IMG/VR virus record: IMGVR_UViG_3300012984_000014
Coordinates: 52,462-116,461 of that record
Strand: one strand, 5' to 3'
DNA: 64,000 nt
From: a virus
Part shown: one piece after another, positions 1-64,000 of the stretch
How positions within the stretch are numbered: the stretch's first letter is position 1
How the letters are laid out: every line of letters starts with the position of its first letter
Notes under the pieces: generated by a model
Told to the model about the DNA's origin: nothing
Database searches by the model: none
The model's input: only the letters and a program-made list of their open reading frames with translations
Position numbers and translations under genes: made by a program

Positions 1-116
1 GCGGCATCGACCTCGGGGTGCCGATGCAATCCGAGATGCGCAAGCGCGCTGAAGATTACCGCAGTTTTTGGGGTCGTGACCCGTACTCGGGCAAACGGCT
101 GCGCGTGCTCCGATGA
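1..116 (+). CDS. 3' end of an unidentified gene
   Basis: This is the tail of a gene that starts before the window. The last 37 codons, read from base 3, give a basic, Tyr/Arg-containing stretch ending in SGKRLRVLR before the TGA at 114-116. The stop shares four bases (ATGA) with the next start, so the two genes are translationally coupled. No family can be assigned from so little sequence. Confidence 0.6.
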   Translation, partial: GIDLGVPMQSEMRKRAEDYRSFWGRDPYSGKRLRVLR

Positions 117-334
117 CGCCAGTGCTGCTTTGCGAGTACATCGTGGCCGGCGCGCTCGGGCTCGCCGGAGCCGTCTTCATTCTGGCTTGCCTCGCGGCGC
201 TCATCAAGTGGCTCTTCATCAAGCCGGATCCTGACGACGATGGCGACGAGGACGACGACGGCGAGGAGCGGCCCGCCGACTTCAAGGCGACGTCGAAGGC
301 AGCGGCCATGGCAGCATCGAAGGACACCAATTGA
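113..334 (+). CDS. small single-pass membrane protein with acidic tail
   Basis: A 73-residue protein. Residues about 8-36 are a hydrophobic, Ala/Leu/Ile-rich membrane segment. A cluster of Asp and Glu follows (about residues 38-52), then a short Ala/Lys-rich end. It starts inside the stop of the upstream gene (ATGA), and its own stop overlaps the TTG start of the kinase downstream (TTGA). No known family is recognised. An inner-membrane location is inferred from the hydrophobic segment only. Confidence 0.65.
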   Translation: MTPVLLCEYIVAGALGLAGAVFILACLAALIKWLFIKPDPDDDGDEDDDGEERPADFKATSKAAAMAASKDTN

Positions 335-912
335 TCATCGTCCTCGAAGGCGTCAACGGAACGGGCAAGAGCACGTACGCGGAGAAGCTCTCCAAGGGCC
401 TCAACGCGCCCGTGCTCCGCCCGTTCCGGCAGGGTCCCGATCACCACTTCACCGGCACCACGAGCATCGAGCGCGAGCTGAAGGCGCTCGCCGTCCCGTA
501 CAACACGCACGTGGACGACATCTACACGGCGGACATCCTCGCGCGGCTGCTCAAGTTCAACAAGCACATCCCGGTCATCCTGGACCGCTCGGTGGGCAGC
601 GCGATAGCGCACGGGGAACGCCCGCTAAGGGACGCCGGGCGCCTGCTTGGGCTCTGGCAACAGCTGCTAGGTCCGGACACGCACGTGGTGTACGTTTGGC
701 TCACGGCGCCGTGGTCTGTAGCCAACCCTCGGTTGGCTCTCGATCGGCGCGGGCGCTTCACCGAGGAAGAGCACAAGCGGCTTCACGGGCTGTTTCGCTA
801 CGTGTTCGAGATGGTGCGATACACCAAGTTGGAGATCGACACCGCGAACGTCGATGCGAACGATGGCGTGAAGCAGATCGTCGAGTTGATGGGAATTGTC
901 CAAACTCGATGA
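331..912 (+). CDS. P-loop nucleotide kinase, thymidylate-kinase-like
   Basis: A 193-residue P-loop kinase. The Walker A motif GVNGTGKST lies at about residues 7-15, right after a first beta strand (IIVLEG), as in dTMP and deoxynucleoside kinases. An LDRS motif in the middle matches the DR(Y/S) nucleoside-binding motif of that family, and an Arg-rich lid region (LDRRGRF) follows. It most likely phosphorylates a dNMP or deoxynucleoside to feed phage DNA synthesis, which fits the DNA polymerase just downstream. The TTG start at 331 overlaps the upstream stop. The exact substrate cannot be read from the sequence. Confidence 0.8.
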   Translation: MIIVLEGVNGTGKSTYAEKLSKGLNAPVLRPFRQGPDHHFTGTTSIERELKALAVPYNTHVDDIYTADILARLLKFNKHIPVILDRSVGSAIAHGERPLRDAGRLLGLWQQLLGPDTHVVYVWLTAPWSVANPRLALDRRGRFTEEEHKRLHGLFRYVFEMVRYTKLEIDTANVDANDGVKQIVELMGIVQTR

Positions 913-1219
913 ACTCAGAGCGAAACTCCGAACCGGCGAATTGGAAGCCGAGTTGGAGGCAAGGCGCGAGCAGTCCAACAGGATTTACAAGATAAATCCA
1001 TCGGGATCGGATGCGCTGATCAAGTTCGGGCGCCACCGCGGTCTTACCCTCCTCCAGATCAAGCAGAAAGAACCGGGCTATCTGGACTTCATTCGCAACT
1101 CGGACTTCCCCGAGGAGCTGAAGGACGTCGTGCGGTACATACAGACGATCACCGCGGCCAAGGAGATCTCCCTGGCGGCCGACTCGTTGACCGACTGGCT
1201 CAAAGGCGACAAGAAATGA
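896..1219 (+). CDS. small protein with FGxHxG domain (exonuclease-appended type)
   Basis: A 107-residue protein with a TTG start at 896, overlapping the kinase by 17 bases. After a charged helical N-terminus, residues about 44-85 contain a FGRHRGLTL..I...PGYLDFI pattern. It resembles the small 'FGKxKG' domain found alone or fused to DnaQ/ExoX-type exonucleases and phage proteins. The gene ends ATGA-coupled to the DNA polymerase, so a role as polymerase accessory factor is possible, but this is inference. The N-terminus (SKLDELRAKLR) is helical and basic. Confidence 0.55.
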   Translation: MSKLDELRAKLRTGELEAELEARREQSNRIYKINPSGSDALIKFGRHRGLTLLQIKQKEPGYLDFIRNSDFPEELKDVVRYIQTITAAKEISLAADSLTDWLKGDKK

Positions 1220-4200
1220 CCGATACAACCGACGACTTCGTGCACCTCCACACGCACAGCGACATGAGCCAGCTGGACGGGTGCGGGAAGATCAGCGAGT
1301 ACGTCAAGACAGCGAAACTCCGCGGGCATAAGGCGCTCGCCTTCACGGACCACGGCACGATGCGCGGCGTGATGACGCACTACGAGCAGTGCAAGGAGGT
1401 AGGCATCAAGCCCATCTTCGGCACCGAGTTCTACGTGTCGAAGAACATGTTCAGGAAGGGCCTGACGGCGGAGGAGAAAGCCGAGCTGACCAAAGGCGCG
1501 AAGAAGGCGGACCACAAGGAGATCCTCCGCGCGTATGAGGACCACGAGGGCATCCGCGACCGTTGGCACATCACGTGCTGGGCGCAGACGAACGAGGGCC
1601 TGAAGAACCTGTACAAGCTCTCCAGCATGAGCTTCATTGATGGGTTCTACTACAAGCCGCGCATCGACCTCGCGACCCTGATCAAGCACGGTGCGGGCAT
1701 CCACGTCGCCTCTGGTTGCCTGTCGAGTCCGATCAACGACTCGTGGAACGAGGGTCGGAAGCGGGACGCGCTGAACTACGCCGATCAGCTTCAGGAGGCG
1801 TTCGGCGAGCGTTTCTGGTTGGAGGTTCAGCCACACGCCATCGATATTCAGTGCGAAGCAAACCGCCTGATGATGAAGCTCCACGATCGCTACGGCGGCA
1901 AGTCGCGCTACCTCGCGACGCAGGACGCCCACTATGTGGATCAGGCGGACGCGGAGCACCACGAAGTGCTGCTGTGCATCGGGACGGGCTCGAACCTGAG
2001 CGACCCGAAGCGCTTCAAGTTTGACGGCGATGAGTTCCACTTCCGGACGCGAAAGGAGATGTGGAACGCCTTCAAGCGCCACCACGACTTCTTGCCCGGT
2101 CGCTGCGTTAAAGAGGCATTAAATTCCACCATAGAACTAGCTGAATCTTGCACAGCGAAGATGGAGGTGGACTATCACAAGGTGTTGCTTCCAGACCCCG
2201 GCATCCCGGCAAAATATGCCGGTGACCCCTTTGCCTATCTGAAGGACGAGTGCGTGATGGGATGGGCTTGGCGGGACATCCCGACGCGCGCCCGGGCGTA
2301 CGCAAAGCGCGAAGGAATCACGCCTGTGGACGCCATCGAGCTGTACCGCGCGCGCCTGAAGATGGAGTTGAAGGCGCTGAAGGTGCAGCGGTTCGTCCCA
2401 TACTTCTTGATCATCCGTGACATCTACCGCTTCGCCCGGGAAGCCTCCATCATGGTCGGCCCAGGTCGTGGCTCCGTCGGTGGATCACTGATCGCCTACT
2501 TGTTGGGAATCGCGGCGACGGACCCGATTGAGCACGGCCTGATCTTCGAGCGCTTCATCAGCCCAACTCGTATCGACATGCCCGACGTGGACATGGACTT
2601 CGAGGACCGGCGACGCGGCGAGATCATCCAGTACATCAGGACCAAGTATGGCGACGACAAGGTGTGCCAGATAGCCACCATCGGCAAACTCTCCGGCAAG
2701 GAGTGCATCCGGTCCGTCTCGCGCGTCCTGGAGATCCCCCTGAACGAGGTCAATCAGGTCACGAACAGCATCATTGAACGGTCGTCCGGCGACGAACGCG
2801 CCAGCCAGACGATCGCCGACAGCTTCCGTGACTTCGAGATCTGCCGCGCCTTCAACAAGAAGTATCCCGAGGTGCTCCGTCACGCCCAAAAGCTCGAAGG
2901 CATGGCCAAGAACCTCGGAATCCACGCCGCTGGTGTCGTCGCCAGCCCTATCCCGCTCGTGGAGGCGATACCGCTGGAGGTCCGCAAGCACGCAGGCGGC
3001 GACATCGTCGTATCAGCATTCGACATGTATGGCGTGGCGGCCGCGGGGCTCGTAAAAATGGACGTGCTCGGCCTCCGAACGCTTTCTGTCGTCAAGGAGG
3101 CTTTGGAAGCCATCGAGGCTCGGCACGGCATACACATTGACCCCGAGCGACTGGATCTGAACGACCCTAAGGTGCTCGCTGGCTTCACGGCGCACGACTA
3201 CGGCGGCGTGTTTCAGTACGACACCCCGAGCGCGGACAAGGTTTGCATCGGCGTCAACTTCACGAGCTTTGAAGACGTCGCCGCGATGACGGCGCTCAAC
3301 CGGCCGGGCACGAGCCGCTCCGGCCTCGCAACCAAGTACGTGGAGCGCAAGAAGAACCCAAAATTGGTGGAAAAGATCGACTTCCACCCTGCCGTCTCCG
3401 CTATCACAAAGGACACACTGGGAATCATCGTCTACCAGGAGCACGTTCTGCGCATCTTCACCGACATCGCGGGTTTCGCTCCGGCGACTGCAGACAAGCT
3501 GCGCAAGACCATTGCCAAGAAGATCGGCGACGAGACGCTGGGAAAGGAGCGCGAGAACTTCGTGGAGGGCGCGATGAAGACCACGCCCGGGATGACGGAG
3601 GCGGTCGCCAACAAAATCATGGACGCGATCACGTTCTTCGGGTCGTACGGTTTCAATAAGAGCCACGCAACGGCCTACGGGATGATCGCCTATTGGTGCA
3701 TGTGGATCAAGGTCTACTACCCTGTGGAGTTTTACTGGGCGCTTCTCAAGAACGAGCCCGAGCGAATCCGAATCCAACAGATTGCCAAGGACGCGAAGAA
3801 ACACGGCATTGTGCTGTCTCCACCCCACGTTTCCTCGTCGTCTACCAACTTCAGCATCGACGGCGCGCTGGCCATTCGTGGCTCGCTCGTGGACATAAAG
3901 GGCGTGGGAGAGAAGGCCGCGCAAGCCATCATGGAGGCGCAGCCTTTCAAAGACATCATGGACTTCATCGCGCGCGTCGACCGTCGGCGCTGCAATCGCG
4001 GGGCTGTCGTGGCGCTCGCGAAAGCCGGCGCGCTCGACGGCCTGATGCCGAACATCAAGTGGTTCATCGAGAATGCAGACACGGTTTGGGACAAGCTCAC
4101 ATCGAAGCGGAAGCGGGACACAGGCGCGGCCGCGCTCGCGCTTCTGGAGGAGTCGAAGCTGACGGAGGACTACAACGAGGAGGACAAGCTGCTGGTAAGT

Positions 4201-5067
4201 TCGAAGGTTTCGCCGCTCGCATTCGGGCGTCACCCAATCGACGCCTATGCCTCTTTCATGGAGTCAGACATGAAGGTGGAGCTGGCGGAGATGGGCGCCG
4301 ACGACTACTTCAAGGAGTACAACAACCGCGGCCACTTCATCGCGGGCGTGATCGTGGAGGTCAAGTACAACCAGATCGGCGACTTCCACACCGGTCCCAT
4401 GCCGACCGAGCTGGAGCGCAAGCAGCAGTTCTGGGGCGCGCGCTACGCGAACGTCAACATTGAGGAGCGCTCCGGTAAGCAGAACCGGGTGAAGTTCGAT
4501 CACGACATCTTCGACGCGAACCGCCACATCATTGACAAGGGCGTCGGAACAGCAGTGATGGCCCATGTGACGGCGAGCGAATTCACGCAGACCCTCCGGG
4601 CCCAGTTCGCTATCGATGTGGATGACTTCCGGAAGCGTGCGCGCGCCTTCGAGCCGCTGACCATGTGGGAGACGATCGTCAAGGGTAAGCACCCCGCGAA
4701 GTTCTACCCGTGGCGTGACATCAAGCTCCGGAAGGCGCGCCTGCGCAATACTCTCTTCTGGGATCGGGACGCCGGCCCGTTCTGCGGTGTGGTCACGAAT
4801 GTTCGCCTGAAGTACGACAAGAAGGGCAATTGCATGGCCTACTTCGGGTTGATCGGCGGTGACCTCCGATACACAGACGTGATGTGCTTCGCGTCGTTGT
4901 GGGACGAGATCAGGCGTGTCGTGAAGGTCGGCCGGCTGATCAAGATCGATCTGGTGCGGAAAAAGGACGACTTCCGTGGCGGAAAAAGCGCCATGTTCGA
5001 AGGCGGCCGCGTGACGCATTTGAAGCGCGCACCATCATATTCAGCCGCGCTCGGCACGTCTGAGTAA
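1216..5067 (+). CDS. dnaE: DNA polymerase III alpha subunit (C-family replicative polymerase)
   Basis: A 1283-residue C-family DNA polymerase, longer than E. coli DnaE (1160). The N-terminal PHP domain carries HLHTHSD (H10, H12), TDHG (D45, H46) and a later DAHY motif, so the metal-binding residues look intact. The palm has the catalytic pair in PDVDMDF (D457, D459) and the third aspartate in KMDVLGL (D616). Family motifs PGRGS(V)GGS and FNKSHATAYG are present. A helix-hairpin-helix-like region (IKGVGEKAAQAI) lies near residue 900, and a C-terminal OB-type region follows. It should be the phage replicase. No separate DnaQ exonuclease is visible nearby, so proofreading may come from the PHP domain or the host. 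The start is ATGA-coupled to the upstream gene. Confidence 0.96.
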   Translation: MTDTTDDFVHLHTHSDMSQLDGCGKISEYVKTAKLRGHKALAFTDHGTMRGVMTHYEQCKEVGIKPIFGTEFYVSKNMFRKGLTAEEKAELTKGAKKADHKEILRAYEDHEGIRDRWHITCWAQTNEGLKNLYKLSSMSFIDGFYYKPRIDLATLIKHGAGIHVASGCLSSPINDSWNEGRKRDALNYADQLQEAFGERFWLEVQPHAIDIQCEANRLMMKLHDRYGGKSRYLATQDAHYVDQADAEHHEVLLCIGTGSNLSDPKRFKFDGDEFHFRTRKEMWNAFKRHHDFLPGRCVKEALNSTIELAESCTAKMEVDYHKVLLPDPGIPAKYAGDPFAYLKDECVMGWAWRDIPTRARAYAKREGITPVDAIELYRARLKMELKALKVQRFVPYFLIIRDIYRFAREASIMVGPGRGSVGGSLIAYLLGIAATDPIEHGLIFERFISPTRIDMPDVDMDFEDRRRGEIIQYIRTKYGDDKVCQIATIGKLSGKECIRSVSRVLEIPLNEVNQVTNSIIERSSGDERASQTIADSFRDFEICRAFNKKYPEVLRHAQKLEGMAKNLGIHAAGVVASPIPLVEAIPLEVRKHAGGDIVVSAFDMYGVAAAGLVKMDVLGLRTLSVVKEALEAIEARHGIHIDPERLDLNDPKVLAGFTAHDYGGVFQYDTPSADKVCIGVNFTSFEDVAAMTALNRPGTSRSGLATKYVERKKNPKLVEKIDFHPAVSAITKDTLGIIVYQEHVLRIFTDIAGFAPATADKLRKTIAKKIGDETLGKERENFVEGAMKTTPGMTEAVANKIMDAITFFGSYGFNKSHATAYGMIAYWCMWIKVYYPVEFYWALLKNEPERIRIQQIAKDAKKHGIVLSPPHVSSSSTNFSIDGALAIRGSLVDIKGVGEKAAQAIMEAQPFKDIMDFIARVDRRRCNRGAVVALAKAGALDGLMPNIKWFIENADTVWDKLTSKRKRDTGAAALALLEESKLTEDYNEEDKLLVSSKVSPLAFGRHPIDAYASFMESDMKVELAEMGADDYFKEYNNRGHFIAGVIVEVKYNQIGDFHTGPMPTELERKQQFWGARYANVNIEERSGKQNRVKFDHDIFDANRHIIDKGVGTAVMAHVTASEFTQTLRAQFAIDVDDFRKRARAFEPLTMWETIVKGKHPAKFYPWRDIKLRKARLRNTLFWDRDAGPFCGVVTNVRLKYDKKGNCMAYFGLIGGDLRYTDVMCFASLWDEIRRVVKVGRLIKIDLVRKKDDFRGGKSAMFEGGRVTHLKRAPSYSAALGTSE

Positions 5068-5100
5068 AGAGAAGTCACCCCAATCAGGAGTCAATAGAAC

Positions 5101-5541
5101 ATGAGCGGAATCCAAGATGTGGCACGCGAGGCCGGGCTGAAGTCCGAGATCGTGGCCAACCTATTTGAAGCCATCCTGGCAGCAGTCTCGCGCGGCGAGA
5201 AGGTCCGGATCAAGGGCATCGGAACCTTCGAGCGCAAGCTGTACAAGGGGCGAACGCTCGTGACTCCTGCCGTGAACGACGGCGACCCGATCAAGTACCC
5301 CGACAGCTACGTGTTGAAGTTCCACCAGAGCCAACTGGCCAAGCGTCGCATCAATATCGTGGCCAAGAAGCAGCAAGCGTCGGAGGAGCCGAAGCCTTCC
5401 AAGAAGGAGAAGAAGGCAGCTGCGACCGCCGAATCTTCAAAGCCGGCGAAGAAGAACAAGACCACTCCGCCACCCGCGGCGGAGACCCCGAAGAAGAAAA
5501 ACAAGCCAAAGCGGGTGCCCGAGCCCGGCGAAGAGGAGTGA
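5101..5541 (+). CDS. HU/IHF-family DNA-binding protein with Lys/Pro tail
   Basis: A 146-residue protein. Residues 1-85 match the HU/IHF fold: two N-terminal helices, then RGEKVRIKGIGTFERK, the conserved beta-arm entry, and a truncated arm and C-terminal helix region. About 60 residues of Lys/Pro/Ala-rich low-complexity tail follow, as in histone-like HU variants of some bacteria and phages. It probably bends and compacts phage DNA or supports replication. An AGGAG-like site (caggag) lies just upstream of the ATG. It sits between the polymerase and the recombination cluster. Confidence 0.85.
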   Translation: MSGIQDVAREAGLKSEIVANLFEAILAAVSRGEKVRIKGIGTFERKLYKGRTLVTPAVNDGDPIKYPDSYVLKFHQSQLAKRRINIVAKKQQASEEPKPSKKEKKAAATAESSKPAKKNKTTPPPAAETPKKKNKPKRVPEPGEEE

Positions 5542-5542
5542 A

Positions 5543-6145
5543 ATGCCTAAAGTGGACTTTTCAAAGAGGACGATCACGGTTCAAGGCACTGAGGTCGTTT
5601 TCGACACGCAGACGCACTTCCCGGTTCTGCCCGACCTGAGCGCGGAGATGGGCGGGATCGCGTCCGCGATGGCTTGGTGGGCGTCGGTATGGGCGGCCGC
5701 ATCAGCGGAGCAAATCGACGCCGATAGCTTCTATCGCCATTGGCGCGCGAAGAAGGCGGAAGAGTTCCGCGGCGCCGATCCGAAGCTCTCCGACGAGAAG
5801 CTGAAGGCCAAAATCGAGGCTCATCCGGAATTCCCCAAGATGAAGAAGGCCCTGGCGCTCGCTGAAGAGAATGTGGTCTTGGCCAAGGGTTGTTTCGTTT
5901 CCCTGGAGAAAAAGGGGAACATGCTTCAATCTCTCGGGGCCAACATCCGTAGCGAGTTGAGCAAGACTGGTCTTAGCACGCCATCGGAGCCAAAATCAGC
6001 GCCGCGCCGCTCGGTTCGTGAAGAAGCCGAGGACGAAACCGAACAACCGTGGGCGGAGCCCGACCCTAGCAAGGTCGCTGCCGGCGAAGAAAAGATGAAG
6101 AACACGTTCAAGGGTAAGGGCGGAGCTGCCCGTTTCAAGGAGTGA
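5543..6145 (+). CDS. putative recombination accessory protein (UvsY-like in context)
   Basis: A 200-residue protein. Residues about 60-135 form a charged helical region (EFRGADPKL, HPEFPKMKKALALAEE) that ends in SLEKKGNMLQSLG. This resembles the small helical 'mediator' proteins that phages encode beside their ssDNA-binding protein and recombinase. The C-terminus is polar and acidic. It lies two bases after the HU gene and just before the probable ssDNA-binding protein and RecA, so a role in loading the recombinase is plausible. The assignment rests on context and helical pattern, not on a diagnostic motif. Confidence 0.4.
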   Translation: MPKVDFSKRTITVQGTEVVFDTQTHFPVLPDLSAEMGGIASAMAWWASVWAAASAEQIDADSFYRHWRAKKAEEFRGADPKLSDEKLKAKIEAHPEFPKMKKALALAEENVVLAKGCFVSLEKKGNMLQSLGANIRSELSKTGLSTPSEPKSAPRRSVREEAEDETEQPWAEPDPSKVAAGEEKMKNTFKGKGGAARFKE

Positions 6146-6148
6146 ATC

Positions 6149-7480
<1,332 letters not shown>

Positions 7481-7484
7481 GAAG

Positions 7485-8588
7485 ATGGCGGCGGCAAAAA
7501 AGCCCGCCCCGAAGACTGCCGGACTCGCCAAGAAAGCGGCTCCGGCAGTTCCTTCTTCGGATGGGCGCATCGTGAAACCAAACATCCGTGAGCTGCTAGA
7601 GGGCATGCGGAAGTCCATCGGCGAGGAGAACGTGCTGCTGCTCGGCGGTGGCGCGGAGGCGCTCAAGATCAAGGGCGTGATCTCCACTCGTGCGCCCGAG
7701 GTGGACGAGGCCATTGGACGTGGCGGGATACCTCTTGGAAGGATCTCGATCATACACGGCGGCGAGGGCTCCGGGAAGACGACTCTGTGCTTGCAAACCG
7801 TTGCCGAGTGCCAATATCAGGGCGGAGCCGGCGCGTATTACGACACAGAACACAAGTTGGATCCGGACTACGCCCAAGCGCTCGGAGTGGATAGCGACAA
7901 CCTGATCATCGTGCGTCCGGAGACGTTGGAAGGGTTCTTTGACTCTTCGCATTCGTTCATGGATCTGGTGATTGCACAGCGAAAGGAGACGGGCATCTGG
8001 GCGCCATGCATCATGGTCCTGGATTCCATCAATTCAACGATGGCCAAGTGCGTGGTCGAAGGCGACGCGGGCGATCAGCAATACGCGCCGGAGGCGCGCA
8101 TCTGGTCCAAGCAACTCTCCGACCTGAACCGGCGGATCTCGCAAGAGTCCGTCGCGCTCGTCCTAATCAGTCAGGTCCGCAAGAAGATCGGCATTCAGTT
8201 CGGCGACCCGGACGAGATTGCCGGCGGACAAGGTCCGAGGTTCTACGCCTCCCTGATCATGAAGGTGACCAGGACGGGCTCGGAGGTAGTCGACGGCGAG
8301 AAGACGGCCAACAAGACGCAGGTGGAGTGCAAGAAGAACCAGATCAGCCCTCCGTTCAAGAAGGCCCAAGTGCTGATCAAGTATGGAAAGGGCGTGGACT
8401 TCGCGCGCTCTCTTCTGAAAGTCGCCACCACGGCCGGCATCGTCGTGAAGACTGGGAACACGTACACGCTCGACGGCGAGAACATTGGCGTTGGCGAGGG
8501 TGCAGCGACCAAGTGGTTGCGAAAAAACACAGAGGCGCGCGCGCGCCTCAACAAGCAATGGCGTGAGTCGAAGGGCTGGCCGGTATGA
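7485..8588 (+). CDS. recA: RecA-family recombinase
   Basis: A 367-residue RecA-type ATPase. The Walker A motif GGEGSGKTT is at residues 92-100 and the Walker B-type strand IMVLDSINS follows at about residues 180-190. A QVRKKIGIQFGDPDEIAGGQ segment corresponds to the L2/DNA-binding part of the RecA core. The N-terminus is a Lys/Ala/Pro-rich extension (about 25 residues). It catalyses strand exchange in replication and repair. It sits in a recombination operon with the SbcCD-type nuclease, the RuvC-like resolvase and the exonuclease. Confidence 0.95.
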   Translation: MAAAKKPAPKTAGLAKKAAPAVPSSDGRIVKPNIRELLEGMRKSIGEENVLLLGGGAEALKIKGVISTRAPEVDEAIGRGGIPLGRISIIHGGEGSGKTTLCLQTVAECQYQGGAGAYYDTEHKLDPDYAQALGVDSDNLIIVRPETLEGFFDSSHSFMDLVIAQRKETGIWAPCIMVLDSINSTMAKCVVEGDAGDQQYAPEARIWSKQLSDLNRRISQESVALVLISQVRKKIGIQFGDPDEIAGGQGPRFYASLIMKVTRTGSEVVDGEKTANKTQVECKKNQISPPFKKAQVLIKYGKGVDFARSLLKVATTAGIVVKTGNTYTLDGENIGVGEGAATKWLRKNTEARARLNKQWRESKGWPV

Positions 8589-8785
8589 AGGCCAAGCATT
8601 GGTACGCGCCTGCTGGCGATGCTTGGCGTAATGATGCAGGTGTCCTCGTGAGTGATCACGGAGGCAATCAGTGGCTAAGAGTACACAGTTTCCAGTTGGA
8701 AAGGGAGGCCACGCTTGGTGATGTAAGGAAGGCTGCGGCTGCTCTTGGATTCGAGTTGGTAAAAGTAGGGAAGAAACAGGCATGA
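8585..8785 (+). CDS. small hypothetical protein
   Basis: A 66-residue protein ATGA-coupled to recA and to the SbcD-like gene after it. It has three Trp residues and reads as a small alpha/beta protein (WYAPAGDAW, then LRVHSFQLE, then a helix around LGDVRKAAAALGF). No family is recognised. Its position between recA and the Mre11/Rad50-like pair suggests a recombination accessory role, which is inference from context only. Confidence 0.6.
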   Translation: MKAKHWYAPAGDAWRNDAGVLVSDHGGNQWLRVHSFQLEREATLGDVRKAAAALGFELVKVGKKQA

Positions 8786-9915
8786 AGACGTTTCGCGGGA
8801 CGATGATCAGTGATATTCATATGAGTAATCGGCTCATGGGCGCGCGCCCCGGACCGAACGGCGTGACGGACCGACTCCAGGACCAAATCGGCCTCTGGAA
8901 GAGGGTCCAAGAGTCGGCCCGCGAACACGGCTCCAAGGACATCTTCATCCTTGGGGACCTATTTGACAAGTCGCTCGTGGACGCTATCACGCTGACGGCG
9001 ACCGTCCGCGCGTTAGCAGAAGCGAGCGACATCACGCACTGGATCCTCCCCGGGAATCACGACGCTGTGAACACCCGGGGAGGGCGCTTCACGGTCGAAG
9101 CCTTCGGCGAGATGGGCAACGACCGGATCCGCTACATGAAGACCGGCGAGCGCTACGGCTTCGGCGCGGGAGACTGGTGTGGATTCTGGCCATTGGAGTA
9201 TGGCGACCAGGATCGATCGCGGGAGGCGTTGGAAGAGATAAAGTTCAAGGCCAAATCCAAGAAGGAGCCTTGGGGGCAAGAGAACCTGCTGCTTCACCAC
9301 AGTATCGTCGGTTGCAAGTTCGCCGATTGGGTTTGTGACGACGGATTGGAAGCTGCCGAGGTATGCGATGGATTCGATTGGGTATACAGCGGCCACTTTC
9401 ATGACACCCAGGAATTCGGCCACCGTGGAATGTATCTCGGAGCTCCGATGCACCATCGCTTCGAGGATGCGGGGCGTCCGGCAGGTTTCTGGAACATGAC
9501 TTGGGACAGCAAGGGCGGCTGCTTGAAGGACTTCATGGACGGTGCTTGCCCGCGGTTCCACGAAACAGAAGGCATTCTGGAAGATGTTCCGACCGGAGCC
9601 AATCTGGGCGACTACATCCGGCTCAACGTGACAGCGACGACGGCCGGTTGGGAGGACGTCAAGGCGGACGTTCGGGCGCGTGTCGAGGCTTGGAATAAGG
9701 CCGGCTACCGCGCGAGCTTCAAGCACAAGCCGGTCTACCACCATTCACGTCGCATCTCGGCGACGGAAGCGAAGAAGACAGGCGGGATGAGCGTGGAAGC
9801 GATGATGTCGGCATACGTGGAGTCGCCAGACGTCGACACGACCGGGCTGGACCTCGCGCGGCTCCGTCGGATCGGGCGCGAAGCGCTCGAAGCCGCGAAA
9901 GCGAAGGTGCTGTGA
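8782..9915 (+). CDS. SbcD/Mre11-like metallophosphoesterase (gp47-like nuclease)
   Basis: A 377-residue calcineurin-type phosphoesterase. The metal-binding motifs appear in order: SDIHMSN (D, H), ILGDLFDK (GDxxD), LPGNHDA (GNHD) and YSGHFHD (GHxH). This is the nuclease subunit of the SbcCD/Mre11-Rad50/T4 gp47-gp46 complex, which processes DNA ends for recombination-dependent replication. The partner ATPase gene follows directly: its ATG at 9915 shares a base with this stop (TGATG). The length is typical. Confidence 0.9.
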   Translation: MKTFRGTMISDIHMSNRLMGARPGPNGVTDRLQDQIGLWKRVQESAREHGSKDIFILGDLFDKSLVDAITLTATVRALAEASDITHWILPGNHDAVNTRGGRFTVEAFGEMGNDRIRYMKTGERYGFGAGDWCGFWPLEYGDQDRSREALEEIKFKAKSKKEPWGQENLLLHHSIVGCKFADWVCDDGLEAAEVCDGFDWVYSGHFHDTQEFGHRGMYLGAPMHHRFEDAGRPAGFWNMTWDSKGGCLKDFMDGACPRFHETEGILEDVPTGANLGDYIRLNVTATTAGWEDVKADVRARVEAWNKAGYRASFKHKPVYHHSRRISATEAKKTGGMSVEAMMSAYVESPDVDTTGLDLARLRRIGREALEAAKAKVL

Positions 9916-11804
9916 TGGGGCTCATCAGCATTGAGGCCGAGGACTTCTGCAGCTATCAGACGCTGAAGCTCAAGCTTCGAAAACGTGGCCTCGTTTGGAT
10001 CGGCGGCGAGAACGAAGACACAGCGGCCGCCGCGTCGAACGGTTCCGGGAAGACCACGCTGTTCAAGGCTGTAAGTTGGGGAACGTACGGCAAGACCGTG
10101 GACGAGCGCGACGGCGATCAAGTGATCCGCTTCGGCCAGAAGTGCGCCAAAGTGACCTGTCGCTACACGGACGGTTACGTGTCTCTTCGCGAGCGTCGCA
10201 AGGGCAGCCCGAAGCTGTTTCTATGGAAGGGCGAGGAGGAGATCAAGGGCTCGAAGGAGGAGCTTCAGGCTCGCATCGACGCGCTGATGGGACAGGACTG
10301 GCAGACGTTCAGGAACGTCTCGCTGTATGGCCAGCGGGACAACAAGCGCTTCATCCACCCCGAGACGAGCGACAAGGAGCGCAAGGACGTCCTCCACCGC
10401 ATACTCCGGACGGGCATCTATTCGGTGGCGCACAAATGGGTCCAGGAGGAGGCGCTGAAGCTCAAGCGGGCCGCGGACGCGCTGCAGGTCGAAGTCGACA
10501 AGGCGATGGCGCGCCTGGAAGAGTACGACCTGGAAGACCTGGAGCGTCAGCGCGACGAATGGGAAGAGTCACGGAAGCGCCGCGTCAACGCGCAGAAGAC
10601 GACCGCGCGCGGCTTCGTCGATGCTGCCAAGGAAACGCTCAAGGAGGCAGGCGACCTCCCGGCGTTGGAGACTCGGCTGGCAGGATTGCTCGCCAAGCAG
10701 CCTGCTGTCAAAGCGTTGCAGGGCGAGCTGGAGGCGCTAGAGACGGCCGATGAGGAGATCGGCGACCGCCTCGCGGCCGCTCACACCAAGTCCGTAGCAG
10801 CGGCGGCGAGCCTCCAAGCCCTGGAGAAGCAGCGCGCCAAGCTCGAAACCGAGGACGGCACCTGCCCGCTCTGCTCGGGCGACATGACGGCGGGCTCCGC
10901 GGCGGAGCACGTGGCCGAGCTGGACGCACAGCTTGAAAAGGACCGGAAGGCCCTGAAGAAGCTTCAGGCCGCGGAGTCGATGATCGCGACCGAATCGAGG
11001 GCGCACGGCGACGCGATGACCACCAAGCGCGCCGCGCTGAAGCGCCTCCGCGCGGATTTGGAAGACCTCTCCGATGCCCAGGCGGCCGTCAACGACGCCA
11101 AGCGCGCGTCCGAGCGCGCTGCCGAACAGAAGGCCCAGGCGCGCGCCGCGCTCGACCTGGCAAAGGAGATCGCGGCCGAAGTCAATCCGCTCACGGAGCA
11201 GATGGAGCGCGCGCGGGAGCGCTCCAAGAAGGCGATCGAGGCGCGCGACGCGGCCAAGCTGTCGCTCGGAGTCACGGCGGAGGAGCGGGCGCACTACGAG
11301 TTCTGGACCAAGGGCTTCAGCCCCTCGGGCTGCCCGTCGTTCTCGCTTGACGCCGTGATGCCGTCGCTCACCGAGCGCACCAACTACTACCTCGAAACGC
11401 TCGCCGACGGGGACATCACGATGAACTTCAGCACCCAGCGCGAGCTGAAGAGCGCCAAGGGCGAATTCCGCGACGAGATTGGAATGGAATGGGAGATAGA
11501 GGGCGTTCCCGGACACGAGCCGAGCGGAGGCCAGTGGAAGAAGATGGAGATTGCCTGCAACTTCGCGCTCGTGGACCTCGTGGCGTCCCAAGAGGGCGCC
11601 CAATCAGACCTCCTCCTGCTGGACGAGGTGTTCGACGGCCTGGACCCGGAGGGCGTCGACCGCGTTGGGATCCTCCTGCAGAAGCTCCGTTCAGAGCGGA
11701 GCACGATCATGGTCGTCTCGCACGCGCAGAACATGCAGGAGTGGTTCGAGCGCGCGCTGATGGTGAAGAAGTTCGGCGGAATCAGCAGCTGCGACGTGGC
11801 GTGA
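9915..11804 (+). CDS. SbcC/Rad50-like ATPase (gp46-like)
   Basis: A 629-residue SMC-like ATPase. Walker A SNGSGKTT is at residues 41-48. Two long coiled-coil arms flank a zinc hook CPLC at residues 317-320. The ABC signature region is HEPSGGQWKK and Walker B is LLLLDEVFDGLD, followed by a D-loop-like segment and VVSHAQ. It powers the SbcD-like nuclease upstream. I prefer ATG 9915 over GTG 9912 because the ATG overlaps the upstream stop as TGATG. It is short for SbcC but normal for phage gp46 homologues. Confidence 0.92.
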   Translation: MGLISIEAEDFCSYQTLKLKLRKRGLVWIGGENEDTAAAASNGSGKTTLFKAVSWGTYGKTVDERDGDQVIRFGQKCAKVTCRYTDGYVSLRERRKGSPKLFLWKGEEEIKGSKEELQARIDALMGQDWQTFRNVSLYGQRDNKRFIHPETSDKERKDVLHRILRTGIYSVAHKWVQEEALKLKRAADALQVEVDKAMARLEEYDLEDLERQRDEWEESRKRRVNAQKTTARGFVDAAKETLKEAGDLPALETRLAGLLAKQPAVKALQGELEALETADEEIGDRLAAAHTKSVAAAASLQALEKQRAKLETEDGTCPLCSGDMTAGSAAEHVAELDAQLEKDRKALKKLQAAESMIATESRAHGDAMTTKRAALKRLRADLEDLSDAQAAVNDAKRASERAAEQKAQARAALDLAKEIAAEVNPLTEQMERARERSKKAIEARDAAKLSLGVTAEERAHYEFWTKGFSPSGCPSFSLDAVMPSLTERTNYYLETLADGDITMNFSTQRELKSAKGEFRDEIGMEWEIEGVPGHEPSGGQWKKMEIACNFALVDLVASQEGAQSDLLLLDEVFDGLDPEGVDRVGILLQKLRSERSTIMVVSHAQNMQEWFERALMVKKFGGISSCDVA

Positions 11805-11822
11805 TTCAGCGCCTATTGGTCC

Positions 11823-11845
11823 GGGCCGCCTACTTCGGGCGGTCC
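11823..11845 (+). other. RNA stem-loop upstream of a ribosome binding site
   Basis: GGGCCGCC and GGCGGTCC can pair over 8 bp (one G-U pair) around a 7-base loop. The structure sits between the SbcC-like stop and the AGGAG site at 11851-11855 of the next gene. It lacks a U-run, so it is more likely an mRNA processing or stability element than a terminator. Confidence 0.4.
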
Positions 11846-11860
11846 AACCAAGGAGACCAA

Positions 11861-12469
11861 ATGAGCATTCGTAGGAAGACCAAGACCAAGAAGAAGGCCG
11901 CGGAGAAGCCCAACAAGCTCGTGCGCGCGACGTTCGGCGACCTGTACATGTTCGGCTACCCGAAGCACCGGGCCGAGAAGCAGGTGCTGACCGTGTATGG
12001 GGCGATCGTGGGTGAGCACGCCTTCGTCTTCGCCAAGCACACCCGCTTCGGCAACACACCGTCGCTGGCCAAGATCCGACCGGCCAACCAGGTCTTCAAG
12101 ACGAAGGAGCAGTGCCTGCTCGCCCAAAAGCCGGTCAACGGTTGGGCGTGGGACAACAGCGATTCGGCCTTGGTCCCGGTCAAGCTCACGCTCAACTCGG
12201 ACAACACCTACACGGTCCACAACGTCGATGGGAATCGGCGCTACTGGAACCGAGGCTTCACGACCAAGCGCGCGGCCATCGCTCACGCGCTGAAGGACGC
12301 GAACGAGAACCTGGAGCGCGAGACCAAGGACTATGTCAAGATCCGCAACAAGGTGAAGGCGCTCAAGGCCGCGCTCCGCCGCGCGCCGAAGGAGCGCGCG
12401 CCGCGCAAGCCGAAGCGCAAGACGGTCGCAGACCAGATGGTGTCCTTCGGGCTCTTGCGTCGGAACTAG
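11861..12469 (+). CDS. hypothetical basic protein
   Basis: A 202-residue protein. The N-terminus is strongly basic (KTKTKKKAAEK) and the C-terminus is Arg/Lys/Pro-rich (APRKPKRKT). The middle reads as beta-rich with two Trp-containing segments (NGWAWDNSD and RRYWNRGF). The start is set by an AAGGAGACC site six bases before the ATG. The two basic ends suggest nucleic-acid contact, but no family is recognised. Confidence 0.65.
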   Translation: MSIRRKTKTKKKAAEKPNKLVRATFGDLYMFGYPKHRAEKQVLTVYGAIVGEHAFVFAKHTRFGNTPSLAKIRPANQVFKTKEQCLLAQKPVNGWAWDNSDSALVPVKLTLNSDNTYTVHNVDGNRRYWNRGFTTKRAAIAHALKDANENLERETKDYVKIRNKVKALKAALRRAPKERAPRKPKRKTVADQMVSFGLLRRN

Positions 12470-12471
12470 CG

Positions 12472-12834
12472 ATGAGCGTTGAAGTCTCCGACGGCCCGAT
12501 GGACTGCCCCAATTGCGGGGCAGACATGGTTGAAGACGCCAGAGAACGAACGATTCGCATCGTGTTCTCCGGGCCCGAGGAGGCCGACGAAATGGAAGTG
12601 GACGCGGGCGAGTCGGATCTGATCCGCTGGGTCTGCGAAGGGTGCGGATACAAAGAGACGACCGAGCAACGTGGAGAATCCAATGACGAAGAAGACGAAG
12701 AAGACGACGAAGGTGGAGAAGCCAGTCGGAGTGACGCTGTACTTCGAGGACAAGGCTCTGGTGGCGAAGTTGGTCAAGCGCGTCCCGGGGAAGAATTACA
12801 AGCGCGCACAAGACGCCATCGAAGAGGTTTTTGA
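12472..12834 (+). CDS. zinc-ribbon protein with acidic tail
   Basis: A 120-residue frame. Residues 14-17 (CPNC) and a later CEGC form a two-CxxC zinc ribbon, with a Glu/Asp-rich stretch between them. After the ribbon comes an acidic run (DEEDEEDDEGGE) that is encoded by the same DNA as the Lys-rich start of the next gene, read in another frame. The overlap with the next gene is 152 bases, unusually long for this genome. The last 50 residues may therefore be non-native, for example if the true stop was lost by a frameshift. No specific function is recognised. Confidence 0.55.
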   Translation: MSVEVSDGPMDCPNCGADMVEDARERTIRIVFSGPEEADEMEVDAGESDLIRWVCEGCGYKETTEQRGESNDEEDEEDDEGGEASRSDAVLRGQGSGGEVGQARPGEELQARTRRHRRGF

Positions 12835-13198
12835 GCGAAGGTTTGGGAAAGCGCGTGTTGCCCACGTACGCGGATCGACGAAGACGCAGGCGCCAGATGC
12901 CACGGCTGCGGATGCTGAAATCATTGCTTCAAATCTTTTCCATGTGGACGTTATCAGCCTTTCCTACAAGCGGCCAGAGGAGGTCTCTGTGCCGACAAAG
13001 AACGTCGGGCACAAGTCTGCAATCGAATCTCTGGGGAGAGATGTCGAAAGCCTCGACAGAGACATCAAGTCCAACACGGAAGACATTGCGCGTTACGAGA
13101 AGATCATTGACGAAAAACGGCAATTCTTGGACGTGTACAAACAATCTCGTCTGGAATTGTTGGAAGCAATCAAGACGCTGAAGGCTCTGAAGGCGTGA
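12683..13198 (+). CDS. hypothetical protein with C-terminal coiled coil
   Basis: A 171-residue protein. A Lys-rich N-terminus (TKKTKKTTKVEK) precedes a mixed domain. A heptad-like helix follows at residues about 110-165 (IESLGRDVESLDRDIKSN..), predicted to coil. ATG 12683 is preferred over the upstream GTG because of the GGAG site eight bases upstream. The gene ends GTGA-coupled to the RuvC-like gene. Function unknown. Confidence 0.6.
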   Translation: MTKKTKKTTKVEKPVGVTLYFEDKALVAKLVKRVPGKNYKRAQDAIEEVFERRFGKARVAHVRGSTKTQAPDATAADAEIIASNLFHVDVISLSYKRPEEVSVPTKNVGHKSAIESLGRDVESLDRDIKSNTEDIARYEKIIDEKRQFLDVYKQSRLELLEAIKTLKALKA

Positions 13199-14010
13199 AG
13201 GCCATCGGCTTCGACATCTCGCTGAACCACGGCGCCGCGTACGAGCTGACCAACGGAAAACCCACGTGGTTCAGCTACTACACGGTGGCCGCGGGTGTCG
13301 CGGCCAACAGCCCGTTTGGGCACCGACTCCCCGCGCCTCCGACCAAGAAGAAGGGAGGCGATGAAGTCGACCTTCAACCATATCGTGTCCAGCGCCTGGC
13401 GTGGATCGAGAGTTGGATTGACAAGACGGTGCTCGTGGCGCGACGTCCAGACTTCGTGGGGATCGAGGACTACGCGCTGCGAGCGGAGCAGGGGGCGCAT
13501 CAACTGGGCGAGGTCGGCGGGATCGCCCGAATCCTGTTCTGGTTTCGGGGAGTCTACTTCCGAAAGCATGACCCAATCAGCGTGAAGCTGTTCGTGGCGC
13601 ACGACGGAACCGCCCAGAAAGACCTGATCGAGGAGTGTGCCCGGAAGCGCTGGGGGATCGATCACAGCGACGTCAACGCCGAGCCTCCGCCCGGGAAGAA
13701 GCAGAACAGGACCACATCCGAGGACTTGGCGGACGCCTTCGGAATTGCCAAACTCGTGGACGTGGAACACCGGATCCGCTCCGGCAAACTCCGCCTTCAG
13801 GATCTGGAGCACGACAAGGAGCGGCAGGTGTTCAATCGGGTGACGAAGACCTACCCGGTGAGCCTCATCGGGCGTGAGTGGATTCGGAATCCGGCGGGCT
13901 CGTACGGATCGCCCGACGCGGTGAAGATTCGGCTCCAGGCAGAGATCGCTCGCACTAGCAAACGCAACCCTAAACTAGCGGCCTACCTCGACAGAATTCT
14001 GAAGGGATAA
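13195..14010 (+). CDS. RuvC-like RNase H-fold Holliday junction resolvase
   Basis: A 271-residue protein with the RuvC/RNase H-fold layout: a first strand GFDISLNHGA with the catalytic Asp at residue 6, a second strand VGIEDYALRAEQG with a Glu, and a late helix TTSEDLADAFGIA with the acidic pair. Between these lie a basic KKKGG insertion and a GGIARILFW helix. It probably resolves four-way junctions made by the phage recombination machinery next to it. The GTG start is 4 bases inside the previous stop. Family assignment is by motif order; a more remote RNase H-like nuclease is the alternative. Confidence 0.7.
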   Translation: MKAIGFDISLNHGAAYELTNGKPTWFSYYTVAAGVAANSPFGHRLPAPPTKKKGGDEVDLQPYRVQRLAWIESWIDKTVLVARRPDFVGIEDYALRAEQGAHQLGEVGGIARILFWFRGVYFRKHDPISVKLFVAHDGTAQKDLIEECARKRWGIDHSDVNAEPPPGKKQNRTTSEDLADAFGIAKLVDVEHRIRSGKLRLQDLEHDKERQVFNRVTKTYPVSLIGREWIRNPAGSYGSPDAVKIRLQAEIARTSKRNPKLAAYLDRILKG

Positions 14011-14013
14011 GCC

Positions 14014-14304
14014 ATGCCGAGCCAGTGGGGCAAAGACAAGAAATGCCCATCTTGTGGAGTTAGCTACAAGAAGTTCAGAACTGGTCTGCGTTTCTCTGAT
14101 ATTGTCCAATGGTTTTGGATAAATGACACTGATAGTTCGCTTTGGCGCTACAAGCGCCGTCGGACCATTCTCGGTGCCTGGCACGGTGCCAAGAAGGAAG
14201 GCTGGGAGCTCCACAAGCAAGAGTGCTACCTGCAGCGGCTCCACGACGACGCGCGCGAGCCCGAGCAACCCAACTTTGCTACCATCGAAGGCGTACCATT
14301 TTGA
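14014..14304 (+). CDS. small zinc-finger-like protein
   Basis: A 96-residue basic protein with CPSC near the N-terminus and a single HKQEC near residue 70, enough for a CCHC-like site. The middle is aromatic and basic (QWFWINDTDSSLWRYKRRR). It is TTGA-coupled to the exonuclease gene. An AAGGG site lies upstream. Function unknown; DNA-binding accessory is a guess from composition and neighbours. Confidence 0.5.
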   Translation: MPSQWGKDKKCPSCGVSYKKFRTGLRFSDIVQWFWINDTDSSLWRYKRRRTILGAWHGAKKEGWELHKQECYLQRLHDDAREPEQPNFATIEGVPF

Positions 14305-15194
14305 AAGCTGACAACCTCATAATCGACGGGCGACACCTCCTGTTTCGTTGCTCCGATGCCTTCCGTGAGCTAGTGGCCGATGGCGTCGGGACGGGTGGCG
14401 TGTACGGCTTCTTGGCAGCGGCGATGCGCGTCCACTCGCGCTACGGCGGCAAGACCAGGGTGGCGTGGGAAGGCAAGGGCAACTTCCGCCTCAAGTTGTA
14501 CCCCCACTACAAGAAGAAGGACGAGGTGGACCCCGAGCGCGAGCGGATCCGGTCCGAGATGACACGCCAGCAGAAGGTACTGGAGAAGCTCCTGCAAGCA
14601 CTCGGAGTCGACCAGCACTGGGGCGTCGGATGCGAGGCTGACGACGTCATCGGACGGCTCGCGCATACCGCGTCCGGGACAGTCGTGATCTACACCGGTG
14701 ACTCCGACCTCCGACAACTCATCGACCCCGAGGGGCGCGTCACGGTCGTCTCGCCGGGCTTCAAGACCGACACGGCCTATGCCTGGGAGGACGTGATCAA
14801 GCGGCACGGCGTTCCGCCGAACCTCCTGGCGCAGCTCAAGGCCATCGCCGGTGACACGTCGGACGCCATCCCGGGCGCCCCTGGAGTTGGTGACAAGACG
14901 GCCGCAAAGCTCCTCAACCACTACGGATCGCTGGCGGCCGTGCTCCAAGCGGCGGAGGCCGAAGACGCGCTATGGCCCGAGACTCCGCGCCGCTGCAAGA
15001 TCATCAAGGCTGCTGCCAACGACATCCGTCTGTACTACCAGTTGACCAGGGTGCGACGGACAATGCCTTGCCGCAAGCTGGTGGGCGCGCGCAGCCAGAA
15101 GGCCGTGCTGGAGCAGTTCAAGGAGCTCAAATTCAGGTCGCTCAGCTACCCGGCGGAGTTGTCCGCGCTGCTGGCCATGGGAGGGCCAAAGTGA
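14301..15194 (+). CDS. 5'-3' exonuclease / flap endonuclease
   Basis: A 297-residue FEN-family nuclease like the N-terminal domain of DNA polymerase I. Acidic metal-binding motifs are visible: LIIDGRHLLFR, CEADDVIGRLA and IYTGDSDLRQL. The helix-hairpin-helix segment GDTSDAIPGAPGVGDKTAAKLL is classic for this family. It would remove RNA primers and flaps, a needed partner for a DnaE-type replicase without PolA. The TTG start overlaps the previous stop (TTGA). Confidence 0.92.
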   Translation: MKADNLIIDGRHLLFRCSDAFRELVADGVGTGGVYGFLAAAMRVHSRYGGKTRVAWEGKGNFRLKLYPHYKKKDEVDPERERIRSEMTRQQKVLEKLLQALGVDQHWGVGCEADDVIGRLAHTASGTVVIYTGDSDLRQLIDPEGRVTVVSPGFKTDTAYAWEDVIKRHGVPPNLLAQLKAIAGDTSDAIPGAPGVGDKTAAKLLNHYGSLAAVLQAAEAEDALWPETPRRCKIIKAAANDIRLYYQLTRVRRTMPCRKLVGARSQKAVLEQFKELKFRSLSYPAELSALLAMGGPK

Positions 15195-15481
15195 GTGATG
15201 CGACTCACATAGCCGGCCTGGGGCTTGTGATTGGCGGTCGATTTGCTAGGCAGCGATGCGCGTGGTGCGGCGAGATTCTTGTGGATGAGGATGCGGAGTT
15301 GATGGCCACTACGGATCCGACTCCGCGCGACCCGTGTTGGCCGATCAATTCGCTCATTCGGGTCACAAAAGGAAAGGGCGTTACGGGCTACGAACAGTTG
15401 GGGCATGCGGATTCGCTTCCTGTGGATTGTTGCGCTTATTCTGGAACGCGAACCCCTCCAAAACTGGAACTTGTGAAATGA
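15191..15481 (+). CDS. small cysteine-rich hypothetical protein
   Basis: A 96-residue protein starting at GTG 15191, coupled to the exonuclease stop (GTGA). CAWC near residue 23 and DCCAY near residue 79 could bind zinc. The rest shows no known motif. The downstream gene begins ATGA-coupled at its end. Confidence 0.55.
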   Translation: MSDATHIAGLGLVIGGRFARQRCAWCGEILVDEDAELMATTDPTPRDPCWPINSLIRVTKGKGVTGYEQLGHADSLPVDCCAYSGTRTPPKLELVK

Positions 15482-16071
15482 CCATTGCAGGCAGAAACTC
15501 ACTTCCCGGCGAAACGCCTGGCGACAAGATCATCAGAATCGTGAAGAGCTATGACGGCTGTTCGCTGAAGCATGAGGCCGACCGACTCGGGAAGCTCGTG
15601 GCGCGCGGCGTTGATTCGCCTTCGGACGTCGTTGGAATCCGAACCAACTGCGGAATGTTCGCGCTGGGAATCTGGGCGGAGGCCGGCGTGGACAGTCCGA
15701 TCCTGGACAGGAAGTACGTCAACGGCGCGGCCATCTCCTGGTGCGTTCAGATCGGCATCGACCGCGGCGCGCTCGTGAAGTACACCGACGGCGGTCTCAA
15801 GCCTCGGCGCGGCGCGCTTCTTCACTACAAGGCGCCGGGCGAGAACGATGACCACGTGGAATTCTTGCTGTCAGACATCGATGAGCACTGGAACGCTGTT
15901 CACGGCGGCGGCGGTCGAGCCGACAACGCCATCACAGTCTCGAAGGCTCCTGGCGTCGTGCTTTGGAACAATGGCAGGAAGCTGTTCCAATTCTGGAACC
16001 CCGACAAGTTGGGCATCGAGGTGGTGGGCGTCGGTAGCGACATCAACGATGCCTATCCGGACGACACTTGA
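15478..16071 (+). CDS. putative NlpC/P60- or CHAP-like hydrolase
   Basis: A 197-residue protein with a plausible papain-like dyad. The nucleophile would be the Cys in RTNCGMFALG at about residue 60, set before a helix, with the His in NDDHVEFLL at about residue 124. A glycine-rich turn (HGGGGRADNA) follows, as in phage cell-wall peptidases. It may cut peptide bonds in peptidoglycan. Its place inside the replication cluster is unusual for an endolysin, so another cysteine-hydrolase role is possible. No signal peptide is seen. Confidence 0.5.
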   Translation: MTIAGRNSLPGETPGDKIIRIVKSYDGCSLKHEADRLGKLVARGVDSPSDVVGIRTNCGMFALGIWAEAGVDSPILDRKYVNGAAISWCVQIGIDRGALVKYTDGGLKPRRGALLHYKAPGENDDHVEFLLSDIDEHWNAVHGGGGRADNAITVSKAPGVVLWNNGRKLFQFWNPDKLGIEVVGVGSDINDAYPDDT

Positions 16072-16664
16072 TCCGTTTGAAGTTGCTCGACAAGCTCGAA
16101 GAGCAGTGGAAAGGATGCCAAGCTTGCGGCCTCCATCGAGGCCGCGGGCGAATCGTTCACTGGCGAGGTAGTCCGAGCGCGCCGTTGTTCGTCATCGGCG
16201 AGGCACCAAGCGGTGACGACGATGCTGAAGGCCTGCCGTTCGTTGGCAGGTCTGGGCATATGGTCGACCTGATCCTAAAACAGGCAGGGCTTGGCAACGA
16301 TCACGTCTTCATGACTCATTCGGTCGGATGCCACCCGCCAGGCGGTCGGGCGCCGGACCAAGAAGAGATCCAGGCATGCTCGAACCGTCTTCAGATTCTT
16401 CTGCGGATAGTTCGGCCGCGAGCCGTCCTGCTGTTTGGATTCGTCGGTGCAAAGCTTGCGGGAATCCAATCTGTGGCAGCGAGCCGGGGCCAACAGTCCA
16501 GCCTGGATATGCCATGTTACGATGGGCGTATGCGCTCTTGGCCCGCGATCGTCACGTGGTCTCCAGGATTCCTAATCCGGTCCGGCGGCCAAGGCTCTCC
16601 TAGGTTTCAAGAGTCGTTGTCTGACGTTGTGACGGCGTGGAAGTTAGCAAATTCAGTCGAATGA
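16068..16664 (+). CDS. family-4 (iron-sulfur) uracil-DNA glycosylase-like protein
   Basis: A 198-residue protein of the UDG superfamily. C17 and C20 (CQAC), C88 and C104 are placed like the four 4Fe-4S ligands of family-4 enzymes. Motif A is GEAPSGDDDAEGLPFVG at residues 44-60, close to the family's GEAPG..ED..G.PFVG. The usual second motif (HP(S/A)...LLR) reads TWSPGFLIR here, so the expected His is Ser. It should excise uracil or a related base from DNA, but the His change could alter activity. The TTG start overlaps the previous stop. Confidence 0.8.
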   Translation: MIRLKLLDKLEEQWKGCQACGLHRGRGRIVHWRGSPSAPLFVIGEAPSGDDDAEGLPFVGRSGHMVDLILKQAGLGNDHVFMTHSVGCHPPGGRAPDQEEIQACSNRLQILLRIVRPRAVLLFGFVGAKLAGIQSVAASRGQQSSLDMPCYDGRMRSWPAIVTWSPGFLIRSGGQGSPRFQESLSDVVTAWKLANSVE

Positions 16665-17131
16665 CTGGCGTTTACCAGATACGTTGCAAGGCCAACGGGC
16701 GCCGTTACGTCGGAAGCTCTCTGGATATCAAGCGCCGTTGGAAGGAGCACAGAAGCGACCTGAGGAAAAGAAGGCATTGCAACGCGCGCCTCCAAAACGC
16801 TTGGAACAAATACGGCGAAAGAGCTTTTGAGTTCAAGCTCATCCAACTTACGAGCGTGGCGGAGTTGATTCCCGCTGAGAAGCTCTGGTTTTGGCTGCTC
16901 CAACCAGAGATGAACATCCAGACGGACATTGGGCGCCCGCCGATGCTTGGGAAGACGCACACGGAAGAGACACGGGCCAAGCTCAGAGCCTGGGCCCACT
17001 CTCCGGAGGGACGCTTGGCGTGTTCTGGCGGAAAGGGCGTGGCCCAAAGCCTAGAACACAAACGGAATATGGGGCGCGCGTTGAAAAAGGCTTGGGAGCG
17101 GCGGAGAAGGAATTCAGCTGCGTTGGCCTAG
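16661..17131 (+). CDS. GIY-YIG homing endonuclease
   Basis: A 156-residue GIY-YIG nuclease starting at ATG 16661, which overlaps the UDG stop (ATGA). GVYQIRC...GRRYVGSS gives the two family strands, and the Arg/His helix (RRWKEHRSDL) and later Asn/Glu residues follow. The C-terminal half carries NUMOD3-type DNA-binding segments (GKTHTEETRAKLR and SLEHKRNMGRAL). It is a free-standing mobile endonuclease. A second copy lies at 18.2 kb. Confidence 0.88.
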   Translation: MTGVYQIRCKANGRRYVGSSLDIKRRWKEHRSDLRKRRHCNARLQNAWNKYGERAFEFKLIQLTSVAELIPAEKLWFWLLQPEMNIQTDIGRPPMLGKTHTEETRAKLRAWAHSPEGRLACSGGKGVAQSLEHKRNMGRALKKAWERRRRNSAALA

Positions 17132-17155
17132 AACGGTTATTATCGTTCCCAACGC

Positions 17156-17737
17156 ATGATCCTCTCTGACAAACACCTGAAACGCGCACTAGCCAAAGGC
17201 GACCTGGTAGTTGAACCGCTGAAAAGCGCGGCCATTCAACCGGCGTCAATCGACCTGACGTTGGGCGATGAGTTCATGCATTGGCCCAGAGAGAGGACGT
17301 TCCGCGGCGCCATCGACATGGCGGACGCGGCGTTGAAATCGCCTCCGATGGAGCGCGTCATCGTCGGGAACGGAGCTCCGTTCGAGCTGTTCCCGGGCGC
17401 GTTCGCGCTTGCGACGACTGAAGAGAAGATCGGATTGGATCCGGGCCTCTGCGCGCGCGTCGAAGGCCGGAGCTCAATTGGCCGCTTTGGGTTGATGGTC
17501 CACGCGACCGCGGGTTTCATTGATCCGGGGTTCGCAGGCAAGATCACGCTCGAAATGTACAACTTGAGTCCGCATGTGATCCGTCTTTACCCGGGCCAAT
17601 CCATCTGCCAGATTGCGGTGTCCGCCATGAGCAGCCCTGCCGAGCGACCGTATGGCGCAGCGCGCGGTTCTAAGTATCAGGGCCAAGATGGCGTTGCGGC
17701 CAGCCGATGGAAGGGGATTGGTGATGGGAATCCTTGA
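17156..17737 (+). CDS. dcd: dCTP deaminase
   Basis: A 193-residue trimeric dUTPase-fold enzyme of the Dcd type. The signature runs VEGRSSIGRFGLMVH, then TAGFIDPGF, then ITLEMYN, matching the substrate-binding Ser/Arg and the catalytic Glu of dCTP deaminase. IYxxxSICQI-type sequence near the end (YPGQSICQI) also matches. It converts dCTP to dUTP (some homologues go on to dUMP) to support dTTP synthesis. A 5-bp inverted repeat (GAACG/CGTTC) lies in the 24-base gap before it. No clear ribosome binding site is seen. Confidence 0.9.
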   Translation: MILSDKHLKRALAKGDLVVEPLKSAAIQPASIDLTLGDEFMHWPRERTFRGAIDMADAALKSPPMERVIVGNGAPFELFPGAFALATTEEKIGLDPGLCARVEGRSSIGRFGLMVHATAGFIDPGFAGKITLEMYNLSPHVIRLYPGQSICQIAVSAMSSPAERPYGAARGSKYQGQDGVAASRWKGIGDGNP

Positions 17738-17924
17738 CGCCTTCATGATCAAGGGTGACAAGAAGCCGTACTGCACTGCGGCCCAGCTTGGGCTCTTTAA
17801 GAAGTCGCGCGCGGGCGGGTTGACCAGCTTCTTCCGGACCGCGAATTGTTGCATTTGTGGCACTGAGGTTCCGAAGTCAAAGACGTTCTGCAGCATGGAA
17901 TGCTGGGAAAAGAGAGCAAAGTAA
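17724..17924 (+). CDS. small four-cysteine zinc-finger protein
   Basis: A 66-residue protein overlapping the end of dcd by 14 bases. CCIC and later CSMEC supply a four-Cys zinc site, like the small FCS/MYND-type knuckles. An AAGGGG site is well placed before ATG 17724. The chain is basic. Function unknown. Confidence 0.6.
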   Translation: MGILDAFMIKGDKKPYCTAAQLGLFKKSRAGGLTSFFRTANCCICGTEVPKSKTFCSMECWEKRAK

Positions 17925-17926
17925 AG

Positions 17927-18172
17927 ATGGCATCAGCAAAGAAACGCCCCAAGGGTCAATGGATCGATGACCTCCACGGCGCCGTGGGCGACTTCATCAG
18001 GATCGAGACGGCCGTGGGTGTGAACAGAGGCGGGAAGCTCTCCGGAATTCGTACCCGTACCATCGAGTTCAACGGAGAAAAGCAGGACATTCCGACCGAG
18101 TTGGAGTTGAACGGCGACCCAACGGACACTGTTAATATCTCCAGCTTGGTAAAAATTTCCATAGGAACTTGA
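17927..18172 (+). CDS. hypothetical protein
   Basis: An 81-residue protein starting two bases after the previous stop. It has a basic N-terminus (KKRPKG) and a beta-rich middle with several Thr/Ile/Val alternations, and could be a small OB- or SH3-like barrel. Nothing diagnostic is seen. It is followed directly by the promoter module at 18.18 kb. Confidence 0.55.
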   Translation: MASAKKRPKGQWIDDLHGAVGDFIRIETAVGVNRGGKLSGIRTRTIEFNGEKQDIPTELELNGDPTDTVNISSLVKISIGT

Positions 18173-18209
18173 AAAAGTTCTCGACTCTGTAACTGATTCA
18201 GGCTATGGT
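18171..18209 (+). promoter_or_regulatory. phage promoter module P1
   Basis: An A-tract and GTTCTCGAC (CTCGAC at 18180-18185), an 18-base spacer, then TATGGT at 18204-18209. The block matches eleven other modules in this window. The spacer here diverges (TCTGTAACTG in place of TGTGGAAGCA). The predicted start of transcription is about 18216, four bases before the preferred ATG (18220) of the homing endonuclease. Confidence 0.7.
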
Positions 18210-18219
18210 TGAGGCTTCT

Positions 18220-18705
18220 ATGAGCTGCGGAGTCTACAGAATCGTGTGCTTGGCGAACGGTCGATGCTACATCGGCTCAAGTCAGCGCATCGAGCTGCGC
18301 TGGGGCGAACACAAGAGCGAGCTTCGCTCCGGCGTCCATCACAGTCGACACCTGCAGCGCTGCTGGGCCAAGTACGGGGAAGACCGGTTCAAGTTCGAGG
18401 TCCTAGAGTTGGTCGACGGCGACCCGCTTGCGGCCGAGCAACGCTGGCTGGACCAGGAGCGGCCTGAGCTCAACGGAACGTTCAATGCGGTGGCTCCGTG
18501 GCGAGGAAAACGGCTTTCGGCGGAGCATCGCGCCAAGATCAGCGCCAGCCACAAGGGGCGAGTCGGGCCGTGGCTTGGGAAGAAGCGCCCCGACCTCGGG
18601 GCGAAAGTCGGCGCGGCGCTTCGCGGCCGAACGCTCCCGGAAACGACGCGCGCTAAGATGCGCGCTGCTTGGGCACGTAGGAAAGCACTTCAAAAGGAGA
18701 ATTAG
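18220..18705 (+). CDS. GIY-YIG homing endonuclease (second copy)
   Basis: A 161-residue nuclease. CGVYRIVC...GRCYIGSS is the GIY-YIG core, followed by the Arg/His helix (LRWGEHKSEL) and NUMOD3-like repeats (GKRLSAEHRAKIS and GRTLPETTRAKMR). It has the same domain layout as the gene at 16.7 kb but is not a recent duplicate. An in-frame ATG at 18205 exists, but it falls inside the -10 hexamer of the promoter, so ATG 18220 is preferred. It carries its own promoter and may be transcribed independently of the replication operon. Confidence 0.85.
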   Translation: MSCGVYRIVCLANGRCYIGSSQRIELRWGEHKSELRSGVHHSRHLQRCWAKYGEDRFKFEVLELVDGDPLAAEQRWLDQERPELNGTFNAVAPWRGKRLSAEHRAKISASHKGRVGPWLGKKRPDLGAKVGAALRGRTLPETTRAKMRAAWARRKALQKEN

Positions 18706-19206
18706 ATGGAATTTATGGAAATGCAAGAACAGGTCCACACGTGGGCCGAAGAGAAGGGCTGGACCGACCCCGAGATCCTGAACCCTGACGCGGACCCGAC
18801 TCCGACCGAGGAGCGGCTGGCGCAAATCGCGCTCATTCACCTCCAACTCAGCAACGAGCTGGAGTTGATCAGGAAGGGCGAGCCGTCTAGCGGGTTTTTG
18901 GAAACCATCGCCGTCTCGCTTCCGCCGATCGCGCGCGTCGAAGGCGTGAACGCGATCAAGGTGCTGTCCAAGCTTGCGCTCGTGCACTCGGAGGTCTCCG
19001 AGGGCGTGGATGCCGTTCTGAAGGGCGTCATCAAGACTACCGTCGTGGACGGAAAGCCGGAGGGCCTCGGGAGCGAAACCGCTGACGTTCACATCCGGCT
19101 GCTTCAGCTCGCTGGAATGCTCAATCAGGATTCAACCAAAGACTTCGCGTTGAAGATGGAATACAACGCGCAACGAAGCTTCAAGCACGGCGGAAAGCTC
19201 GCCTGA
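18706..19206 (+). CDS. MazG-like nucleotide pyrophosphohydrolase
   Basis: A 166-residue all-alpha protein. The metal-binding pattern of the MazG family is visible: HSEVSE at about residue 91, SETADVHIRLL at about residue 126, and the family C-terminus KMEYNAQRSFKHGGK. It would hydrolyse an (d)NTP to (d)NMP and pyrophosphate, or reduce alarmone levels as proposed for phage MazG proteins. The N-terminal half contains a weaker copy of the helix pair (HLQLSNELE). AAAGGAGAA lies before the ATG. Confidence 0.82.
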   Translation: MEFMEMQEQVHTWAEEKGWTDPEILNPDADPTPTEERLAQIALIHLQLSNELELIRKGEPSSGFLETIAVSLPPIARVEGVNAIKVLSKLALVHSEVSEGVDAVLKGVIKTTVVDGKPEGLGSETADVHIRLLQLAGMLNQDSTKDFALKMEYNAQRSFKHGGKLA

Positions 19207-19207
19207 G

Positions 19208-19861
19208 ATGTCACACCCCCAACATCCGAACTGCTCGGCCTGCCGAAAGGCGCTGTTCAAGAGTGCGGCTGCCGCGAAGGTCAAGCCGTCGGACCCGTAT
19301 GCGTTCTGCCGGAATCCAGCGTGCGCTGAATACACCTTCCGGAATGACCGCCCGACGGATCCCAAGAAGCCGACGCCGGAGCAACTGGCCAAGGCAGTTC
19401 GGATCTCGGGGAAGGCTAGCAATGGTCTGGATGGCAAGTCTGCCAAGACGGTTTCGACGCAGAAGCCGAAGCAGTCGGTGAAGGTCGATCATTCGGCGAG
19501 TTTGAAGGCTGTCAAGGAAGCAGACAAGATCATCGCGATCACGCCGGCTCCAGAACCGGCGTCGGAGCCCGCGCCGAAAACGGTAAGGATCAATCCCAAG
19601 CCCGTTTCGGCCCGCGGCGTTCCACGTCGGGCCGTTCCGATATCGGAGGCACCGGCCAAGCCGAAGGAGTCCGAGCCACTGGCAAAGGCGCGCACCCGTT
19701 TGCGCGCAATACTGGAAGCAGTTACGGTCGGACAACCAAAGGAATCCATAAGTTTGGTCCTGGCAATCCTGAATCAGGAGACAGGGAACCAGAAGGCCGC
19801 GGAAGCGCTGATCGACGAGTTCAAGCTGGATGAGAAGTACGGTCTGCTCAAGTTCACATGA
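19208..19861 (+). CDS. hypothetical protein with N-terminal zinc finger and Pro/Ala linker
   Basis: A 217-residue protein. Residues 9-40 carry CSAC and a later CRNPAC, a likely zinc finger. Residues 60-160 are low-complexity Lys/Pro/Ala. A compact helical domain ends the chain (LRAILEAVTVG.. to LKFT). It resembles a DNA-binding adaptor with a flexible linker, but no family is recognised. It is ATGA-coupled to the small gene after it. Confidence 0.55.
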   Translation: MSHPQHPNCSACRKALFKSAAAAKVKPSDPYAFCRNPACAEYTFRNDRPTDPKKPTPEQLAKAVRISGKASNGLDGKSAKTVSTQKPKQSVKVDHSASLKAVKEADKIIAITPAPEPASEPAPKTVRINPKPVSARGVPRRAVPISEAPAKPKESEPLAKARTRLRAILEAVTVGQPKESISLVLAILNQETGNQKAAEALIDEFKLDEKYGLLKFT

Positions 19862-20034
19862 CCGCGGACGAATACGAGGAGCGCTTTGGCTCGAAGCCGC
19901 TGCTGGACGACCTTCAACGGGTGAACTGCTCTCGGCCGGGGACGATCGGTCATCTGCTTTGCGGAGTCTGCGAGGAGTGCAACCGACCTAAGTTCCAGTG
20001 CGATTGCCCCACTAAGTCTCCACAAACTGAATAA
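19858..20034 (+). CDS. 58-residue cysteine-cluster protein
   Basis: A short frame coupled by ATGA to the previous stop and ending at TAA 20032-20034. The second half holds a dense cysteine cluster (CGVCEEC and CDC), typical of a small zinc or metal knuckle. The N-terminus is acidic. It is followed by promoter module P2. Confidence 0.55.
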   Translation: MTADEYEERFGSKPLLDDLQRVNCSRPGTIGHLLCGVCEECNRPKFQCDCPTKSPQTE

Positions 20035-20050
20035 TCGTTCGTGATTAGCA

Positions 20051-20087
20051 AAAAGTTCTCGACCGATGGAAGCATCGGCACTAGAAC
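20051..20087 (+). promoter_or_regulatory. phage promoter module P2
   Basis: AAAAGTT with CTCGAC at 20058-20063, an 18-base spacer containing TGGAAGCA, and TAGAAC at 20082-20087. The predicted transcription start is about 20094, one base before the ATG at 20095, so the transcript should be leaderless. An open frame runs through the promoter from GTG 20041, but promoter conservation argues against translation from there. Confidence 0.75.
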
Positions 20088-20094
20088 TAGCTAC

Positions 20095-21222
20095 ATGGAA
20101 GCCACAACCGATACCGTCGAAGTCAAGAAGAAGAAGCCAGGCAAGAAGGGCGAGAAGATCCCGATGAAGGCGGGCCGACCGGTGGCGCCCCCGGCAGAGC
20201 CGGGAACGGGCCGGCGCCCCACGCCTCCGGAATTCGAGGAGACCGAAGTCAAGGGCATCACCTCCGCCTGGCTCATCTGGGTGGGCTCGGAATTCTACAA
20301 GGGCATCGCCGACTGGAGCGACGAGGCCATCGCGCTCGGCATCTCCAAGCGCCTCCCGAATGCCTCGATGGCGCGCCAACTCGCGGCCCCGGGCACGGTC
20401 GTTTTCGTTGCCCACGATGAAGGTGAAAGCCACAGCTGCACCAAGTGCGTCGGAGCGTGTGAGTGTCCGAGTTGCCGCAAGCGCATCAGCGAAATGACCG
20501 CGCTGCGAAACGTGATCGCTTCGATGAAGGCCGCGTTCAAGGGGGACTTCGTGACCGAGGCGCCGCGCGGACTGAAGCGCTTCGAGGAAGTCCGCCTGCG
20601 AACCATCGCAGAGCTCGAAGCCGAGATGAAGGCTTGCGAGGAGTGCAAGGGGAAGGGTTCCATCAAGGCGGGCACCGGCGGAGAGGTGGCGCTCAAGGAC
20701 GGCCGCGTGTGGGATTATCGCACCTACAACTACTGGCTCCACCAGCCCAAGAAGTTCGATCCGGAGACGATGGTGGCCGAGGTCGAAATGTGCGAGACTT
20801 GCGGCGGGAAGGGCGACCTTCCCAATGCTCAAATCTTCGGCGTTTTCGCTCCGGAGCGCGTCGAATACATCGCCCGCGGCGACGAGACGAAGGAGGAGCT
20901 AGAAGCCCTCAAGGGCTTCAGGATCGTGGAGAAGGACGTGCTCAAGACGGAGGCCAAACGCAAGTGCGGTGTCCGGAAGGCCGGCGGCGTGTACGCGGTT
21001 ACTTCTGCCGAGGGCGCGGACGGCGACAAGCTGCTGCAGGATGCCATCAAGGCGGGCCTCGTCAAGCCGGATGGCGCCGAGGTCCACGGCTCGTTCATCC
21101 GCTTTGGGCGCCCTGTCCCGGTGGCAGAGAAGCGCTTCCGTGGATTGAAGAAGATCAACTTGGGAACGGTGCGTGAAGCTGTCGACCAAGCCGAGATGAT
21201 CGCAGAGGCGAGCGAAGCCTGA
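20095..21222 (+). CDS. large zinc-knuckle protein (DnaJ-like CxxCxGxG motifs)
   Basis: A 375-residue protein. A Lys/Pro-rich N-terminus precedes a globular domain. Cysteine motifs follow in the middle: CTKCVGACECPSC, then CEECKGKG, then CETCGGKG. The last two match DnaJ zinc-finger repeats, but no J domain or HPD motif is present. The C-terminal 100 residues are a separate mixed domain. Its stop meets the minus-strand receiver gene end to end (TGATCA). Function unknown. Confidence 0.6.
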   Translation: MEATTDTVEVKKKKPGKKGEKIPMKAGRPVAPPAEPGTGRRPTPPEFEETEVKGITSAWLIWVGSEFYKGIADWSDEAIALGISKRLPNASMARQLAAPGTVVFVAHDEGESHSCTKCVGACECPSCRKRISEMTALRNVIASMKAAFKGDFVTEAPRGLKRFEEVRLRTIAELEAEMKACEECKGKGSIKAGTGGEVALKDGRVWDYRTYNYWLHQPKKFDPETMVAEVEMCETCGGKGDLPNAQIFGVFAPERVEYIARGDETKEELEALKGFRIVEKDVLKTEAKRKCGVRKAGGVYAVTSAEGADGDKLLQDAIKAGLVKPDGAEVHGSFIRFGRPVPVAEKRFRGLKKINLGTVREAVDQAEMIAEASEA

Positions 21223-21585
21223 TCAAGCTATGGAGGCGAGTTCAGTCAGAATTCGCCTTCGCAACTGCAGGTTGTTGAAAGGCTTCAAGAACGTCCGAAG
21301 CTCTTCACCCGGCGGAACGTCCCCGCCAGTGGTGAAGAGCGTTCGGATCTGCGGCCGTAGCGCGCGCGCTTCTTTTTCCAGTTCCAACCCGTTGCCGTCC
21401 TTCAGATAGATGTCTGTGATCAGGACGACCTTGACGTGTGGGCAGATCGTTCGCAGGATCAGGCGCGCGTTGGCAACGGTGTAGGCGGAGATGACGTCAT
21501 AGGCATCGCTTGCCAGGGAGCGAAGCAGCGCGCGAACCACCAGCGCGTCATCGTCTACAAGTAGCACAATCGCTGGCCTGTCCAT
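21223..21585 (-). CDS. stand-alone response-regulator receiver domain
   Basis: A 120-residue receiver domain with no output domain. The acidic pocket is DDD at residues 11-13, the phospho-acceptor is D58 in LITDIYLKDGNG, the conserved Ser/Thr is in LFTTGGD, and the Lys is in FLKPF. All five functional positions of CheY-type receivers are present. It runs opposite to most genes, downstream of the secreted lysozyme-like gene, and probably in one transcript with it. It may intercept a host phosphorelay. A GAGG sits upstream of its ATG. Confidence 0.88.
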   Translation of the reverse strand: MDRPAIVLLVDDDALVVRALLRSLASDAYDVISAYTVANARLILRTICPHVKVVLITDIYLKDGNGLELEKEARALRPQIRTLFTTGGDVPPGEELRTFLKPFNNLQLRRRILTELASIA

Positions 21586-21607
21586 GGCCTCGATTATGCC
21601 CGAGCGA

Positions 21608-22150
21608 TCACAGGTGGCCTAGGACCTGATTGAACGTCGAAACGCGCAAAGCCTCACGCGGGACGGTCGCGGTGACACGTCGTCCGCCGTAGGCTCGGAA
21701 CATTCCTTCAGGGAAGGGTGCGTGGGCGTTTTTTGCAGTGTAGAAGGCGCTTCGCATCTTGCGGGCGGCCGCGATGCTTTGGACATCGACGTCGGGCGAC
21801 CCCCAGACCTCGGACGTGTAGCCGTCCTTGTGGATCTGGTACAGGCCCCAAGCGCGGCCGCGGTCGCACTCCTTCGGCCGGCAGTCGTTCCGGCGGAGGC
21901 GATCGGAGAGGGCCGTTTCAACGTAGGCGGTCGCCAGCATCGCTGCTGCCAGGATCCGGTCACCCTTCGAGGCGCTGGCGATGGCGCGCGCGAGCGCTTC
22001 CGGGTCCGTCTTCTCCTCGCGCGGCGCTAGCAGGCTTCGCTGTGCCAAGACGAGGCGATCCACCATGTTGTAGGGCTCCTTGCTGGCAGCCGGGAGCGCG
22101 ATGGCTAGGCCGGCAAGGAGGAGCAGGGAGAGGGCGAAGCGTTTGATCAT
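21608..22150 (-). CDS. secreted lysozyme/transglycosylase-like endolysin
   Basis: A 180-residue protein starting at the ATG complementary to 22148-22150, with a CAGGAG site upstream. Residues 1-23 form a signal peptide or signal-anchor (MIKRFALSLLLLAGLAIALPA). The catalytic Glu is probably E78 in TAYVETALSD. The downstream GRAWGLYQIHKDG matches the GLMQI motif of SLT-type lysozymes. Four nearby charged and Cys residues (NDCRPKECDRG) may form a disulfide. With its own export signal it could reach the periplasm without a holin pore. The frame is open further upstream but lacks a better start. Confidence 0.72.
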   Translation of the reverse strand: MIKRFALSLLLLAGLAIALPAASKEPYNMVDRLVLAQRSLLAPREEKTDPEALARAIASASKGDRILAAAMLATAYVETALSDRLRRNDCRPKECDRGRAWGLYQIHKDGYTSEVWGSPDVDVQSIAAARKMRSAFYTAKNAHAPFPEGMFRAYGGRRVTATVPREALRVSTFNQVLGHL

Positions 22151-22230
22151 GGGAGTCTCCTGAAAGCGGGGATGGTACGCTAGGTAGCGCGCGCCAACAT
22201 CTTTCCGCTGAATCGCGAACTGGCTCAATA

Positions 22231-22302
22231 TTCCACAAATGCAAAAAAAGATTGGTGAAAGGCAAAAAAGTTATCGACGTGTGGAAGCAAAAGCCGTACT
22301 AC
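22231..22302 (+). promoter_or_regulatory. phage promoter module P3 with operator arms
   Basis: The left arm TTCCACAA is at 22231-22238 and the right arm TGTGGAA at 22280-22286. A-tracts (AAAAAAAGATTGG and AAAAAAGTT) are about 21 bases apart. ATCGAC is at 22273-22278, with an 18-base spacer to TACTAC at 22297-22302. The predicted start of transcription coincides with the ATG at 22309. The region between this promoter and the minus-strand lysozyme gene is otherwise featureless. Confidence 0.75.
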
Positions 22303-22308
22303 TTAGGC

Positions 22309-22608
22309 ATGGCAAGCAGCAAAGCAGTGAAGTTCGGCCCAGTGTTCGCTCGCGCGTCTTATACGGTGAAGGTGCGCGGGGAGCATGGGTGCGCCGTGTA
22401 TGGCAATTCAGACGTGAGTGCTCAAGTCGAGTGTTACCTTTCCACTCGACCACACGGCGTCGTGGATGTGTTCTACAGCGAGTCGTGTGGCCACTGCAGT
22501 GGCTCGGGCCGCGTCTGTACGAACCGCCGCATGATGCGCTGGGCGCCGTGCCCGGCGTGCAAGGGCAACCCCGAGATCCAGGCCGACACGCTGATCGCAA
22601 CGTTCTAA
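22309..22608 (+). CDS. small zinc-knuckle protein, predicted leaderless
   Basis: A 99-residue protein whose ATG lies seven bases after the promoter hexamer. It contains CGHCSGSG and CPACKGN, spaced as in DnaJ-type zinc knuckles. The N-terminal half is beta-rich. The open frame extends upstream through the promoter, but the conserved promoter sequence makes ATG 22309 the likely start. Function unknown. Confidence 0.6.
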   Translation: MASSKAVKFGPVFARASYTVKVRGEHGCAVYGNSDVSAQVECYLSTRPHGVVDVFYSESCGHCSGSGRVCTNRRMMRWAPCPACKGNPEIQADTLIATF

Positions 22609-22636
22609 AAAACAGAACCTGGAAGGAATCAGAAAA

Positions 22637-23173
22637 ATGTCTAAGTTCAAGCAAGTTGCTCCCGCCTCCGAACCGAAACCCCAGCCCGCTCCCGAGGCTC
22701 CTCCGATCACCAAGTACGAGATGATTGCCAAAGTCTACTCCCGCAAGAAGGAGGTGATGGAGGATTCCATCGCGGCGTTCAAGGCGAGCGTCGAGAAGGA
22801 CGGCTGCAGCTACGCCATGATCTGGAAGGGCGAGGCGGCGATGTTCGCTGAGGCGTTCCTTCGGGAGACGCACGGGATGGAGTCCTTCATCGCGCCGCGC
22901 CGGCCTCCGTACGACGCGCCAGCCAACCAGGCGGAGGAGGACGAGAACACCAAGGCGGAGGCGGCCGACATCCTCCGGATCCGGGAGGGATTCGAGCGCA
23001 TGCTGGCCAAGCACGTGAGCGACCTCCTGGGTGGCGAGTACGCGCCTGCCGACGGACCGTGGGTCGCCAACTCGACGTCTCAGATGGCCAACCTGGACAC
23101 TGTCCAGAAGGCGAACGTCAAGCGCGCGCTGTACTCGATGTACACGCAGCTCCTCGCCTGCATCGACGAATGA
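22637..23173 (+). CDS. hypothetical helical protein
   Basis: A 178-residue protein with a Pro/Ala-rich N-terminus (about 25 residues), then mostly helical, charged sequence. A GGAAGGA site lies ten bases upstream of the ATG. No motif is recognised. It is probably co-transcribed from P3 with the zinc-knuckle gene before it. Confidence 0.6.
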   Translation: MSKFKQVAPASEPKPQPAPEAPPITKYEMIAKVYSRKKEVMEDSIAAFKASVEKDGCSYAMIWKGEAAMFAEAFLRETHGMESFIAPRRPPYDAPANQAEEDENTKAEAADILRIREGFERMLAKHVSDLLGGEYAPADGPWVANSTSQMANLDTVQKANVKRALYSMYTQLLACIDE

Positions 23174-23181
23174 TGTCATAG

Positions 23182-23253
23182 TTCCACAAGCAGAGAAAAT
23201 ATTGGAGTCTGGCAAAAAAAGTTCTCGACGTGTGGAAGCACTTAGGCTAAGGT
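23182..23253 (+). promoter_or_regulatory. phage promoter module P4 with operator arms
   Basis: TTCCACAA at 23182-23189 pairs with TGTGGAA at 23231-23237. CTCGAC is at 23224-23229, followed by an 18-base spacer containing TGTGGAAGCA and TAAGGT at 23248-23253. The predicted transcript starts about 23260, just before a strong hairpin. Confidence 0.75.
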
Positions 23254-23262
23254 TCTTCTTGT

Positions 23263-23285
23263 AGGGCGGCCGTGGCGGCCGCCCT
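23263..23285 (+). other. 5' leader hairpin
   Basis: AGGGCGGCCG and CGGCCGCCCT form a perfect 10-bp stem with a 3-base loop. It lies a few bases from the predicted 5' end of the P4 transcript and directly before the ribosome binding site (GGAAGGAG). Such 5' stem-loops commonly protect mRNA from decay. No U-run follows. Confidence 0.6.
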
Positions 23286-23299
23286 CGGAAGGAGAGAAA

Positions 23300-23494
23300 A
23301 TGAAAATAGTGTGCATCACGTTGGACGACGAAACGGCCGAGAAGCTCGGAGAGATCTTGGCAAGTTCCCAGTTCAACGTGAACGAGCAAATCGCGTCGAT
23401 GATCCAAATCGACTACGAGGAGTGGCAATACTCAAGCCACGACTCGCCGCGCTCGGCACGATGGATTCGATTCCTGAAATCAGAACAGAACTGA
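23300..23494 (+). CDS. small hypothetical protein with ribbon-helix-helix-like pattern
   Basis: A 64-residue protein. The first strand (KIVCITLDDETAEKLGEIL) and following helices resemble small ribbon-helix-helix or similar DNA-binding folds (a short beta strand, then the D/E-rich turn and helix). The ATG follows a strong GGAAGGAG site and the leader hairpin of P4. The RHH idea is from pattern only. Confidence 0.55.
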   Translation: MKIVCITLDDETAEKLGEILASSQFNVNEQIASMIQIDYEEWQYSSHDSPRSARWIRFLKSEQN

Positions 23495-23546
23495 GGCCAC
23501 GCGCTCCGGTTCATCGCGAGCCGGGGCGCGCCCCTACTAAGCCCGA

Positions 23547-23891
23547 ATGGCCGAGCCAATCAAACTCAAGCCGGTGGACGAGATGATCCAAGTCTGGGAC
23601 GGCTACCGAGGAAACAACCGAATTGGTTGGAAGATGGTTGGAAGCGGCAAGCGCCTCGTGGAGGTATTCGGGACTTGGTGCGTGCATTGCCTAACGAATT
23701 GGGGATGGACTCCGCAACCAGATCACGCCGATCGGATTCACCAAGCGATGAAGCTGAAAGGGTGCCCGCGTTGCAAGCGCGCAGATGACGGCACGCCCAT
23801 CCCACGAAAGCCACTCACGACGCCTCGCGCGTCTTCTCTGGAAGGCGTCAGAGAGCGCCTCCGAAACCCAAATGCGAAGAAGCCCAAATGA
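23547..23891 (+). CDS. hypothetical protein with two CxxC pairs
   Basis: A 114-residue protein with CVHC at about residue 45 and CPRC at about residue 73, separated by a short Trp-rich stretch. This is a probable zinc ribbon. The C-terminus is basic and Pro/Arg-rich. It is ATGA-coupled to the next gene. No function is recognised. Confidence 0.6.
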   Translation: MAEPIKLKPVDEMIQVWDGYRGNNRIGWKMVGSGKRLVEVFGTWCVHCLTNWGWTPQPDHADRIHQAMKLKGCPRCKRADDGTPIPRKPLTTPRASSLEGVRERLRNPNAKKPK

Positions 23892-24172
23892 CCAATAGAC
23901 ACCAGATCCCATCAATCCTGCCAGCGCCGACACCAGCCGCCCAAGCTTTTTCCAACGCTAGCTCCATCCTTTCCGAGCCATCGCCGCTTCCGCTCCGCCG
24001 GACCTTCGTTGCCAAGGCGCGCGAGATCCGGGCGCTCTCGGAGCGTCTCACGGCGCTGATGGACGTGGGGACGCCTTTGGACGAGATTGACCGGCTCGCC
24101 CGCGATCTGGCGATGAAGTGCTTGCAGGCTCAACAGGAGACTCTCAGGGCGCGCGCGGACGGAGCGCGCTGA
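23888..24172 (+). CDS. hypothetical helical protein
   Basis: A 94-residue protein. After a Pro-rich N-terminus, a long amphipathic helix runs from about residue 38 to the end (AREIRALSERLTALM.. to RARADG). It may form a coiled coil. ATGA-coupled to the upstream gene. Function unknown. Confidence 0.5.
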   Translation: MTNRHQIPSILPAPTPAAQAFSNASSILSEPSPLPLRRTFVAKAREIRALSERLTALMDVGTPLDEIDRLARDLAMKCLQAQQETLRARADGAR

Positions 24173-24178
24173 ACAGCG

Positions 24179-24421
24179 ATGGCAAAAGTTCGAAGCCACG
24201 CCGGCCTTGAGGTCGTTGTCTTCCTCGGTGAATTCAGAATCCAGGGACGGGCCGGCGCCATCCTCGGCTCCGGCGCCGACGACAACGCGCACTTCAGGGC
24301 GGCCGAGCGCTTCCTGCTAGAAGGCAACCAACCGCACAAAGATAGCATCGGCTACGTCTGGCCCGACCGGAAGGCCGCGGAATCAGCACTCCAGGCGATT
24401 GCCCAAAGGAACCTGAGATGA
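24179..24421 (+). CDS. small hypothetical protein
   Basis: An 80-residue protein beginning six bases after the previous stop. It reads as alpha/beta, with a Gly/Ala-rich turn (GRAGAILGSGADD) and a C-terminal helix. No known motif. ATGA-coupled to the next gene. Confidence 0.5.
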   Translation: MAKVRSHAGLEVVVFLGEFRIQGRAGAILGSGADDNAHFRAAERFLLEGNQPHKDSIGYVWPDRKAAESALQAIAQRNLR

Positions 24422-24678
24422 TGACTGAAAGCGAGAAGAAGTTGATGGATCTGGTCTTGTCCGGCCAGAGCATTTCCGACTACACGACGCGCTTCAACGA
24501 ACTGCGGAACGCTGTGCTTTTTGAGCGTCTTCCGCCGGAAAAGAAGGCCGTTTGGCAGGAGGCATACCGCCAATTGCGGTTGGCCCGAATCAATTTGGAC
24601 CAGGTGTCGGTCGACCTCGGCGTGTCGAATCTGACGCTAACTCCTTGGAAAAAAGAAGTCGACGAGGAAGTCCCATGA
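24418..24678 (+). CDS. small helical hypothetical protein
   Basis: An 86-residue, mostly helical and charged protein in a run of ATGA-coupled genes. The central region (LFERLPPEKKAVWQEAYRQL) is amphipathic. No family recognised. Confidence 0.5.
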   Translation: MMTESEKKLMDLVLSGQSISDYTTRFNELRNAVLFERLPPEKKAVWQEAYRQLRLARINLDQVSVDLGVSNLTLTPWKKEVDEEVP

Positions 24679-25340
24679 TAGACGCGAAGGAATACAAGCA
24701 CGAGTCATACGGGATGGTGTCGTTTTCACACAGGAGCGGCAATCCAAAGTTGTTCCATAGCGCGCTTGAAAACCACTACAACTACATCACGCTCAGCGTG
24801 AAAACTTGCACGCTACTTCGGGGCGAGGATGGAGATCGGCTCTTTGGGCCGATGCACGGCGACATTGTCGAAGTCGACCTGTCTGCTAGCCAATTTGCTG
24901 AACTGCTGACGACGATGAATGTCGGCATGGGCGCCGCGTGCACCATACGTAGCATTGGGAACAAGACGTTGGAGCGTCCGCCAGACATCGATTCCACTCC
25001 GGAGAACATGAGGATCGAATTCAAGGCACGCGCCAAGTCTTTCTCCAAGAAGATTCTGGAACGGGCGAACGGCGTGGCAGAATTGCTCAAAAAGCCGACG
25101 CTCAACAAGGCCGACCGCGCTAGCATCGGCGACATCATCCGGACAGTGGCCCAGGAGTTGGAGAAAAACATCCCTTTCTTCGTGGAGATGTACCAGGAGG
25201 CGACCGGGAAGGTGGTTGACGCGGCCAAGGCCGAGATCGAAGGCTTTATGGTCTCGGCCGTTCGCCAAGCCGGCCTCGCCGCGCTAGCGGCCGGAAAGGT
25301 CCAGATCACTCCGCCCGCACTCCCGCCGATTAAGTCATGA
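24675..25340 (+). CDS. conserved-type phage hypothetical protein
   Basis: A 221-residue protein. The N-terminal domain begins KHESYGMVSFSHRSG and contains DIVEVDLSASQFAELLTTMN, followed by a helical C-terminal region. The same layout is familiar from uncharacterised proteins in other large phages, but no function has been assigned that I can name. ATG 24675 overlaps the previous stop (ATGA). The last 15 residues are Pro-rich. Confidence 0.6.
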   Translation: MIDAKEYKHESYGMVSFSHRSGNPKLFHSALENHYNYITLSVKTCTLLRGEDGDRLFGPMHGDIVEVDLSASQFAELLTTMNVGMGAACTIRSIGNKTLERPPDIDSTPENMRIEFKARAKSFSKKILERANGVAELLKKPTLNKADRASIGDIIRTVAQELEKNIPFFVEMYQEATGKVVDAAKAEIEGFMVSAVRQAGLAALAAGKVQITPPALPPIKS

Positions 25341-25681
25341 GCATCGGGATCAGCCGCACGCCGTCCTTCCGGGATCATCACGAGTCCGTCAGCGTGACAG
25401 CATACGGCACTCGGGACGACCCGCCTGGACCAGAGGACATCGGACGGGCCGCTGGCATGCTATTCGCAGCAGGAGAGGCAGCGCTGGCGGTCGACCCGTA
25501 CGGCTCGCCGGAGGTCTCGCACAGCAAGAGCGGCGGCGTGAGCCTAGGTTGCAAGCGGCTGACGTTCCGCATCCAGTTCGCCGTCTCCTCGGACGACGTG
25601 CTGGCAGGCGGCCCGATCCACCGCGAGCGTGCCACAGAGGTGGGCAGGACGATGTACCGCGCGCTGGAGGCACGTTTCTGA
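25337..25681 (+). CDS. hypothetical protein
   Basis: A 114-residue protein, ATGA-coupled to the previous gene. It reads as a mixed fold with a Gly/Ala helix in the middle (IGRAAGMLFAAGEAAL). Its stop lies one base from the end of the minus-strand gene that converges on it. No motif recognised. Confidence 0.5.
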   Translation: MSIGISRTPSFRDHHESVSVTAYGTRDDPPGPEDIGRAAGMLFAAGEAALAVDPYGSPEVSHSKSGGVSLGCKRLTFRIQFAVSSDDVLAGGPIHRERATEVGRTMYRALEARF

Positions 25682-25682
25682 A

Positions 25683-26366
25683 TCAGTGACCGGCTGACGG
25701 CGTTGGAGCCGGAGTCTCGGACGTTGGAGCGGGCGCCGTCAGTGATGGCATAGGGGGCGGTGGTTTGCCTGAGGCCGCGTTGATGATCGTCGTGATGAGC
25801 CAGATCAGGAAGGCGAAGACGATCGGACCGCTCGTGCCAGTCAGCAAGCCCCACCAGCGGCCCGACTTCGCTCCTGCAGCCTTTCCGCTTTCGCGACCTT
25901 GCTCGTTGGCAAGCGCTTCGACGCGGATGACGAGCGCGTTGTGATCACGCTCGCGCCGCGCGTCTTCGGTGAGGTTCGCCGTCACGGCACTGGTTAGGCT
26001 GGAGATGTCGCCGCGGAGGCCGGATATGTCACCGCGCAATCCTTTAAGCTCGCCAACATCCTCCTGGATGCTGTTGATCTTGGCATCGTAGTCACTGAAG
26101 CGCGACACCATCTTGCCTTCGAGTGTCGCGCGCTCGCGCGCTTCGGCCTCAATGGCTCTCTGCATCTGCTCGCGGTCCGTCTTCGAGCCCTCGATGGCCT
26201 GCTTGGCAGTCGTCAGAACGCGGTTGAGCAGCGCGCGGTCGTTGTCGTCCAGCGCACCGATTGAGTCACGGCGCTCTTGGCGAGGGTCGACGGCCTTCAT
26301 TGATGCCAACGTCTCGACAGCAGGCAGCGCGCCCGGCCGCGGGAACTTAGGGGGCGGATCGGCCAT
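25683..26366 (-). CDS. coiled-coil protein with C-terminal membrane anchor
   Basis: A 227-residue protein. Residues about 30-165 are a long, charged, heptad-rich coiled coil with repeats such as LRGDISGLRGDISSL. A hydrophobic segment near residues 180-197 (IVFAFLIWLITTII) and a Pro-rich tail follow. It would anchor in the inner membrane with the coiled coil on one side. It overlaps the next minus-strand gene by about 20 bases. Membrane-spanning coiled-coil pairs are seen among phage lysis and superinfection-exclusion proteins, but no family is recognised. Confidence 0.6.
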   Translation of the reverse strand: MADPPPKFPRPGALPAVETLASMKAVDPRQERRDSIGALDDNDRALLNRVLTTAKQAIEGSKTDREQMQRAIEAEARERATLEGKMVSRFSDYDAKINSIQEDVGELKGLRGDISGLRGDISSLTSAVTANLTEDARRERDHNALVIRVEALANEQGRESGKAAGAKSGRWWGLLTGTSGPIVFAFLIWLITTIINAASGKPPPPMPSLTAPAPTSETPAPTPSAGH

Positions 26367-26709
26367 TGGGCAACATCACCATGTGTTCGCGAATTTCGCG
26401 AATCTCATTGGACATGCGCTCCGTGGCTCGGGCCGTTCCGACGAGAGACAGCACGCTGAAGAAGGCAGCCACGATGGCGACGCTGACGGCAACGTAGGGC
26501 AGGTCAGACTTGTTCCGCTTCAGGTCGCGCAGAGCGTCACGCACCTCTTGCCTGAATTCAGCTTCTTCCTGGACGCGCCTTGCGTCTTCGGCCTTGAAGG
26601 CCACCATCTGATTTGCCAAATCGGCATCAGTTCGGTCCTTGATGCCAAGTTTGACCGCCAATGAACGGGCGAGGGCTTCAACGGCCTGAGGGCTGAGTGA
26701 CGTCTCCAT
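26347..26709 (-). CDS. small coiled-coil membrane protein
   Basis: A 120-residue protein. A helical, charged N-terminus leads to a membrane segment at about residues 73-90 (YVAVSVAIVAAFFSVLSLV). A short charged tail follows (ATERMSNEIREIREHM). It is the first gene of a two-gene minus-strand unit with the larger coiled-coil protein after it. The two may form a complex. It is divergent from the gene at 26808. Confidence 0.6.
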   Translation of the reverse strand: METSLSPQAVEALARSLAVKLGIKDRTDADLANQMVAFKAEDARRVQEEAEFRQEVRDALRDLKRNKSDLPYVAVSVAIVAAFFSVLSLVGTARATERMSNEIREIREHMVMLPNGRSAP

Positions 26710-26807
26710 CTTTTCGCTAGCCTAACGTTTCGTGAGATCATGCGGTAGCGGATTGGCCCGTTTAGACGTTTCAGCGGCGACGAAAGGGCGCCTTTAATTT
26801 AGCCAAG
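26710..26807. other. divergent intergenic region
   Basis: 98 bases separate the start of the minus-strand membrane gene from the start of the plus-strand gene at 26808. The region should hold both promoters. None matches the CTCGAC module. TTTAAT near 26792 could be a -10 for the plus strand, without a convincing -35. Confidence 0.35.
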
Positions 26808-27479
26808 ATGAAACTAAGCGAATGGAAGACCGCCGTGCGCTCGTTGAGCAAAGTCGGTGGGGAGTCGCCGCTTGTCTTGGAACGCTTTGGCACAACGTCG
26901 TCGAGCGAGCCCAGCGCGCGCGTCCTCTGCTTCAACGTGAAAGACTTGTTGTCACGCCCGCGCCTCGCAGTCGAAGCGACCGACGCCATGCGCGCGCTTG
27001 GCCATCCCGGAAACCTACTGATCGATCGCACCAATGCCAAGATGAATGATTCCATTAGTCTGATGTTCTATGGCGCGAGCGGCCCATCAGACCGCGTGAA
27101 GCAGATCTTTGAAGCGCGCCGCGTTGGAGGGGCCATTGAAGTGATCATCACGCAGTTCCGTCCGTCGGAAGTATGCAGCCTGGTGCCCGGGAATGCTGAG
27201 TCACCAGACTTCTTGGATCGTATTTACGATGCTTGCAAGAACGACCTCCGGATGCTCCGCGGTTGGCCGGCTGAAACCGAATTCGAGGCTAAGCGTCCCT
27301 TTGGTCCGATGATGCATGGCGTGGAAGGGCGCGTGGTCTTCCAGGGCGGATCCGGACGAGCACGCGCGGAAACCATGTTCAACGCCTCGCTCAACCAGGA
27401 AGGGAAGATTTCAGCGGTCCTGCCGATTTTCCCGCATATCCGACTGGAGATCGCGATGAGCACGATTGAGGACCTATGA
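26808..27479 (+). CDS. hypothetical protein with MKLxE-type N-terminal tag
   Basis: A 223-residue protein. The first 25 residues (MKLSEWKTAVRSLSKVGGES, then PLVLE) share a pattern with four other proteins encoded downstream. The body contains a P-loop-unlike mixed fold with HGVEGRVVF and several buried strands. No family is recognised. It starts the plus-strand run after the divergent region. Confidence 0.6.
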   Translation: MKLSEWKTAVRSLSKVGGESPLVLERFGTTSSSEPSARVLCFNVKDLLSRPRLAVEATDAMRALGHPGNLLIDRTNAKMNDSISLMFYGASGPSDRVKQIFEARRVGGAIEVIITQFRPSEVCSLVPGNAESPDFLDRIYDACKNDLRMLRGWPAETEFEAKRPFGPMMHGVEGRVVFQGGSGRARAETMFNASLNQEGKISAVLPIFPHIRLEIAMSTIEDL

Positions 27480-28096
27480 ATCTGGAAGAGATCAGAGAAG
27501 CCGCGCGTGAATGCGGCTATGAGCGCGACGAAGCCAAGCCGCTGATCATCTTGGACTCGCCGAAGCCGGTCGCGTTCGATTTGCGTGGGCTTTCCAAAGC
27601 GATGGCGCCCAAGCTCGAAGCGCTCGCCAAGCATCTCGCCGTTTCTACAGAGAAGCTCGCTGATGCCTTGGACAAGGCGTGGATCGACATCGTGGCCGCG
27701 TCCGAGACGGTTCCGGCAACGGGCCTCCGCGGCGAGGGCGCGAGCCTCCTGCTGGAGGGCATGATCAAGGTGGTCGACGGCGCGGACGAGGCGAGTCGGG
27801 ACGATTCCGTTGACGTCTTCGCGCGCGCCAAGGAGATTCTCAGGGTAGGCGGGTTTGCGGGCTCGATTCCGGGCGCCGCGTCAGAGGCGATGGAGATTGA
27901 GAAGAAGCTGGCGGAGGTCGCGGCGCTCACAGGCTCCACAGTCGAGTCCATCAAGGACTCTGTGAGCGCCCTCGCGCGCACCTCGTCCAAGTCGCGGTCC
28001 GAGGCATTGGCGGACGCCCTCGCTGCCGCCGGCAGATCTCGACACGGCGACCTCGTGGCCAAGCTATTGGGCTTTGACGTTGGGAGCTTCGAGTGA
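27476..28096 (+). CDS. helical hypothetical protein with N-terminal tag
   Basis: A 206-residue protein. MNLEEIREAAR at the start is the second tag-like N-terminus, followed by KPLIILDSP. The rest is Ala-rich helix (LAKHLAVSTEKLADALDKA and similar), possibly an extended coiled coil. ATGA-coupled to the gene before. Function unknown. Confidence 0.55.
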   Translation: MNLEEIREAARECGYERDEAKPLIILDSPKPVAFDLRGLSKAMAPKLEALAKHLAVSTEKLADALDKAWIDIVAASETVPATGLRGEGASLLLEGMIKVVDGADEASRDDSVDVFARAKEILRVGGFAGSIPGAASEAMEIEKKLAEVAALTGSTVESIKDSVSALARTSSKSRSEALADALAAAGRSRHGDLVAKLLGFDVGSFE

Positions 28097-28809
28097 AGCT
28101 AGGCGACTTCAAGAAGCGCCTCCGGAGCGCGCCCAAGGAAGAGCCAAAGGAGTGGAAGAAGCCTCTGCCCGTTGAGAGCATGAACTGCCCCGAGTGCCTC
28201 GGGACGGGGAAGGCGGACGCCAAGGTGGGCGAAGGTCCGCCGCTGAGGACGTGCGAGACGTGCGGCGGCTCGGGTCTTCAGCTCTCCGGCGTGCCGAAGC
28301 GCAAGCAGACCAAGAGCGACCGTGCCAAAGAGGTCGCCAAGGCGCTCGACCGCGGCGTGATCAAGGTGCCGGCCGGCACGCGCGTCGAAGCGCTTGGCCC
28401 AATCAAGGGGCGCCGCGCTGACCTCCTGATCATCGACGATCCGATCAAGGAGCGCGGCGAGGTCGATGACGCCGTGGATGCACTCGCACGCTTCCGGGAA
28501 GGCGGAGTGGTCGGCGCAGTCTCTCGCTCGCGCGGCAAGACCACAACGGACTTCATAGAGGACCTCCTGGACACTCTGGGCACAGAGGACAAAGAGCCGG
28601 CGACTACCACGTGCCTGGAGTGCGGCATCTTCGTTCGCCCCCATCATCCGGAGGATCACTGCAACGATTGCTCGCTGGTCACGATGAAAAAGTGCAGGGT
28701 TTGTGCCAAGGAAATGGGACTTTGTTTCAAACACAAGTTCAATCCAGCCTGGATCTGCAAGCCGTGCGCTCGTAAGAAGTTCGCAGAGCGCGGGAAAATG
28801 CCTCTATGA
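28093..28809 (+). CDS. zinc-finger protein with a Walker-B-like segment and N-terminal tag
   Basis: A 238-residue protein with a GTG start. After MKLGDFKKRLR come two DnaJ-like knuckles (CPECLGTG and CETCGGSG) at residues about 32-56. The centre reads RRADLLIIDDPIKERGEV, which matches the Walker B region of phage large terminases, although no Walker A is present. The C-terminus has more Cys pairs (CLEC, CNDC, CRVC, CKPC), probably two further zinc sites. Function unknown; the terminase-like piece could be a captured fragment or convergence. Confidence 0.55.
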   Translation: MKLGDFKKRLRSAPKEEPKEWKKPLPVESMNCPECLGTGKADAKVGEGPPLRTCETCGGSGLQLSGVPKRKQTKSDRAKEVAKALDRGVIKVPAGTRVEALGPIKGRRADLLIIDDPIKERGEVDDAVDALARFREGGVVGAVSRSRGKTTTDFIEDLLDTLGTEDKEPATTTCLECGIFVRPHHPEDHCNDCSLVTMKKCRVCAKEMGLCFKHKFNPAWICKPCARKKFAERGKMPL

Positions 28810-29000
28810 GCATATGGAAGCGCGCGTTCAACTACGTTGCGGACCTATTCGGGGCGCCTCACGTCTTCACCAACTGCCCTCGTTGTGGGAAGCGACACGT
28901 TGACTTCGGTGAATGGGCGTCTCGTCCGCATAGGACGCATCTCTGCGCGGATTGCGGTGCCAAATGGGCCCCGTCCCAACGTCCTACGGTGGGAATTTGA
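28806..29000 (+). CDS. small zinc-ribbon protein
   Basis: A 64-residue protein. CPRC and CADC, 22 residues apart, form a zinc ribbon of the rubredoxin-knuckle type. It is ATGA-coupled to the previous gene, and its stop overlaps the TTG start of the next. Basic throughout; probably nucleic-acid-binding. Confidence 0.6.
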   Translation: MSIWKRAFNYVADLFGAPHVFTNCPRCGKRHVDFGEWASRPHRTHLCADCGAKWAPSQRPTVGI

Positions 29001-29806
29001 ATCCAAAACACCCAACGTATGCTCGAATGATCGAGATCGTCCAGAAGAACGAGATCTACAGCTATCAGACGCTGGCCAAGGCCGTCGGAGTTACGATCCA
29101 GAATGCTATGTCTCGCGCCATCGATCTGGAGGTGCGCGGGCGCCTGACTCGCACGCAAAGCGGCGCCTTCGTCGCGCTCTCCTTCCCAGAAGAGCCCAAA
29201 AGCGGCTTGTTTCTGAAGCCGTTGCCGCCTTTGACGAAAGAGAAGCGGACAGAGATGGCCCGACGGTCCTTGTCGAAGATGCAAAAGGAACGGCGCGAAC
29301 AGAAGGAGGCCGCTGCGCGCCCAACGATCCTTCGCGCGGTCATCGAGCAGTCGGAGCTCGTGCTCAGAGGCGCGCCTCCGGACAACCCGGAATTGGGGCG
29401 TTTGATCATCGAGGCCAAGGCGCAGTCGCCGGCCAAACGTCGGACGGCCAAACGCGCTGCCGAGGTTGCCGCAGGACGCGCTCGGTTCGAGGCGTTGGAG
29501 CAAGCGCGTGCAGAGAAGAAAGAAGCTGCGCGCCGTGCCAAAGAGGCAGCAAAGATCGAACGCGCCAAGGCGGCAGAAGAACGGCGCGCCGCGCGTGATG
29601 CTATCGAACGTTTCGAGCGCCAGGAGCGGCGGATCGCTCGCGGAATGAAGTCAGGACGGAGCAAATACTGCCGTGTCTGCGAAGGATTGGGCGAGCGTCG
29701 GCCGAAAGACGCGCCGTGCCCAGGATGTGGTGAAGCGTACGAGCGCGAAGTGATTGAAATCAGCGTCTCGGGGTTCTCGTCGCTAGCTACGTTCGATGCC
29801 CACTGA
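28997..29806 (+). CDS. winged-helix-like protein with Ala/Arg coiled coil and zinc knuckle
   Basis: A 269-residue protein with a TTG start (TTGA overlap). Residues 1-60 resemble a winged helix: ARMIEIVQKNEIYSYQTLAKAVGV, then NAMSRAIDLEVRGRL. Residues 100-215 are an Ala/Arg/Glu-rich helix. CRVC and CPGC at the end form a zinc knuckle. It looks like a DNA-binding regulator or structural DNA-associated protein. No family assigned. Confidence 0.55.
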   Translation: MNPKHPTYARMIEIVQKNEIYSYQTLAKAVGVTIQNAMSRAIDLEVRGRLTRTQSGAFVALSFPEEPKSGLFLKPLPPLTKEKRTEMARRSLSKMQKERREQKEAAARPTILRAVIEQSELVLRGAPPDNPELGRLIIEAKAQSPAKRRTAKRAAEVAAGRARFEALEQARAEKKEAARRAKEAAKIERAKAAEERRAARDAIERFERQERRIARGMKSGRSKYCRVCEGLGERRPKDAPCPGCGEAYEREVIEISVSGFSSLATFDAH

Positions 29807-30137
29807 AGAGCACGACTACAACTGCGCGCGCTGCCATCGTCCCGTCAGCTTCCACCCGTTCGCTGATTGCCCAACGCCGGACGTCCTCGCGCGCAGACCA
29901 CGGCCAACGCCGGCCGCGTCGTTCCTTCAGCTGATGGCGCTGACCGCCATCGCCAGCTCGCGCCTCGCCGGCCCGGTCCGCCCCGACTTTGCTCCGACCA
30001 TCGTGTTGGCCTCGTACCGTGGACCGCAGCCCGAGCCCAAGCCGGTCGTTCCGCGCTCGAAGATGCGAACGCCCGAAGAGAACGAGCGGCGCAAGAAGCG
30101 CAAGGCCCAACGCCGCTCCCGGAAAGGACGCCGATGA
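29796..30137 (+). CDS. hypothetical protein with basic tail
   Basis: A 113-residue protein overlapping the previous gene by 11 bases. CARC and CPTP-type motifs near the N-terminus suggest a partial zinc site. A central hydrophobic patch (LQLMALTAIASSRLA) is followed by a strongly basic C-terminus (RRKKRKAQRRSRKGRR). Probably nucleic-acid-binding. ATGA-coupled to the membrane protein after it. Confidence 0.5.
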   Translation: MPTEEHDYNCARCHRPVSFHPFADCPTPDVLARRPRPTPAASFLQLMALTAIASSRLAGPVRPDFAPTIVLASYRGPQPEPKPVVPRSKMRTPEENERRKKRKAQRRSRKGRR

Positions 30138-30406
30138 CACTCGACCATATCAACGCCGTGTTCGAGGGCGGGAGCGCGCTCTTCATTGCCTCGAACGTCC
30201 GCCGGCTGCACCTCGACAAGAAGCTGTCGGGCGTCAACATCCTGCCCACAATCTGGTTCAGCATTTGGGGCTTCTGGAATCTGTTCTACTATTTCGGGCT
30301 GTCGCAGTGGTACAGCTGGTCAATGGGAGCGCTGGTGTTCTGGGCGAACACCACATGGGTCGTGCTCGCGTTGGTCTATCGTCGGCGTGCCAAGGTGCAA
30401 TCGTGA
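30134..30406 (+). CDS. three-helix membrane protein, PQ-loop-like
   Basis: A 90-residue integral membrane protein. Hydrophobic segments lie at about residues 9-20, 34-54 and 62-82. The first loop has LHLDKKLSGVNILPTIWF, a pattern seen in small phage membrane proteins related to PQ-loop/SWEET-type bundles. The C-terminus is basic (YRRRAKVQS), so it is likely cytoplasmic. Function unknown. Confidence 0.6.
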   Translation: MTLDHINAVFEGGSALFIASNVRRLHLDKKLSGVNILPTIWFSIWGFWNLFYYFGLSQWYSWSMGALVFWANTTWVVLALVYRRRAKVQS

Positions 30407-30642
30407 GAGGCGAAGCGCTCGGGAAGGCGCTCGCCAACGACACGTTCGTGGACTTGCTAACGCTGGCCATCGACGACAAGGACCTGATCGCTGAATTCGA
30501 TCGGCTCAAGGGTCACAATCTGAGTCGCGTCGGAACACCACTAGATCTGATGATCGACGATTCGACAGGCAGAACCGAGCAGGCCCTGGACGACTTCACC
30601 GACTTCGTTTGGGACCTATCGCAGCGCATTCCGCCGCCATGA
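30403..30642 (+). CDS. small acidic hypothetical protein
   Basis: A 79-residue acidic protein with a GTG start overlapping the previous stop. It is predicted helical (LTLAIDDKDLIAEFDRL). No motif. ATGA-coupled to the next gene. Confidence 0.5.
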   Translation: MRGEALGKALANDTFVDLLTLAIDDKDLIAEFDRLKGHNLSRVGTPLDLMIDDSTGRTEQALDDFTDFVWDLSQRIPPP

Positions 30643-31457
30643 AGTTGGACGAACTTCGGCGCCAGTTCCGGAAGCGGACGCAGGAGGAGATCTGCGCCGA
30701 GGTGGAGAACTTCATCGCGCGCAAGCGGACCAAGATCCTGGAGCGCTGCGACTGCGGCCACCTGGTAGAGGAGCATTCCGGCCCGGACGAGCGCGCGACG
30801 TTACGCGGCACGAAGCCTGAGCTGCCGATCGGCTATTGCTACCACTGCCCTTGCACGCGGCATAATCCGATGCCGGAGCGAACCGAAGAGCTGCCCGTGA
30901 CGCTCGACCTGGACAAGGCGCGGGCCGACGCAGCCGAGACGCTACCGCTGCCAAAGGGCACGGAAGGCGCTTTTCCGGACACGACGGCTGACAAGCGCTT
31001 CGCTGAAGAATACCTGGGCGAGTTCCCCGCCGCAGAGCCTTGGGAATCGCTTCGGATCCCGTTCCCAACGCTTGTTGACGCTACGCGCGGCGACAGCAAA
31101 GTCGCCAAGACGCTTCTTGGCACGCACGCCTTGTGGGTTCCAGCAGGCGCCGAATACAAAGCGTCGGAAGCCGATCTGGTCCAGCTGAAGGGATTCTTCC
31201 ACGGCGGCGAGGTGGGCGATCTACACTTCACCGTTTGGGACGGCCGGCGTGACAGGTCTGGTCAACCAGTGCTGGTGGATGTTGGCGCGAAGCACCTTTA
31301 CATCGTCGAGCACGAGCGGTGCCCATACGAATACGTTGGCGACCGCTCCGGATCACACGCCTCTTTTCGTCGCGGTATTGATTGCCGCTTCTGCAAGAAT
31401 TTGGGGCGTGTGATCAGCTTGAAGTCGGCTCGTCTTCTACCTAGCAAAAAAGCATGA
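30639..31457 (+). CDS. zinc-binding hypothetical protein with N-terminal tag
   Basis: A 272-residue protein. MKLDELRRQFRKR is the fourth tag-like N-terminus. CDCGH and CYHCPC near residues 34-72 form a zinc site, and CRFC lies near the C-terminus. The middle carries LPFPTLVDATRG-like and LWVPAGAEY strands. No enzyme signature is recognised. ATGA-coupled on both sides. Confidence 0.55.
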   Translation: MKLDELRRQFRKRTQEEICAEVENFIARKRTKILERCDCGHLVEEHSGPDERATLRGTKPELPIGYCYHCPCTRHNPMPERTEELPVTLDLDKARADAAETLPLPKGTEGAFPDTTADKRFAEEYLGEFPAAEPWESLRIPFPTLVDATRGDSKVAKTLLGTHALWVPAGAEYKASEADLVQLKGFFHGGEVGDLHFTVWDGRRDRSGQPVLVDVGAKHLYIVEHERCPYEYVGDRSGSHASFRRGIDCRFCKNLGRVISLKSARLLPSKKA

Positions 31458-31984
31458 AGATCAGTGAATTCAAGGATCGAGCGCGCGGCGGCGAATTGAA
31501 CTCACCGCTCGTTTCCAGGCGCAAAGTACGCTGGAAAGGGCTTCATATTGGGGTCGATCCTGCTTCTGGCCCGAGTGAAAAAGTTGCTTTCGCCATCGAC
31601 GATCCGCTGGACCGATTGTTCGACCCCGACTTGCCACTTACCGGCGGACCAAAAAAGGGGCGCATTCTCTCTCCAGAGACGCCCACGATGAATGTCAAAA
31701 AACTTCCAAGGCCAGAGGTCGATGCGAGCAAGCTAGACCGCGCGCGCTCCAAGATTGATGATTGGGAGTCTATGGAAGACGACTTGCCATATGTGGCAAT
31801 CGACAAAGGCGGACGCGCGATGACCTGTAGTACTTGCGAGGGTTCGCTCGGCGATCTCGACGTCTTCTGCCCGCGTTGCATGGTGCGCGTAACGCCAGTC
31901 CGTTGTGGCTGCGATTCTACGTGGGACGGGCCGCGCGCCGATTGCGAGCGTTGCGGCGGAACGGGAGTTTGCAAATCAAAATGA
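31454..31984 (+). CDS. zinc-finger hypothetical protein with N-terminal tag
   Basis: A 176-residue protein. MKISEFKDRARGGELNSPLV is the fifth tag-like N-terminus and resembles that of the 26.8-kb protein beyond the first ten residues (GGE..SPLV). The C-terminal third has CSTC, CPRC, CGC and CERCGGTG, a double zinc knuckle ending DnaJ-like. It is the last gene before the non-coding A-tract region. Confidence 0.55.
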   Translation: MKISEFKDRARGGELNSPLVSRRKVRWKGLHIGVDPASGPSEKVAFAIDDPLDRLFDPDLPLTGGPKKGRILSPETPTMNVKKLPRPEVDASKLDRARSKIDDWESMEDDLPYVAIDKGGRAMTCSTCEGSLGDLDVFCPRCMVRVTPVRCGCDSTWDGPRADCERCGGTGVCKSK

Positions 31985-32734
31985 CCAAAAAAATCCACAA
32001 AATGGTTTTGAAAAGCGTTGCATACATGATATTTGAAGTTTGAAATTTTGTGGATTTTTGTCTGGATTTCAACTTGGAATTTGGTTGCAAAATGGCTCGA
32101 AAAATGGCCTGGAAATCAGTCTGAATTTGGTCCCAAAATGGCGCTGAAAATGGCCTGAAATTGCCGCCGAGTTTGGGTTGGAAATGCAGCCGAAAAAGCC
32201 TCGGAATTGCCAGCGAAAAGCCCTCCCGAATTTGGAGCGAAAAGACCTCGGAATTCCGTCCGAAAACGCCTGCAGAATCAGGCGCGGATTCCAACGAAAA
32301 ACCAGGCCTAAATGCATCGCGAATTAGCCCTAGGCGCGCTCGGAGTTGGAAGCCTATATATAGCGCTCCGCGCCCGCGTTGCCCTGTGAATGTGTGCACA
32401 GAAAACGGCTCGAATTTAACGCACACACTTGTGAATAGGCAGAATTTGTGCCTTTGAAAGTCAGAATCGCTCGGATTCGCCGCGCAACCACCACACACAC
32501 AAAAGCGGCCGACCGACCTGATTTTTGCAGATTCCTGGCTAATTTTCCAAATTTGCCGTTGCTGAGCCAGAATTTGGCAGAATTCGGCAGCGACGCGACG
32601 GAACGTCCCTCTGCATGGGACCGCTCCGACTCGGCCACGAGTCCGCCCGGCTAGCTTCCGCGGATTGCCCGTAAGAGGCGGAACGGGCCGCGACTCCGAG
32701 CGCTACCGCCCACGGCAGGCGGATCCAGCCTAAT
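31985..32734. other. 750-bp non-coding region
   Basis: No convincing gene is seen on either strand. The right part (32390-32660) is AT-richer than its surroundings and holds CACACA runs and further gaatTTG/AAA tracts. The left part contains a phased A-tract repeat described separately. A weak plus-strand promoter-like pair (TTGAAA, TATTTG) lies near 32009-32037. Confidence 0.6.
32043..32325. repeat. phased A/T-tract degenerate tandem repeat (about 23 bp unit)
   Basis: Twenty-five A3-5, T3-5 or AATT tracts begin at 32043, 32054, 32066, 32078, 32089, 32100, 32113, 32124, 32135, 32147, 32158, 32172, 32182, 32193, 32205, 32216, 32229, 32240, 32252, 32263, 32276, 32288, 32297, 32310 and 32322. 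The mean spacing is 11.6 bp. Neighbouring units look like a decayed 23-bp tandem repeat (for example two GAATTTGGT..CAAAATGGC units 46 bp apart). Such phasing bends DNA strongly and does not fit a codon frame. Confidence 0.8.
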
Positions 32735-32806
32735 ATCCACAAAGTTGAGAAAAAGAACGGCGCTACCAAAAAAGTTCTCGACTTGTGGAAGCAGAAGCCT
32801 TATGGT
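32735..32806 (+). promoter_or_regulatory. phage promoter module P5 with operator arms
   Basis: ATCCACAA at 32735-32742 faces TTGTGGAA at 32783-32790. CTCGAC is at 32777-32782, followed by an 18-base spacer and TATGGT at 32801-32806. The predicted start of transcription is about 32813. A small hairpin (GGCGG/CCGCC at 32829-32842) and a GAAGGAG site follow before the ATG at 32860. Confidence 0.75.
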
Positions 32807-32859
32807 CTCTCCTGTCGCCGAACGAACCGGCGGGAAGCCGCCCCGAAGGAGAGAAGACG

Positions 32860-33201
32860 ATGGAAAAAGCCGAAAAAGTGGTAGAAGCCGTGAAGTTTGC
32901 CCCGTTCCAGTCGACCGATTGGATGGGTTACGCCGGGTGCGAGGCGTTTCCGGACGGCTCCGAGCCGATTATTGGCTACCTCGAAGTGGACGGGAACCTC
33001 GCGGTGGCGATTCTCGACGGAATCGGCCTCGGGGTCCACGTGGAAGTTCCGACGGGTGACGACGAAGAGATGCACGAGGAGACGGAAACGGAGGAGTATT
33101 ACTGGGACGGGCCCGCGGCCGGAGGGCGCGCCCTCGCGTTCCTTCGCCCGGAGATGGCCTCCGGAGATCTACTCGCCCTAAACCCCACGGTGAAGCCGTG
33201 A
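32860..33201 (+). CDS. hypothetical acidic protein
   Basis: A 113-residue acidic protein. The start is ATG 32860, set by GAAGGAG nine bases upstream; the frame is open further upstream through the promoter. It reads as beta-rich with an acidic loop (TGDDEEMHEETETEEYYW). GTGA/ATGA-type coupling joins it to the next gene. Acidic small early proteins are often host-enzyme mimics, but nothing specific is seen. Confidence 0.6.
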   Translation: MEKAEKVVEAVKFAPFQSTDWMGYAGCEAFPDGSEPIIGYLEVDGNLAVAILDGIGLGVHVEVPTGDDEEMHEETETEEYYWDGPAAGGRALAFLRPEMASGDLLALNPTVKP

Positions 33202-33572
33202 GCGCGAAGAAAGCGGTTTCCCATTCGTGGGAGGATTCGCGAACGGTCGTTTTCTCGGCGCGCGCTACCACCCACAGCCGGGCGTTCTCCGGCTCCGCTC
33301 GCCTAGTCGCCTACACGGGAAGCGACCCCAAGATCGGAGGGGCCGCGCTCGTTTCGTTCGTCGAGCCGGAGGCCAAATCGGCCGTCCAGCTGATGTGCTC
33401 CTACTCGGGAGGGGTCGCGGAAGCGGTCCTAGTCGCGGCCGGCCTCCGGAAGACGCTGAAGCTCGCCCCGATCTCGGCCGCGTACGCGGACCTAGGCGGG
33501 CCGGTCGGAATCGCAGAGGATTCGCTACGGGACGGGACGGGAGTCTTCAAGATCGTCTTCTATCGGCGCTAG
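33198..33572 (+). CDS. hypothetical protein
   Basis: A 124-residue protein with a GTG start, coupled to the previous gene. It reads as alpha/beta with Gly/Ala/Val-rich strands (GGAALVSFVEP and GGVAEAVLVAAGL). No known family. It is the second gene of the P5 unit. Confidence 0.55.
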   Translation: MSAKKAVSHSWEDSRTVVFSARATTHSRAFSGSARLVAYTGSDPKIGGAALVSFVEPEAKSAVQLMCSYSGGVAEAVLVAAGLRKTLKLAPISAAYADLGGPVGIAEDSLRDGTGVFKIVFYRR

Positions 33573-33652
33573 CCACAATCTTCCACCAACTACAAAAAAG
33601 ATTGGTGGAAGGCAAAAAAGTTCTCGATTTGTGGAAGCAGAAGCCGTACTTA
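33573..33652 (+). promoter_or_regulatory. phage promoter module P6 with operator arms
   Basis: CCACAA and TTCCACC (33573-33587) face TTGTGGAA at 33629-33636. AAAAAAGATTGG and AAAAAAGTT are 21 bases apart. CTCGAT is at 33623-33628 (the only module ending in T), the spacer is 18 bases and the hexamer is TACTTA at 33647-33652. The ATG at 33659 falls at the predicted transcription start. Confidence 0.72.
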
Positions 33653-33658
33653 TAGGGC

Positions 33659-33817
33659 ATGGACGCCGAAACCCGCCGAGCCCCCGAAGAAACCGGAACC
33701 GACTCCACGCCCGTCGCGATGGGAACGATCGGCTTCGATTGGTACCTAGCGGCCATCGGCTTCTCGCCCGAGGCGCTTCGCGCGGCTCGCGTCCCCTCCT
33801 TCCAAGAAAGCCTCTGA
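33659..33817 (+). CDS. 52-residue protein, predicted leaderless
   Basis: A short frame from the ATG seven bases after the P6 hexamer to TGA 33815-33817. The N-terminus is acidic and polar (DAETRRAPEETGTDS), then a helix-turn-helix-sized hydrophobic part (FDWYLAAIGFSPEALRAA). The next gene starts one base after its stop. Function unknown. Confidence 0.55.
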   Translation: MDAETRRAPEETGTDSTPVAMGTIGFDWYLAAIGFSPEALRAARVPSFQESL

Positions 33818-33818
33818 A

Positions 33819-34034
33819 ATGACCACCGACACCCTCCTAGTCCAAGCGATCAAGGACTCTCTCCACCTCCGCGTTCGGAAGCACCTAGAGATCTGGAAAA
33901 CGGTCAGCGCGCGCTACCCGGATGTGGCCTATGAGCGCTTCGACCGGATGATGGGGAAGCTCGAAATGGACGAAGTCATCACTTTGACCGGTTCGCGCGG
34001 CCCGAACGCCTACAAACTCCAAGGAGAAGCGTGA
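33819..34034 (+). CDS. small winged-helix-like protein
   Basis: A 71-residue protein. The helices (LLVQAIKDSLHL, then VAYERFDRMMGKLEMDEVITLTGSRG) and a C-terminal strand pattern resemble a minimal winged helix. It is second in the P6 unit. A transcription or replication regulator is possible, but the assignment is by shape only. Confidence 0.5.
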   Translation: MTTDTLLVQAIKDSLHLRVRKHLEIWKTVSARYPDVAYERFDRMMGKLEMDEVITLTGSRGPNAYKLQGEA

Positions 34035-34360
34035 AAATGGCCTCTATTAGCGATCTAGCTAGCTCGGAAGTCACTCGGCTCGTGGCCGATAACTTCAAAA
34101 AGACCCAGCGCGGCCCTCGCCCTGCCGGCGCTCCCTTCGTGGACGTCGCCTTCATCCCCGGGCGAAAGAAGGCCGTCCTAGTCCTCGTCAACGGAGAGGG
34201 CGCGGACGAGTACAGGCGCGGGAAGACTTTCGCCGCGACCCTAACCACGAAAGGCTGGAAGCCGCTCCCGGCGATGAACGCGCTTTCCGGAAAGAAGATC
34301 TACACGGACGCGGAAGCGGCCGAGGCCGTTCGCGCCCTCTTCGCGGCGGTCGAACGATGA
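34031..34360 (+). CDS. hypothetical protein
   Basis: A 109-residue protein. GTG 34031 overlaps the previous stop and has AAGGAG five bases upstream; ATG 34037 is the alternative. The middle has strands FVDVAFIPGRKKAVLVLV and a C-terminal helix. No known family. Confidence 0.5.
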   Translation: MKMASISDLASSEVTRLVADNFKKTQRGPRPAGAPFVDVAFIPGRKKAVLVLVNGEGADEYRRGKTFAATLTTKGWKPLPAMNALSGKKIYTDAEAAEAVRALFAAVER

Positions 34361-34566
34361 GCGCGCGGTTCGTAGGCGTTAAGCGCACGAGAAGCCACGT
34401 AGGCGCGCCGCTACCGCCCCACATGGCCCACGCTCCGACGCTCTCCAAGGGCGCGCGGAAGGGCGCTCCGGAGCCGGCTAGCGCGCTCCTTCCGGACGGA
34501 ACGGAAGGCCCGAAGGAGGGCGAAGACTTCGTGGAATGGTTCCTCCGGCGCGAAGGCGCCAAATAA
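34357..34566 (+). CDS. small basic hypothetical protein
   Basis: A 69-residue protein, mainly Pro/Ala/Lys-rich and probably disordered, with an acidic-aromatic end (GEDFVEWFLRREGAK). ATGA-coupled to the previous gene and last in the P6 unit. Confidence 0.45.
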   Translation: MSARFVGVKRTRSHVGAPLPPHMAHAPTLSKGARKGAPEPASALLPDGTEGPKEGEDFVEWFLRREGAK

Positions 34567-34637
34567 TCCACAGTTTCCAAAAAAGATTGGGACGCTACAA
34601 AAAAGTTCTCGACTTGTGGAAGCATCGGGCCTATACC
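34566..34637 (+). promoter_or_regulatory. phage promoter module P7 with operator arms
   Basis: ATCCACAG near 34566-34573 faces TTGTGGAA at 34614-34621. Two A6-G-(A/T)-T tracts are 21 bases apart. CTCGAC is at 34608-34613, the spacer 18 bases, and TATACC at 34632-34637. The ATG at 34646 lies two bases after the predicted start. Confidence 0.75.
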
Positions 34638-34645
34638 TACTTTCG

Positions 34646-34780
34646 ATGAAGAACACGACCAACCCGAAGCTAACCGCCCTCCGAATCCAAGCGCGCACCG
34701 CCCTCCGATTGGCCCAAAAGGCCCAAATGGCCGAACTCAATGCGAAAGCCGCCAAAAACGAGAAAGGTTCCAGCAAATGA
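34646..34780 (+). CDS. 44-residue basic peptide, predicted leaderless
   Basis: A short Lys/Ala/Arg-rich helical peptide directly after the P7 hexamer, ending at TGA 34778-34780 and ATGA-coupled to the gene after it. It may act as a leader or be a small helical protein. There is no ribosome binding site, as expected for a leaderless start. Confidence 0.5.
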   Translation: MKNTTNPKLTALRIQARTALRLAQKAQMAELNAKAAKNEKGSSK

Positions 34781-35226
34781 CCCTCCCGATCCAGACCCTA
34801 AACGCCATCGACTCCATCGCCTCTAGCGCTATCGCCACCGAAGTCCTCATCAAGCGCGCGCGCCAAGGGCGCTTCCGCTTCTATGGGTGGGAATACGCCA
34901 CCGCGAAGGTCACCCGCGTCACTAAAGCTCGCATTTTCGTCAAGGGAACGTGGGAAGGGGCAAGCGAGCGCGAGTTCAACCGCTCGGACCTCATCGAACG
35001 ATCCGGAGAAAAGTTCAACCGCGCAGAGCTCATCGTCGACCCCGAGCTCATCGCGAAAGCGCGCGCCGAAGAGGCGGCCGAGAAGGCCCGTCGAGCCCTC
35101 GAACAAAATGGTCTAGTCGCCCTCCTAGGCATCCGGAAGCTCTTCGACGAAGACGCCATCAAGGGCCGCTCGGACGGAGAGATACAGGCCCTTATCGCGG
35201 CCGCGGCCGACCTAGGTGTCCTGTGA
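34777..35226 (+). CDS. hypothetical protein
   Basis: A 149-residue protein. An N-terminal helix precedes a beta-rich part (FRFYGWEYATAKVTRVTKARIFVKG). Then comes a charged helix (KARAEEAAEKARRALEQ) and a compact C-terminal helical end. The layout is like a small KOW/SH3-type domain plus coil. No family assigned. Confidence 0.5.
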   Translation: MTLPIQTLNAIDSIASSAIATEVLIKRARQGRFRFYGWEYATAKVTRVTKARIFVKGTWEGASEREFNRSDLIERSGEKFNRAELIVDPELIAKARAEEAAEKARRALEQNGLVALLGIRKLFDEDAIKGRSDGEIQALIAAAADLGVL

Positions 35227-35450
35227 AGCTCATCCCGGTCGGGAACGTCCGGAAGGGCGACCGCCTACGCGCCTCCGACGAGTCGAAAGAGCTTAAAACC
35301 GTGGCATACGTCGCCAACGCGCGCGTATCCGGCTACAAAGTGGCGGTATTCGAGGACGGCTCCCAGCGGGCGCTCGGGCACCGGACGGGGTTTGCCACAG
35401 TCTACCCGGCCGAGCCCGTCGCGGAATCTCCACAAAACCTACACAAGTAG
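35223..35450 (+). CDS. small beta-rich hypothetical protein
   Basis: A 75-residue protein with a GTG start overlapping the previous stop. It reads KLIPVGNVRKGDRLRASDE then strands VAYVANARVSGYKVAVFEDG, like a small beta-barrel. It is the last gene of the P7 unit. Confidence 0.5.
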   Translation: MKLIPVGNVRKGDRLRASDESKELKTVAYVANARVSGYKVAVFEDGSQRALGHRTGFATVYPAEPVAESPQNLHK

Positions 35451-35510
35451 GTATAAAAGTTCCACACCTCCAAAAAAGTTCTCGACTTGTGGAAGCAGCG
35501 GACGTATACC
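35430..35510 (+). promoter_or_regulatory. phage promoter module P8 with operator arms
   Basis: Left arms TCCACAA (35431) and TTCCACA (35460) face TTGTGGAA at 35487-35494. CTCGAC is at 35481-35486, with an 18-base spacer and TATACC at 35505-35510. The ATG at 35518 is one base after the predicted start. The left arm at 35431 overlaps the end of the previous gene. Confidence 0.75.
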
Positions 35511-35517
35511 TATCTAC

Positions 35518-35736
35518 ATGGACAACACCACCGCCACCGAGTCGACCGAAACCGCCACCGCTCGCGCCCAAGGCATCGCCATCGCCAACGACCGTTGCTG
35601 GACGAAAGACCAGCTAATCGCGATGGCCACCTACGGATTCAAGGGCTCGACGGGCTACCCGGAGGGCTCCGACCTCCACTTTGTGGTCCTCTGCGCCGCG
35701 AACGACGAAGCCAAGCGCCTTACGGCCGGTTTCTGA
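35518..35736 (+). CDS. small hypothetical protein, predicted leaderless
   Basis: A 72-residue protein. A Thr/Ala-rich N-terminus (MDNTTATESTETATARA) precedes a compact part (WTKDQLIAMATYGFKGSTG). Its position after P8 matches that of the 36.5-kb gene after P9. The two share the MD(N/I)TT start only. Confidence 0.55.
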   Translation: MDNTTATESTETATARAQGIAIANDRCWTKDQLIAMATYGFKGSTGYPEGSDLHFVVLCAANDEAKRLTAGF

Positions 35737-35808
35737 AAGCCGCCTGCCGCGCCGATTCGCCTCCGCGCCTCCCGGCCCGGGGGCTTTCGGCGTTAGGAGA
35801 CCACATAA
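35737..35808 (+). other. intercistronic leader with stem-forming repeat
   Basis: GAAAGCC (35735-35741) can pair with GGCTTTC (35782-35788). The block TCGCCTCCGCGCC (35757-35769) and GGCTTTCGGCGTTAG (35782-35796) recurs exactly 1000 bp downstream. It precedes an AGGAG site and ATG 35809. Confidence 0.55.
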
Positions 35809-36237
35809 ATGTCCAAATATAGCGTCCGCTACGTCCACAAGATCGCGCCCTCCACGAACGACACAGGCCCGGACGTCGAGATCCCCAACGGGGCGTTCTC
35901 GGACTCGAAGACCCTAGCGTCCGTCCTACGCGCGGCCGGCGTACTCGCCTCTGGCGCGCGGGTGGCTACGTTCCGCGTAGAGGGCGATAAAACCATCGTC
36001 TTCCCGTTCCTTCCCGGTTCCACCACCTATTGGCACGCGGTGATTCTAGGCCCAGTAGCGGTCCAGGAATCGCCCAAGGCCTCGATCACTCCAGAATTCG
36101 AGAATCAGTGCCTTTCGATCGGTCGGGAGTTCCTTCCCGCGGTCGCCATCCAGGTATTGGAAAACGGCGGCACGAATTCGCCCGAGGAACAGGCCGAATA
36201 CGAGGCTTGGCTCCGCTCCCAATTGGAGGCGTCGTGA
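35809..36237 (+). CDS. hypothetical protein
   Basis: A 142-residue protein with a TAGGAGACC site ten bases upstream. The first half is beta-rich (VRYVHKIAPST, then VATFRVEGDKTIVFPF), and the second half is helical with an acidic end. GTGA-coupled to the next gene. No family recognised. Confidence 0.55.
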   Translation: MSKYSVRYVHKIAPSTNDTGPDVEIPNGAFSDSKTLASVLRAAGVLASGARVATFRVEGDKTIVFPFLPGSTTYWHAVILGPVAVQESPKASITPEFENQCLSIGREFLPAVAIQVLENGGTNSPEEQAEYEAWLRSQLEAS

Positions 36238-36419
36238 AACGCCTCCTGGGCATTACGGTCGCCCGGGCCATCGTCTCGGGCGACGTCGATCGGGCGAGGC
36301 GGGAAGCGGGCGGAAGGCGCTCGTGGACCGTTCCCGAGGCGCGCGCGATTGTCGGCGCGTGTCGAGCGGCTCGCGCTCGCTTCCCGGGGTGCGCCGTCGA
36401 TTCACGCGAGTTCTTTTAG
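36234..36419 (+). CDS. small Arg/Ala-rich hypothetical protein
   Basis: A 61-residue basic protein with a GTG start overlapping the previous stop. A helix with ARAIV repeats (VARAIVSGDVDRARREAGG then EARAIVGACRAARARF) suggests a duplicated helical unit. Last gene of the P8 unit. Confidence 0.45.
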   Translation: MKRLLGITVARAIVSGDVDRARREAGGRRSWTVPEARAIVGACRAARARFPGCAVDSREFF

Positions 36420-36428
36420 AGCCTACTT

Positions 36429-36499
36429 TCCACAAAGTAGATATAATCGACCGCGCCTACAAAAAAAGTCTCGACTTGTGGAAGCAACGGCCGTATACC
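36429..36499 (+). promoter_or_regulatory. phage promoter module P9 with operator arms
   Basis: TTCCACAA (36429-36436) faces TTGTGGAA at 36476-36483. CTCGAC is at 36470-36475 (within AGTCTCGAC, one T shorter than most copies), the spacer is 18 bases and TATACC lies at 36494-36499. The ATG at 36507 is one base after the predicted start. Confidence 0.75.
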
Positions 36500-36506
36500 T
36501 ATCTAC

Positions 36507-36740
36507 ATGGACATCACGACCCACACCGACGCAAACGAGAACCGCAAGATCGTCATCGACCTCGCGGATGGCATCCACCTCGAATACAGCCCGGAGACGG
36601 AACCGCGCTGCGTCGAGGTCATCGACGGGAAGATCTTCACGACGACTCAAGAGGCCGCAGAGGAGCTAGCCTCCGAGATGCGCGCCTGGGGCGTAAAGCC
36701 GGCGCGCCCCCTCGGCTTCGCGGTCGTCTTCTGGGGCTAA
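36507..36740 (+). CDS. small acidic hypothetical protein, predicted leaderless
   Basis: A 77-residue acidic protein right after P9. The strands IVIDLADGIHLEY and CVEVIDGKIFTTT with a following helix (EAAEELASEMRAWG) suggest a small alpha/beta fold. No family recognised. Confidence 0.55.
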   Translation: MDITTHTDANENRKIVIDLADGIHLEYSPETEPRCVEVIDGKIFTTTQEAAEELASEMRAWGVKPARPLGFAVVFWG

Positions 36741-36796
36741 CGCGCTCCGCTCCCGCTCGCCTCCGCGCCCTAGGGTCTGGAGGCTTTCGGCGTTAG
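36737..36796 (+). other. intercistronic leader stem-loop (copy of the 35.8-kb leader)
   Basis: CTAACGC (36737-36743) can pair with GCGTTAG (36790-36796). TCGCCTCCGCGCC (36757-36769) and GGCTTTCGGCGTTAG (36782-36796) repeat the leader exactly 1000 bp upstream. Four bases separate the repeat from the ATG of the next gene, so no normal ribosome binding site is present unless the repeat supplies it. Confidence 0.55.
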
Positions 36797-36800
36797 AACC

Positions 36801-37160
36801 ATGAAAAACCTCATCCTCGCCATCCTCGCCATCCTCGCCCTCGTCATCCTCGTTTCGGCCAGCCCGGCCCAGGCACGAGCGACTAGCTACGAAAGCGCCA
36901 TCGCTTCCGCCCACGCCTCCGGCGCGTGCTACGTCGTCCAGACCTCTTTCGGCTGGGTCGTCGTCCAGGAATGCGACGACGAACGCGAGCAATCGCTCCC
37001 GGATAGCCATATTCTGATGTCTTGGGCCGATTCCCCGTGCGCGTTAGCCGGTGAAGAGGCGCTCGCCTCCGAGGTCGATGGCGAGGAATTCGACTTTGAC
37101 TCCACCTATGAATGGGCTTTCGACGCTTGCGAGCGCGATACGGCCTTGGATTGCCAGTAA
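36801..37160 (+). CDS. secreted small protein with signal peptide
   Basis: A 119-residue protein. Residues 1-26 are a classic signal peptide (MKNLILAILAILALVILVSA), with a likely AQA cleavage site near residue 26. The mature part is acidic and has four Cys residues (CYVVQ, CDDE, CALAG, CERD, CQ), which may form disulfides in the periplasm. No family recognised. It is second in the P9 unit. Confidence 0.65.
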   Translation: MKNLILAILAILALVILVSASPAQARATSYESAIASAHASGACYVVQTSFGWVVVQECDDEREQSLPDSHILMSWADSPCALAGEEALASEVDGEEFDFDSTYEWAFDACERDTALDCQ

Positions 37161-37175
37161 TTGGAAGGCAGACAG

Positions 37176-37400
37176 ATGAATAAGCCAAGAATGACCAAGA
37201 AGACGCGCCATTTCCTCGAATTCGTCCGGGAGAACCCGGGCCTCAACGCGCTCCGGATCCACCGCGCGATTGGCCACCTCTACACGCGGAACGGTCACCA
37301 GTTCACCTACGCAACGCTCAAGCGAATGGTAAAAAACGGCCTCGCTACGCGCGGCCCGTCGGCGAACGGCCGCGGATTCGGCATCCACCCCGTCGGCTAG
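37176..37400 (+). CDS. small winged-helix DNA-binding-like protein
   Basis: A 74-residue basic protein. ATG 37176 follows a GGAAGG site; TTG 37161 is an upstream alternative. The pattern KTRHFLEFVRENPG, then ALRIHRAIGHLYTRNG, then ATLKRMVKNGLATR is that of a winged helix. It may be a small transcription regulator of the accessory region. Last gene of the P9 unit. Confidence 0.6.
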   Translation: MNKPRMTKKTRHFLEFVRENPGLNALRIHRAIGHLYTRNGHQFTYATLKRMVKNGLATRGPSANGRGFGIHPVG

Positions 37401-37407
37401 AGCCTAA

Positions 37408-37480
37408 TCTACAAAGTTCGTCAAAAAGATTGGTCGAGAGCAAAAAAGTTCTCGACGTGTGGAAGCAGAAGGATTAGGTT
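37408..37480 (+). promoter_or_regulatory. phage promoter module P10
   Basis: A weak left arm (TCTACAAAG near 37408) faces TGTGGAA at 37458-37464. CAAAAAGATTGG and CAAAAAAGTT repeat as in other copies. CTCGAC is at 37451-37456, with an 18-base spacer and TAGGTT at 37475-37480. The predicted transcript starts about 37487, directly at a hairpin. Confidence 0.73.
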
Positions 37481-37487
37481 TCTCTTC

Positions 37488-37506
37488 GAGGCCGGCGGAC
37501 GGCCTC
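37488..37506 (+). other. 5' leader hairpin
   Basis: GAGGCCG and CGGCCTC form a 7-bp stem around a 5-base loop, at the predicted 5' end of the P10 transcript. It precedes a purine-rich leader (CCAAGGACAAGAAA) and ATG 37528. It parallels the hairpins after P4 and P5. Confidence 0.55.
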
Positions 37507-37527
37507 CGAAAGCCCAAGGACAAGAAA

Positions 37528-37953
37528 ATGGAAAAGCTCGAAACCAAAAAAGCCCTCCTCCTCGCCCTCGCCTCCGCCCTTACCGCGCTCGGATGGAGCG
37601 CGACGATTGAACCGCTTCTTCAAATCCTCCGCGTTCCCGGCTTCCCGGCGCTCCGGACCCCGGAAGTCCGTTTCTCCGGCGCGCCGTCGAGTCCAGACGT
37701 GCGCTTCGTTTGGCACGGATACACCGCCAAGAAGCCGGAAACGATGGCCGCGCGCATCGCGGAAGTCCTAAAAAAGGAGGCGGACGCGCAGAAGGAAGCC
37801 GAGGCCAAGCGGACCACGCCGATCCACCTAACGGCCGCGGAACGCGAGGCTTTGGAAGCGCTCGTACAGACGCGGATCGCCTCGCTTCCCGCTTCTTGGC
37901 CCGCTCGGGCCGCGTTGGAGAACGTTCTAGCCAAGCTCGGGGTGGCGTCGTGA
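37528..37953 (+). CDS. hypothetical helical protein
   Basis: A 141-residue protein starting at ATG 37528. A helical N-terminus (KKALLLALASALTALGW) could be amphipathic. A variable middle and a charged C-terminal helix (AAEREALEALVQTRI) follow. GTGA-coupled to the next gene. No family. Confidence 0.5.
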   Translation: MEKLETKKALLLALASALTALGWSATIEPLLQILRVPGFPALRTPEVRFSGAPSSPDVRFVWHGYTAKKPETMAARIAEVLKKEADAQKEAEAKRTTPIHLTAAEREALEALVQTRIASLPASWPARAALENVLAKLGVAS

Positions 37954-38219
37954 GCGATTCCAACAAACTCCCAAGGAATAAGCGCCTTCAGGAGATTCAC
38001 CGCCTCAATCCCCCGAATCCCGTGGCAGAATTCGACAAGAATAAGGCGCGCGCGCTCTCGAAAGTGGCGCACGAGCAGGTATCGGGCCCGCTCCTTTGGG
38101 CTTCCGAGGCAAATTCCAAGAAGGAGCTCCTAGACCAGCTAGAAGCGGCTGAAACGGCGCTAGAGCTCCTCTACGAGTCTGTAAAAAGCTTTCGGCGCGA
38201 CGTCCGGAGGGGCGAATGA
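37950..38219 (+). CDS. small charged hypothetical protein
   Basis: An 89-residue charged protein with a GTG start on the previous stop. A C-terminal helix (KELLDQLEAAETALELLYESV) is probably coiled-coil. No family. Confidence 0.5.
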   Translation: MSDSNKLPRNKRLQEIHRLNPPNPVAEFDKNKARALSKVAHEQVSGPLLWASEANSKKELLDQLEAAETALELLYESVKSFRRDVRRGE

Positions 38220-38365
38220 GCCCCGTAAAGGCAGCGCTAGCGGCGCTCCGCCAGCACGATGGCGACGTCGACAAGGCGACCGCGGAAACCGGCCTCCTTC
38301 GCTCCTTCGTGGCCGACATCGCCCGGCAATTCGCGGACTACCTCCGCCCTCGGACGGCAAAATGA
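38216..38365 (+). CDS. 49-residue helical protein
   Basis: A short ATGA-coupled frame ending at TGA 38363-38365. It reads as a helix-turn-helix-sized helical peptide (AALAALRQHDGDVDKATAET, then LRSFVADIARQF), similar to small DNA-binding helices. Supported by coupling on both sides and a plausible composition. Confidence 0.45.
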   Translation: MSPVKAALAALRQHDGDVDKATAETGLLRSFVADIARQFADYLRPRTAK

Positions 38366-38502
38366 GCGCGCGTATCGTTTCCGCGGCGGACGATTGGCAC
38401 ACCGCCTACATCGGCGCGCGCCGAATCGGCGACTATTCCACTTGGGAGCGCGCTCGCGAGGCGCTCCGCCGACAAGGGTGGTTCGTGGAGGACGGAAAGT
38501 GA
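38362..38502 (+). CDS. 46-residue hypothetical protein
   Basis: A short frame coupled at both ends (ATGA and GTGA overlaps). It contains three Trp residues and a basic helix (WERAREALRRQGW). Function unknown; the coupling is the main support. Confidence 0.45.
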   Translation: MSARIVSAADDWHTAYIGARRIGDYSTWERAREALRRQGWFVEDGK

Positions 38503-38783
38503 AGCCGATTCTCCTTCGGCTCGCCTACCTCCTTGGGAGAAAGGTCGGGAAACTCTCCCGGAAGCGCCAGGAGCGCGCTCGCCGGAGACTCGAAGCGGGC
38601 AGAAACACGAACGGCGCGCTGCCCGCCTTCGTCTTCTCTGGGTGCGTAACGGCCCGAGAACGCCACGAGCCAATATCTATTGCATTCGACTCCCAAGAGG
38701 CGACGATCGCTGACGTAATCGACATCCTAGAGCGAGGAACGCCCAAGGTTAAGCCGCGAAGACGCAGGAGGACCGCGCAATGA
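38499..38783 (+). CDS. small basic hypothetical protein
   Basis: A 94-residue protein with a GTG start overlapping the previous stop. A short hydrophobic start (KPILLRLAYLLGRK) is followed by a strongly basic region (SRKRQERARRRLE), and the C-terminus is again Arg-rich. Probably nucleic-acid- or membrane-associated. ATGA-coupled to the next gene. Confidence 0.5.
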   Translation: MKPILLRLAYLLGRKVGKLSRKRQERARRRLEAGRNTNGALPAFVFSGCVTARERHEPISIAFDSQEATIADVIDILERGTPKVKPRRRRRTAQ

Positions 38784-38947
38784 GCCGAGCAAAGGCCGTG
38801 GAGACGCTCCGGAAGAGGCGCGACCGAGCGCTAAGGGCGCTGAAGTCCCAACGACGGACGGCGAAACCGAGCGAACTAGCCGCCATCGCCGAGAAAGAAG
38901 CGACGATCCAGCGCGCTTACGAGTCCGAGCGCTGGATCTTAGGGTGA
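38780..38947 (+). CDS. 55-residue basic helical protein
   Basis: A short ATGA-coupled frame ending at TGA 38945-38947. It is a continuous Arg/Lys/Glu-rich helix, likely a coiled coil. Support comes from coupling and amino-acid pattern. Confidence 0.45.
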   Translation: MSRAKAVETLRKRRDRALRALKSQRRTAKPSELAAIAEKEATIQRAYESERWILG

Positions 38948-38959
38948 AAAGAGGGCAAA

Positions 38960-39229
38960 ATGTCCAACAATTGGTGCAAAGAGTGTGAGCATTTAGCCAT
39001 CCCGTGCGCGGCCTGCGAGGAGAAGGCCTCCAAAGAGCGGCTCGAACGTCTCGAACGGATCAAAACGCCCATAGCCGCCAGCCTTCCAGGCCGCGCCACC
39101 CATTTCGAGCACACCCCAGGGAAGCTCGCTTGTGGCCTCGTAAGCTCCTCCGCGCTCCGAACGTCCGAGTTTCCAAGAGTTGATTGCAATAGCTGCCGAA
39201 GACGCGCCCTAGCGCGCCGTTTCGTCTAG
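38960..39229 (+). CDS. small zinc-finger hypothetical protein
   Basis: An 89-residue protein preceded by a GAGGG site. CKEC, CAAC and later CNSC form a likely zinc-binding pair, separated by a basic helix. Its stop overlaps a GGGTAATTGGGTTA element at 39229. It is the last gene before the long non-coding region. Confidence 0.55.
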   Translation: MSNNWCKECEHLAIPCAACEEKASKERLERLERIKTPIAASLPGRATHFEHTPGKLACGLVSSSALRTSEFPRVDCNSCRRRALARRFV

Positions 39230-39309
39230 GGTAATTGGGTTAGACGTCGCTCGCCCTCCCCTTGGATGGAGTAGCCGAGCCCCCGAAAGCGGAAAAGAGA
39301 AACGACCCG

Positions 39310-39344
39310 AAGCCGGAAGGAGCCTAACCCGCCCTTTCCGGCTT
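39310..39344 (+). terminator. putative rho-independent-like terminator
   Basis: AAGCCGGAA (39310-39318) pairs with TTCCGGCTT (39336-39344) as a 9-bp stem, followed by TTCC. The loop is 17 bases, longer than usual, and the U-run is short. It lies 80 bases after the last gene of the P10 unit and before the non-coding region. Confidence 0.45.
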
Positions 39345-40122
39345 TCCTGCGTTCCGCTGTGCCCTTCTGCGCGCTTTCGCGCTTCCCGCAGCCCGTCCTC
39401 CACGCCGCCCTCCGGAAGCGCGTTTAAGCGCCTCCTAGCGTCTCCGCGCTCCAACGGCCGATGAGAATCGACCGAGCGCTTGAGCGCTCGCCTCCAGAAA
39501 GCCAACGCCTTGTGCCTAAACGGCCCGTTACGGCGTTTTCGCATCGTCTCATGGACGAGAGTGTGCGGAGCCCGCCGAGACGATTCTTGCCATCGTTCTG
39601 TGCCAAAACGCCCTAAGCGCCCAAATTCGCCCTTTCGCCGATTCCCATCGTTCCGCCGCTCCGCGCCTCCTCGTCCACCCAACCCCTTGGAAGAATCACC
39701 ACCAGAACCGAACGAACCGAGATAGCCTCCGCCGTTCTACGCTGCCCGCCGTTTGCGCGTACGTGTGTTCTTTTACGCTCTCGAACGCCTCCGGAGCGCT
39801 TCGTTGTTCCGCTTTCGAAGGCTCGGAATTGACCAAATCTCGGCTCCGGAAACCCCGTGGATTGTCCGGCACACACATCCTGCAGGCACGCCTTGGCCAT
39901 CCCGGTCCATGGTGCATCCACCTGCCAAACGCCACCATTTTGTGGGTAAGCGGAGGTCGCCTGGATGGAGAATTTGTGGCGTTTCTCGGCTCCCGAGGGT
40001 AAGTCAAGTTACACAGAGAGGGTAATTGGGGTGGAATTGCCGATTGTGTACGTATCGTGGACAACGGTCACGTACGGACCTGAAATGGCCCTGGGAAAAC
40101 TTCTGGCTCCCCAGCGCGTACG

Positions 40123-40397
40123 TAACTCTATTACCCTATTAGGAGGATTGCAATAGTAATATCCATAAGATAATGCATATATCGAGTAACCCTATTACCC
40201 TATGTAACTCTATTACCCTATTAGAGTAGGGCCGACAGCACCTCGGCAAGAAGAGCCTATTAGGGTAATTGGGTTACAGTGGAATGGTAAGAGCGTTACA
40301 TCGAGTCGGCCGCTCGTCTAACCCAATTACCCTAGGGTAAGAGCGTTACGCCTAACCCTATTACCCTATAGCTATACAGTGTAACCCTATTACCCTA
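40123..40397. repeat. iteron-like cluster of TAACCC(T/A)ATTACCCTA
   Basis: Seven copies lie at 40123, 40187, 40205, 40262 (reverse), 40319, 40353 and 40382. Each is a 16-base element built from two TNACCC blocks 8 bases apart. Between them GGTAAGAGCGTTAC occurs twice, at 40286 and 40336. An AT-rich tract (40150-40190) lies among the first copies. The arrangement is that of a replication origin or a multi-site operator. Confidence 0.75.
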
Positions 40398-40466
40398 GCG
40401 CCTAGCGTACGCTATCGTGGATGGTCTATGGTGTCGTGCCTACCTACCTACCACCCACACACCACG

Positions 40467-40480
40467 TATATAGCTATATA
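40467..40480. repeat. 14-bp perfect palindrome
   Basis: TATATAGCTATATA is a perfect inverted repeat in the non-coding region, between the iteron cluster and promoter P11. It could be an operator or a site of local melting. Confidence 0.5.
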
Positions 40481-40669
40481 GTGTCCAAATTGCCTACGAA
40501 ACTGGACAACATGGCTTGATTAGCCACGCCTACCCACCCCACTGTGGATGTTTTCTGGAAAAACCCCCGTGCGGCGCCCATGTCTGGGCGGCTCGGAATG
40601 CACACGCCGCTCGGACACCCCAATGCACATCCACAAAACGAACTTTCTTTCCATAGCGTTGACTTTTCG

Positions 40670-40699
40670 CTCGACGCCCTCCCGCGCATCCACTATACC
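40670..40699 (+). promoter_or_regulatory. phage promoter module P11 (divergent copy)
   Basis: CTCGAC at 40670-40675, an 18-base spacer, and TATACC at 40694-40699. The A-tract and TGTGGAAGCA are absent, and TTGACT (40659-40664) overlaps upstream, so the classification is weaker than for the other modules. ATG 40711 lies five bases after the predicted start. Confidence 0.6.
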
Positions 40700-40710
40700 T
40701 ACCGACACAC

Positions 40711-40908
40711 ATGACAACCGAACAACTCGAAGAACGCCAAGCACTCGCGGACGACATCGCGACCTCCTCCAAAGCAATCACCATCGCTCTGGAGTGCGCG
40801 GTTTCGTGCGAGACGGAAACCGACTTCATCGCCAACCTCGAAGACGCCGAGGCCCAGCTGGTGGACATGCTCCGTGAAGTCCGCGAGCTGAAGGCCACCC
40901 GTGGCTGA
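40711..40908 (+). CDS. small helical hypothetical protein
   Basis: A 65-residue acidic, helical protein (ALADDIATSSKAITIALECA, then DFIANLEDAEAQLVDMLREV), probably a helical hairpin or coiled coil. It follows P11 with almost no leader and overlaps the next gene by 8 bases. Function unknown. Confidence 0.55.
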   Translation: MTTEQLEERQALADDIATSSKAITIALECAVSCETETDFIANLEDAEAQLVDMLREVRELKATRG

Positions 40909-41137
40909 CGCAAAAAAGTACTGGAACGACAGTGCGCAACTCGCAAACTTCGCCGCTCGCATCCGACGCGAGTGGGGGCCGTGTTGGCACATAATGGTGC
41001 CCGCAATACGCGCGGCTGTCGTGGACCAATTCACTCTTGGCGTAATCCGTAGCCAAGAGCGAGAGAGCGTGCCCATGGCCGCAATCGACGAATTGGCACA
41101 GGCGATGCACGCCGCTATGGGAACAGAAAACGCCTGA
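40901..41137 (+). CDS. small hypothetical protein
   Basis: A 78-residue helical protein with a GTG start inside the end of the previous gene. It has an aromatic-basic N-terminal part (YWNDSAQLANFAARIRREWG) and a helical rest. No family recognised. Confidence 0.5.
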   Translation: MADAKKYWNDSAQLANFAARIRREWGPCWHIMVPAIRAAVVDQFTLGVIRSQERESVPMAAIDELAQAMHAAMGTENA

Positions 41138-41252
41138 TCAGCCAAGAAGGCGCAAACCCAGTAAACACATTTCACCAGACAGTCGTCCTATCGCGCCCCG
41201 GCGACGCGCACCACGCCCGGGACGCTCCACTCATTCGAGGAACAGCAACAAC

Positions 41253-41489
41253 ATGCCAGCCCGGAAAGCAACGCAACCACGGGACGCACCCCAGTTCGCA
41301 AAACAGCAACAACGACTAAATGCCGCCGTTCTCGAACGGGCACGCGGAAACGAGCAGGTGGCTCGCATCGAGTTGGCAGGCGCAAAGCGTCGCCTCCTCC
41401 TGGCGGCCGACGAATACGCGCGGAAGCAAGACCAAGCCGACCGATGCACCGCTGAACTTCGAATGCTCGAAGCCAGATACAAGAAGTGA
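41253..41489 (+). CDS. small coiled-coil protein
   Basis: A 78-residue charged helix throughout (QFAKQQQRLNAAVLERARG to MLEARYKK), likely a coiled coil. The start is set by an AGGA about 11 bases upstream, which is weak. It follows a 115-base gap without other signals. Confidence 0.45.
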   Translation: MPARKATQPRDAPQFAKQQQRLNAAVLERARGNEQVARIELAGAKRRLLLAADEYARKQDQADRCTAELRMLEARYKK

Positions 41490-41520
41490 ACGACCGACCA
41501 TTTGCAGCCTGGAGAGCAAC

Positions 41521-41733
41521 GTGGAACCAAAACCAGCAATGAACCCGAAAGTAAAGAGCAAACCGACGCCCGCGCCGAAGCCGCCGCCGCCGGACCCGCA
41601 CGAGGTGGCCGCCAAGGCGCTGACCGACGTCATCGGCATCCTCGGGCAACTCAACGATGACGACCGCGAGCGCGTTCTGAAGAGCGCGCAGGCCTACTTC
41701 TCTCCCCTCGCGAAAAAGGAATGGGAACGGTGA
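41521..41733 (+). CDS. small hypothetical protein with Pro-rich start
   Basis: A 70-residue protein. GTG 41521 has a GGAGAG site six bases upstream; ATG 41539 is an alternative. Lys/Pro-rich residues lead to a helical end (VAAKALTDVIGILGQL, then ERVLKSAQAYF). Coupled to the next gene (GTGA). Confidence 0.5.
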   Translation: MEPKPAMNPKVKSKPTPAPKPPPPDPHEVAAKALTDVIGILGQLNDDDRERVLKSAQAYFSPLAKKEWER

Positions 41734-41984
41734 GACACAGCGGCGCCATCCTCAAGAAGAACGTTCGGAGCATCACGCTTCGGTACGTCACGAAGCCCGG
41801 CAGCGCGGGCACGACACTTCACTACACGACGCTTCCACGAGCCCAGAAGGCGGCGAAGAGCAAGGTCGGATCTCGGCCGCGTCAGGACCCGGACGGGTAC
41901 TTGGTCGGGCCGGACGGCTGCTGCTTGTTCTTCAAAGGCGCGACGCTCGAAGAGCTCTTTCCAACCAAACAGGAAAACCAATGA
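41730..41984 (+). CDS. small basic hypothetical protein
   Basis: An 84-residue basic protein. GTG 41730 overlaps the previous stop and is preferred over the in-frame ATG 41721, which would extend the overlap. The strands SITLRYVTKPGSAGTTLHYT suggest a small beta fold. ATGA-coupled to the next gene. Confidence 0.5.
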   Translation: MRHSGAILKKNVRSITLRYVTKPGSAGTTLHYTTLPRAQKAAKSKVGSRPRQDPDGYLVGPDGCCLFFKGATLEELFPTKQENQ

Positions 41985-42430
41985 CCAAGCCAACTCATAA
42001 GCCACCGCCAGCACAGAAGTTCTCCAAGCCCCGTACGCCCATCACGCAATCCGGCGTCGATGCACTCCTGGACCAAGCCGTGGAGAATGGCTACCAAGAC
42101 GAGATCACACGCCAGGACCCCCGCTCGGTGGCTTGGGACATGCAGCGCTATTCGCCAGAGTGCGAGAACGAACCGACGGCGCGCCTGGTTCTCTTCATCG
42201 AAGACTGGCAGAAGCGCCATGTGCCCGCTTCTGAGACGCCCATCGCCGACGCTCTGCGATACTTGTCGGCGCTCGCCCTTGAGAAGGACCAAGGCCTAAA
42301 AACCAGCCAAGCCATCCACGTTTTGGAAGTGGCTCTGGAAGGCGAGCTTGGCGCTGAAGAACGCGCGGCGCACCCAATGCTCGACGTCTCCGTGGCCAAG
42401 GAACTTCGCAAGCACGTGAAGGAGTTCTGA
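41981..42430 (+). CDS. hypothetical helical protein
   Basis: A 149-residue protein, Lys/Pro-rich at the start and helical and acidic after that. No motif recognised. ATGA-coupled to the previous gene. Confidence 0.5.
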   Translation: MTKPTHKPPPAQKFSKPRTPITQSGVDALLDQAVENGYQDEITRQDPRSVAWDMQRYSPECENEPTARLVLFIEDWQKRHVPASETPIADALRYLSALALEKDQGLKTSQAIHVLEVALEGELGAEERAAHPMLDVSVAKELRKHVKEF

Positions 42431-42433
42431 GCC

Positions 42434-42685
42434 GTGCACCAGTTCACCGGAAAGTACACGGTCAAGTTCGAATTCCGCGTGCCGGGCGAGCCAACGTTCA
42501 AGCGTTGGATGGGTGACTTTGCCAGCGCGGATCCGAAGCACGCACGCAATTTAGTGACGGGGCAACTCAACATGCTGGGCTACGAAGTTGGAGCGCTCGC
42601 CGTGTACGACGGCGAATGGCTCGTGCTCGGCAACATCCTCCCGTTCGTGCCGGGCGAGCTTGTCCGGCTTCCGACCATCCACTGA
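42434..42685 (+). CDS. small beta-rich hypothetical protein
   Basis: An 83-residue protein with a GTG start. Strands YTVKFEFRVPGEP and GALAVYDGEWLVLG suggest a compact alpha/beta fold. No known family. The gap to the next gene is 7 bases. Confidence 0.5.
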   Translation: MHQFTGKYTVKFEFRVPGEPTFKRWMGDFASADPKHARNLVTGQLNMLGYEVGALAVYDGEWLVLGNILPFVPGELVRLPTIH

Positions 42686-42692
42686 GGCAAAT

Positions 42693-42953
42693 ATGGCAAT
42701 CACAGTCGACAAGGACGGCATCCCGACGAATCGACCACAGGTCACGTTCGTCGGAATTCGTGCGACCAACGTGTTCTTCATCCTCGGCGCGTGCCGGCGC
42801 GCCGCAATGAAAGAGGGCTGGACGACGGCACAATGGGCGCTACTCCGGGAGAAGTTCTTGGAGTTGGATCGAAGTGACGACCAAGGCGAGGCCGCGATGG
42901 CGTTGGCAACCCGATACTTCACCGTTCAAATCAACAACGCGGAGATAGGCTGA
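42693..42953 (+). CDS. small hypothetical protein
   Basis: An 86-residue protein. The strand-helix pattern (VTFVGIRATNVFFILGACRR) then helices (EGWTTAQWALLREKFL) reads as alpha/beta. The next ATG overlaps its stop (TGATG). Confidence 0.5.
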   Translation: MAITVDKDGIPTNRPQVTFVGIRATNVFFILGACRRAAMKEGWTTAQWALLREKFLELDRSDDQGEAAMALATRYFTVQINNAEIG

Positions 42954-43246
42954 TGGACCGGCTCACGCCGTTCGATCTCTACTCGACCGCCGAATTTGTG
43001 GCCGATAGCATCAAGCGCAAATTCGCAGGCAGCGCATCCCGGCGCTTGCAGGTGCAAATCTGCGAGAAGATCATCCTGCCGCTCGCGACCGACGAGGAGC
43101 TGCGGCGCGGGCTCGCCGCCGTCATCGGGCACGCGCGCGACGGGATCGAAACCATGCACACCGTCAACCACACGGAGCCAGGGAGCTCGCCGGAAGAGAA
43201 GGCGTTGATCTGGCTCCAAAAGCTGATTGGGGCGGCTCCGCTATGA
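42953..43246 (+). CDS. small helical hypothetical protein
   Basis: A 97-residue mostly helical protein (FVADSIKRKFAGSASRRLQV, then DEELRRGLAAVIGHARDG). It starts on the last base of the previous stop and is ATGA-coupled to the next. No family. Confidence 0.5.
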   Translation: MDRLTPFDLYSTAEFVADSIKRKFAGSASRRLQVQICEKIILPLATDEELRRGLAAVIGHARDGIETMHTVNHTEPGSSPEEKALIWLQKLIGAAPL

Positions 43247-43428
43247 ACGAGGAACAGAAGGCGCGCCTCCAGGAAGTCCGTGATGACGCGGAACGTGCTT
43301 ACAGGCGCGAGGACGACGAAGACGAACGGCGCGCACTTCGAATCAAGGTGGAAACGCTCGAAGCAGTCGCCTTTATCTTCGGCGTGGAACTGGACCACTT
43401 TGATCCGTACCCGACGAGGCGCGGGTGA
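43243..43428 (+). CDS. small charged hypothetical protein
   Basis: A 61-residue highly charged helix (RLQEVRDDAERAYRREDDED) with a short hydrophobic end. ATGA- and GTGA-coupled on its two sides. Function unknown. Confidence 0.5.
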   Translation: MNEEQKARLQEVRDDAERAYRREDDEDERRALRIKVETLEAVAFIFGVELDHFDPYPTRRG

Positions 43429-43592
43429 AACTCTCGCTCGCCTTCCGGCAAGCCGCGTGGTTGTGGTACGCCAAGGCCCAGATTCGACGCGACGGCGTTT
43501 GGATTTCACGGCCACCGGTGTTCGAAGAAGGCGAGTGGCAATCCATTCAGCTCAAGCAAGGCATCCAACCTAGTTACCCTGAGGCAAGATGA
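43425..43592 (+). CDS. 55-residue basic hypothetical protein
   Basis: A short GTG-started frame coupled on both sides, ending at TGA 43590-43592. Aromatic and basic (WLWYAKAQIRRDGVWISR). The DNA near its end contains AACCTAGTTACCCTG, close to the regulatory element seen elsewhere. Confidence 0.45.
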   Translation: MKLSLAFRQAAWLWYAKAQIRRDGVWISRPPVFEEGEWQSIQLKQGIQPSYPEAR

Positions 43593-43720
43593 ATTTTGAA
43601 AAGGCATCGCGAATTGTGGGGCTGATCGCATACATGCTCGCTGGAATGTTTGTAGCGCGCATGTATGACGATTGTCGCCGTTCGCGCCAATGTCCGCATC
43701 CAATCACGGTTTGCAAATGA
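43589..43720 (+). CDS. 43-residue membrane peptide
   Basis: A short ATGA-coupled frame ending at TGA 43718-43720. Residues 8-25 form one hydrophobic segment (IVGLIAYMLAGMFVA), followed by a basic Cys-containing tail. Probably an inner-membrane peptide. Confidence 0.5.
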   Translation: MNFEKASRIVGLIAYMLAGMFVARMYDDCRRSRQCPHPITVCK

Positions 43721-44070
43721 AAGACACGCTGATCGTCACCCAGCGCATGGGAGACACGAGCCGTTTTCGAATCCAGTGGGCTTTCTCGGACGGCGAGCTT
43801 GGTGGATATCTTGGACAGGACAAGAACGACGGAGGAGAAGAGCCGCCCGAAGACAGAGACGCTTGGGAGCATTGGGCGGCCAGCAAGGCGGTGATGGGCC
43901 TTCCGGGCTCCGACCGGGATGACACGAGCACGTTTTGGGAGACAGAGGCCGGGGCGCGCGTCGCGCTCCGTCTCGCGAAGGCAGCTCTGAAACAAGCGAA
44001 GCCGTTGCCCGATTGGGCGAAGACGGCGTTGGCGGAGGGCTGGAAGCCTCCGAAGGGATGGAAGGCGTGA
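43717..44070 (+). CDS. hypothetical protein
   Basis: A 117-residue protein with ATG 43717 on the previous stop. A beta-rich first half (TLIVTQRMGDTSRFRIQW) is followed by an acidic loop (GGEEPPEDRD) and helices. No family. Confidence 0.5.
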   Translation: MKDTLIVTQRMGDTSRFRIQWAFSDGELGGYLGQDKNDGGEEPPEDRDAWEHWAASKAVMGLPGSDRDDTSTFWETEAGARVALRLAKAALKQAKPLPDWAKTALAEGWKPPKGWKA

Positions 44071-44441
44071 CTGAAAAACTTCGTTTGGCGCGGTCCATGC
44101 GGGTGAACGGCTTGAATTTCACTTGGACCAAAGAGGACTACTCCAACGACTTTTGGCAGTTGAAAGCCACGATGGGCTTGGCTGTTATAACTATCTGGCC
44201 AGATGCGAATGTTGGTTTTGACGCCGATGATGGAGCTTGGATCGCAAGCCGATGGTGCGCCAGCTATTCGCCGCTCAGCCCTGGGTGCGAAGTAACTGTG
44301 CATGGAAGGACACCTGAAACAGCGGTTGCCAACCTGATCAAGCAACTCCGAAAACTCGCGCACGACATAAACGAATCCACAGGGAGGCTGATCGCTCGTA
44401 TCAAGAGCGAAAAAGCGTCCAAGAAAGCGAAGGCATCTTGA
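44067..44441 (+). CDS. hypothetical protein with basic tail
   Basis: A 124-residue protein with a GTG start overlapping the previous stop. The middle is aromatic and beta-rich (NGLNFTWTKEDY, then GLAVITIWPDA), and the C-terminus is Lys-rich (RIKSEKASKKAKAS). No family. TTGA-coupled to the next gene. Confidence 0.5.
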   Translation: MTEKLRLARSMRVNGLNFTWTKEDYSNDFWQLKATMGLAVITIWPDANVGFDADDGAWIASRWCASYSPLSPGCEVTVHGRTPETAVANLIKQLRKLAHDINESTGRLIARIKSEKASKKAKAS

Positions 44442-44923
44442 CTGGCAAACGCAACGTCCGCCCGCGCTACGCGCCGCTGAAGGTCGGCACGGAGATCCGC
44501 CTGGTGAAGGAGGAGAAGTCGAAGGTGCGCGACCTCGATGGCGGCGTGGCTGAATACATCCGCTTTCGTGCGGGGACGACCGGCCGCATCACCGTACCGA
44601 AGCTGCCCAACGGCAACGTCGTGGTTGATATCTTCTTGGTCGACAAGGGCACGAAGGGCTACGAGATCACGCGCTCGAACGTCCGAGCCCTCCCCAGGCA
44701 GAAGAAGCCGTTGGGCAACTGCGTTCCCAAGGGCTTCGACCTCCTCAGCCCGGCCGAACGACTCTCCATGAAGCCGATGGCGGCCAAGAGTCTCGCAACG
44801 TCACTCGCCAACCAACGGCGAGCGAAGCGGGCGATGTTGGCGGCAATCCAGCACTACGCCGATTGCACGGCGAACGTCTCGCACAACCGTCGGCTTGCCA
44901 ACATCGAGTCGGGCCTGACGTGA
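44438..44923 (+). CDS. hypothetical protein, SH3/KOW-like start
   Basis: A 161-residue basic protein with a TTG start. The N-terminal half (VGTEIRLVKEEKSKVRDLDG, then RAGTTGRITVPKLPNGNVVV) resembles a small KOW-type barrel, and the C-terminal half is helical and basic. Possibly RNA- or DNA-binding. GTGA-coupled to the next gene. Confidence 0.5.
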   Translation: MTGKRNVRPRYAPLKVGTEIRLVKEEKSKVRDLDGGVAEYIRFRAGTTGRITVPKLPNGNVVVDIFLVDKGTKGYEITRSNVRALPRQKKPLGNCVPKGFDLLSPAERLSMKPMAAKSLATSLANQRRAKRAMLAAIQHYADCTANVSHNRRLANIESGLT

Positions 44924-45237
44924 TCAACCCCAGCGGCCCTCCAAGCCAATCGTTGCCTCCGCACATCGCGCTCGGGACCCTTCTCCTGGAGGTGAAGATG
45001 GTGTCGTTGACGTTCAATGGGATTGTCGTCACGGCGGACGTCGCCGACCGTGACAACCAGTATTGCACGACGACCATCACGGCCAACTTCGCGCGCTTAC
45101 CTATGGAAGATGACGCGGACCTTCTTCGGCGCGGGTTGAAGATCTTGGTCTGTCACGAGGTGGACGAGCAGATCAAGTGCAACGGCTTTCGGGTCTTCGA
45201 CCCGCACAACCCGGCCAACGTGGAAAGGCACTACTGA
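44920..45237 (+). CDS. hypothetical beta-rich protein
   Basis: A 105-residue frame from GTG 44920, which overlaps the previous stop. A stronger ribosome binding site (GGAGGTGAAG) directly precedes the in-frame ATG 44998, so the real product may be only 79 residues. The body is beta-rich (VSLTFNGIVVTADV). No family. Confidence 0.5.
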   Translation: MINPSGPPSQSLPPHIALGTLLLEVKMVSLTFNGIVVTADVADRDNQYCTTTITANFARLPMEDDADLLRRGLKILVCHEVDEQIKCNGFRVFDPHNPANVERHY

Positions 45238-45593
45238 TGAAGATGATGCCGGGCCAGACGCCCTACACGCCGGAGGAGCTGAATCGCCTCCAGGCGCTCG
45301 TTGGCTCGGCCATCGTGGCCGTGGAAGAGTTTGGCGAAGACGAGTTGGAATATTACACAGAAAGGAAGAAGAGATTGGAAGCAGCAAAGAGCAACTTGCC
45401 CCCGGTCGACCTCGTGGGGTGCGAAAAGAGCGTGTATGCCGTGATGGCTCGCGTCCGCGCGGCCGCTACGCGCGCGGGGTGGAACGCGCAACGCATCGGA
45501 GACTTCCGCGGGAAGCTCTTCACGGCCAACAATAACGAGGGCTACGAGGCCGCGATGAAGCTGGTGGCGACCGAATTCCAGGTGAAGTCGTGA
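45237..45593 (+). CDS. hypothetical helical protein
   Basis: A 118-residue protein beginning on the previous stop (TGATG). It has helical pieces (ELNRLQALVGSAIVAVEEFG and VYAVMARVRAAATRAGW) and no recognised motif. GTGA-coupled to the next gene. Confidence 0.5.
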   Translation: MKMMPGQTPYTPEELNRLQALVGSAIVAVEEFGEDELEYYTERKKRLEAAKSNLPPVDLVGCEKSVYAVMARVRAAATRAGWNAQRIGDFRGKLFTANNNEGYEAAMKLVATEFQVKS

Positions 45594-45808
45594 GCCAGGA
45601 GGCGCAAGCCTTCCCCGGCGAGCCGACCCCGAGCGAGCGGATCGCCATCGCGACGGCGCGCGTTGCACGAAGGAAGCAGGAGCTGGACAATGCCGTGGCC
45701 GAGTACGCCCTGGCCTGCCAAACGCTCGCCGTTGCCATCGAGCGCGCAGATCGCTTCCACGAGGCTCAGACCAACCCGGCGAACGAGAAGCCCGACGATC
45801 CAGCCTAA
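45590..45808 (+). CDS. small helical hypothetical protein
   Basis: A 72-residue acidic helix (ERIAIATARVARRKQELDNA, then EYALACQTLAVAIERAD), likely a coiled coil. Last gene before promoter P12. Confidence 0.5.
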   Translation: MSQEAQAFPGEPTPSERIAIATARVARRKQELDNAVAEYALACQTLAVAIERADRFHEAQTNPANEKPDDPA

Positions 45809-45810
45809 TA

Positions 45811-45879
45811 TCCACAGACTCAAAAAAAGATTCCACAGGTCAAAAAAGTTCTCGACGCCTGGAAGGGAAAGGTTATGCT
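45811..45879 (+). promoter_or_regulatory. phage promoter module P12
   Basis: TATCCACAG near 45810 is the left arm; the right arm is degraded (GCCTGGAAG). CAAAAAAAGATT and CAAAAAAGTT are present. CTCGAC lies at 45851-45856, with a 17-base spacer and TATGCT at 45874-45879. The ATG at 45887 is one base after the predicted start. Confidence 0.7.
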
Positions 45880-45886
45880 TAGGAAC

Positions 45887-46525
45887 ATGAACAAGCTCAT
45901 CCCCATCATCACAATCGCGTTCCTAGTCTTTGGCTGCAGCATGCCGGTCGAACAACCGCCCGCGGGAACGCCCGCGGAGCCGTGTCCGGTCGTGGAACCG
46001 CCGGTCCAGCAGGGCCCCGGCGTCAACCTCCCCACCGAGATTCAGATCTCTCCCGACTTCTCGGCGGAGCAGTTGGCGGGCATCCTTGAGGCTATTCACG
46101 ACTGGAGTGATCGCACGTACGGGGTCGCCAAGCTCAACCCGGTCATCGGTACGAATCCGGACGCGCCCTGCCAGCTCAATCCCGTTGACCACTTCGAGCC
46201 GGAGGAGGTCCACCGTGGCGGGCTCGCGAGCGGAAGCGGCATCCACTGTTCCATCCAGCTGGCGACCTCGGTCATCAAGCTGATCGACGCGCGGAAGACC
46301 TGGAACCAGGACACGGAGATGCTCGAAAAGAGCGACAACGACGTCACCGGCGTCACACGCATCTTCGCCCTGAAGCAGTTCGGGGCCATCTTTGGGATTC
46401 CACAGCTCGAAACGGGTCTGATGAGCGAGAACTACGACAAGAGCGACGACTTGGACGACCCGGCGCTGGCAGCCTTCTGCGGCCTCCACGAGTGCCCGAA
46501 CGGCTTCAAGGCTGGTGCACAGTGA
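45887..46525 (+). CDS. secreted lipoprotein, predicted leaderless
   Basis: A 212-residue protein. Residues 1-15 form a signal peptide (MNKLIPIITIAFLVF) and a lipobox FGC, so the Cys at about 17 would be acylated and the protein tethered to a membrane. The mature N-terminus is Pro-rich, followed by a folded domain with several Cys residues (CQLNP, CSIQL, CGLHEC). ATG 45887 is preferred over upstream GTG/ATG because it follows P12. No enzyme family is recognised. The frame overlaps the next gene start (TGATG). Confidence 0.7.
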   Translation: MNKLIPIITIAFLVFGCSMPVEQPPAGTPAEPCPVVEPPVQQGPGVNLPTEIQISPDFSAEQLAGILEAIHDWSDRTYGVAKLNPVIGTNPDAPCQLNPVDHFEPEEVHRGGLASGSGIHCSIQLATSVIKLIDARKTWNQDTEMLEKSDNDVTGVTRIFALKQFGAIFGIPQLETGLMSENYDKSDDLDDPALAAFCGLHECPNGFKAGAQ

Positions 46526-47649
46526 TGGCCATTGAAGACGGCGAGCGCCTTCTGATTAAGGCCTGGCGTGACACGCTCCGGAAGGGCGACCAAGTTGAGG
46601 TCCGCGACCGCAAGTCACCACGCCCGCGCCTCGGAAAGATCCTGAACACGACGGCGCGCGGTTGCGGCGTCCTGTACGAGAGCAACCACGACGGCTTCGC
46701 CTACTGGAACGACATCTACCCGCGCGCGGACCGGATGGAAAGCCTTCTGAAGAACTTCGACAAAACGGTGAGGCGCGCCACGCAGGGCGGAGCAACGATC
46801 GCCGACGTCGTGAAGATCAAGGGAGGCATCAGCCTAAAAGTCGTCCCTCCGCCGAAGCCGGAGCCCGTGGAAACAGAGCTCCCGCCCGCGCGTACGGCGC
46901 TCCCTTCGATGATTCGCATGACGCCTTCGGATCAGATGCCGACCGGCGCCCATTCGCACGGCCAAATAGTCGGAATGACGACGCCCGAGCCGGCTCCGAC
47001 AGAACCGCCTTCGCATCCCAAGCAGATGCAACCGGCCAAGGTCATCGTCGTGAAGCAGCCCAAGGTGGAACCTCCGCCCGTCAAGGCGTCCGACGTCATC
47101 GATTCGACCAAATTGAATCGCGAACAGATTGCTCAGGTCGAAGCTTCGTTGAAGACGCCCACGCGAACGTTTAAGCGCGGCGACGGGCGCGCCGCTCACG
47201 CGCTGACAGACATCGCCATCGCGCTCCGGACCGAACGGATCCGACGCGGCGAAACGCAGCGCGAGGCGTCCGTCACGTTGCGGATCTCCGCGCCCGTCCT
47301 CTCCCGGCTTGAGCTAGGCGTCGACCATCCGACGGATGACCAGCTGCTTTGCTACGTGGAACATTACAAGATGGACTTGAACACGCTCCTCCGCGCACGC
47401 GACGGACAAGAGGAGAACGTGCCCGAGGAGCCTCCGGCGAAGGTCGATCACATCGCGCCCGTCGGGCCTCCGCTCGCGCTTGTGATTCCGGAGCCCGAAC
47501 CGCCGAATGAGCGGCTGGACTGGCTCATGGACGTCATCGACTTCACCGAGCGTCTCAAGATCGCCATCCCGTTCCCGTCGGACGCCGAGAAGCGCCGTGC
47601 TTGGTACAAGGCAGCGCTGATGATGTTCGAGGTCCAAAATGGAAAGTAA
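46525..47649 (+). CDS. XRE/Cro-type helix-turn-helix protein with long linker
   Basis: A 374-residue protein. Residues 1-110 are a separate N-terminal domain (KGDQVEVRDRKSPRPRLGKI). A long Pro/Lys/Glu-rich linker follows. Residues about 225-295 match an XRE/Cro HTH: IALRTERIRRGETQREASVT, then LRISAPVLSRLELG. The C-terminus is Pro-rich and then helical. It is the most obvious transcription-factor gene near the CTCGAC promoter array. It would be co-transcribed from P12 with the lipoprotein. Confidence 0.65.
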   Translation: MAIEDGERLLIKAWRDTLRKGDQVEVRDRKSPRPRLGKILNTTARGCGVLYESNHDGFAYWNDIYPRADRMESLLKNFDKTVRRATQGGATIADVVKIKGGISLKVVPPPKPEPVETELPPARTALPSMIRMTPSDQMPTGAHSHGQIVGMTTPEPAPTEPPSHPKQMQPAKVIVVKQPKVEPPPVKASDVIDSTKLNREQIAQVEASLKTPTRTFKRGDGRAAHALTDIAIALRTERIRRGETQREASVTLRISAPVLSRLELGVDHPTDDQLLCYVEHYKMDLNTLLRARDGQEENVPEEPPAKVDHIAPVGPPLALVIPEPEPPNERLDWLMDVIDFTERLKIAIPFPSDAEKRRAWYKAALMMFEVQNGK

Positions 47650-48337
47650 ACGCGAGGTCTTCGTGCTGGAGGAGAATGGCGTTCCCGTTCGTTGCAACAC
47701 TGCGCAGATCGAAGCGTCCGACAGCGCCGACCGTCTCGTGCTCGCCGTCGAAGCCGGCGTGAGGATGGGTCGGCCCATCGGCGAAGAGCGCGTGGTGCGT
47801 TACGTCCCCGAGCACGCCAATCTCTGGTTGTTCCAGGCGAACGAGAACTGGACAGAGACGCAGCTGACCAACACCGGCCCGATTCAACCAATCCTTCAGC
47901 AAGACGTTGATGGAGGGCCGTGGACGTTCTCCCTGTACTTCATCGCGCCCGACTGGGACGCGGCGAAGCGCCTGATGGACGAGATGCAAGGCCACCGCGT
48001 CGGGTCTTACGTCGAGCACACCGTGCCCGAGCCCAAAACGCTGAAGGAGCGGACTCGACGATCCAAACACAGGCCGCATCGCTGGGTTTACAAGAATCTT
48101 TCGGGAGTCGACAGCGACTTGTTGAAGGCGGAGGGCGCAGAAGTGGCGAGCATCCGTGTGTGCAAGCGTTGCGGCCAAGTCAGGCGCTCCGTCCGCTTCC
48201 CACCGAAGAAGGGGGGGCTGTACCACGAAGTCAAGTCAGAGTGGCTCGCCGTCGTCGAAGATGGCGTGGCTAAAGTGGTTTCGTCGATGGTGCACGGCGC
48301 CGATTGGTTCCGTGGAGACAAGGCGTGCACCCAGTGA
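47639..48337 (+). CDS. hypothetical protein with zinc knuckle
   Basis: A 232-residue protein overlapping the previous gene by 11 bases. The N-terminal half is beta/alpha; a single CKRC near residue 175 lies in a basic region (RSKHRPHRWVYK). A Trp-containing C-terminus follows. No family recognised. Confidence 0.5.
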   Translation: MESKREVFVLEENGVPVRCNTAQIEASDSADRLVLAVEAGVRMGRPIGEERVVRYVPEHANLWLFQANENWTETQLTNTGPIQPILQQDVDGGPWTFSLYFIAPDWDAAKRLMDEMQGHRVGSYVEHTVPEPKTLKERTRRSKHRPHRWVYKNLSGVDSDLLKAEGAEVASIRVCKRCGQVRRSVRFPPKKGGLYHEVKSEWLAVVEDGVAKVVSSMVHGADWFRGDKACTQ

Positions 48338-49011
48338 AAGACGTACACACCGAGCACTGCTGCCGCTTCCACGGCTGCAAGTACGGCCTTGCAGGCAGGC
48401 AAGACTGCACAGTGGTGAACAAGGGCGCCCTCCAGAGCTACCCGTGCGAGGACTGCACCGAGGAGCAGGGGCGCCAGATCCAAGAGGAGCGTTTCCCGCG
48501 CTGCGGCGCGCTCCCGCGCGACCGGAAGGACGATCACCCGTGCTTCCTTCGACAGGGCCACACGGGCGCGATCCACCGCAGCTTGAGCGGAGCCTTCCTG
48601 ATGACGCGCCCCGCGCCTCCGGCTCCGCGGCCGCACGAAGTCGCGCGCACGGAGGTCGACGGCGTGACGTACGCGCTGCACACGGACGACCCGAACGAGC
48701 CCGACAGCGAGCCCTCCGTGACACGTAGCGTGCCACCGGTGATCGACCCGCAGCAGAGGTCAGTCGACCGGGCCCGACAGCATTCTGCCATGCTCTTGTT
48801 GCAGGAGGCCATCGAGAAGGCGCACGGTCTCGGGAAGGGCGCGGCCTGGGATGCGCTTCACCTGATCCAAGCCGTCCTGAACAGGCAAGAAGCGACCATA
48901 AAACGCATACAGCGCGACTATCTCGCCTTGGTCGAGCAGCGGATTGCCCCAATTGCAAACAGGGAAACCAAATACAGGTTGATGGAACTGCACGAGGAGT
49001 TGGAGAAATGA
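48334..49011 (+). CDS. hypothetical protein with cysteine-rich N-terminus
   Basis: A 225-residue protein with a GTG start coupled to the previous stop. Residues 1-80 contain several Cys and His (HCCRFHGC, CEDC, HPCFLRQGH), probably zinc sites. The C-terminal half is a long helix (AMLLLQEAIEKAHGLGKGAA and on to LMELHEELEK). ATGA-coupled to the next gene. No family. Confidence 0.5.
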   Translation: MKDVHTEHCCRFHGCKYGLAGRQDCTVVNKGALQSYPCEDCTEEQGRQIQEERFPRCGALPRDRKDDHPCFLRQGHTGAIHRSLSGAFLMTRPAPPAPRPHEVARTEVDGVTYALHTDDPNEPDSEPSVTRSVPPVIDPQQRSVDRARQHSAMLLLQEAIEKAHGLGKGAAWDALHLIQAVLNRQEATIKRIQRDYLALVEQRIAPIANRETKYRLMELHEELEK

Positions 49012-49205
49012 AACGATCCGCTTACGCACTCGTCGGATGCGCAGCCGGTCTGATCATCGGCCTCGGGCTCGCCGGCTGTGTCGTGATCGCGCGCGCGGAC
49101 GGCTTCGAGGTCGAGATCAGCCACCGGCAGATCCTCGACAAGACCTGCTTCTGGACGACCAACGCCCAAGGCGAAGCAACGACGCTCTCCTGCGTCAAGG
49201 ACTGA
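49008..49205 (+). CDS. small lipoprotein-like or membrane peptide
   Basis: A 65-residue protein. The N-terminal membrane segment ends in GLAGC, a possible lipobox at about residue 24. The mature part is about 40 residues with three Cys. It precedes another membrane peptide directly (49206), and the pair could be a spanin- or holin-like unit. No family recognised. Confidence 0.55.
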   Translation: MKRSAYALVGCAAGLIIGLGLAGCVVIARADGFEVEISHRQILDKTCFWTTNAQGEATTLSCVKD

Positions 49206-49364
49206 ATGGACCCGCAAATCATCGAGGCGCTCCGGAGCATCGCCAGTGACCTCGCCTTCCTAGGCTTCGTCGGCTCATGCGCGGTCGTGGGCGTGATCGT
49301 CATGGCCGAAATGGGCGTGTGGATGGGCGTCGTGAAGCGCCGAGGAGACGACGAGGACGAATGA
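49206..49364 (+). CDS. 52-residue membrane peptide
   Basis: A short frame starting one base after the previous stop. A hydrophobic segment (FLGFVGSCAVVGVIVMAEMGVW, about residues 17-38) and a charged acidic tail (KRRGDDEDE) suggest a membrane peptide with cytoplasmic tail. It is ATGA-coupled to the next gene. Confidence 0.5.
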   Translation: MDPQIIEALRSIASDLAFLGFVGSCAVVGVIVMAEMGVWMGVVKRRGDDEDE

Positions 49365-49603
49365 ACTTGCACTTCATCCGCGTGAAGACGCTCACGAACA
49401 AGCTGCTCATCGCGGACGGCTGGCAGCTGGGCATGTTCGTCATCGACGGCGATACGCCCTATGGGCCATCGTTCGAGACCCAAGCGGGCGTCATCAGCGG
49501 CTACGCCTCCCGGGCGGACGCTGACCGCCTCGTTTCCACAATCGGAAAAAGCTACGTTGGCGTGACGTTCGAGGTCATCGAGTACGTTCCGAGAAGCACG
49601 TGA
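49361..49603 (+). CDS. small hypothetical protein
   Basis: An 80-residue beta/alpha protein (NLHFIRVKTLTNKLLIADGW). ATG 49361 on the previous stop is preferred over upstream starts. GTGA-coupled to the SLOG-like gene. No motif. Confidence 0.5.
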   Translation: MNLHFIRVKTLTNKLLIADGWQLGMFVIDGDTPYGPSFETQAGVISGYASRADADRLVSTIGKSYVGVTFEVIEYVPRST

Positions 49604-49983
49604 AGCGCTTCCGGCTCATCGTGGCCGGGATGCGTTTCTGGACCGATCGGCGCGCGGTCTACTCACGCTTGGACGCCATCCTCAAGCTGCGACCCAACCT
49701 GATCCTCGTGCACGGCGCCTGTCCGACGGGCGCTGACGCGATAGCCGACAGGTGGGCTCGCCGGAGGGGCGTCAAGATAGAACGTCACCCCGCCAACTGG
49801 CGCGTGTACGGCAAGCGCGCGGGCCCGAGACGCAACGAGAAAATGGCGGCGCTCGGGGCCAACTACTGCCTCGTGTTTTGGGACGGCAAGAGCCGCGGGA
49901 CGGGCTCGATGTATCGCGCCGCGCGCCGCGCCGGCATCCCAACTCGCCAAGTCAGACCGCGTTCGCCGATTCAGCGCGGGTAA
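49600..49983 (+). CDS. SLOG-superfamily (DUF2493-like) protein
   Basis: A 127-residue Rossmann-like protein with a GTG start. RLIVAGMRFW, then LILVHGACPTGADAIADRWA, then GPRRNEKM and YCLVFWDGKSRGTGSM give the DUF2493/YpsA-like layout. SLOG proteins bind nucleotides or nucleotide-derived signals. Some act in phage defence or signalling; the ligand is not visible. It is the last gene before a GGGTAATTAGGTT element. Confidence 0.7.
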   Translation: MKRFRLIVAGMRFWTDRRAVYSRLDAILKLRPNLILVHGACPTGADAIADRWARRRGVKIERHPANWRVYGKRAGPRRNEKMAALGANYCLVFWDGKSRGTGSMYRAARRAGIPTRQVRPRSPIQRG

Positions 49984-49992
49984 GAAGGTTCA

Positions 49993-50006
49993 GGGTAATT
50001 AGGTTC
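49993..50006 (+). promoter_or_regulatory. single GGGTAATTAGGTT element
   Basis: CAGGGTAATTAGGTTC matches the iteron-type element (reverse of TAACCC..TTACCC). A related GGGTAAGAAGGTT sits directly upstream (49979). It lies just upstream of a tiny open frame (50015). Confidence 0.5.
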
Positions 50007-50014
50007 ACCACCCA

Positions 50015-50098
50015 ATGACGAACCTGCGCTGGTCTCTCTTCGCGTCGCTCGCCGTCGCGTTTGTGATCACGGCTGCTGTGCTCGTCCTAGACCCGTGA
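50015..50098 (+). CDS. 27-residue membrane peptide
   Basis: A very short frame from ATG 50015 to TGA 50096-50098. The sequence is nearly all hydrophobic (LRWSLFASLAVAFVITAAVL). Support is its position after a regulatory element and its GTGA junction with the next frame. Could also be an upstream leader peptide. Confidence 0.35.
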   Translation: MTNLRWSLFASLAVAFVITAAVLVLDP

Positions 50099-50106
50099 GG
50101 CGCAGC

Positions 50107-50361
50107 ATGGCACAGAGCGACTTCTTGAAATGGTTCGTAGCTCACCACGGCAAGCCCGTGTTCAAGGATCCGAGCGAGGCGCAGGCGGCCCGGGACAACT
50201 TGAACTCCGCGCGCAACATGCTCACGGCGCTCGAACGCGAGATGCGACGCCACGACGAGTACGAGGCGCGCAAGCAGTCGGCCTGTTACGCCTGGAACGC
50301 GAAGCCATCCCGGTCTATGGCGAAACCGCTGGCCAAGTGCCGCGCTCGTCGCCCACGATAG
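50107..50361 (+). CDS. small basic hypothetical protein
   Basis: An 84-residue protein. ATG 50107 with GAGG six bases upstream is preferred over GTG 50095, which overlaps the previous stop. A helix (EAQAARDNLNSARNMLTALE) precedes a basic C-terminus. No family. Confidence 0.5.
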   Translation: MAQSDFLKWFVAHHGKPVFKDPSEAQAARDNLNSARNMLTALEREMRRHDEYEARKQSACYAWNAKPSRSMAKPLAKCRARRPR

Positions 50362-50531
50362 TTCCAAGAGCCTACTTACCCACCCAAAAAACCGCACTTA
50401 CCCGAGCAGGGTAATTGGGTTTGTTGAATGAAGCGACATAATTCATCGCAAACGACAAGCGCGGGTAAGTAAGTTAGGCGCATCCAAACTGCATCGTTCT
50501 CGCAAGTGAGCAAAACAGGAGAAAAAACGAG
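50362..50531. promoter_or_regulatory. intergenic region with GGGTAATTGGGTT-type elements
   Basis: 170 bases without a gene. CAGGGTAATTGGGTTTG lies at 50408-50424, with partial copies TACTTACCC (50376), CACTTACCCG (50395) and GCGGGTAAGTAAGTTAG (50461). TTGGGT, an 18-base spacer and TAATTC (50415-50444) could be a promoter for the next gene. An AGGAG site lies near 50518. Confidence 0.5.
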
Positions 50532-51077
50532 ATGAAACAAGAGCAGATCGAGCGCATCTGGAATGACTCGTTCTTATCGATGGGCAAGACGTTCGGCGAC
50601 TTGGGCCCGGAGTCCCAGACGAACATCCGTGTCTTCGTCCAAGCCATCGAGGTGCAACTGAAGGACGACTTCGACAAGGCGCAACTCGCGCTCCGGGCCT
50701 CGCATGAGGGCGCGACGAAGGCGCTGGACATCATGATGCGCGCGTACGGCGCGGCGGTCGCCTGGCGCGACAAGTACAAGGTCGCCAAGCGTACCGAGGT
50801 CTATGCCGTGATGCTCGTGGAGCTGACGAACAACGTCATGGACGCCGTTGGCTGGCACCCCACGGGCCCGTCCGACGAGGAACCGGGCACGGTCAAGCTA
50901 GTCGCTGCCAACAGCTGCGTCCACTGCGGAGCACCGGCGGCCGGAGACAACCTCTGCGATCAACATCGTGAAAAGATCGCGCGTGAGCGTGCGGAAGCGA
51001 AGCTGATTGGCCCAAGCGACGACGATCCCAACGCTGGCCATGGTGGCTACAACTGGGAAGGAGTCGGACGATCCTGA
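50532..51077 (+). CDS. hypothetical protein with C-terminal zinc site
   Basis: A 181-residue protein. The first 110 residues are helical (LKDDFDKAQLALRASHEG and a long amphipathic helix). CVHC and CDQH at residues about 128-145 form a CCCH-like zinc site. No family recognised. Preceded by AGGAG. Confidence 0.55.
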   Translation: MKQEQIERIWNDSFLSMGKTFGDLGPESQTNIRVFVQAIEVQLKDDFDKAQLALRASHEGATKALDIMMRAYGAAVAWRDKYKVAKRTEVYAVMLVELTNNVMDAVGWHPTGPSDEEPGTVKLVAANSCVHCGAPAAGDNLCDQHREKIARERAEAKLIGPSDDDPNAGHGGYNWEGVGRS

Positions 51078-51215
51078 GCACCTGCGCATCGTCTTCCTGG
51101 ACATGAAGAATAACCACGCCTCTTCGCTCCGGATTGCGTACGTGCTCCGAGGTTCCTCCGTCGTAAATCCTCCTCTGAATCGGTAATTGGGTCTGTTTAT
51201 ATCAGGGAAATAAGC
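51078..51215. promoter_or_regulatory. intergenic region with GGTAATTGGGT element
   Basis: 138 bases without a gene. CGGTAATTGGGTCTG at 51181 matches the iteron-type element. TTTATATCAGGG follows; an AGGGA site precedes the ATG at 51216. Nothing else is seen in the gap. Confidence 0.45.
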
Positions 51216-51800
51216 ATGAAAATATCCAACGAAACGCTAGAAAAGTTGCTCAACGGAAATGAGCTATGTGATCTTGAAATCACAGCGCAAGATCTCGCTA
51301 GAGACTTGCAAGAGGCGCGTGCCGTCAAGCGAGCCGTCGTTCGCTTCCCAATGCTGGTCGTCAGGGTCCCTGTCGAGAATGTGATGAAAGTCGGTTCCTC
51401 GCGAGCGCTCGCTGCGCTTGTCGGCGAGCGCGCCGCAGTCATCGAGGTCAATCTGGAACACCTCGCCAAGGAGGCCAACACGGAGCCGTTCCCGGCCCTC
51501 CTAGTTCCAGAGCAACCACTCTGGATCTTGCAGCTGATTGACAAGCGCCGCCGCCATCCAGGCGCGAAAGAGGTCGCTGTTTGTAAGGCGCGGACAAAGG
51601 CGGAGTTGATTGCCTTGGTGGAGCGGGAGAAGTGCGAGCCGTACGTGGACGGCAACGAGGGAAAGATCTTCAAGAAGAACGGCCCATTGGAGTGGTTCTT
51701 TGAGCCGTCGTCGGACGATGCCTACATCAACGTCATCGAAAACATTACGCAATATGTGGCAGCAGCCCGCCAAACCATTCCGGACGTGAGCGCGCTTTGA
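51216..51800 (+). CDS. hypothetical protein
   Basis: A 194-residue protein. It starts with MKISNETLEKLLNG; beta/alpha segments (AVVRFPMLVVRVPVENVM) follow. An acidic C-terminal region contains aromatic pairs (LEWFFEPSSDDAYINV). No family recognised. TTGA-coupled to the next gene. Confidence 0.5.
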   Translation: MKISNETLEKLLNGNELCDLEITAQDLARDLQEARAVKRAVVRFPMLVVRVPVENVMKVGSSRALAALVGERAAVIEVNLEHLAKEANTEPFPALLVPEQPLWILQLIDKRRRHPGAKEVAVCKARTKAELIALVEREKCEPYVDGNEGKIFKKNGPLEWFFEPSSDDAYINVIENITQYVAAARQTIPDVSAL

Positions 51801-52159
51801 TCGACATCAACTATTACACGAAGCGCTATCAATTCTTGGACCAGCCCGTGGTCGGCATCACGCCGTCGGAGGGCCAGTCATTGGTCCTCGTCGCGCGCAA
51901 GGGCCCGTACATGGCCATGGTGGAGCGCGCCGAAGGCGCGACCAATTGGAGCGGCCGCCTGTTCTTCGGGATGCCCGACAAGGGCGGGCTCGCCGGATCT
52001 CCGACGCTGATTGGCATCGTCGAAGACCACCACCACCTCAACGTCGTGCTGATGCGCCTCGCGTCGCGAGCCCACGAGGTGAACCGCGCGTCCATCGAGG
52101 CTTGCACCAGGAAGAAAAGGAAGAAGTATGACTACAGAACGCAGAAAAAACGAGCGTAA
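51797..52159 (+). CDS. hypothetical protein with basic tail
   Basis: A 120-residue protein with a TTG start on the previous stop. The middle is beta-rich with Gly loops (GPYMAMVERAEGATNW). The tail is Lys-rich (RKKRKKYDYRTQKKRA). It overlaps the next frame by 32 bases. Confidence 0.5.
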   Translation: MIDINYYTKRYQFLDQPVVGITPSEGQSLVLVARKGPYMAMVERAEGATNWSGRLFFGMPDKGGLAGSPTLIGIVEDHHHLNVVLMRLASRAHEVNRASIEACTRKKRKKYDYRTQKKRA

Positions 52160-52451
52160 TATGCACTTTTTTAAGCACCCTCTGAGTCGTCTGGACACAT
52201 ACTATGTGTTGCTTCTCAACAAAGACGCCATGGTTACATGCTGGGAGGACGCAGAAGGACGTTGGCGCGCCGGCCTTTCCGGGGCGCGAAGTGATGGACA
52301 GATCGTCACAGCGACGGGGAGAACGCCGCGCGAAGCTCTGCGCGTCCTGGAAAAGAAGACGCTAAAGGCCATAGGCGCGTTCGTTTCCACATTTTCATCC
52401 ATACTGCGCGCAGCAGGAATCTACTGGCGCACCTCGATCCTGGGCAAATGA
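52128..52451 (+). CDS. hypothetical protein
   Basis: A 107-residue protein. ATG 52128 has a strong AAGGAAGAAG site; ATG 52161 is an alternative. A basic start, a Trp-rich middle (CWEDAEGRWRAG) and a helical C-terminus follow. No motif. ATGA-coupled to the next gene. Confidence 0.5.
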   Translation: MTTERRKNERNMHFFKHPLSRLDTYYVLLLNKDAMVTCWEDAEGRWRAGLSGARSDGQIVTATGRTPREALRVLEKKTLKAIGAFVSTFSSILRAAGIYWRTSILGK

Positions 52452-52900
52452 CACACGCCGGCCTGGTCATCCTTGCGGAGCGCTATCTGCTCCGCCAAGG
52501 CTGCCGCGTCGTCCTGACGGAGCGCGGACGCGCGGGCGAGGAGTTCCCGGACGCCATCGGCTGGATGCCGGACGGAACCTCCATCCTCATCGAGGCCAAG
52601 CGGACCCGCAAAGACTTCCTGGCGGAGTGGTCGCGGGCCGACCGGAAGCAGCACCGGCGGAATCACCAGGCTGGAATGGGTGAGCGCCGCTACTACCTCG
52701 GGCCCGCCGGCATCATTCGGCCTGACGATCTGGAGGGGAACGGCTGGGGATTGATTGAAGCGTGGCCAAGAAGACTGTTCAAACGTGTGGATTCCGTCCA
52801 CTTTCAACCCGACCGATACGCAGAATTGCGACTAATTGTGGCCTCTTTTTCCAAGGTGGAACGTGACAAAAACAACAGACAGCAGCAGTTCGCCTTCTAG
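52448..52900 (+). CDS. PD-(D/E)XK-like nuclease domain protein
   Basis: A 150-residue protein. FPDAIGWMPDG, then SILIEAKRTRKDF gives the D...ExK core of restriction-type nucleases, preceded by a helix and a strand (LLRQGCRVVL). The rest is aromatic and basic. It may be a DNA-cleaving or resolving enzyme, or a related inactive domain. The next gene overlaps its end by about 38 bases. Confidence 0.6.
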   Translation: MTHAGLVILAERYLLRQGCRVVLTERGRAGEEFPDAIGWMPDGTSILIEAKRTRKDFLAEWSRADRKQHRRNHQAGMGERRYYLGPAGIIRPDDLEGNGWGLIEAWPRRLFKRVDSVHFQPDRYAELRLIVASFSKVERDKNNRQQQFAF

Positions 52901-53369
52901 CGGCGAGGCGCGGCTGGACAAAAAGACAGCCAATTTGGTTGTAAAAATGCTGGAAAGTGGCGACAATCCAGCAAAAGTGGCCAAAGATCTGGACATCGGC
53001 TACATGTCCGTGTACAAGATCGCCATTGGCAAGACGTGGAAGGGCATCACCGGAGGCCGGCGCCTCATCGGCGAGCGGACCACGCGCATGGGGCCGAAGC
53101 ATCGCGAATTCGTACGCAAGGCGAAGGCGCTCAACAAGACCAACGCCTTCATCGCGCGCAAGCTCCGCGTCAGCGAGACGACCGTGGCGCGTCTCGTTCG
53201 GGACAATGAATTGATCGACGCCCACCGGCTACGCGCGGCCGTGCTCTCTTCCGGCGATCAGGACTCGGCGGCGCGAGCCGTCGGAATCAAACCAAAGAAG
53301 GCGGACGCGCTCTTGCTGTTCGCCGTCAACAACCCGCTCCCAAAGCGGCTTCAGGAGTACGTGGAATGA
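52863..53369 (+). CDS. helix-turn-helix DNA-binding protein
   Basis: A 168-residue protein from GTG 52863, with AAGGTGG just upstream. Two HTH-like segments are visible: NPAKVAKDLDIGYMSVYKIA and ATAF-type (NAFIARKLRVSETTVARLVR). The first resembles the helix-turn-helix of homing or terminase-associated proteins. A basic region separates them. It could be a transcription factor or a small-terminase-type DNA recognition protein. ATGA-coupled to the next gene. Confidence 0.6.
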   Translation: MTKTTDSSSSPSSGEARLDKKTANLVVKMLESGDNPAKVAKDLDIGYMSVYKIAIGKTWKGITGGRRLIGERTTRMGPKHREFVRKAKALNKTNAFIARKLRVSETTVARLVRDNELIDAHRLRAAVLSSGDQDSAARAVGIKPKKADALLLFAVNNPLPKRLQEYVE

Positions 53370-53560
53370 TAACCATGGAGGTGTATCAGGATCGAAACGG
53401 CCATTGGCGGGTTCGTGTGACGGTCCGATCGCCCGATTGGGAAGGAATTCCGTATGCGGCTGTGCCGTATCTGATTGGGACTACGAAACCGGCCGTTCAA
53501 AGGCTCCAAGCGCTTCTGAACGCAGACGAATTGGCAACAAAAATGACTCGGAAGGCATAG
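53366..53560 (+). CDS. small beta-rich hypothetical protein
   Basis: A 64-residue protein (TMEVYQDRNGHWRVRVTVRS) with aromatic strands and a C-terminal helix. No family. Followed four bases later by the next gene. Confidence 0.5.
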   Translation: MITMEVYQDRNGHWRVRVTVRSPDWEGIPYAAVPYLIGTTKPAVQRLQALLNADELATKMTRKA

Positions 53561-53564
53561 AAAA

Positions 53565-54056
53565 ATGGCTGAAAGCGAAGCGAACGAAGAGAAGAACATG
53601 GAGTTTTCCACCGAGGAGTTCAAGCAATTCCTCGATCAACTCAAGCTAGTCCTGACGGACACGTGCAGCGAGGCGCTTCAGTTCGTGTTCAATCAGACGT
53701 TCCCGCCGCTCGCGGAACGGATGGAGATGATTGCCCAAACGCAGCTCGTCCTCGTCCGGGCCCTCCGGACCAATCGCAGGGATGCCAACGCGCTCGAATT
53801 CGCCAAGTTGTTCATCAGTCGTGAGCTGGACAAGGAGGGCGGCGGCGTGCCTAGCCCGCCACACATTTCCGCCATGGCGTACGCGATGGCAACAGAGATG
53901 GAGGTTCACGCGCAGGTCAATGACATGCAGTCCGAGGCCAAGCAAAAGAACCTGGAGCAGCACGTGGAGGCCGCCCCGCCCAAAACGGACACTTCGACCC
54001 TCGTCAACAGCTTCTTTGGACGCGACAAGGAGTCCAATAAGGGCAAAAAGCACTAA
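53565..54056 (+). CDS. hypothetical helical protein
   Basis: A 163-residue acidic, helical protein. EFKQFLDQLKLVLTDTC and ALEFAKLFISRELDKEG are amphipathic, and the C-terminus is Lys/Asp-rich and probably disordered. It precedes the putative small terminase. No family. Confidence 0.5.
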   Translation: MAESEANEEKNMEFSTEEFKQFLDQLKLVLTDTCSEALQFVFNQTFPPLAERMEMIAQTQLVLVRALRTNRRDANALEFAKLFISRELDKEGGGVPSPPHISAMAYAMATEMEVHAQVNDMQSEAKQKNLEQHVEAAPPKTDTSTLVNSFFGRDKESNKGKKH

Positions 54057-54065
54057 GATAGCAGG

Positions 54066-54743
54066 ATGGCGTTGTTGAAGCGACGAGAAGCACTGGAAGC
54101 GGCGGCATTCATTTACGAGTGCCGCATCCGCGGCAAGCGCGACAAATACATCCAGGAAGAGCTTGGGTTCAACGCAGAGCAGTACAACGAGGCCTGCAAA
54201 TTCTTGTTAGAACATCGCTCGGAACAAATCCGGGAGATGCCGCGCGAACACGTTTATGTCGAATACGTGATCGATCAGAAGAAGAACATCAAGGACCTCG
54301 ACAGCCTGATCAAGAACCTGGACGCCAACAGCCAATACAACGCGCTCATCGGCGCCATTCGCCTCCGCTCTGACATCCAGAACAAGATCTTGGACCGTGC
54401 CCAAGAGTTTGGCTTGGTGAAGAAGGAGGCGGAGAAGCGCGAGCTCATCGGTGGAATCGCCATCTTTGAACTCGGCGCGGACGACCTCCGGAAGAAGATC
54501 GTTTCTCATACCAAGAGCCTCGCCGACGTCATGCGAGACTATGGCGAGAAGGACTTTTTGCGTCTTCCCGCGCCGGAGCTGCACTATGGAGAGTCGGCTT
54601 TCGATACGACCGGGGAAGCCGTCGATTCAGCTGAAACTGATGACGAGGCCGAACTAGAGATGCCATCACGTCGCGAATTTGCCAAGGCTGCCGCGCGCGA
54701 CGCAATCAAGAAGACAGCCAAAGTAACGGCCAAAGCAAGGTAA
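54066..54743 (+). CDS. putative terminase small subunit
   Basis: A 225-residue helical protein. The N-terminal part (AAFIYECRIRGKRDKYIQEE, then FNAEQYNEACKFL) resembles the HTH-like start of phage small terminases. A long central helix with QKKNIKDLDSLIKNL and a variable, basic C-terminus follow. Its position 2.4 kb before the large terminase supports the call. No direct match to a terS signature can be shown by eye. Confidence 0.5.
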   Translation: MALLKRREALEAAAFIYECRIRGKRDKYIQEELGFNAEQYNEACKFLLEHRSEQIREMPREHVYVEYVIDQKKNIKDLDSLIKNLDANSQYNALIGAIRLRSDIQNKILDRAQEFGLVKKEAEKRELIGGIAIFELGADDLRKKIVSHTKSLADVMRDYGEKDFLRLPAPELHYGESAFDTTGEAVDSAETDDEAELEMPSRREFAKAAARDAIKKTAKVTAKAR

Positions 54744-54745
54744 AG

Positions 54746-55825
54746 ATGCACCCGAAAGACCGAGCCAAGCGCGCAATGCGCGAGAAATGCACAGATTGCA
54801 ACGGGCTCGGTCACGGCCAAGAGTTTTCGCTCAAGCCTTGCGAGAAGTGCGAAGGGACCGGCTGGCAACGCATCCGCTGCGGCCAATGCTGGACCTGGAG
54901 GGCGCCCGGATTCTTTAAGGGTAAGAAGAACAACCTTACGCAGCGCTGCCACATCTGCACGAAGAAGTACGCCAACTGGGGATCGAAGTCTCTGGAGGAG
55001 CGCGAGCGCGCGACCTCCCCGCGCTCGGGAATCAGCTCCTCGGGGCCGCTGCGGGTCCTGTTCGTGCGCGAATCGGGGAACCGAAAGACAGGTCCGATAC
55101 CCGTCACAATGACCGCCGCGTCGACCTGCCCGCCGTCGTGCCCGCTGATGAATCGCGGCTGCTACGCTGAGCAGCACATGGTTGCCATCCATTGGCGACG
55201 CCTGAGCGCAGGCGGTGGCATCTCGTGGCAGGAATTCCTGAAGGAGGTCCGAGCGCTTCCTAAGGGCCAAATCTGGCGCCATAACGAAGCCGGTGACCTC
55301 CCAGGAGACGGCGAGGAACTTGACAAGCCCAAGTTATTGGAGCTGATCAAGGCGAATCGGGGCCGGCGCGGCTTCACCTACACTCACAAGTCACTGAAGC
55401 ACGCAAACACATACAAGGCCGCAACCATGCTAGGTTTCACGGTCAACATCTCGACCGACACCCTGAAGCAGGCCGATGAAGCGGCCGCGCTCGGGCTCCC
55501 GGTCACGACGGTCCTGCCACACAACGCTCCCAACAAGGGGAATCGGACGCCCGCGGGCCGCCACATCGTCGTCTGCCCGGCGGAGCTTCGGGACGAGGTG
55601 ACGTGCGAGCGCTGCAAGCTTTGCGCCGTCGGATCTCGCAAGTCAATCGTTGGCTTCAGAGCTCGGCGACCGAAAGAAGCAGATCACCGAGCGCCATCGC
55701 CAACTGCCGTTGATCACCTAGCGCGTACGCGCGGGCGCGCTCCGGGCGTACTCTCGGACTTCACACAACGGAAACTGTCTCGAAGCCTCACAAGGGCGGG
55801 TCGCCGGGTTGAACGGTTCGGATGA
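54746..55825 (+). CDS. conserved phage protein of the cysteine-rich DUF7227-like type (frameshift suspected at C-terminus)
   Basis: A 359-residue frame. The N-terminus has DnaJ-like zinc knuckles (CTDCNGLG, CEKCEGTG, CGQC, CHIC). The core carries CPPSCPLMNRGCYAE, IWRHNEAGDLPG, GFTYTHK and VTCERCKLCAV, typical of a widespread uncharacterised phage family. After residue about 305 the reading becomes Arg-rich and atypical. Reading one base ahead from about 55664 gives GDRKKQITERHRQLPLIT and a stop at 55719-55721, which looks more natural. Confidence 0.65.
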   Translation: MHPKDRAKRAMREKCTDCNGLGHGQEFSLKPCEKCEGTGWQRIRCGQCWTWRAPGFFKGKKNNLTQRCHICTKKYANWGSKSLEERERATSPRSGISSSGPLRVLFVRESGNRKTGPIPVTMTAASTCPPSCPLMNRGCYAEQHMVAIHWRRLSAGGGISWQEFLKEVRALPKGQIWRHNEAGDLPGDGEELDKPKLLELIKANRGRRGFTYTHKSLKHANTYKAATMLGFTVNISTDTLKQADEAAALGLPVTTVLPHNAPNKGNRTPAGRHIVVCPAELRDEVTCERCKLCAVGSRKSIVGFRARRPKEADHRAPSPTAVDHLARTRGRAPGVLSDFTQRKLSRSLTRAGRRVERFG

Positions 55826-55858
55826 CCTCCAAGAGACATTCTTCCACAGGAGGAAGTC
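55722..55858. other. probable intergenic gap before the virion genes
   Basis: If the upstream gene really stops at 55721, these 137 bases are non-coding and would hold the promoter for the structural module. A strong ribosome binding site (AGGAGGAAG) sits at the end. TTGAAC near 55809 is a weak -35 candidate. Confidence 0.35.
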
Positions 55859-56164
55859 ATGAGTTCAGGCGCGCGCAAAAAGTATCGTGGGAGTTTCATT
55901 GGCACCGGTGCCCAGCTGGACATCACCGTGATCGGTTTCCGTCCCAAGGAAGTCTATCTGGAGAACGTCGGCGCAGGCTTGTCGGTCGCCCATTGGCAAG
56001 AAGCCTTTCCGGATGGCTCGATGACCAAGGAAGTTACGGCCGGCACGATGTCGTACGTGACTGGTGGCAACGGCATCACGCCGTTGTTCAATGGTTTCCG
56101 CCTCGGCGCGGACGCCAACTTGAACATCGCCGGACAGCAGGTCTTCTTCACCGCGGAAGAGTAA
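55859..56164 (+). CDS. putative virion (decoration-like) protein
   Basis: A 101-residue beta-rich protein with a strong AGGAGG site. Segments (YLENVGAGLSVAHW, then GNGITPLFNGFRLGADANLN) resemble small structural proteins encoded near portal/terminase genes in other phages. Probably a minor head or decoration protein. No enzymatic motif. Confidence 0.5.
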   Translation: MSSGARKKYRGSFIGTGAQLDITVIGFRPKEVYLENVGAGLSVAHWQEAFPDGSMTKEVTAGTMSYVTGGNGITPLFNGFRLGADANLNIAGQQVFFTAEE

Positions 56165-56181
56165 GCGGCTACGATAGGGGC

Positions 56182-56234
56182 GAAGGCGACCTTGTTGCGC
56201 CGCTGGTGCCTCCGGGCCCATCAAGGTCGTCTTC
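56182..56234 (+). other. intergenic stem-loop
   Basis: GAAGGCGACCTTG (56182-56194) can pair with CAAGGTCGTCTTC (56222-56234) over 13 bp with one G-U pair. No U-run follows. It is probably an mRNA processing or stability element between two structural genes. Confidence 0.5.
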
Positions 56235-56255
56235 CAACCCCAAGGTGATAGCCCA

Positions 56256-56687
56256 ATGCGAACCCAACAATCTCCGAAGCGCTCCCCCGAATACAACCTG
56301 GTTCGCATCGTCACCGCATCAGACAGTGCGACCGACTACACGAAGAAGTCGAACGGCTGCAACTTCGGCAGTTACTTGAAGGGGTGCTTCCAAATCATCC
56401 CCATCAATACGAACGCCCCGGGCGAGGTCGATGGCTCTGTGGACCTCGTTGCGGGCGCGACGAGCAACCCGACGATCGTTCTGCGATTCTGGAACGACGT
56501 TTTGGGCCGTTTCGTTCTTCACAATCCAACCATCGCGCCTGCCGCGATGGGAGCCGGGATTGGATTCGAAATGGACTTTGACGCGATTGGACGAATCGTA
56601 ATGCCCGAAGTCACGGGCGGCGTCAGCGGCGGCCAAGGCGTTCTGATCTTTGCTTCAGGGATCGGTCACAACGAGTCGACCGGATGA
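56256..56687 (+). CDS. hypothetical structural protein
   Basis: A 143-residue protein preceded by AAGGTGAT. The sequence is beta-rich and Gly/Val-rich (DGSVDLVAGATSNPTIVLRF), with IGFEMDFDAIGRIVM. The location among head genes suggests a virion component. ATGA-coupled to the next gene. Confidence 0.5.
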   Translation: MRTQQSPKRSPEYNLVRIVTASDSATDYTKKSNGCNFGSYLKGCFQIIPINTNAPGEVDGSVDLVAGATSNPTIVLRFWNDVLGRFVLHNPTIAPAAMGAGIGFEMDFDAIGRIVMPEVTGGVSGGQGVLIFASGIGHNESTG

Positions 56688-57172
56688 TCTTTCCGGAGAA
56701 GCCCACGTGCCACGACGGCGCGCGTCGCTGGGGGCCAGACCCTATCGTCTGGAGTCCGCCGCGAGTGGACAAGGAGTACGGCGTCAGCGAGCCGTTCCGG
56801 CGTTGCTCATACTGTGGTAGCATCCACCCCCAGGACTTGATAAAGCTCCTGGGCGAGGGCGCGGAACTTCATGGTGCTGACTGGAAGTACGGTTGGCCTC
56901 ACAAGTTCTACGTGGAAGGCATCCCGAACAAGACCGTGGAGTTGGTCGCCAAGGTCGGTTCCACGACCAAGGACGGCGTGACGACTCCGATGCTCGGCAA
57001 GCCTCCGCGCGAGTGCCATGTGAAGTGGTACAACAAACACATCATTGACGCAGGTTTCGACGACGAGGCGCGAAGCGCGCTCTTGTCCGTATTGGAAAGC
57101 AGTGGCATCGTCTTCTCCATGAAGGATGGAGAGCTGGTCTACCGCTCTCCGGGCCACGGATACCAAAAGTGA
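56684..57172 (+). CDS. hypothetical protein, phage-conserved type
   Basis: A 162-residue protein. CHDGARRW and CSYCGSIHP give a zinc-like CxxC pair. Trp-rich and helical segments follow (WYNKHIIDAGFDDEARSALL). It ends GTGA-coupled to the large terminase. The layout is familiar from uncharacterised packaging-region proteins. Confidence 0.5.
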   Translation: MIFPEKPTCHDGARRWGPDPIVWSPPRVDKEYGVSEPFRRCSYCGSIHPQDLIKLLGEGAELHGADWKYGWPHKFYVEGIPNKTVELVAKVGSTTKDGVTTPMLGKPPRECHVKWYNKHIIDAGFDDEARSALLSVLESSGIVFSMKDGELVYRSPGHGYQK

Positions 57173-58635
57173 CAGTGTCTTCGCTCACCACCGCCAAGGC
57201 GCTGAAGAGCGCCGACCGAACCGAGCTGATTGCGAACTTCAAACACGTTCGCAGCATGGGCAACGAGTGGATTCGACGCCAAGTAATCCAGAACAACAGG
57301 ATTGACATCCTTGGCGAAGTGGTCCTGGGCCTTAAATTCCAGCCATTCCATCGCAACCTCCTCCGGTATCAGTTCCAACACCCGGACAATCTTCAGCTTG
57401 CGTTCCGCGGCGCGGGCAAGTCGACCTCGTGCACGATCACGAAGTGCATCCATCTGCTTCTGAAGGACCCGAATCTGCGGATCCTGATCGCCTCGAAGAC
57501 GGCCCAAAACGCCTCCGGCTTCTTGAAGGAGATCAAGAACCACTTCGAGTCCAATCCGCTGCTCGCCGAGATCTTTGGCGAGTATTACGATCAGCGGAAG
57601 GTCACGAAGTGGAATGACACAGAGATCGAGGTGCTTCCGCGAACGAAGCCGAACAAGGAAGCATCGATCACCTGCGTTGGCGTCGAAGGCACCATTGTCT
57701 CGAAGCACTATGACGTCATCATCTCCGACGACTTGGTGGACGAGGAGAACAGTCGCACCAAGGGCCAGCGCGACAAGACGCGCACGTGGTACTACCAGAC
57801 CCTGGACCCGACTCTGGAACCGCCTGACGGCAGCGTTCCGCACAGAGGCGAGCACCACCGTTTGGGCACGCGCTACCACTATGACGACCTGTACGGCCAC
57901 TTCATCGCGAACGAGCTGAAGGAGCACCACAACATCGTCCCTGCCTTGGACGATCGCGGCCGCTCTCCTTGGCCGGAGAAGTACCCGCCACGCTGGTTCG
58001 TCGAGAAGAAGCAGAAGAGCGGCCTCATCATTTTCAACGCCCAATACCAGTGCGACACTGAGGCGATGAAGGGCGAGATCTTCCAGATTGACGACTGTCA
58101 GATCTGCAACGAAGACGATCTGCCGCACAAGAGCGAACTTCAGATTTTCATGGGCGTCGACCTCGCGATTGGCGAAAAAGAGGTCAACGACAAGTTTGCC
58201 ATCGTGGTGATTGGGGTCACGAAAGACCGCGCCGCGTTCTACGTTTTGGACTACTTCGAGGGCCAATTGCGTTTCACAGCGCAAACGGACAAGATCCTGG
58301 AGTACAACCGACGCTGGGACCCCATAAGGATCGCCATCGAAACCGTCGCCTATCAGGACGCCCAATACCAGCAATTGAAGGAGCGCAATCCTGATCTCCG
58401 CGCGCGGCCGGTCAAGACTCACAAGGACAAGGTCACGCGCGCTCAGAAGCTCTCTGCCGTCTTCGAAGACAAGAAGATGTGGTTCAGAAAGAATCATCAA
58501 CTGCTGATTGAAAGCTTGGTTCTGTTTCCCAATGCGCCTCACGACGACTTGTTTGACGCTCTTGATTTGGCCGTATTGGCCTCCAAGAAAGGCAAACGCC
58601 GCGGACGTCGCGAGAAAGAGCCTGGGCTGATCTAG
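57169..58635 (+). CDS. terL: terminase large subunit
   Basis: A 488-residue terminase with a GTG start coupled to the previous stop. Walker A is FRGAGKST with K84, and Walker B is VIISDDLVDEE with the acidic pair near D187. The C-terminal nuclease has GVDLAIGEKE (D331) and HDDLFDALDLA (D463). Length and order match the ATPase plus RNase-H-like nuclease of packaging motors. It cuts and translocates phage DNA into proheads. Confidence 0.95.
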   Translation: MTVSSLTTAKALKSADRTELIANFKHVRSMGNEWIRRQVIQNNRIDILGEVVLGLKFQPFHRNLLRYQFQHPDNLQLAFRGAGKSTSCTITKCIHLLLKDPNLRILIASKTAQNASGFLKEIKNHFESNPLLAEIFGEYYDQRKVTKWNDTEIEVLPRTKPNKEASITCVGVEGTIVSKHYDVIISDDLVDEENSRTKGQRDKTRTWYYQTLDPTLEPPDGSVPHRGEHHRLGTRYHYDDLYGHFIANELKEHHNIVPALDDRGRSPWPEKYPPRWFVEKKQKSGLIIFNAQYQCDTEAMKGEIFQIDDCQICNEDDLPHKSELQIFMGVDLAIGEKEVNDKFAIVVIGVTKDRAAFYVLDYFEGQLRFTAQTDKILEYNRRWDPIRIAIETVAYQDAQYQQLKERNPDLRARPVKTHKDKVTRAQKLSAVFEDKKMWFRKNHQLLIESLVLFPNAPHDDLFDALDLAVLASKKGKRRGRREKEPGLI

Positions 58636-58650
58636 CGATAGACTCGCCGG

Positions 58651-60516
58651 ATGGTCGAAGCAATTGACATCCGAGCAGCCAACGCAAGCGGGAATCAGGC
58701 CAACAAGGGCGCCCTTGCCGAGGTGAAGAAGCGTTCAGTTGGCGCGAGGATCATCGAGGTCAACACGACCAAAGCGAACGGCGCCACCACGTCGACCGCA
58801 GACCCGAATCCCACAGCCACGAACAGCGAAGAGCCGTTCACGGCCTTGTCCGACGCGGGCCGAATCATCGAACCTCCGTTTGACCTATTGACACTCGCGA
58901 TGCTCAGCGAGAACAGCAGCGAATTGAACCAAGTCGTTGAGGCGATGGAAGTCAACATCGAGGCGTACGGGCACAGGTTCATCTCCCGCCTGCGGACAAG
59001 CGCCACGGACAAGAGCGACATCCCGGACAATGTGAAGCCAACGAACGGCGAAGTTGAGCCGAAAGAGCTCCCGCCCGAGGTAATGGCCGCCCAAGTCGAG
59101 AACGCAAGGCTGGTCAACTTCTTCAACTACTGCACTGACGAGTCCTTCGTTGCGTTCCGTCGGAAGCTCCGCCGCGACTTGGAAATGACAGGCAACGCCT
59201 ACTTTGAAATCATCAGGAACACGAACGGCGAGATCCAAGCATTCACGCACATGCCATCGTATCAGATGCGCCTTGGCAGGCTCGATGAAGACCCACGTCT
59301 AGTGGACCGAAAGATTGTCGAGCTTCAGCCGGACGGCTCCGTGATCGTGAAGGAGATCAAGGAGTGGAAGCGATTCCGAACGTTCGCTCAAAGCCGAGCC
59401 GTTTACGGTCGAACGCTCCACACGCTCGGGAGCAAGGTTCGCTGGTTCAAACAGTTCGGGGACGCCCGTGTCCTAAACAAGGAAACCGGAGAATTTGCGA
59501 CTGAGGAGCAGCCTGTTCCTTCCGGGAAGGAAGCCAACGAGGTCTACCACATCAAGATCTACAGCGCGCGCAGCCCGTACGGCATCCCTCGCTACATCGG
59601 CAACCTCCTGTCCATCTTCGGCGACCGGGCTGCGGAGGAGATCAACTACATCACCTTTCGCAACAACAACATCCCATCGATGGTCGTGGCCGTCTCGAAC
59701 GGCTCGCTGACCCAAGGCACCATCGATCGCATCGAGTCCTTCGTGCAAAGTCAGATCCAGGGCTCGGACAATTACAGCAAGTTCCTGATCATCGAGGGCG
59801 AGCCGTTCGGTGACGAGGGCGAGGACGGCGGCCAGGTAAAGATCGATGTGAAGCCGCTGACGGCAGCCCAACACAAAGATGCTTTGTTCCAGAATTACAG
59901 CGACAAGAACCAGGACAAGATCCGCCGTGCCTTCCGCCTGCCGCCAATCTTCGTCGGGCGCGCGGACGACTACAGCAAAGCAACGGCCGAGTCGTCGCGG
60001 CGCGTGGCTGACGAGCAGGTGTTCAGCCCGGAGCGTGACGAATTCGACAACACGATGAATAGGATCATCTTCCCAGAGATGGGCATCGTGTATCACAAGT
60101 TCAAGTCGAACAGCCCCAACACGACCGACAACAGCGAGTTGGTGAAGATCTTGGCGGGCGCCGAGAAGACCGGCGGCATGACGCCTCGAATCGCTCGTCA
60201 CGTCCTCCAAGAGGTTCTCGGCCAAGACCTGCCGGAGTTCCCGCCGGACTTCAACGCGGACGTCCCCTTCAGCCTCACGATGGCAGAGGCCGTCAAGAAC
60301 ATGGCGGACCCGGCCGAGCCAGGCCAACAGGTAACCGCCATCAAGAGCATCCTAAAGGGCTTCGGCCTCGGCCCGGACGCGACTGAAGAGCTGCAAGTCA
60401 ACGATGACGATTCCATCTTGGACGTCGTTCGGAAGGTCGCAACCGTCCAGAAGAGTGTGGAGCGTCTCTGGAAGAAACAAGCGGAGGTCGAGAATGAACA
60501 AGGAATCACTGGTTGA
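58651..60516 (+). CDS. portal protein
   Basis: A 621-residue protein directly after the terminase. The central part (YGIPRYIGNLLSIFGDRAAE, then NYITFRNNNIPSMVV) and FRLPPIFVGRADDYSKAT are typical of portal proteins. The N-terminal extension of about 90 residues is polar. It should form the ring through which DNA passes. It overlaps the next small gene. Confidence 0.88.
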   Translation: MVEAIDIRAANASGNQANKGALAEVKKRSVGARIIEVNTTKANGATTSTADPNPTATNSEEPFTALSDAGRIIEPPFDLLTLAMLSENSSELNQVVEAMEVNIEAYGHRFISRLRTSATDKSDIPDNVKPTNGEVEPKELPPEVMAAQVENARLVNFFNYCTDESFVAFRRKLRRDLEMTGNAYFEIIRNTNGEIQAFTHMPSYQMRLGRLDEDPRLVDRKIVELQPDGSVIVKEIKEWKRFRTFAQSRAVYGRTLHTLGSKVRWFKQFGDARVLNKETGEFATEEQPVPSGKEANEVYHIKIYSARSPYGIPRYIGNLLSIFGDRAAEEINYITFRNNNIPSMVVAVSNGSLTQGTIDRIESFVQSQIQGSDNYSKFLIIEGEPFGDEGEDGGQVKIDVKPLTAAQHKDALFQNYSDKNQDKIRRAFRLPPIFVGRADDYSKATAESSRRVADEQVFSPERDEFDNTMNRIIFPEMGIVYHKFKSNSPNTTDNSELVKILAGAEKTGGMTPRIARHVLQEVLGQDLPEFPPDFNADVPFSLTMAEAVKNMADPAEPGQQVTAIKSILKGFGLGPDATEELQVNDDDSILDVVRKVATVQKSVERLWKKQAEVENEQGITG

Positions 60517-60658
60517 TTGGGCTTCGAGCTGGGTCCCGGACGTGCCGGAAGGCCAGCGGAAACGCTTCGCAGAGGCCCTAGCAAGCGAGCTAGAGAACTG
60601 GGAGCCTCCGGCCCCGGACACGCTCCCGAACACCTCTGAGTTCACGGACCGCACTTGA
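60494..60658 (+). CDS. 54-residue hypothetical protein
   Basis: A short frame overlapping the portal end by 23 bases and coupled (TTGA) to the MuF-like gene. Aromatic-acidic sequence (VDWASSWVPDVPEGQRKRF). Function unknown. Confidence 0.5.
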   Translation: MNKESLVDWASSWVPDVPEGQRKRFAEALASELENWEPPAPDTLPNTSEFTDRT

Positions 60659-61734
60659 ACGATCGGCTTGTAATTCTTGCAGCGCGCGCCGATTGTTCGT
60701 GCCTGCGCTTCGACGTCTTGGACCACTATTTGAGAGAGTCCGACGCTCTCATTTCCAAGGCGGTTTCTGTGTCAGAGGTGGCACAGATCGCACGCATCGA
60801 AGTCCGCGCGCGCAAGGCGCTCTCCGTGAAGTGGAACGCGCGCGCGGCGGAGGCGAGCGCGAGCGCGGGCGCAATCTACAAGTCGGGCGGAACGCTCGCG
60901 GCCGCACTTTCGGCTTGCGACAAGGCGATGAACAAATGGGACGACGACGTGCGCGCCAACTACGCACAGAGCTTGGAAGACGTGTACAAGCTCGCGCGCC
61001 GAGCAGCCCACAACAAAGCAACGGGGAAGTCGAAGGCGTCCCTTCAGTACAGCGTTCCCAGCATCGTCGTGGCCAAGGCAGCCCCGAAGAGCGGCGCCGC
61101 AAAAGGCTCCCTTCGTTTTTCCTTCGACGTGGTAGACGAACGCGCGATTGAAAAGCTTCAGAAGCAAGAGCTGTGGTGGATTGGAGACACCTACAAGCAG
61201 GTTGGCCCGACGATTCGAACGGCCGTTGAGCCCAAGGTGCTTGCCGGGCTGAGTCGCAAGGCCGGCGGCGAGATGGTGGCCAAGGCCGTCCAAGAAAAAC
61301 TGTATGACTTCCGCATCCCGGACGGGTTTAAGGGACCTTCAGAGCGCTACTTCGAAGGGTTGGCGGCCAATTCCGTTACCGCTGCGCGCGTCGGCGGCCA
61401 ACTCGGAAGCTTCATGAAACTTGGCGTCACCAGCTATGAGTTGGTGAATCCGATGGATAGCCGAACGTCCGACATCTGCGCAGAGTTGAACGGAACAGTT
61501 TTTCAAGTAGCGGATGCCGGCGCCCAACTCGAAAAACTCGCGGCAGCCCAAACGCCAGAGCAATTCAAGGCCATAAAACCTTGGCTAAGTTGGGACAAGA
61601 TCTCATCCCTTGCGTCGCGCGGAGCGGGCGCCCTGACGAAGGCTGGGCAGATGTTCCCGCCGTTCCACTTCCGTTGCAGAACGACGGTCGATGTGTCGTC
61701 AGAGTCTTTGTCGTTCTCGGCCCTGGAGGATTAG
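60655..61734 (+). CDS. MuF-type head morphogenesis protein
   Basis: A 359-residue protein with a TTG start on the previous stop. The C-terminal domain shows the MuF signature: NPMDSRTSDICAELNG, then FPPFHFRCRTTV. The first 250 residues are mainly helical and form the prohead-associated part. It is encoded between portal and protease as in many phages. Confidence 0.85.
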   Translation: MNDRLVILAARADCSCLRFDVLDHYLRESDALISKAVSVSEVAQIARIEVRARKALSVKWNARAAEASASAGAIYKSGGTLAAALSACDKAMNKWDDDVRANYAQSLEDVYKLARRAAHNKATGKSKASLQYSVPSIVVAKAAPKSGAAKGSLRFSFDVVDERAIEKLQKQELWWIGDTYKQVGPTIRTAVEPKVLAGLSRKAGGEMVAKAVQEKLYDFRIPDGFKGPSERYFEGLAANSVTAARVGGQLGSFMKLGVTSYELVNPMDSRTSDICAELNGTVFQVADAGAQLEKLAAAQTPEQFKAIKPWLSWDKISSLASRGAGALTKAGQMFPPFHFRCRTTVDVSSESLSFSALED

Positions 61735-61768
61735 GCAAGGCGCGGCGCGCGCCTCTAACCTCTTATCC

Positions 61769-62410
61769 GTGGCCGAGACAAGAGAGCACCTGATTGCCAT
61801 CGCCGAGCTGGTTCGCAAGGGCCGCGTCCGGAAAGACGTGATCACGGCGCCGACACTCGAAACCGGCGGCAAGCTTGGACCGGCGAAGCTCAAGCCAAAG
61901 GTGACTGAGAAATGCGCTTGCGGGAAGAGCGCTGATCAGATGGCCAAGTGCGAGAAGTCCGCGGCGGACTGCTCGATGAAGAAGGCCCAAAAAAGCGCGG
62001 ACGCCGGGGAGGGCGTGACCGCGTTCATCCCGATCGCCAAGGCAATCGAGGAAGAGCAGACCGTCTCCGGCGTCGTGTTGAAGCCAGAGTCGACTGACGC
62101 CCAAGGCGACATCTACAGCTCTGATGTGATACGCGCCGCGGCGTTTCAATTCCTCGCCAACTACAACAAGAGCACCAAACTCGGCCACCAGCACAAGGAC
62201 TTCAAGAACTGGCGTGATCGATTCGCGCTCGTCGAGTCTTACGTGGCACCGATGGACTTCGTTTTGGGCGACACGCTCGTGTCCGCGGGCTCTTGGGTTA
62301 TGACGGTGAAGGTGTTGGACAGTAAGATCTGGGCAATGGTCAAGGCAGGAAAGATCACCGGCTTCAGCATCGGCGGGAAAGCTCGCGTTCAGAAGCTCGT
62401 GGACGACTGA
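61769..62410 (+). CDS. prohead protease, XkdF-like
   Basis: A 213-residue protein from GTG 61769. The core (VSGVVLKPESTDAQGDIYSS, then FLANYN..LGHQHKDF, then YVAPMDF and GFSIGGKARV) matches the XkdF-type putative serine protease of phage heads. The N-terminus has a CACGKSADQM segment with several Cys. It probably cleaves scaffold and capsid during head maturation. Confidence 0.8.
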   Translation: MAETREHLIAIAELVRKGRVRKDVITAPTLETGGKLGPAKLKPKVTEKCACGKSADQMAKCEKSAADCSMKKAQKSADAGEGVTAFIPIAKAIEEEQTVSGVVLKPESTDAQGDIYSSDVIRAAAFQFLANYNKSTKLGHQHKDFKNWRDRFALVESYVAPMDFVLGDTLVSAGSWVMTVKVLDSKIWAMVKAGKITGFSIGGKARVQKLVDD

Positions 62411-62428
62411 CCGAGACTGGAGAAGATT

Positions 62429-63349
62429 TTGCCGAGCAAACCAAAACGACGATTCTTGGGACTCAACGTTGACGAAGTGAGCGTGGTCGACAGTCCCGCG
62501 AATGAAGTCGAATTTTTAGTCACGAAGAACCTGGAGGATAGTGATATGGCTGGAAAAGCATCCGATGACGCCGAGCGAGTGGCAGTGGAACAACCGGCGG
62601 CTGACGAAGCCGTTTCCAAAGCCCTGGAACACGTCTCCAACATCGTGGAGAACATCGCCAAGGCAGTAGGCCTTCCCGCCGCTGCTCCCGCGCCGGCCGC
62701 AGCACCCGCTGCCCCGGCCGCACCGGCAGCTGTCGCTGCCGAGGAAGGCGTGGAGAAGGCGATGACCATCAAGGACCTGATGAAGGCCGCTGGCATCGAA
62801 ATGAACGCGGAAACTGAAAAGAAGATGAAGGCTGCGGGCTTCGACCCCAGCCAGAAGTTCCCGACCGCGAAGCCTCCGGTGGAGAAGACGACCAAGGCTG
62901 CAGAGTCAACGGACGATGTCCCGGTCACTATGTCGGGCTTCTTCGACTTGATCACCAAGGCCAAGAAGTTCACTCCGGGTCGCGTCGAAGCCCTCAAGAG
63001 CGCCGTCGTAGCACTGAAGGCGCTCTTGGACGAGATCGAAGAGGTCCCGCAAGGAACCATGCCGGGTGTCTCGCCGGGCGGCTCCACTCAGTTCGGCGCT
63101 TCTGGCGTGAAGGGCCTGACGAATGGAACCGACGTTTCCAAAGCGGCAGAGCCGACCGAGATGACTCAAGTTCTCGCGGCGGTCACCAATCTGGCGAACG
63201 TCGTGAAGAGCCTGCAAGAAGGCCAGACCGCGCTGAATGGCAAGGTCGAAGCCGTTTCCAAGGCGCGCCCCGCGTCAGAGTCTCTCGAAGGCGCTGGCGG
63301 AACCGAAACCAAAGTCAGCAAGAGCGCTCTCTGGAGCGGGATTCTCTAA
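62429..63349 (+). CDS. scaffold-like prohead core protein
   Basis: A 306-residue protein with a TTG start and GGAG site. NVDEVSVVDSPANEVEFLV at the N-terminus matches the VDxVxxVDxPAN motif seen at XkdF-type protease or core genes. An Ala/Pro-rich linker (AAPAPAAAPAAPAAPAA) and helical segments follow. It is likely the scaffold that shapes the prohead. Confidence 0.7.
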   Translation: MPSKPKRRFLGLNVDEVSVVDSPANEVEFLVTKNLEDSDMAGKASDDAERVAVEQPAADEAVSKALEHVSNIVENIAKAVGLPAAAPAPAAAPAAPAAPAAVAAEEGVEKAMTIKDLMKAAGIEMNAETEKKMKAAGFDPSQKFPTAKPPVEKTTKAAESTDDVPVTMSGFFDLITKAKKFTPGRVEALKSAVVALKALLDEIEEVPQGTMPGVSPGGSTQFGASGVKGLTNGTDVSKAAEPTEMTQVLAAVTNLANVVKSLQEGQTALNGKVEAVSKARPASESLEGAGGTETKVSKSALWSGIL

Positions 63350-63411
63350 CAAGTTCTGGCCGGGTTAACCAGAAACCAGCCGTAGCAAAACACCAGCAGG
63401 AGCAGTTTCAA

Positions 63412-64000
63412 ATGGGCAACGTAAACAACGAAGAGCTGGTCAAGAAAGCCGTAATCACGGCTGATACCTTGGCCACGGGTGGCAAACTCAACCCGGCGCA
63501 GAGCGACAAGTTCATCGACTACGTGATCGATGAGACCGCGTTGAAGGACAACGCACGCATCGTGCGCTTCCGCAACGAAACCTTGGACATCGACAAGATC
63601 GGCGTTGGAAAGCGCGTCGCGGTCGCCAAGAGCGAAGCGAGCGATCCGGGCATCCGTCGCGGCGTCACCACCTCGAAGGTCTCTCTGCAGCCCGTCGAGA
63701 TCATGGTGCCGATCGAGATCGGTGACACCTTCCGTGAGATCAACATCGAAGGCGAGAACGTGGAGGACACGATCATCCGTCTGTTCGCCACCCAGCTCGC
63801 GAACGACATGGAGGATCTCTACATCAACGGCAACAAGCTCAAGCCGGCGCGCCTGCAGAGCGACTTGCTCGAAGGTGGCGACTCCACCCGCTACATCGCG
63901 GACACCTATCTGGGTCTCCAAGATGGTTGGTCGCTGCTCGCGGACGGCGCGAACGTGGTCAATGCCGGCGGCCAGAACATCGGCTTGTCCGTGTTCTCCA
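63412..64000 (+). CDS. major capsid protein, N-terminal part
   Basis: The first 196 residues of a gene that continues past the window. ATG 63412 has an AGGAG-containing upstream. The sequence (VIDETALKDNARIVRFRNET, then PVEIMVPIEIGDTFREINIE) matches HK97-fold major capsid proteins of the XkdG/encapsulin type. The E/D-rich A-domain start is present. The end of the gene lies outside the window. Confidence 0.85.
   Translation, partial: MGNVNNEELVKKAVITADTLATGGKLNPAQSDKFIDYVIDETALKDNARIVRFRNETLDIDKIGVGKRVAVAKSEASDPGIRRGVTTSKVSLQPVEIMVPIEIGDTFREINIEGENVEDTIIRLFATQLANDMEDLYINGNKLKPARLQSDLLEGGDSTRYIADTYLGLQDGWSLLADGANVVNAGGQNIGLSVFS

Follow-up and report, generated by a model that had tools for sequence, protein, structure and literature searches.

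A conserved family of putative sigma70-type promoters with a shared spacer element in uncultured contractile-tailed phages

What reads a promoter-like sequence that recurs a dozen times along one phage genome, and what would such repetition serve? The sequence lies in an uncultured, lytic-type tailed (contractile) phage of ~116 kb, IMG/VR record IMGVR_UViG_3300012984_000014, and was noticed in a stretch of 64,000 nucleotides (positions 52,462 to 116,461 of the record), here called the window; coordinates are those of the window unless marked as genome positions. An earlier note on this one sequence had described twelve near-identical modules, each placed before a gene cluster, with an unusual box that differed from TTGACA, and had read them as one phage regulon of early or accessory genes.

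Results

When up to three mismatches are allowed, A6-GTTCTCGAC has 13 matches in the window, compared with 1.56 expected and a largest value of 4 in shuffled sequence. A 28-bp PWM scan of both strands of the whole 116,461-base record returned 11 matches of 22.7-50.1 bits, the next-best match scoring 9.4 bits; all 11 are on the + strand, at the positions first reported, and all precede genes, with none (0/11) inside one. The description as near-identical thus stands for 11 copies and fails for that at 40,670, which keeps TCGACG-17-TATACC, has no A-tract and no TGTGGAAGCA, and was not recovered by the PWM. The copy at 18,180 is a module by its PWM match, although its spacer is divergent. Extending the search to the rest of the genome, as the earlier note had proposed, added two degenerate copies at genome positions 43,175 and 37,285 (window -9,286 and -15,176).

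The placement before gene clusters is borne out: a + strand ORF lies downstream of all 12 sites, and the nearest called gene mostly ends 32-52 bases upstream of the site. The genes preceded by modules are not, however, all accessory, as they include a conserved gene (20,095-21,222) and, outside the window, an operon with a sigma-like gene, in addition to small accessory genes. Between 32.8 and 37.5 kb the modules recur with a period of 846-989 bp, with 2-4 tiny genes apiece. No structural gene is preceded by a module.

Table 1. Promoter modules and associated features (window coordinates; nt, distance of the ATG past the -10 hexamer)
Feature	Position	Strand	-35	Spacer	-10	Start codon and remarks
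Module 1	18171..18209	+	TCGACT 18181-18186	CTGTAACTGATTCAGGC (divergent)	TATGGT 18204-18209	A5-GTTC
Module 1 downstream gene	18220-18705					ATG 18220; GIY-YIG homing endonuclease gene
Module 2	20049..20087	+	TCGACC	gaTGGAAGCatcggcac	TAGAAC 20082-20087	ATG 20095, 7 nt; predicted leaderless
Inverted upstream copy, module 3	22231..22237	+				TTCCACA, inverse of spacer element TGTGGAA
Module 3	22264..22302	+	TCGACG	tgTGGAAGCaaaagccg	TACTAC	ATG 22309, 6 nt
Module 4	23215..23253	+	TCGACG	tgTGGAAGCacttaggc	TAAGGT 23248-23253	Hairpin/SD leader; ATG 23300
Module 4 5' leader	23254..23299	+				GC hairpin; 5' TCTTCTT pairs with Shine-Dalgarno AAGGAGA; predicted -30.0 kcal/mol
Module 5	32768..32806	+	TCGACT	tgTGGAAGCagaagcct	TATGGT 32801-32806	Leader; ATG 32860
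Module 5 5' leader	32807..32859	+				5' CTCTCCT pairs with AGGAGAG at Shine-Dalgarno; -20.7 kcal/mol
Module 6	33614..33652	+	TCGATT	tgTGGAAGCagaagccg	TACTTA	ATG 33659, 6 nt; 52-aa ORF
Module 7	34599..34637	+	TCGACT	tgTGGAAGCatcgggcc	TATACC	ATG 34646, 8 nt; 44-aa ORF
Module 8	35472..35510	+	TCGACT	tgTGGAAGCagcggacg	TATACC	ATG 35518, 7 nt; 72-aa ORF
Module 9	36461..36499	+	TCGACT	tgTGGAAGCaacggccg	TATACC	ATG 36507, 7 nt; 77-aa ORF
Module 10	37442..37480	+	TCGACG	tgTGGAAGCagaaggat	TAGGTT	Hairpin leader, SD; ATG 37528
Module 11 (weak)	40671..40699	+	TCGACG	17 bases	TATACC	ATG 40711, 11 nt; without A-tract or TGGAAGC; missed by PWM
Module 12	45842..45879	+	TCGACG	ccTGGAAGGgaaaggt (16 bases)	TATGCT 45874-45879	ATG 45887, 7 nt

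The promoter region of the conserved gene is also kept in related phages G006, G034, G045, G051 and G054. The -35 sequences are TTGCC in G006, TTGCC, TCGAC or TAGCC in G034, TAGACG and TCGACG in G045, and TAGACG in G051; G054 has eight copies, seven with TTGACT-17-TATAAT or TATACT and the eighth with TACAAT. Because the relatives have TTGCC, TAGAC and TTGAC at the same site, the -35 is to be read as TCGACN, and the unusual appearance of the GTTCTCGAC box is mainly an effect of register. What had been taken for a non-standard element occupies the relatives' TTGAC site and reads TCGACN, a single base from TTGAC, in 11 of 12 copies and TCGATT in one. Counted from CTCGAC, the spacing is 18 bases, with 17 in one copy, exactly as reported; in the register based on the relatives it is 17 bases in 11 copies, the commonest promoter spacer (PMC2613000), and 16 in one.

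The -10 hexamers, positioned by eye, begin with TA in 12/12 copies and end in T in 5/12. Several in this genome (G000) are sub-optimal, TATACC, TACTTA and TACTAC among them, and strong promoter activity may therefore fail unaided. All 11 strong copies have a tract of A5-A7 at -45 to -40, the position of a proximal UP element (subsite -45 to -37; PMC2613000), and most copies in G034 and G054 have a T5-T7 tract in its place. Both a -35 near TTGAC and a 16-18-base spacer leading to a hexamer with initial TA, as in sigma70-type promoters, are present.

Several promoters can be paired directly between genomes. Module 1 and the G034 promoter at 301 are in the same place, module 5 and the G034 promoter at 13060 precede the same gene, and the gene behind module 9 has a G034 ortholog (66% identity over 73 aa) with the promoter TTTACC..gaTGGAAGtc..TATACCtatttacATG. 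A composite score matched 9 sites in G000, 6 in G034 and 8 in G054, compared with 0.0-0.3 in shuffled genomes; the score was devised after the motif had been seen, and the P values given below are indicative. No close DNA relative was found among GenBank phages, and in 2.9 million viral contigs the exact consensus occurs only in its own record, and a looser pattern brought in nothing beyond G006 and four AT-rich contigs whose flanks are unrelated. Single-sequence searches with two accessory-region proteins found no relatives, and a host search in genome contigs gave only distant terminase matches in three MAGs.

The letters conserved across phages are TGGAAGC, starting two bases past the -35 (-27 to -21), and six promoters of the one conserved gene agree fully in spacer columns 3-6 and 8 (TGGA.G). 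An inverted TTCCAC-type copy ~48 bases upstream is clear in G000, G006 and G045 and not in G034 or G054; within G000 its distance upstream of TGTGGA is 48 bases in modules 4, 5, 7 and 9 and 59 bases in module 8. As RNA polymerase has no known contacts with the spacer upstream of -15 (PMC2613000), conservation of TGGAAGC requires a different reader. Together with its inverted partner, the element is most likely a binding site for one regulator, phage-encoded or host, and such a regulator would more likely shut the copies off than activate them.

An ATG is positioned 6-8 nt past the -10 hexamer in 7 of 12 copies (P ~6e-9, indicative, as the hexamers were placed by eye); in G034 the same distance recurs in at least 4 of 7 (P ~1e-5, indicative). 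Since sigma70-type promoters start their transcripts 6-8 nt past the -10, about 7 of the 12 transcripts would have the A of the ATG as their first base and are predicted to be leaderless mRNAs. Three copies (modules 4, 5 and 10) are followed by a leader that has a hairpin at its 5' end and contains a Shine-Dalgarno sequence, and no known RNA family was matched between 17 and 47 kb. A terminator directly upstream, a clear hairpin followed by T7, is present in G054 but is not general in G000.

Discussion

We consider it probable (roughly 0.6) that the modules are sigma70-type promoters which host RNA polymerase reads, that together they serve one pre-late (early or early/middle) regulon, and that they carry a regulator site at TGGAAGC. 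The host enzyme would recognize the A6 UP-like tract, the TCGACN -35, the 16-17-base spacer and the TANNNN -10, and one regulator, bound to TGGAAGC and its inverted partner, would switch every copy together. The sigma70-type properties resemble those of T4 early promoters, and the regulon first proposed survives as a common early or pre-late one, with shared modules and none at structural genes; its restriction to accessory genes does not. No multisubunit polymerase (Rpb2) was found in five phages, with controls detected in 14/14, and the single-subunit polymerase profile PF00940 had no match in the phage, the controls also being without a match. Late promoters of the TATAAATA type were sought in four phages and none was found. 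A sigma54 promoter (GG-N10-GC) was rejected, as its spacing, judged by eye, does not fit.

The regulator might instead be an activator, with a phage protein at TGGAAGC and the upstream inverted copy offsetting weak -35 and -10 hexamers in the manner of MotA. This would explain why the spacer element is conserved in G000 where both hexamers are sub-consensus, and why a second G045 promoter set with a poorer -35 (TAGCGC) has nevertheless retained the paired T-tracts, the spacer and the leaderless start. Yet G054 also retains the element, with near-consensus hexamers that need no help, and TGGAAGC, unlike the MotA box, leaves the -35 in place. No activator candidate was found beyond a winged-helix-like protein of 74 aa (37,176-37,400) with a low-confidence model (pLDDT 60) and no family match, and we regard activator dependence as rather unlikely.

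That the modules serve the phage's own sigma, as a middle or late class, is unlikely too, but such a protein could be the reader. A conserved core protein (genome 46,412-47,473) with a Sigma70_r2 match, found in 5/5 phages searched, also matches a PHROG sigma (E 5.6e-5) and profiles of SigA/HrdB chains (E ~6e-4), and its best Foldseek matches are sigma chains, none with E <0.001; no Sigma70 region 4 was found in G000 by Pfam. Promoter copies are more alike within one genome than between genomes, and the letters would differ between phages because sigma and promoters coevolve. The gene is, however, also conserved in G010, G053, G005 and G044, which have no modules, and its own operon has a module in front, so that a first round would need another sigma. 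The hexamers of G054 are consensus host-type (TTGACT/TATAAT), and modules are absent from structural genes.

Recent duplication or gene conversion of a boundary sequence, kept by descent and not by function, is very improbable. Upstream tracts are more similar within a genome (0.53) than between genomes (0.35), and the period at 32.8-37.5 kb would fit, but spacer and hexamer positions persist in phages with only 42-52% protein identity, where drifting duplicates would have lost them. Paralogous duplication of whole cassettes was rejected, the genes downstream of the modules being non-paralogous. It is scarcely credible that the TTCCAC/GTGGAA pairs are DnaA boxes through which host DnaA controls the modules: several upstream halves are, by eye, one mismatch from TTWTNCACA, but the spacer half is two mismatches away, relatives carry GCTTCCACC, CATCCACGA or no box, and DnaA boxes are not expected to drift phage by phage.

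A more far-reaching but rather unlikely reading is a new phage promoter class, in which some five helical turns, with phased A/T tracts, separate TGGAAGC from its inverted partner upstream, and a phage-encoded regulator would loop or mask the promoter. Regulator and operators would drift together, giving each phage a uniform dialect across non-paralogous leaderless operons.

An eleven-copy promoter, with the same design in other letters in relatives, suggests one common switch for early genes. The module family amounts to a conserved promoter class in a group of uncultured contractile-tailed phages, for which no close cultured relative was found, and it places predicted transcription starts and start codons exactly for dozens of tiny genes that are missed, or given the wrong start, by gene callers. 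The predicted leaderless pattern points to a host that translates leaderless mRNAs. Spacer conservation across phages and the predicted leaderless mRNAs were beyond what the earlier note could see; with several aligned genomes, the promoter dialect can be compared with its putative reader, and a regulator at TGGAAGC, if found, would be a handle on the early/late infection switch in this group.

Comparison with known systems

Cluster K ESAS/SAS elements (PMC3203893) share repeats at gene starts, inverted repeats, a subcluster-specific consensus and occurrence at the same gene families. Their 17-bp inverted repeats are, however, 4-13 bp apart and directly precede a 13-bp start-associated sequence, whereas here the halves are 6-9 bp, ~48 bp apart start to start, with hexamers between and after them; no GGGATAGGAGCCC was found in the modules, and the assignment to ESAS/SAS failed. 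Mycobacterial leaderless promoters (PMC4633059) likewise have a -10 ~7 nt before the start codon and no 5' UTR, but here the promoters form a repeated phage family.

In T4 middle promoters, as in the modules, the sigma70 -10 is preceded by a conserved element specific to the phage. The MotA box, centred near -30, takes the place of the -35 (PMC2988021), whereas TGGAAGC is centred near -24 and adjoins a recognizable -35, which the compared modules retain; the proteins scanned included no homologue of MotA or AsiA.

By the genes examined, this phage group is unrelated to T4. T4 and T4-like phages have dozens of near-identical sigma70 early promoters per genome, with a consensus specific to each phage, an A-rich tract at -40 to -44 and conserved positions besides the hexamers (PMC2988021, PMC1524935). 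Repeated sigma70-type promoters, the A-tract, extra conserved positions, per-phage variants and many copies before novel, non-conserved ORFs are shared by the two systems. T4 early promoters are active at once after infection with no need of phage proteins. They have a GTTTAC-type -35 and a TGn extended -10, whereas the modules have TNGNC (TCGACN) and no consistent TGn; their extra conservation lies in TGGAAGC within the spacer and the inverted upstream copy, and most copies are predicted to give leaderless transcripts.

Phage and relatives

The window spans bases 52,462-116,461 of a linear virus record (G000) of 116,461 bases; GC content is 60%, and called genes lie almost all on one strand. 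The encoded proteins include a DnaE-type DNA polymerase, a terminase and a portal together with a tail sheath, tape measure and baseplate wedge, a set that identifies a contractile-tailed phage. A GenBank search found no close relative, the terminase and polymerase are <60% identical to all entries of the phage collection, and IMG/VR contains relatives, of which two short contigs share 94% identity in the terminase and several longer ones 58-73%. The relatives referred to are G006, G010, G034, G044, G045, G051, G053 and G054. Gene calls are from a home-made scorer, and all of these records, G000 included, are metagenomic and possibly fragmentary.

Module copies and the genes they precede

There are 13 matches to A6-GTTCTCGAC with three or fewer mismatches, versus 1.56 expected. 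A 28-base PWM applied to both strands of the whole record returned exactly 11 strong sites, all on the + strand. These account for all but one of the twelve copies claimed in the earlier note; the twelfth, at window position 40,671, has two hexamers only. The search of the rest of the genome suggested in that note did yield two more sites, at genome positions 43,175 and 37,285, both degenerate. As it also stated, modules stand before genes, a + strand ORF being downstream of every site. They range over genome 37-98 kb, and none precedes the structural genes, which occupy 9-37 kb and 107-116 kb. The genes behind them include small ORFs of no known function, a homing endonuclease and a conserved zinc-motif gene, and the module at 43,175, also present in relative G006 (71,789), precedes an operon with a Sigma70_r2 protein as its third gene. 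An RNA family search of the module region gave no match.

Locations of additional features in the phage and related records
Record	Location	Feature	Interpretation
G000	genome 46,412-47,473 (window -6,049 to -4,988)	Conserved phage sigma-like protein	
G034 (L193)	5,266-5,790	Another sigma-like protein, smaller and with both region 2 and region 4; this relative only	
G000	window 37,176-37,400	74-aa protein resembling a winged helix in a low-confidence model	Candidate regulator
G000	window 21,223-22,150 (-)	Two genes surrounded by + strand genes: a response regulator consisting of a receiver alone (PF00072, E 2.6e-8); a protein that carries a signal peptide plus a lysozyme-like AWGLYQIHKDGY stretch	
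G000	window 35,747-35,796 and 36,747-36,796	A pair of similar hairpins (50 bases, 78% identity), each behind the leading gene of one of two neighbouring cassettes	Possible attenuators
G000	window 39,227-40,397	Gene-poor 2.2-kb stretch; at least nine copies of GTAACYCTATTACCCTA, both orientations	Candidate origin, iteron or operator array
G000	window, about 34 to 42 kb	Negative GC skew	
G010 (L109, L110)	66.5-92.6 kb	GAGAACCGGC present eleven times, in most cases in the form AGGAGAACCGGCCATG where a gene begins; some behind TTGACT-17-TAYNAT promoters	Start-associated sequence resembling SAS
G029 (L122)	25.0-36.7 kb	CATACTAAGTA present nine times, mostly inside palindrome TGCATACTAAGTATGCA, often adjoining the start codon	Operator-like
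G045	34,322-34,388 and 75,645-75,711 (-)	Two arrays, each of four 22-bp tandem repeats with GGACTTTCCCAG	
G054	88-96 kb (-)	GC hairpin plus T7 terminator whose end abuts the -35 in several of the module promoters	Fused terminator-promoter boundaries

Promoter register and spacer element

The module in G006 reads CAAAAAAGTTCTTGCC; the -35 is TAGACG or TCGACG in G045, TAGACG in G051 and TTGCC, TCGAC or TAGCC in G034, and in G054 a stretch of 17 bases separates TTGACT from TATAAT or TATACT (seven of eight copies) or TACAAT (one). As these letters align with TCGACN, the -35 is one base off TTGAC, with a 17-base spacer (16 bases in the copy at 45,852), and the unusual box originally proposed is not supported. 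By their sequence the modules qualify as sigma70-type promoters. Counted this way, the A6 tract falls at -45 to -40, in the proximal UP subsite described in PMC2613000; in T4-like early promoters an A-rich tract spans -40 to -44 (PMC1524935). The A-tract is often replaced by a T-tract in G034 and G054.

Spacers were compared for the promoters of the conserved gene at window 20,095-21,222 and its orthologues in six phages (proteins 42-52% identical). Columns 3-6 and 8 are invariant, giving TGGA.G, usually TGGAAGC, always two bases past the -35 and eight ahead of the -10. Upstream of -15, no specific contact between RNA polymerase and the spacer is known (PMC2613000), and so TGGAAGC presumably has another reader. 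An inverted copy (TTCCAC, TCCACC, CATCCAC, GCTTCCACC) lies 47-51 bases upstream in G000, G006 and G045, its letters tracking those of the spacer (CCACA/TGTGG in G000, CCACC/GGTGG in G045, CATCCA/TGGATG in G006); none is evident in G034 or G054.

Over the 24 bases upstream, likeness is 0.53 within genomes versus 0.35 between genomes. For three promoters that G000 and G034 share by position, likeness within the pair is 0.33-0.38, versus 0.43-0.52 between a copy and the others in its own genome. This would reflect either homogenisation of the copies or a reader that changes and that they follow. A second repeated set occurs in G045, with two T-tracts ~21 bases apart, a TAGCGC-type -35, a conserved spacer and TATGTT or TAGGTT followed 7 nt later by ATG or GTG.

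Start codons and leaders

In seven G000 copies the first good ATG is 6, 6, 7, 7, 7, 7 or 8 nt past the -10, and in two further copies 10 and 11 nt past it; by chance, 2.6% of TA hexamers would be followed by such an ATG (P about 6e-9 for G000). At G034 sites chosen by a pattern blind to ATG, it is at 7 nt in at least four of seven copies (P about 1e-5), as it is in one G006 and one G045 copy. Hexamer placement, like the composite motif score, was fixed after inspection of the sequence, which makes these P values indicative. From the 6-8 nt spacing, leaderless mRNAs are predicted at these modules. In mycobacteria, almost one transcript in four is of this type (PMC4633059). The remaining three G000 copies have a leader with a strong hairpin, and in two of them the 5′ end of the leader pairs with the Shine-Dalgarno sequence.

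Proposed regulation and comparison with known systems

We favour sigma70 promoters read by the host, with a common regulator at TGGAAGC. In the simplest cascade, host sigma would read the modules, these would express the phage sigma-like protein, among others, and that protein would then read later genes. Alternatively, the modules could be activated through TGGAAGC, but as the near-consensus hexamers of G054 need no activator, this element is more likely a repressor site. The modules might instead be recognised by the phage sigma-like protein, which has Sigma70 region 2, another segment resembling an HTH (identified by eye) and, in the predicted model, a beta-rich C-terminal domain; module-free phages retain this protein as well. 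A PF00940 search for a phage single-subunit RNA polymerase gave no match, and its controls gave no signal either. Duplication without function is a further rival reading; the genes downstream of different modules are not paralogous.

The module was rejected both as a MotA-type element and as an ESAS/SAS element of the kind known from cluster K mycobacteriophages. Lacking the GTTTAC -35 and TGn of T4 early promoters, the modules are not filed with that class, but they would work in a similar way.

Follow-up and report, generated by a model that had tools for sequence, protein, structure and literature searches.

Which role could be played by a tract of tightly packed small genes that lies between the replication and the packaging genes of a probable uncultured tailed phage, and how might so many genes be expressed together? 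The window, that is, the whole stretch of 64,000 nucleotides that was analysed, contains such a tract, which we interpret as a hypervariable accessory region. Its features are compiled in Table 1.

Table 1. Accessory tract, cassettes and predicted promoter modules (positions in the window)
Feature	Coordinates	Strand	Description
Accessory tract	32735-45808	+	13 kb, 40 tightly packed small genes t01-t40
Cassette 1	32860..33572	+	t01-t02 (113, 124 aa); 53-nt leader, good Shine-Dalgarno
Cassette 2	33659..34566	+	t03-t06 (52, 71, 109, 69 aa); first gene predicted leaderless
Cassette 3	34646..35450	+	t07-t09 (44, 149, 75 aa); first gene predicted leaderless
Cassette 4	35518..36419	+	t10-t12 (72, 142, 61 aa)
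Cassette 5	36507..37400	+	t13 (77 aa), t14 (119 aa), t15 (74 aa)
Cassette 6	37528..39229	+	t16-t22 (141, 89, 49, 46, 94, 55, 89 aa)
Non-coding block between tract halves	39230..40640	.	repeats of TAACCCTATTACCCTA
Right half	40711..45808	+	t23-t40, 18 genes, 43-161 aa
Module P5	32736..32806	+	left arm TCCACA, A-tracts, -35 TCGACT, 17-bp spacer holding TTGTGGA right arm, -10 TATGGT
Module P6	33582..33652	+	-10 TACTTA; start codon 6 nt downstream
Module P7	34567..34637	+	-10 TATACC; start codon 8 nt downstream
Module P8	35440..35510	+	-10 TATACC; start codon 7 nt downstream
Module P9	36429..36499	+	-10 TATACC; start codon 7 nt downstream
Module P10	37410..37480	+	-10 TAGGTT; 47-nt leader
Degenerate module	40659..40699	+	TTGACT...TCGACG-17-TATACC, without TGGAAG; start codon 11 nt downstream
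Weakened module past tract	45817..45881	+	faces next gene, 45887-46525
Module outside tract	20017..20087	+	precedes core gene g026; start codon 7 nt after -10
Module outside tract	22232..22302	+	start codon 6 nt after -10
Module outside tract	23183..23253	+	46-nt leader

The first-pass annotation had counted about 40 short genes of 43-149 residues. Curation of the open reading frames gave 40 genes of 43-161 aa, all on the + strand, so that the count was retained while the upper size limit was not (the largest is t37). These open reading frames are short and lack family matches, and one might argue that most of them are not genes at all. The probability of this is negligible, because the codon score, the coverage and the number of four-base overlaps are all far above those of shuffled sequences. 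An automatic caller found 39 genes in the tract, 37 of them on the + strand, with 80% coding and 15 four-base overlaps, compared to means of 11.6 genes, 15% coding and 0.07 four-base overlaps in 30 dinucleotide shuffles of the tract. The packing by four-base overlaps that had been described earlier is seen at 20 of the 39 curated junctions, and two further junctions overlap by one base. In nearly all tract genes the GC content is higher at third than at first and second codon positions. In addition, the order of tract-gene homologues is kept in one relative, G013, as is the start codon of t13. By codon statistics, the open reading frames of the tract are real genes.

Nearly all of these genes lack a recognisable family, as had been proposed. 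The Pfam search yielded no match above the cut-off for any of the 40 proteins, and the PHROGs search matched only t30 and t39, both to phrog_1933, a family of unknown function. None of the 40 proteins matched a known takeover or anti-defence effector, and searches for tRNA genes and Rfam families gave no hits. The described span from acidic to very basic proteins is borne out by isoelectric points from 4.1 to 11.9, and many of the 40 proteins are strongly basic. The individual candidates named previously are weaker. The putative winged-helix protein t15 is modelled as three helices with low confidence (pLDDT 60) and did not match PDB sequences, the zinc call for t22 is based on a CxxC motif read by eye, and the resemblance of the start of t14 to a signal peptide was likewise judged by eye alone. 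The predicted structure of t13 has a pLDDT of 51, and both models are of too low quality for a fold comparison. The t13 profile matched designed repeat proteins in the PDB over about 28 residues, which was taken as chance.

Comparison with relatives was used to clarify whether the tract is indeed accessory. High conservation of all genes and of their order, which would contradict this view, was not seen: only 5 of the 40 tract proteins had a detectable homologue in at least one of 14 relatives, and therefore the designation "accessory" stands. As a control, homologues were found in the first 11 relatives for 19 of 27 left-core genes and 13 of 15 packaging genes. Small size can be excluded as the cause of the missing homologues, because core genes of at most 149 aa were also found in the relatives (7/9 left-core and 3/3 packaging genes). 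Thus, the content of the tract differs among relatives and the flanking core is conserved, as is typical of a hypervariable region. The homologues in G013 include those of t01 (33% identity, located behind a module there), t13 (66%), t20 (40%), and the syntenic t10 (weak, E 0.04) and t12 (45%), while t35 is the only right-half gene with homologues in relatives (G002 and G015). For the searches of large collections, three of the 40 tract proteins (t13, t28 and t39) were taken as queries. In IMG/VR t13 retrieved only G013 and t28 no relative, and t13 and t39 had no match among 50,697 phage records. Outside the tract, gene 46525 and g026 gave no matches as single queries, but matches were obtained with an alignment of four g026 sequences. 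Strong hairpins (z about -5) follow t10 and t13 in G013; their counterparts in the window are weak (z -2.3 and -0.3), and therefore we do not count them as a shared part.

The tract had been described as a series of cassettes with one promoter each. This holds true for the left half (32.7-39.2 kb), in which six strong modules and 22 genes are present, whereas the 18 genes of the right half have one degenerate module (40.65 kb). The two halves are separated by a mostly non-coding gap of 1.48 kb (39230-40710). Each of the six left-half copies of this single compact regulatory module would start a polycistronic cassette of two to seven genes. A pattern scan of the window with up to three mismatches gave 8 matches versus 0 expected, and a matrix scan added two, at 20055 and 45848. 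All 10 matches of the matrix in the window fall within 20-46 kb, and none was found in the 52 kb of the contig outside the window. The modules at 20.06, 22.27 and 23.22 kb show that the unit is wider than the coordinates assigned previously, and a further one, at 45.85 kb, is located beyond the end of the tract. At 23.22 kb, the 5' end of the leader can pair with the Shine-Dalgarno sequence around a GC hairpin (z -4.96). An exact search with 19 bases of the module in 2.9 million viral contigs gave no match, and a looser 26-base pattern matched 29 stretches, including G013. A reading of the module as a coding motif (KKVLDLWK) was rejected, since one G013 copy has a stop in that frame.

The consensus module would comprise a -35 hexamer TCGACT, 17 bp, a TATACC-like -10 hexamer, an A-tract and a TCCACA...TTGTGGA repeat. 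The spacing of 17 bp is found in all nine strong modules of the window, between TCGAC(T/G)-like and TA-rich hexamers. TCCAC(A/C) is present about 42 nt before the -35 hexamer in seven of the nine and TGTGGA within the spacer in eight. The arms form an operator-like inverted repeat, the right arm of which sits in the promoter spacer, and an A-tract lies upstream. In sigma70-type promoters, 16-18 bp separate two hexamers that resemble TTGACA and TATAAT. The window hexamers TCGACT/TATACC are poor matches to this consensus, so that the fit of the window alone is weak, and a scan of the tract with the stock consensus showed no excess (2 sites versus 2.8 in shuffles). The promoter assignment of the left-half modules gained strength from the relative G024, in which eight copies of a related module all contain TTGACT, six of them with TATAAT at 17 bp. 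We classify the module as a predicted sigma70-type promoter. An AT-flanked hairpin as a possible terminator occurs in some G024 copies and is absent from the window copies.

Copies of the module are more alike within than across genomes (mean identity of 0.75 in G000, 0.66 in G013 and 0.87 in G024, versus 0.49-0.60 between genomes). In the two modules of G002 the arms pair as TCCACCA/TGGTGGA and as TCCACGA/TGGTGGA. The seven modules of G013 lack the inverted repeat, and G024 keeps only TGGAAGC within the spacer. The predicted promoter-cassette layout recurs in several relatives while gene content, as traced by homology, turns over almost completely. The homogenised copies and the conserved arms in the window and in G002 would also fit a stoperator-like element that mainly binds a regulator or serves recombination, with incidental promoter likeness. 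We regard this as very unlikely, since the strong modules lie in gene gaps and face the downstream gene, including a minus-strand copy in G013 with a gene on that strand behind it (its start codon lies 7 nt past the -10 hexamer), since many of the -10-to-start distances are tightly set at 6-8 nt, and since the G024 hexamers are near-perfect.

If each module is of the sigma70 type, host RNA polymerase could start all cassettes simultaneously, so that many small proteins would be produced in parallel, probably early in infection. The A-tract should act as an UP element, and a regulator bound at the inverted repeat would block or tune RNA polymerase; one phage regulator could thereby switch all cassettes jointly. 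The phage carries its own sigma-like gene, and therefore the modules might instead be middle or late promoters for a phage-encoded sigma factor. The gene for the 353-aa product, which has a Sigma70_r2 match, lies to the left of the DNA polymerase gene at a distance of about 7 kb. Sigma-like matches occupy the corresponding position in G002, G004 and G015, and G001 has a weak one; moreover, the spacer conserves TGGAAG, which sigma70 does not require. We consider this rather improbable, because the G024 copies have the near-canonical TTGACT/TATAAT hexamers at 17 bp, and because G004 (67% terminase identity) contains the sigma-like gene but no such module. In addition, the Pfam score of the 353-aa protein alone is 22.4, under the curated cut-off of 24, although it reached 24.3 in the genome search.

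In six of the nine strong window modules the start codon follows the -10 hexamer by 6-8 nt, and the Shine-Dalgarno energies at these close-spaced starts are like those of random sites. Most first genes begin at the predicted transcription start, and therefore leaderless mRNAs are expected for them; many later genes would be coupled through the four-base overlaps. The N-terminus MDIT of t13 is conserved in G013, which supports that ATG as the start. Leaderless spacing was also found for five of seven modules in G013 (one at 10 nt) and one of two in G002, and for none of the displayed copies in G024. The predicted leaderless starts also give a hint as to the type of host.

Coding, modules, orientation, spacing, turnover and within-genome likeness can be read directly from the DNA. 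Together with the predicted regulation, we consider it fairly probable that the tract consists of promoter-led cassettes in a hypervariable region, the products of which most likely act on the host. For the tract itself, host takeover or anti-defence is a plausible function by analogy. Alternatively, the genes might serve replication or segregation of the phage DNA around an origin at 39.2-40.6 kb. A block with a diverged repeat unit (TAGCCCTATTACGTCG) is indeed kept at the same place in G013, and strongly basic proteins are frequent in the tract; however, replication genes are conserved in relatives and the tract is not, and an origin role of the block is putative, which makes this option unlikely. 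No integrase was found in the contig. The modules may be switches as well as swap points. Recombination that keeps the copies alike would make a promoter with its small genes exchangeable as a ready transcription unit, and the module of a lineage might be a tag that lists host-directed genes across an uncultured phage family; this is a speculative extension to which we give a low probability. Such a tag, recurrent within a genome and lineage-specific, would pick candidates among products that homology cannot annotate. In the tract, 22 to 40 proteins would become candidates for testing, and the approach could be carried over to the relatives.

Four known systems come closest to these features. 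The ESAS promoters of cluster K mycobacteriophages are repeated intergenic elements of 46-47 bp that contain an imperfect inverted repeat and sigma70-like hexamers separated by 17-18 bp; they precede non-structural genes of differing families, and their consensus varies between subclusters (PMC3203893, PMC11373665). The module shares the repeated intergenic promoter-like element with an inverted repeat. However, ESAS is followed by a start-associated sequence of 13 bp that has a Shine-Dalgarno core and lies 3-9 bp before the start codon (PMC3203893, PMC11373665), whereas six of the nine window modules themselves lie 6-8 nt from the start codon. No likeness in sequence was seen by eye, and the module has A-tracts and wider-spaced arms. 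The host-takeover module of Bacillus phage SPO1 spans 12.4 kb and contains 26 genes, most of them small, with several operons under their own promoters, and its products hit host processes, with early expression and toxicity measured (PMC6873191). It resembles the tract as a small-gene cluster in promoter-led operons, although promoters head only the left half here, and it lies in a terminal region, whereas the tract is internal and known from its sequence. Leaderless genes in which the -10 box precedes the start codon by 6-7 bp and a Shine-Dalgarno sequence is missing have been described for Deinococcus-Thermus and others (PMC12340547, PMC3160421), as an experimentally shown host-wide habit; in the phage, such starts are predicted for first genes of cassettes. 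In archaeal viruses anti-defence genes are under shared early regulatory sequences, and some functions have been validated (PMC11065993). These are TATA/BRE promoters of mostly single genes, unlike the predicted bacterial-type promoters of polycistronic cassettes in the tract. Yet, as in the tract, accessory genes that are small and poorly conserved are marked in each virus by a single promoter sequence that is repeated, and the flanking sequence differs between viruses (PMC11065993).

The small-gene tract is a real, hypervariable accessory region with a repeated promoter module. Gain and loss across relatives, which the first-pass annotation had proposed to compare, sets it apart from its surroundings: in 11 related phages a homologue was found for 5/39 called tract genes versus 19/27 left core and 13/15 packaging genes, with the reservation that absence is not always proof, because many of the relatives' contigs are fragments. 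Restriction to genes of at most 149 aa gave 5/37, 7/9 and 3/3, respectively. In three more relatives (G021, terminase 73% identical; G024; G026) core genes were found, but none of the 40 curated tract genes. G002, G004, G006, G007, G009, G013, G021 and G024 were compared as whole contigs, and G001, G008, G011, G012, G015 and G026 as contig parts. Four of the curated genes with homologues, t01, t12, t13 and t20, have them in G013, in conserved order and with a module directly preceding those of t01 and t13, and t35 has them in G002 and G015.

An automatic caller predicted 39 genes in the tract (80% coding), versus 11.6 genes (15% coding) in 30 shuffles, and therefore the tract genes, as a set, are real. 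The curated set confirms the earlier count of about 40 short genes, but the upper length is 161 aa instead of 149 (minimum 43). Nearly all lack a recognizable family, as had been claimed: no tract protein matched Pfam above cut-off (0/40), and the two PHROGs matches (2/40) are both to phrog_1933, which has an unknown function and was not detected in the 11 relatives searched with it. The noted packing by 4-base overlaps is seen at 20/39 junctions, and 1-base overlaps occur at 2/39 (t07 start taken as 34646, t36 start as 44067).

Positions of features (window coordinates unless stated)
Feature	Position	Remark
Strong tract modules (six)	32.8, 33.6, 34.6, 35.5, 36.5, 37.5 kb	head 22 genes
Additional matrix-scan modules	20055; 45848
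Modules with 6-8 nt from -10 to start	20059, 22274, 33624, 34609, 35482, 36471	first two distances read from nine-module alignment
Gap between tract halves	39230-40710	1.48 kb, mostly non-coding
Degenerate module	40.65 kb	only module for the 18 genes beyond the gap
Non-coding block	39230-40640	repeats TAACCCTATTACCCTA
Corresponding place in G013	G013 20467-21613	diverged repeats TAGCCCTATTACGTCG
Non-coding block ahead of tract	31985-32735	0.75 kb, degenerate 46-47-base tandem repeats
GC skew mostly negative	34000-42000	elsewhere mostly positive
mRNA leader	23252-23299	5' end can pair with own Shine-Dalgarno around GC hairpin (z -4.96)
Response-regulator receiver domain	21223-21585 (-)	stand-alone, inside phage; PF00072 above cut-off
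Sigma70-region-2-like protein, 353 aa	contig 46412-47473 (L089 10513-11574)	outside window
Different sigma factor	G013 5266

The 25-base module core (at most three mismatches) has eight sites in the window, with 0 expected, and no further site in the contig outside it. Nine strong window copies align as a left arm TCCACA, two A-tracts, a -35 TCGAC(T/G), a 17-base spacer containing TGTGGAAGC, and a TA-rich -10. The claim that every cassette is headed by a module holds for the first half of the tract, but not for the genes beyond the gap.

From the window alone the case for a promoter is modest, and the copies in relatives, judged by sequence, would settle most of it. G024 (terminase 68% identical) has eight copies of a related module, with TTGACT in 8/8 and TATAAT 17 bases on in 6/8. 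Of the seven copies in G013 (72%), one points the other way, as does the gene that it heads, and both copies in G002 (69%) have matching arms. No module was found in G004 (67%); its stretches L096 and L097 repeat AGGA(GA)ACCGGCCATG at gene starts, resembling start-associated sequences. In G021 (L192) a different element of 79 bases, perhaps the module of that lineage, occurs four times; it carries A-tracts, and some copies also a palindrome like CCCTGTCTACAGGG.

Leaderless starts are predicted at 6/9 window modules, where the start codon follows the -10 closely and no good Shine-Dalgarno is present. The remaining three have leaders of 46-53 nt, at least two with a clear Shine-Dalgarno. Short spacing recurs in 5/7 G013 modules (7, 7, 7, 7-8 and 10 nt) and 1/2 in G002; the G024 copies displayed have Shine-Dalgarno leaders. 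The predicted t13 start is supported by the protein's N-terminus, which is kept in G013.

Mean module identity over 37 bases is 0.75 within this phage (36 pairs), 0.66 within G013 (21) and 0.87 within G024 (28), versus 0.49-0.60 between genomes. Modules at corresponding places across genomes are not more similar (0.35-0.59, with the value of one pair too low owing to a one-base shift). The likeness within genomes could stem either from recombination or from a shared selection that a regulator exerts. Segmental duplication may add to it, because the stretches around P8 and P9, two strong tract copies, are similar beyond the module itself.

The window represents bases 52462-116461 of a 116,461-base IMG/VR phage contig, which is close to a full circle, because a single G013 protein matches at both ends, the window's right and the contig's left. 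Genes for terminase, portal and a DNA polymerase III-type polymerase could be recognized, and no integrase was found in the contig. The best-listed terminase matches among 50,697 phage records reach only 26-29% identity, and therefore there is no near isolate. The sigma-like protein has matches in G002, G004 and G015, each in the same position with respect to the polymerase gene. Polymerase frames of 1556-1998 aa in G002, G003, G004 and G006 have the polymerase match in two separate parts, a pattern that an intein would produce; no such interruption is present in the window's polymerase gene. The repeat-containing block between the tract halves and its G013 counterpart are a possible replication origin or partition site.

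No description of this phage family was found by title or abstract in a full-text literature search, with most subscription journals outside its coverage. Our best guess is that the tract products are candidates for host takeover or anti-defence. Repeated ESAS elements of cluster K mycobacteriophages contain sigma70-like promoters with inverted repeats (PMC3203893; PMC11373665), SPO1 has a takeover module of 26 genes (PMC6873191), a shared early promoter tags anti-defence genes of archaeal viruses (PMC11065993), and some phyla commonly have leaderless genes with the -10 next to them (PMC12340547; PMC3160421). As an accessory region with a repeated promoter module, the tract is a variant of a kind already known.

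Follow-up and report, generated by a model that had tools for sequence, protein, structure and literature searches.

A noncoding iteron cluster that may serve a metagenomic tailed phage as a second, oriR-like origin

A cluster of repeats in a long noncoding gap of this phage genome represents, with a probability that we put at roughly two in three, iterons that are bound by the phage's own initiator and that form an oriR-like second origin or a fork-switch site. The sequence evidence for this reading consists of the array itself, a motif that links it to the spacer between the initiator genes, paired arrays in relatives, and the syntenic position of a related array in one relative (G012). From these we infer protein binding, melting and firing at the array.

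Results

The window analysed here is a stretch of 64,000 nucleotides, bases 52462-116461 of a virus record of 116,461 bases. Positions are those of the window unless they are given as record positions. The record encodes a DnaE-type polymerase, a UvsX-like recombinase, SbcCD, a large terminase and a portal, which identify a tailed phage, and one strand carries nearly all of its genes. Gene calling relied on a codon script of simple design in place of a trained gene finder. When known phages were searched, no DNA match to the array region was found. GIY-YIG and NUMOD3 domains occur in two genes of window 1-33600, which are likely homing endonucleases.

Repeat array

Nine copies of one 17-base element lie within 40122-40397, in both orientations and at irregular spacing. 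The earlier note had counted seven copies of TAACYCWATTACCCTA in 40123-40397 and two copies of GGTAAGAGCGTTAC. Both counts were confirmed: five of the seven are perfect and two have one mismatch, and GGTAAGAGCGTTAC occurs at 40286 and 40336. Because the GGTAAGAGCGTTAC-type element is the main site reversed (GTAACGCTCTTACC), the array is a single family of nine sites, and TAAC-N4-TTACC is common to GTAACCCTATTACCCTA and GTAACGCTCTTACC. The main word has 12 matches in the window, compared with 0.08 expected from dinucleotide shuffles of the window.

Six iterons (repeats of the initiator-binding type) are on the plus strand: 40122-40138 (GTAACTCTATTACCCTA, a TAACYCWATTACCCTA match at 40123 with one mismatch), 40186-40202 (GTAACCCTATTACCCTA, perfect match at 40187), 40204-40220 (GTAACTCTATTACCCTA, match at 40205 with one mismatch, 18 bases past the preceding iteron), 40318-40334 (CTAACCCAATTACCCTA, perfect match at 40319), 40352-40368 (CTAACCCTATTACCCTA, perfect match at 40353) and 40381-40397 (GTAACCCTATTACCCTA, perfect match at 40382). 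The three on the minus strand are 40261-40277 (GTAACCCAATTACCCTA, perfect TAACYCWATTACCCTA match at 40261), 40283-40299 (GTAACGCTCTTACCATT, which contains the GGTAAGAGCGTTAC at 40286) and 40333-40349 (GTAACGCTCTTACCCTA, which contains the one at 40336). The repeated words of the cluster number 9 to 11, with two outliers beyond 40123-40397. One is an iteron CTAACCCAATTACCCTA at 39227-39243 on the minus strand, 0.9 kb ahead of the cluster; the other is a weak copy, CCACCCCAATTACCCTC, at 40018-40034, also on the minus strand.

Each element had also been described as a direct repeat of (T)TACCC at 8-base spacing. This periodicity is present in the main element only; relatives do not keep it and share TTACC as a common core. 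An 8-base periodic tandem of TTACCCTA occurs in a viral contig of 47% GC (L126:1168-1222), for which no link to this phage was found.

Gap, AT-rich stretch and GC skew

The array is held in a long gene-poor gap at 38948-40710, as delimited by codon-based gene calls, Rfam and synteny with G012. Only two marginal ORFs of 32-36 codons were called in it. The gap of about 1.5 kb without convincing genes stands as first described, with one marginal 32-codon call in approximately 39.1-40.7 kb. An Rfam search of the gap matched no family and no known RNA element. The record's largest uncalled stretch is elsewhere, among structural genes (L094:7281-9177), and looks like a repetitive glycine/alanine-rich reading region rather than true noncoding DNA.

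An AT-rich stretch at 40139-40186 is a candidate DNA unwinding element. AT content is 70% in the 50 bases from 40165, in the top 0.13% of windows, so the stretch reported earlier is real. Its place is between site one and site two of the array, so that it is flanked by iterons and is not centred.

GC skew, which had been proposed as a check, did not single out the array. The cumulative skew of the record has no extremum there; its minimum is at about 32-36 kb near the initiator genes and its maximum at about 84 kb (record positions). GC skew is thus ambiguous for origin placement and only suggestive. The skew maximum coincides with a second long AT-rich noncoding gap, at window 31977-32860, which contains repeated CAAAATGGC words and a DnaA-box-like ATATCCACA.

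Initiator genes

A gene for a winged-helix protein of 115 aa is located outside the window, at record 37446-37793 (L095:17446-17793). After a 109-base spacer comes the gene of the C-terminal domain, at record 37903-39027 (L095:17903-19027), and the next genes encode a DnaC-like loader (record 39061), a DnaB-type helicase (40023) and a primase. The initiator genes are about 53-55 kb from the array. Adjacency of the plasmid Rep type was looked for, and no initiator gene was found beside the array.

The winged-helix protein scored 24.0 bits against Pfam HTH_36, whose cut-off is 25. The C-terminal protein had no significant PHROGs or Pfam match; a PHROGs search of the initiator returned no significant family, only weak replication-initiation matches, and no sequence match to lambda O was found. 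Among the structural matches of the predicted winged-helix fold are two initiators, 4pt7 (Z 8.7) and 4pql (Z 8.6), and 5kbj, a Rep-DNA complex (Z 7.8). MarR-type regulators score as well as plasmid initiators against this fold, which therefore supports DNA binding but not, by itself, initiator identity. The model of the C-terminal protein (pTM 0.54) gave no structural match, which is to be read as an absence only. Among known phages there was no protein match to the C-terminal part of the initiator or to the fused protein of G026, and a search of 84,980 genomes with the C-terminal protein for a host found nothing. We infer a split initiator, in which the winged-helix protein would be the DNA-binding part and the C-terminal protein its partner.

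Array word in the initiator spacer

A matrix made from the array alone found few sites elsewhere in a scan of the whole record. Those above 10 bits outside the gap are window 50407, record 37850 and record 37863. The last two overlap each other and lie in the 109-base spacer between the winged-helix and C-terminal genes, with scores of 13.4 and 12.2 bits. The whole shuffled genome is expected to hold 0.2 sites of at least 12 bits, and 0 of 5000 spacer shuffles had two sites of at least 10 bits. There are some differences between the spacer sites and the consensus of the array.

Beyond these, a secondary group of weak sites spans 49991-50477 (minus-strand sites at 49991, 50407 and 50461, in two intergenic gaps), with bare TTACCC words at 50376-50402, and a single weaker copy of the array word is present in an intergenic region at 43565-43581 on the plus strand. 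G012 has a small secondary group (L102:8508-8653) in a roughly matching place; in both phages the group has the Xre-type HTH gene on one side and, on the other, the gene at 52448.

In-gene arrays of relatives

Relatives were gathered by searching viral contigs with the C-terminal protein, which gave 17 loci. One fragment, L222, has just 423 bases ahead of the match and was left out of the sixteen. A winged helix is encoded directly upstream of the C-terminal domain in 16/16 other loci, mostly in one continuous frame, and a DnaC-like loader is next to the initiator in relatives, where checked.

About half of the relatives have repeat arrays between the two domains: G002, G021, G022, G023, G026, G030 and G004. 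In G001 two copies lie there. The linker of G002 contains CCAAAGTTTA six times and that of G021 contains GTCGGACTTTCCCAG four times at 22-base spacing. G022 has CCTAGATCC-type words, and G026 and G030 have CA(C/G)TTACC-type words four times, 20-21 bases apart. In G004, dense CCAATC/GATTGG words lie between the winged-helix and C-terminal initiator genes (L163:12124-12345); this iteron word is too short and weak for a genome scan, with 90 chance matches expected. The arrays at L183 and L187 were not above shuffles in an automated 9-mer test and were recognised by their regular 20-22 base spacing, then by matrix scans. No in-gene array was clear at L184, L186, L189-L192 and L223/L224. For the relatives, every motif was chosen with the repeats already seen, and so were the matrix thresholds.

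Remote arrays of relatives

Two relatives pair the in-gene array with a remote one. In G021 the second array is noncoding and consists of four copies, 22 bases apart, in a gap that precedes the terminase by 5.4 kb; for about 90 bases the in-gene and remote blocks are nearly identical. In G026, the in-gene matrix found 21 sites of at least 14 bits in the genome, compared with 0.6 expected, and 15 of them are clustered in 46.6-48.6 kb, which is largely noncoding. A diverged array, with CTAKCCCTATTACGTCG recurring every 17 bases, occupies a 1.1-kb gap in G012. This array is syntenic, since it follows the homologue of the gene upstream of the window array; the G012 contig does not include the initiator region. 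Exact-word scans of viral contigs otherwise gave mostly unrelated single or simple-repeat matches, G012 alone being informative.

In four phages (this one, G021, G026 and G012) the terminase gene lies downstream of the remote array, and in two of them, this phage and G026, SbcC lies on the other side of it; the group is thinly covered, with three to four remote arrays. In G002, G022 and G023, matrix and word scans detected in-gene words only and no remote array, so a remote array is not essential in the group. An AT-rich element ranks in the top 0.1-0.4% at the array and in G012, and is moderate at the initiator spacer (0.6%) and at the G021 remote array. In another related phage, G009, an array of CCACCGGTATGG and GGTATCATACC is found directly ahead of a ParA-type ATPase gene (L173:1-380, contig 20001-20380); array and gene are likely a partition locus.

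In a cross test, this 116 kb genome was scanned with a matrix that had been built from in-gene iterons of G026 and G030 alone, eight in all. Its best match was in the initiator spacer (15.7 bits), the second was window 50462 in the secondary cluster (15.4 bits), and the third was the GGTAAGAGCGTTAC element of the array at 40283-40299 (11.7 bits). As 8.6 matches of at least 10 bits are expected by chance, the top two are conspicuous, which the third by itself would not be. The spacer site thus belongs to the iteron family of the relatives, and the GTAACGCTCTTACC elements tie the spacer to the array. The earlier note had compared the cluster to a plasmid-type iteron origin. The spacer motif and the paired arrays in two relatives give good comparative support to iteron-like initiator sites, but a phage initiator resembling lambda O or SPP1 G38P is a better model than a plasmid Rep.

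Discussion

Rather than being the sole origin, the array probably represents a second site, one of two. In the mechanism that we propose, initiator molecules would occupy all of the array (record 92.6 kb), the neighbouring AT-rich stretch would then open, and the DnaC-like loader and DnaB helicase of the phage would assemble there. The two spacer sites may correspond, in degenerate form, to the in-gene origin of lambda-type phages, may serve as an autoregulatory operator, or may do both. If SPP1 is taken as the guide, the remote array would be an oriR-like second origin that may also stall forks and promote the switch to recombination-dependent concatemer synthesis.

It is unlikely that the array is bound by the initiator and yet is no origin, serving instead as a control or titration site or as a pure fork barrier that triggers the concatemer switch. 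The incA iterons of plasmid P1 are an example of a control or titration site. For SPP1 it has been proposed that forks stall at G38P bound to oriR and that this triggers the change to concatemer replication (PMC6316719, PMC3485210), and a non-origin role here would also agree with the mixed orientations and irregular spacing of the sites and with a skew minimum near the initiator genes, not at the array. However, the array has its own AT-rich stretch resembling a melting element, and the initiator spacer, which retains just two overlapping sites, is a weak candidate for the sole origin.

We consider it improbable that the array is a multi-copy operator to which a transcription regulator binds, such as the Xre-type HTH protein encoded at window 46525-47649 (374 aa; HTH region conserved in G012, 41% over 73 aa). 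The HTH protein is encoded downstream of the array in both phages, and the weak sites away from the array are nearly all intergenic, a scatter that could fit a regulator. Nevertheless, in relatives the same kind of word is found within the initiator gene or beside it, together with remote copies that match, and nine sites in 280 bases without a nearby gene start would be unusual for an operator. The in-gene iterons weaken the case for the HTH_31 protein as the binder, and viral contigs yielded no relatives of that protein. It is very improbable that the array is the partition centromere of a plasmid-like prophage: repeat arrays are typical of centromeres, and G009 has one just before its ParA-type gene, but this record has no ParA (PF13614), ParB (PF02195) or integrase match, and a ParABS site was rejected because PF13614 and PF02195 were unmatched.

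With initiator-bound iterons as the preferred reading, a tentative history can be suggested. The array may have been duplicated out of the initiator gene and drifted upstream of the packaging genes, becoming the main array here as the initiator split and the in-gene iterons decayed, with iteron word and winged helix changing together between relatives. The origin would then have been caught moving within the genome.

An unannotated noncoding repeat cluster is thereby linked to a phage initiator family without a significant PHROGs entry, which suggests SPP1-like two-site replication in a group of 105-117 kb metagenomic phages. Since the paired arrays show the DNA word that each initiator probably reads, initiator-origin co-evolution and origin relocation can be tested by simple binding assays in phages that are uncultured.

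In SPP1, oriL is in gene 38 and oriR in a long intergenic region, and both consist of direct repeats and AT-rich DNA (PMC6316719, PMC3485210). This phage resembles SPP1 (G38P, loader G39P, helicase G40P) in having initiator, loader and helicase genes in that order, with repeats beside the initiator gene and loader and DnaB helicase adjoining. In both phages, two distant regions of repeats are present, one at the initiator gene and one in a noncoding intergenic region; the AT-rich DNA beside them is here strong at the array and moderate at the spacer. The initiator had no significant PHROGs family. Unlike SPP1, this phage encodes a DnaE polymerase and a primase of its own in a genome of about 116 kb, its initiator gene is split, its in-gene site has two copies and its remote array is larger.

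Lambda has iterons in the middle of the O gene, an adjacent AT-rich region and the helicase loader gene next (PMC5043065, PMC7466680). As at lambda ori/O, iterons in this group are placed between the presumed DNA-binding and partner-binding parts, and the relatives share with lambda O and SPP1 gene 38 the order of binding sites inside the initiator gene followed by the loader gene. The lambda iterons are 19-bp inverted repeats bound by dimers, and, unlike in this phage, no second remote array is described in the cited accounts (PMC5043065, PMC7466680). The PLE satellite of Vibrio cholerae has a RepA_N initiator and noncoding repeats needed for its replication (PMC7145576). That initiator has an N-terminal winged helix of the same structural class as 4pt7/5kbj, as here; PLE is a satellite, not a complete phage, and its RepA_N family resembles this initiator at fold level only.
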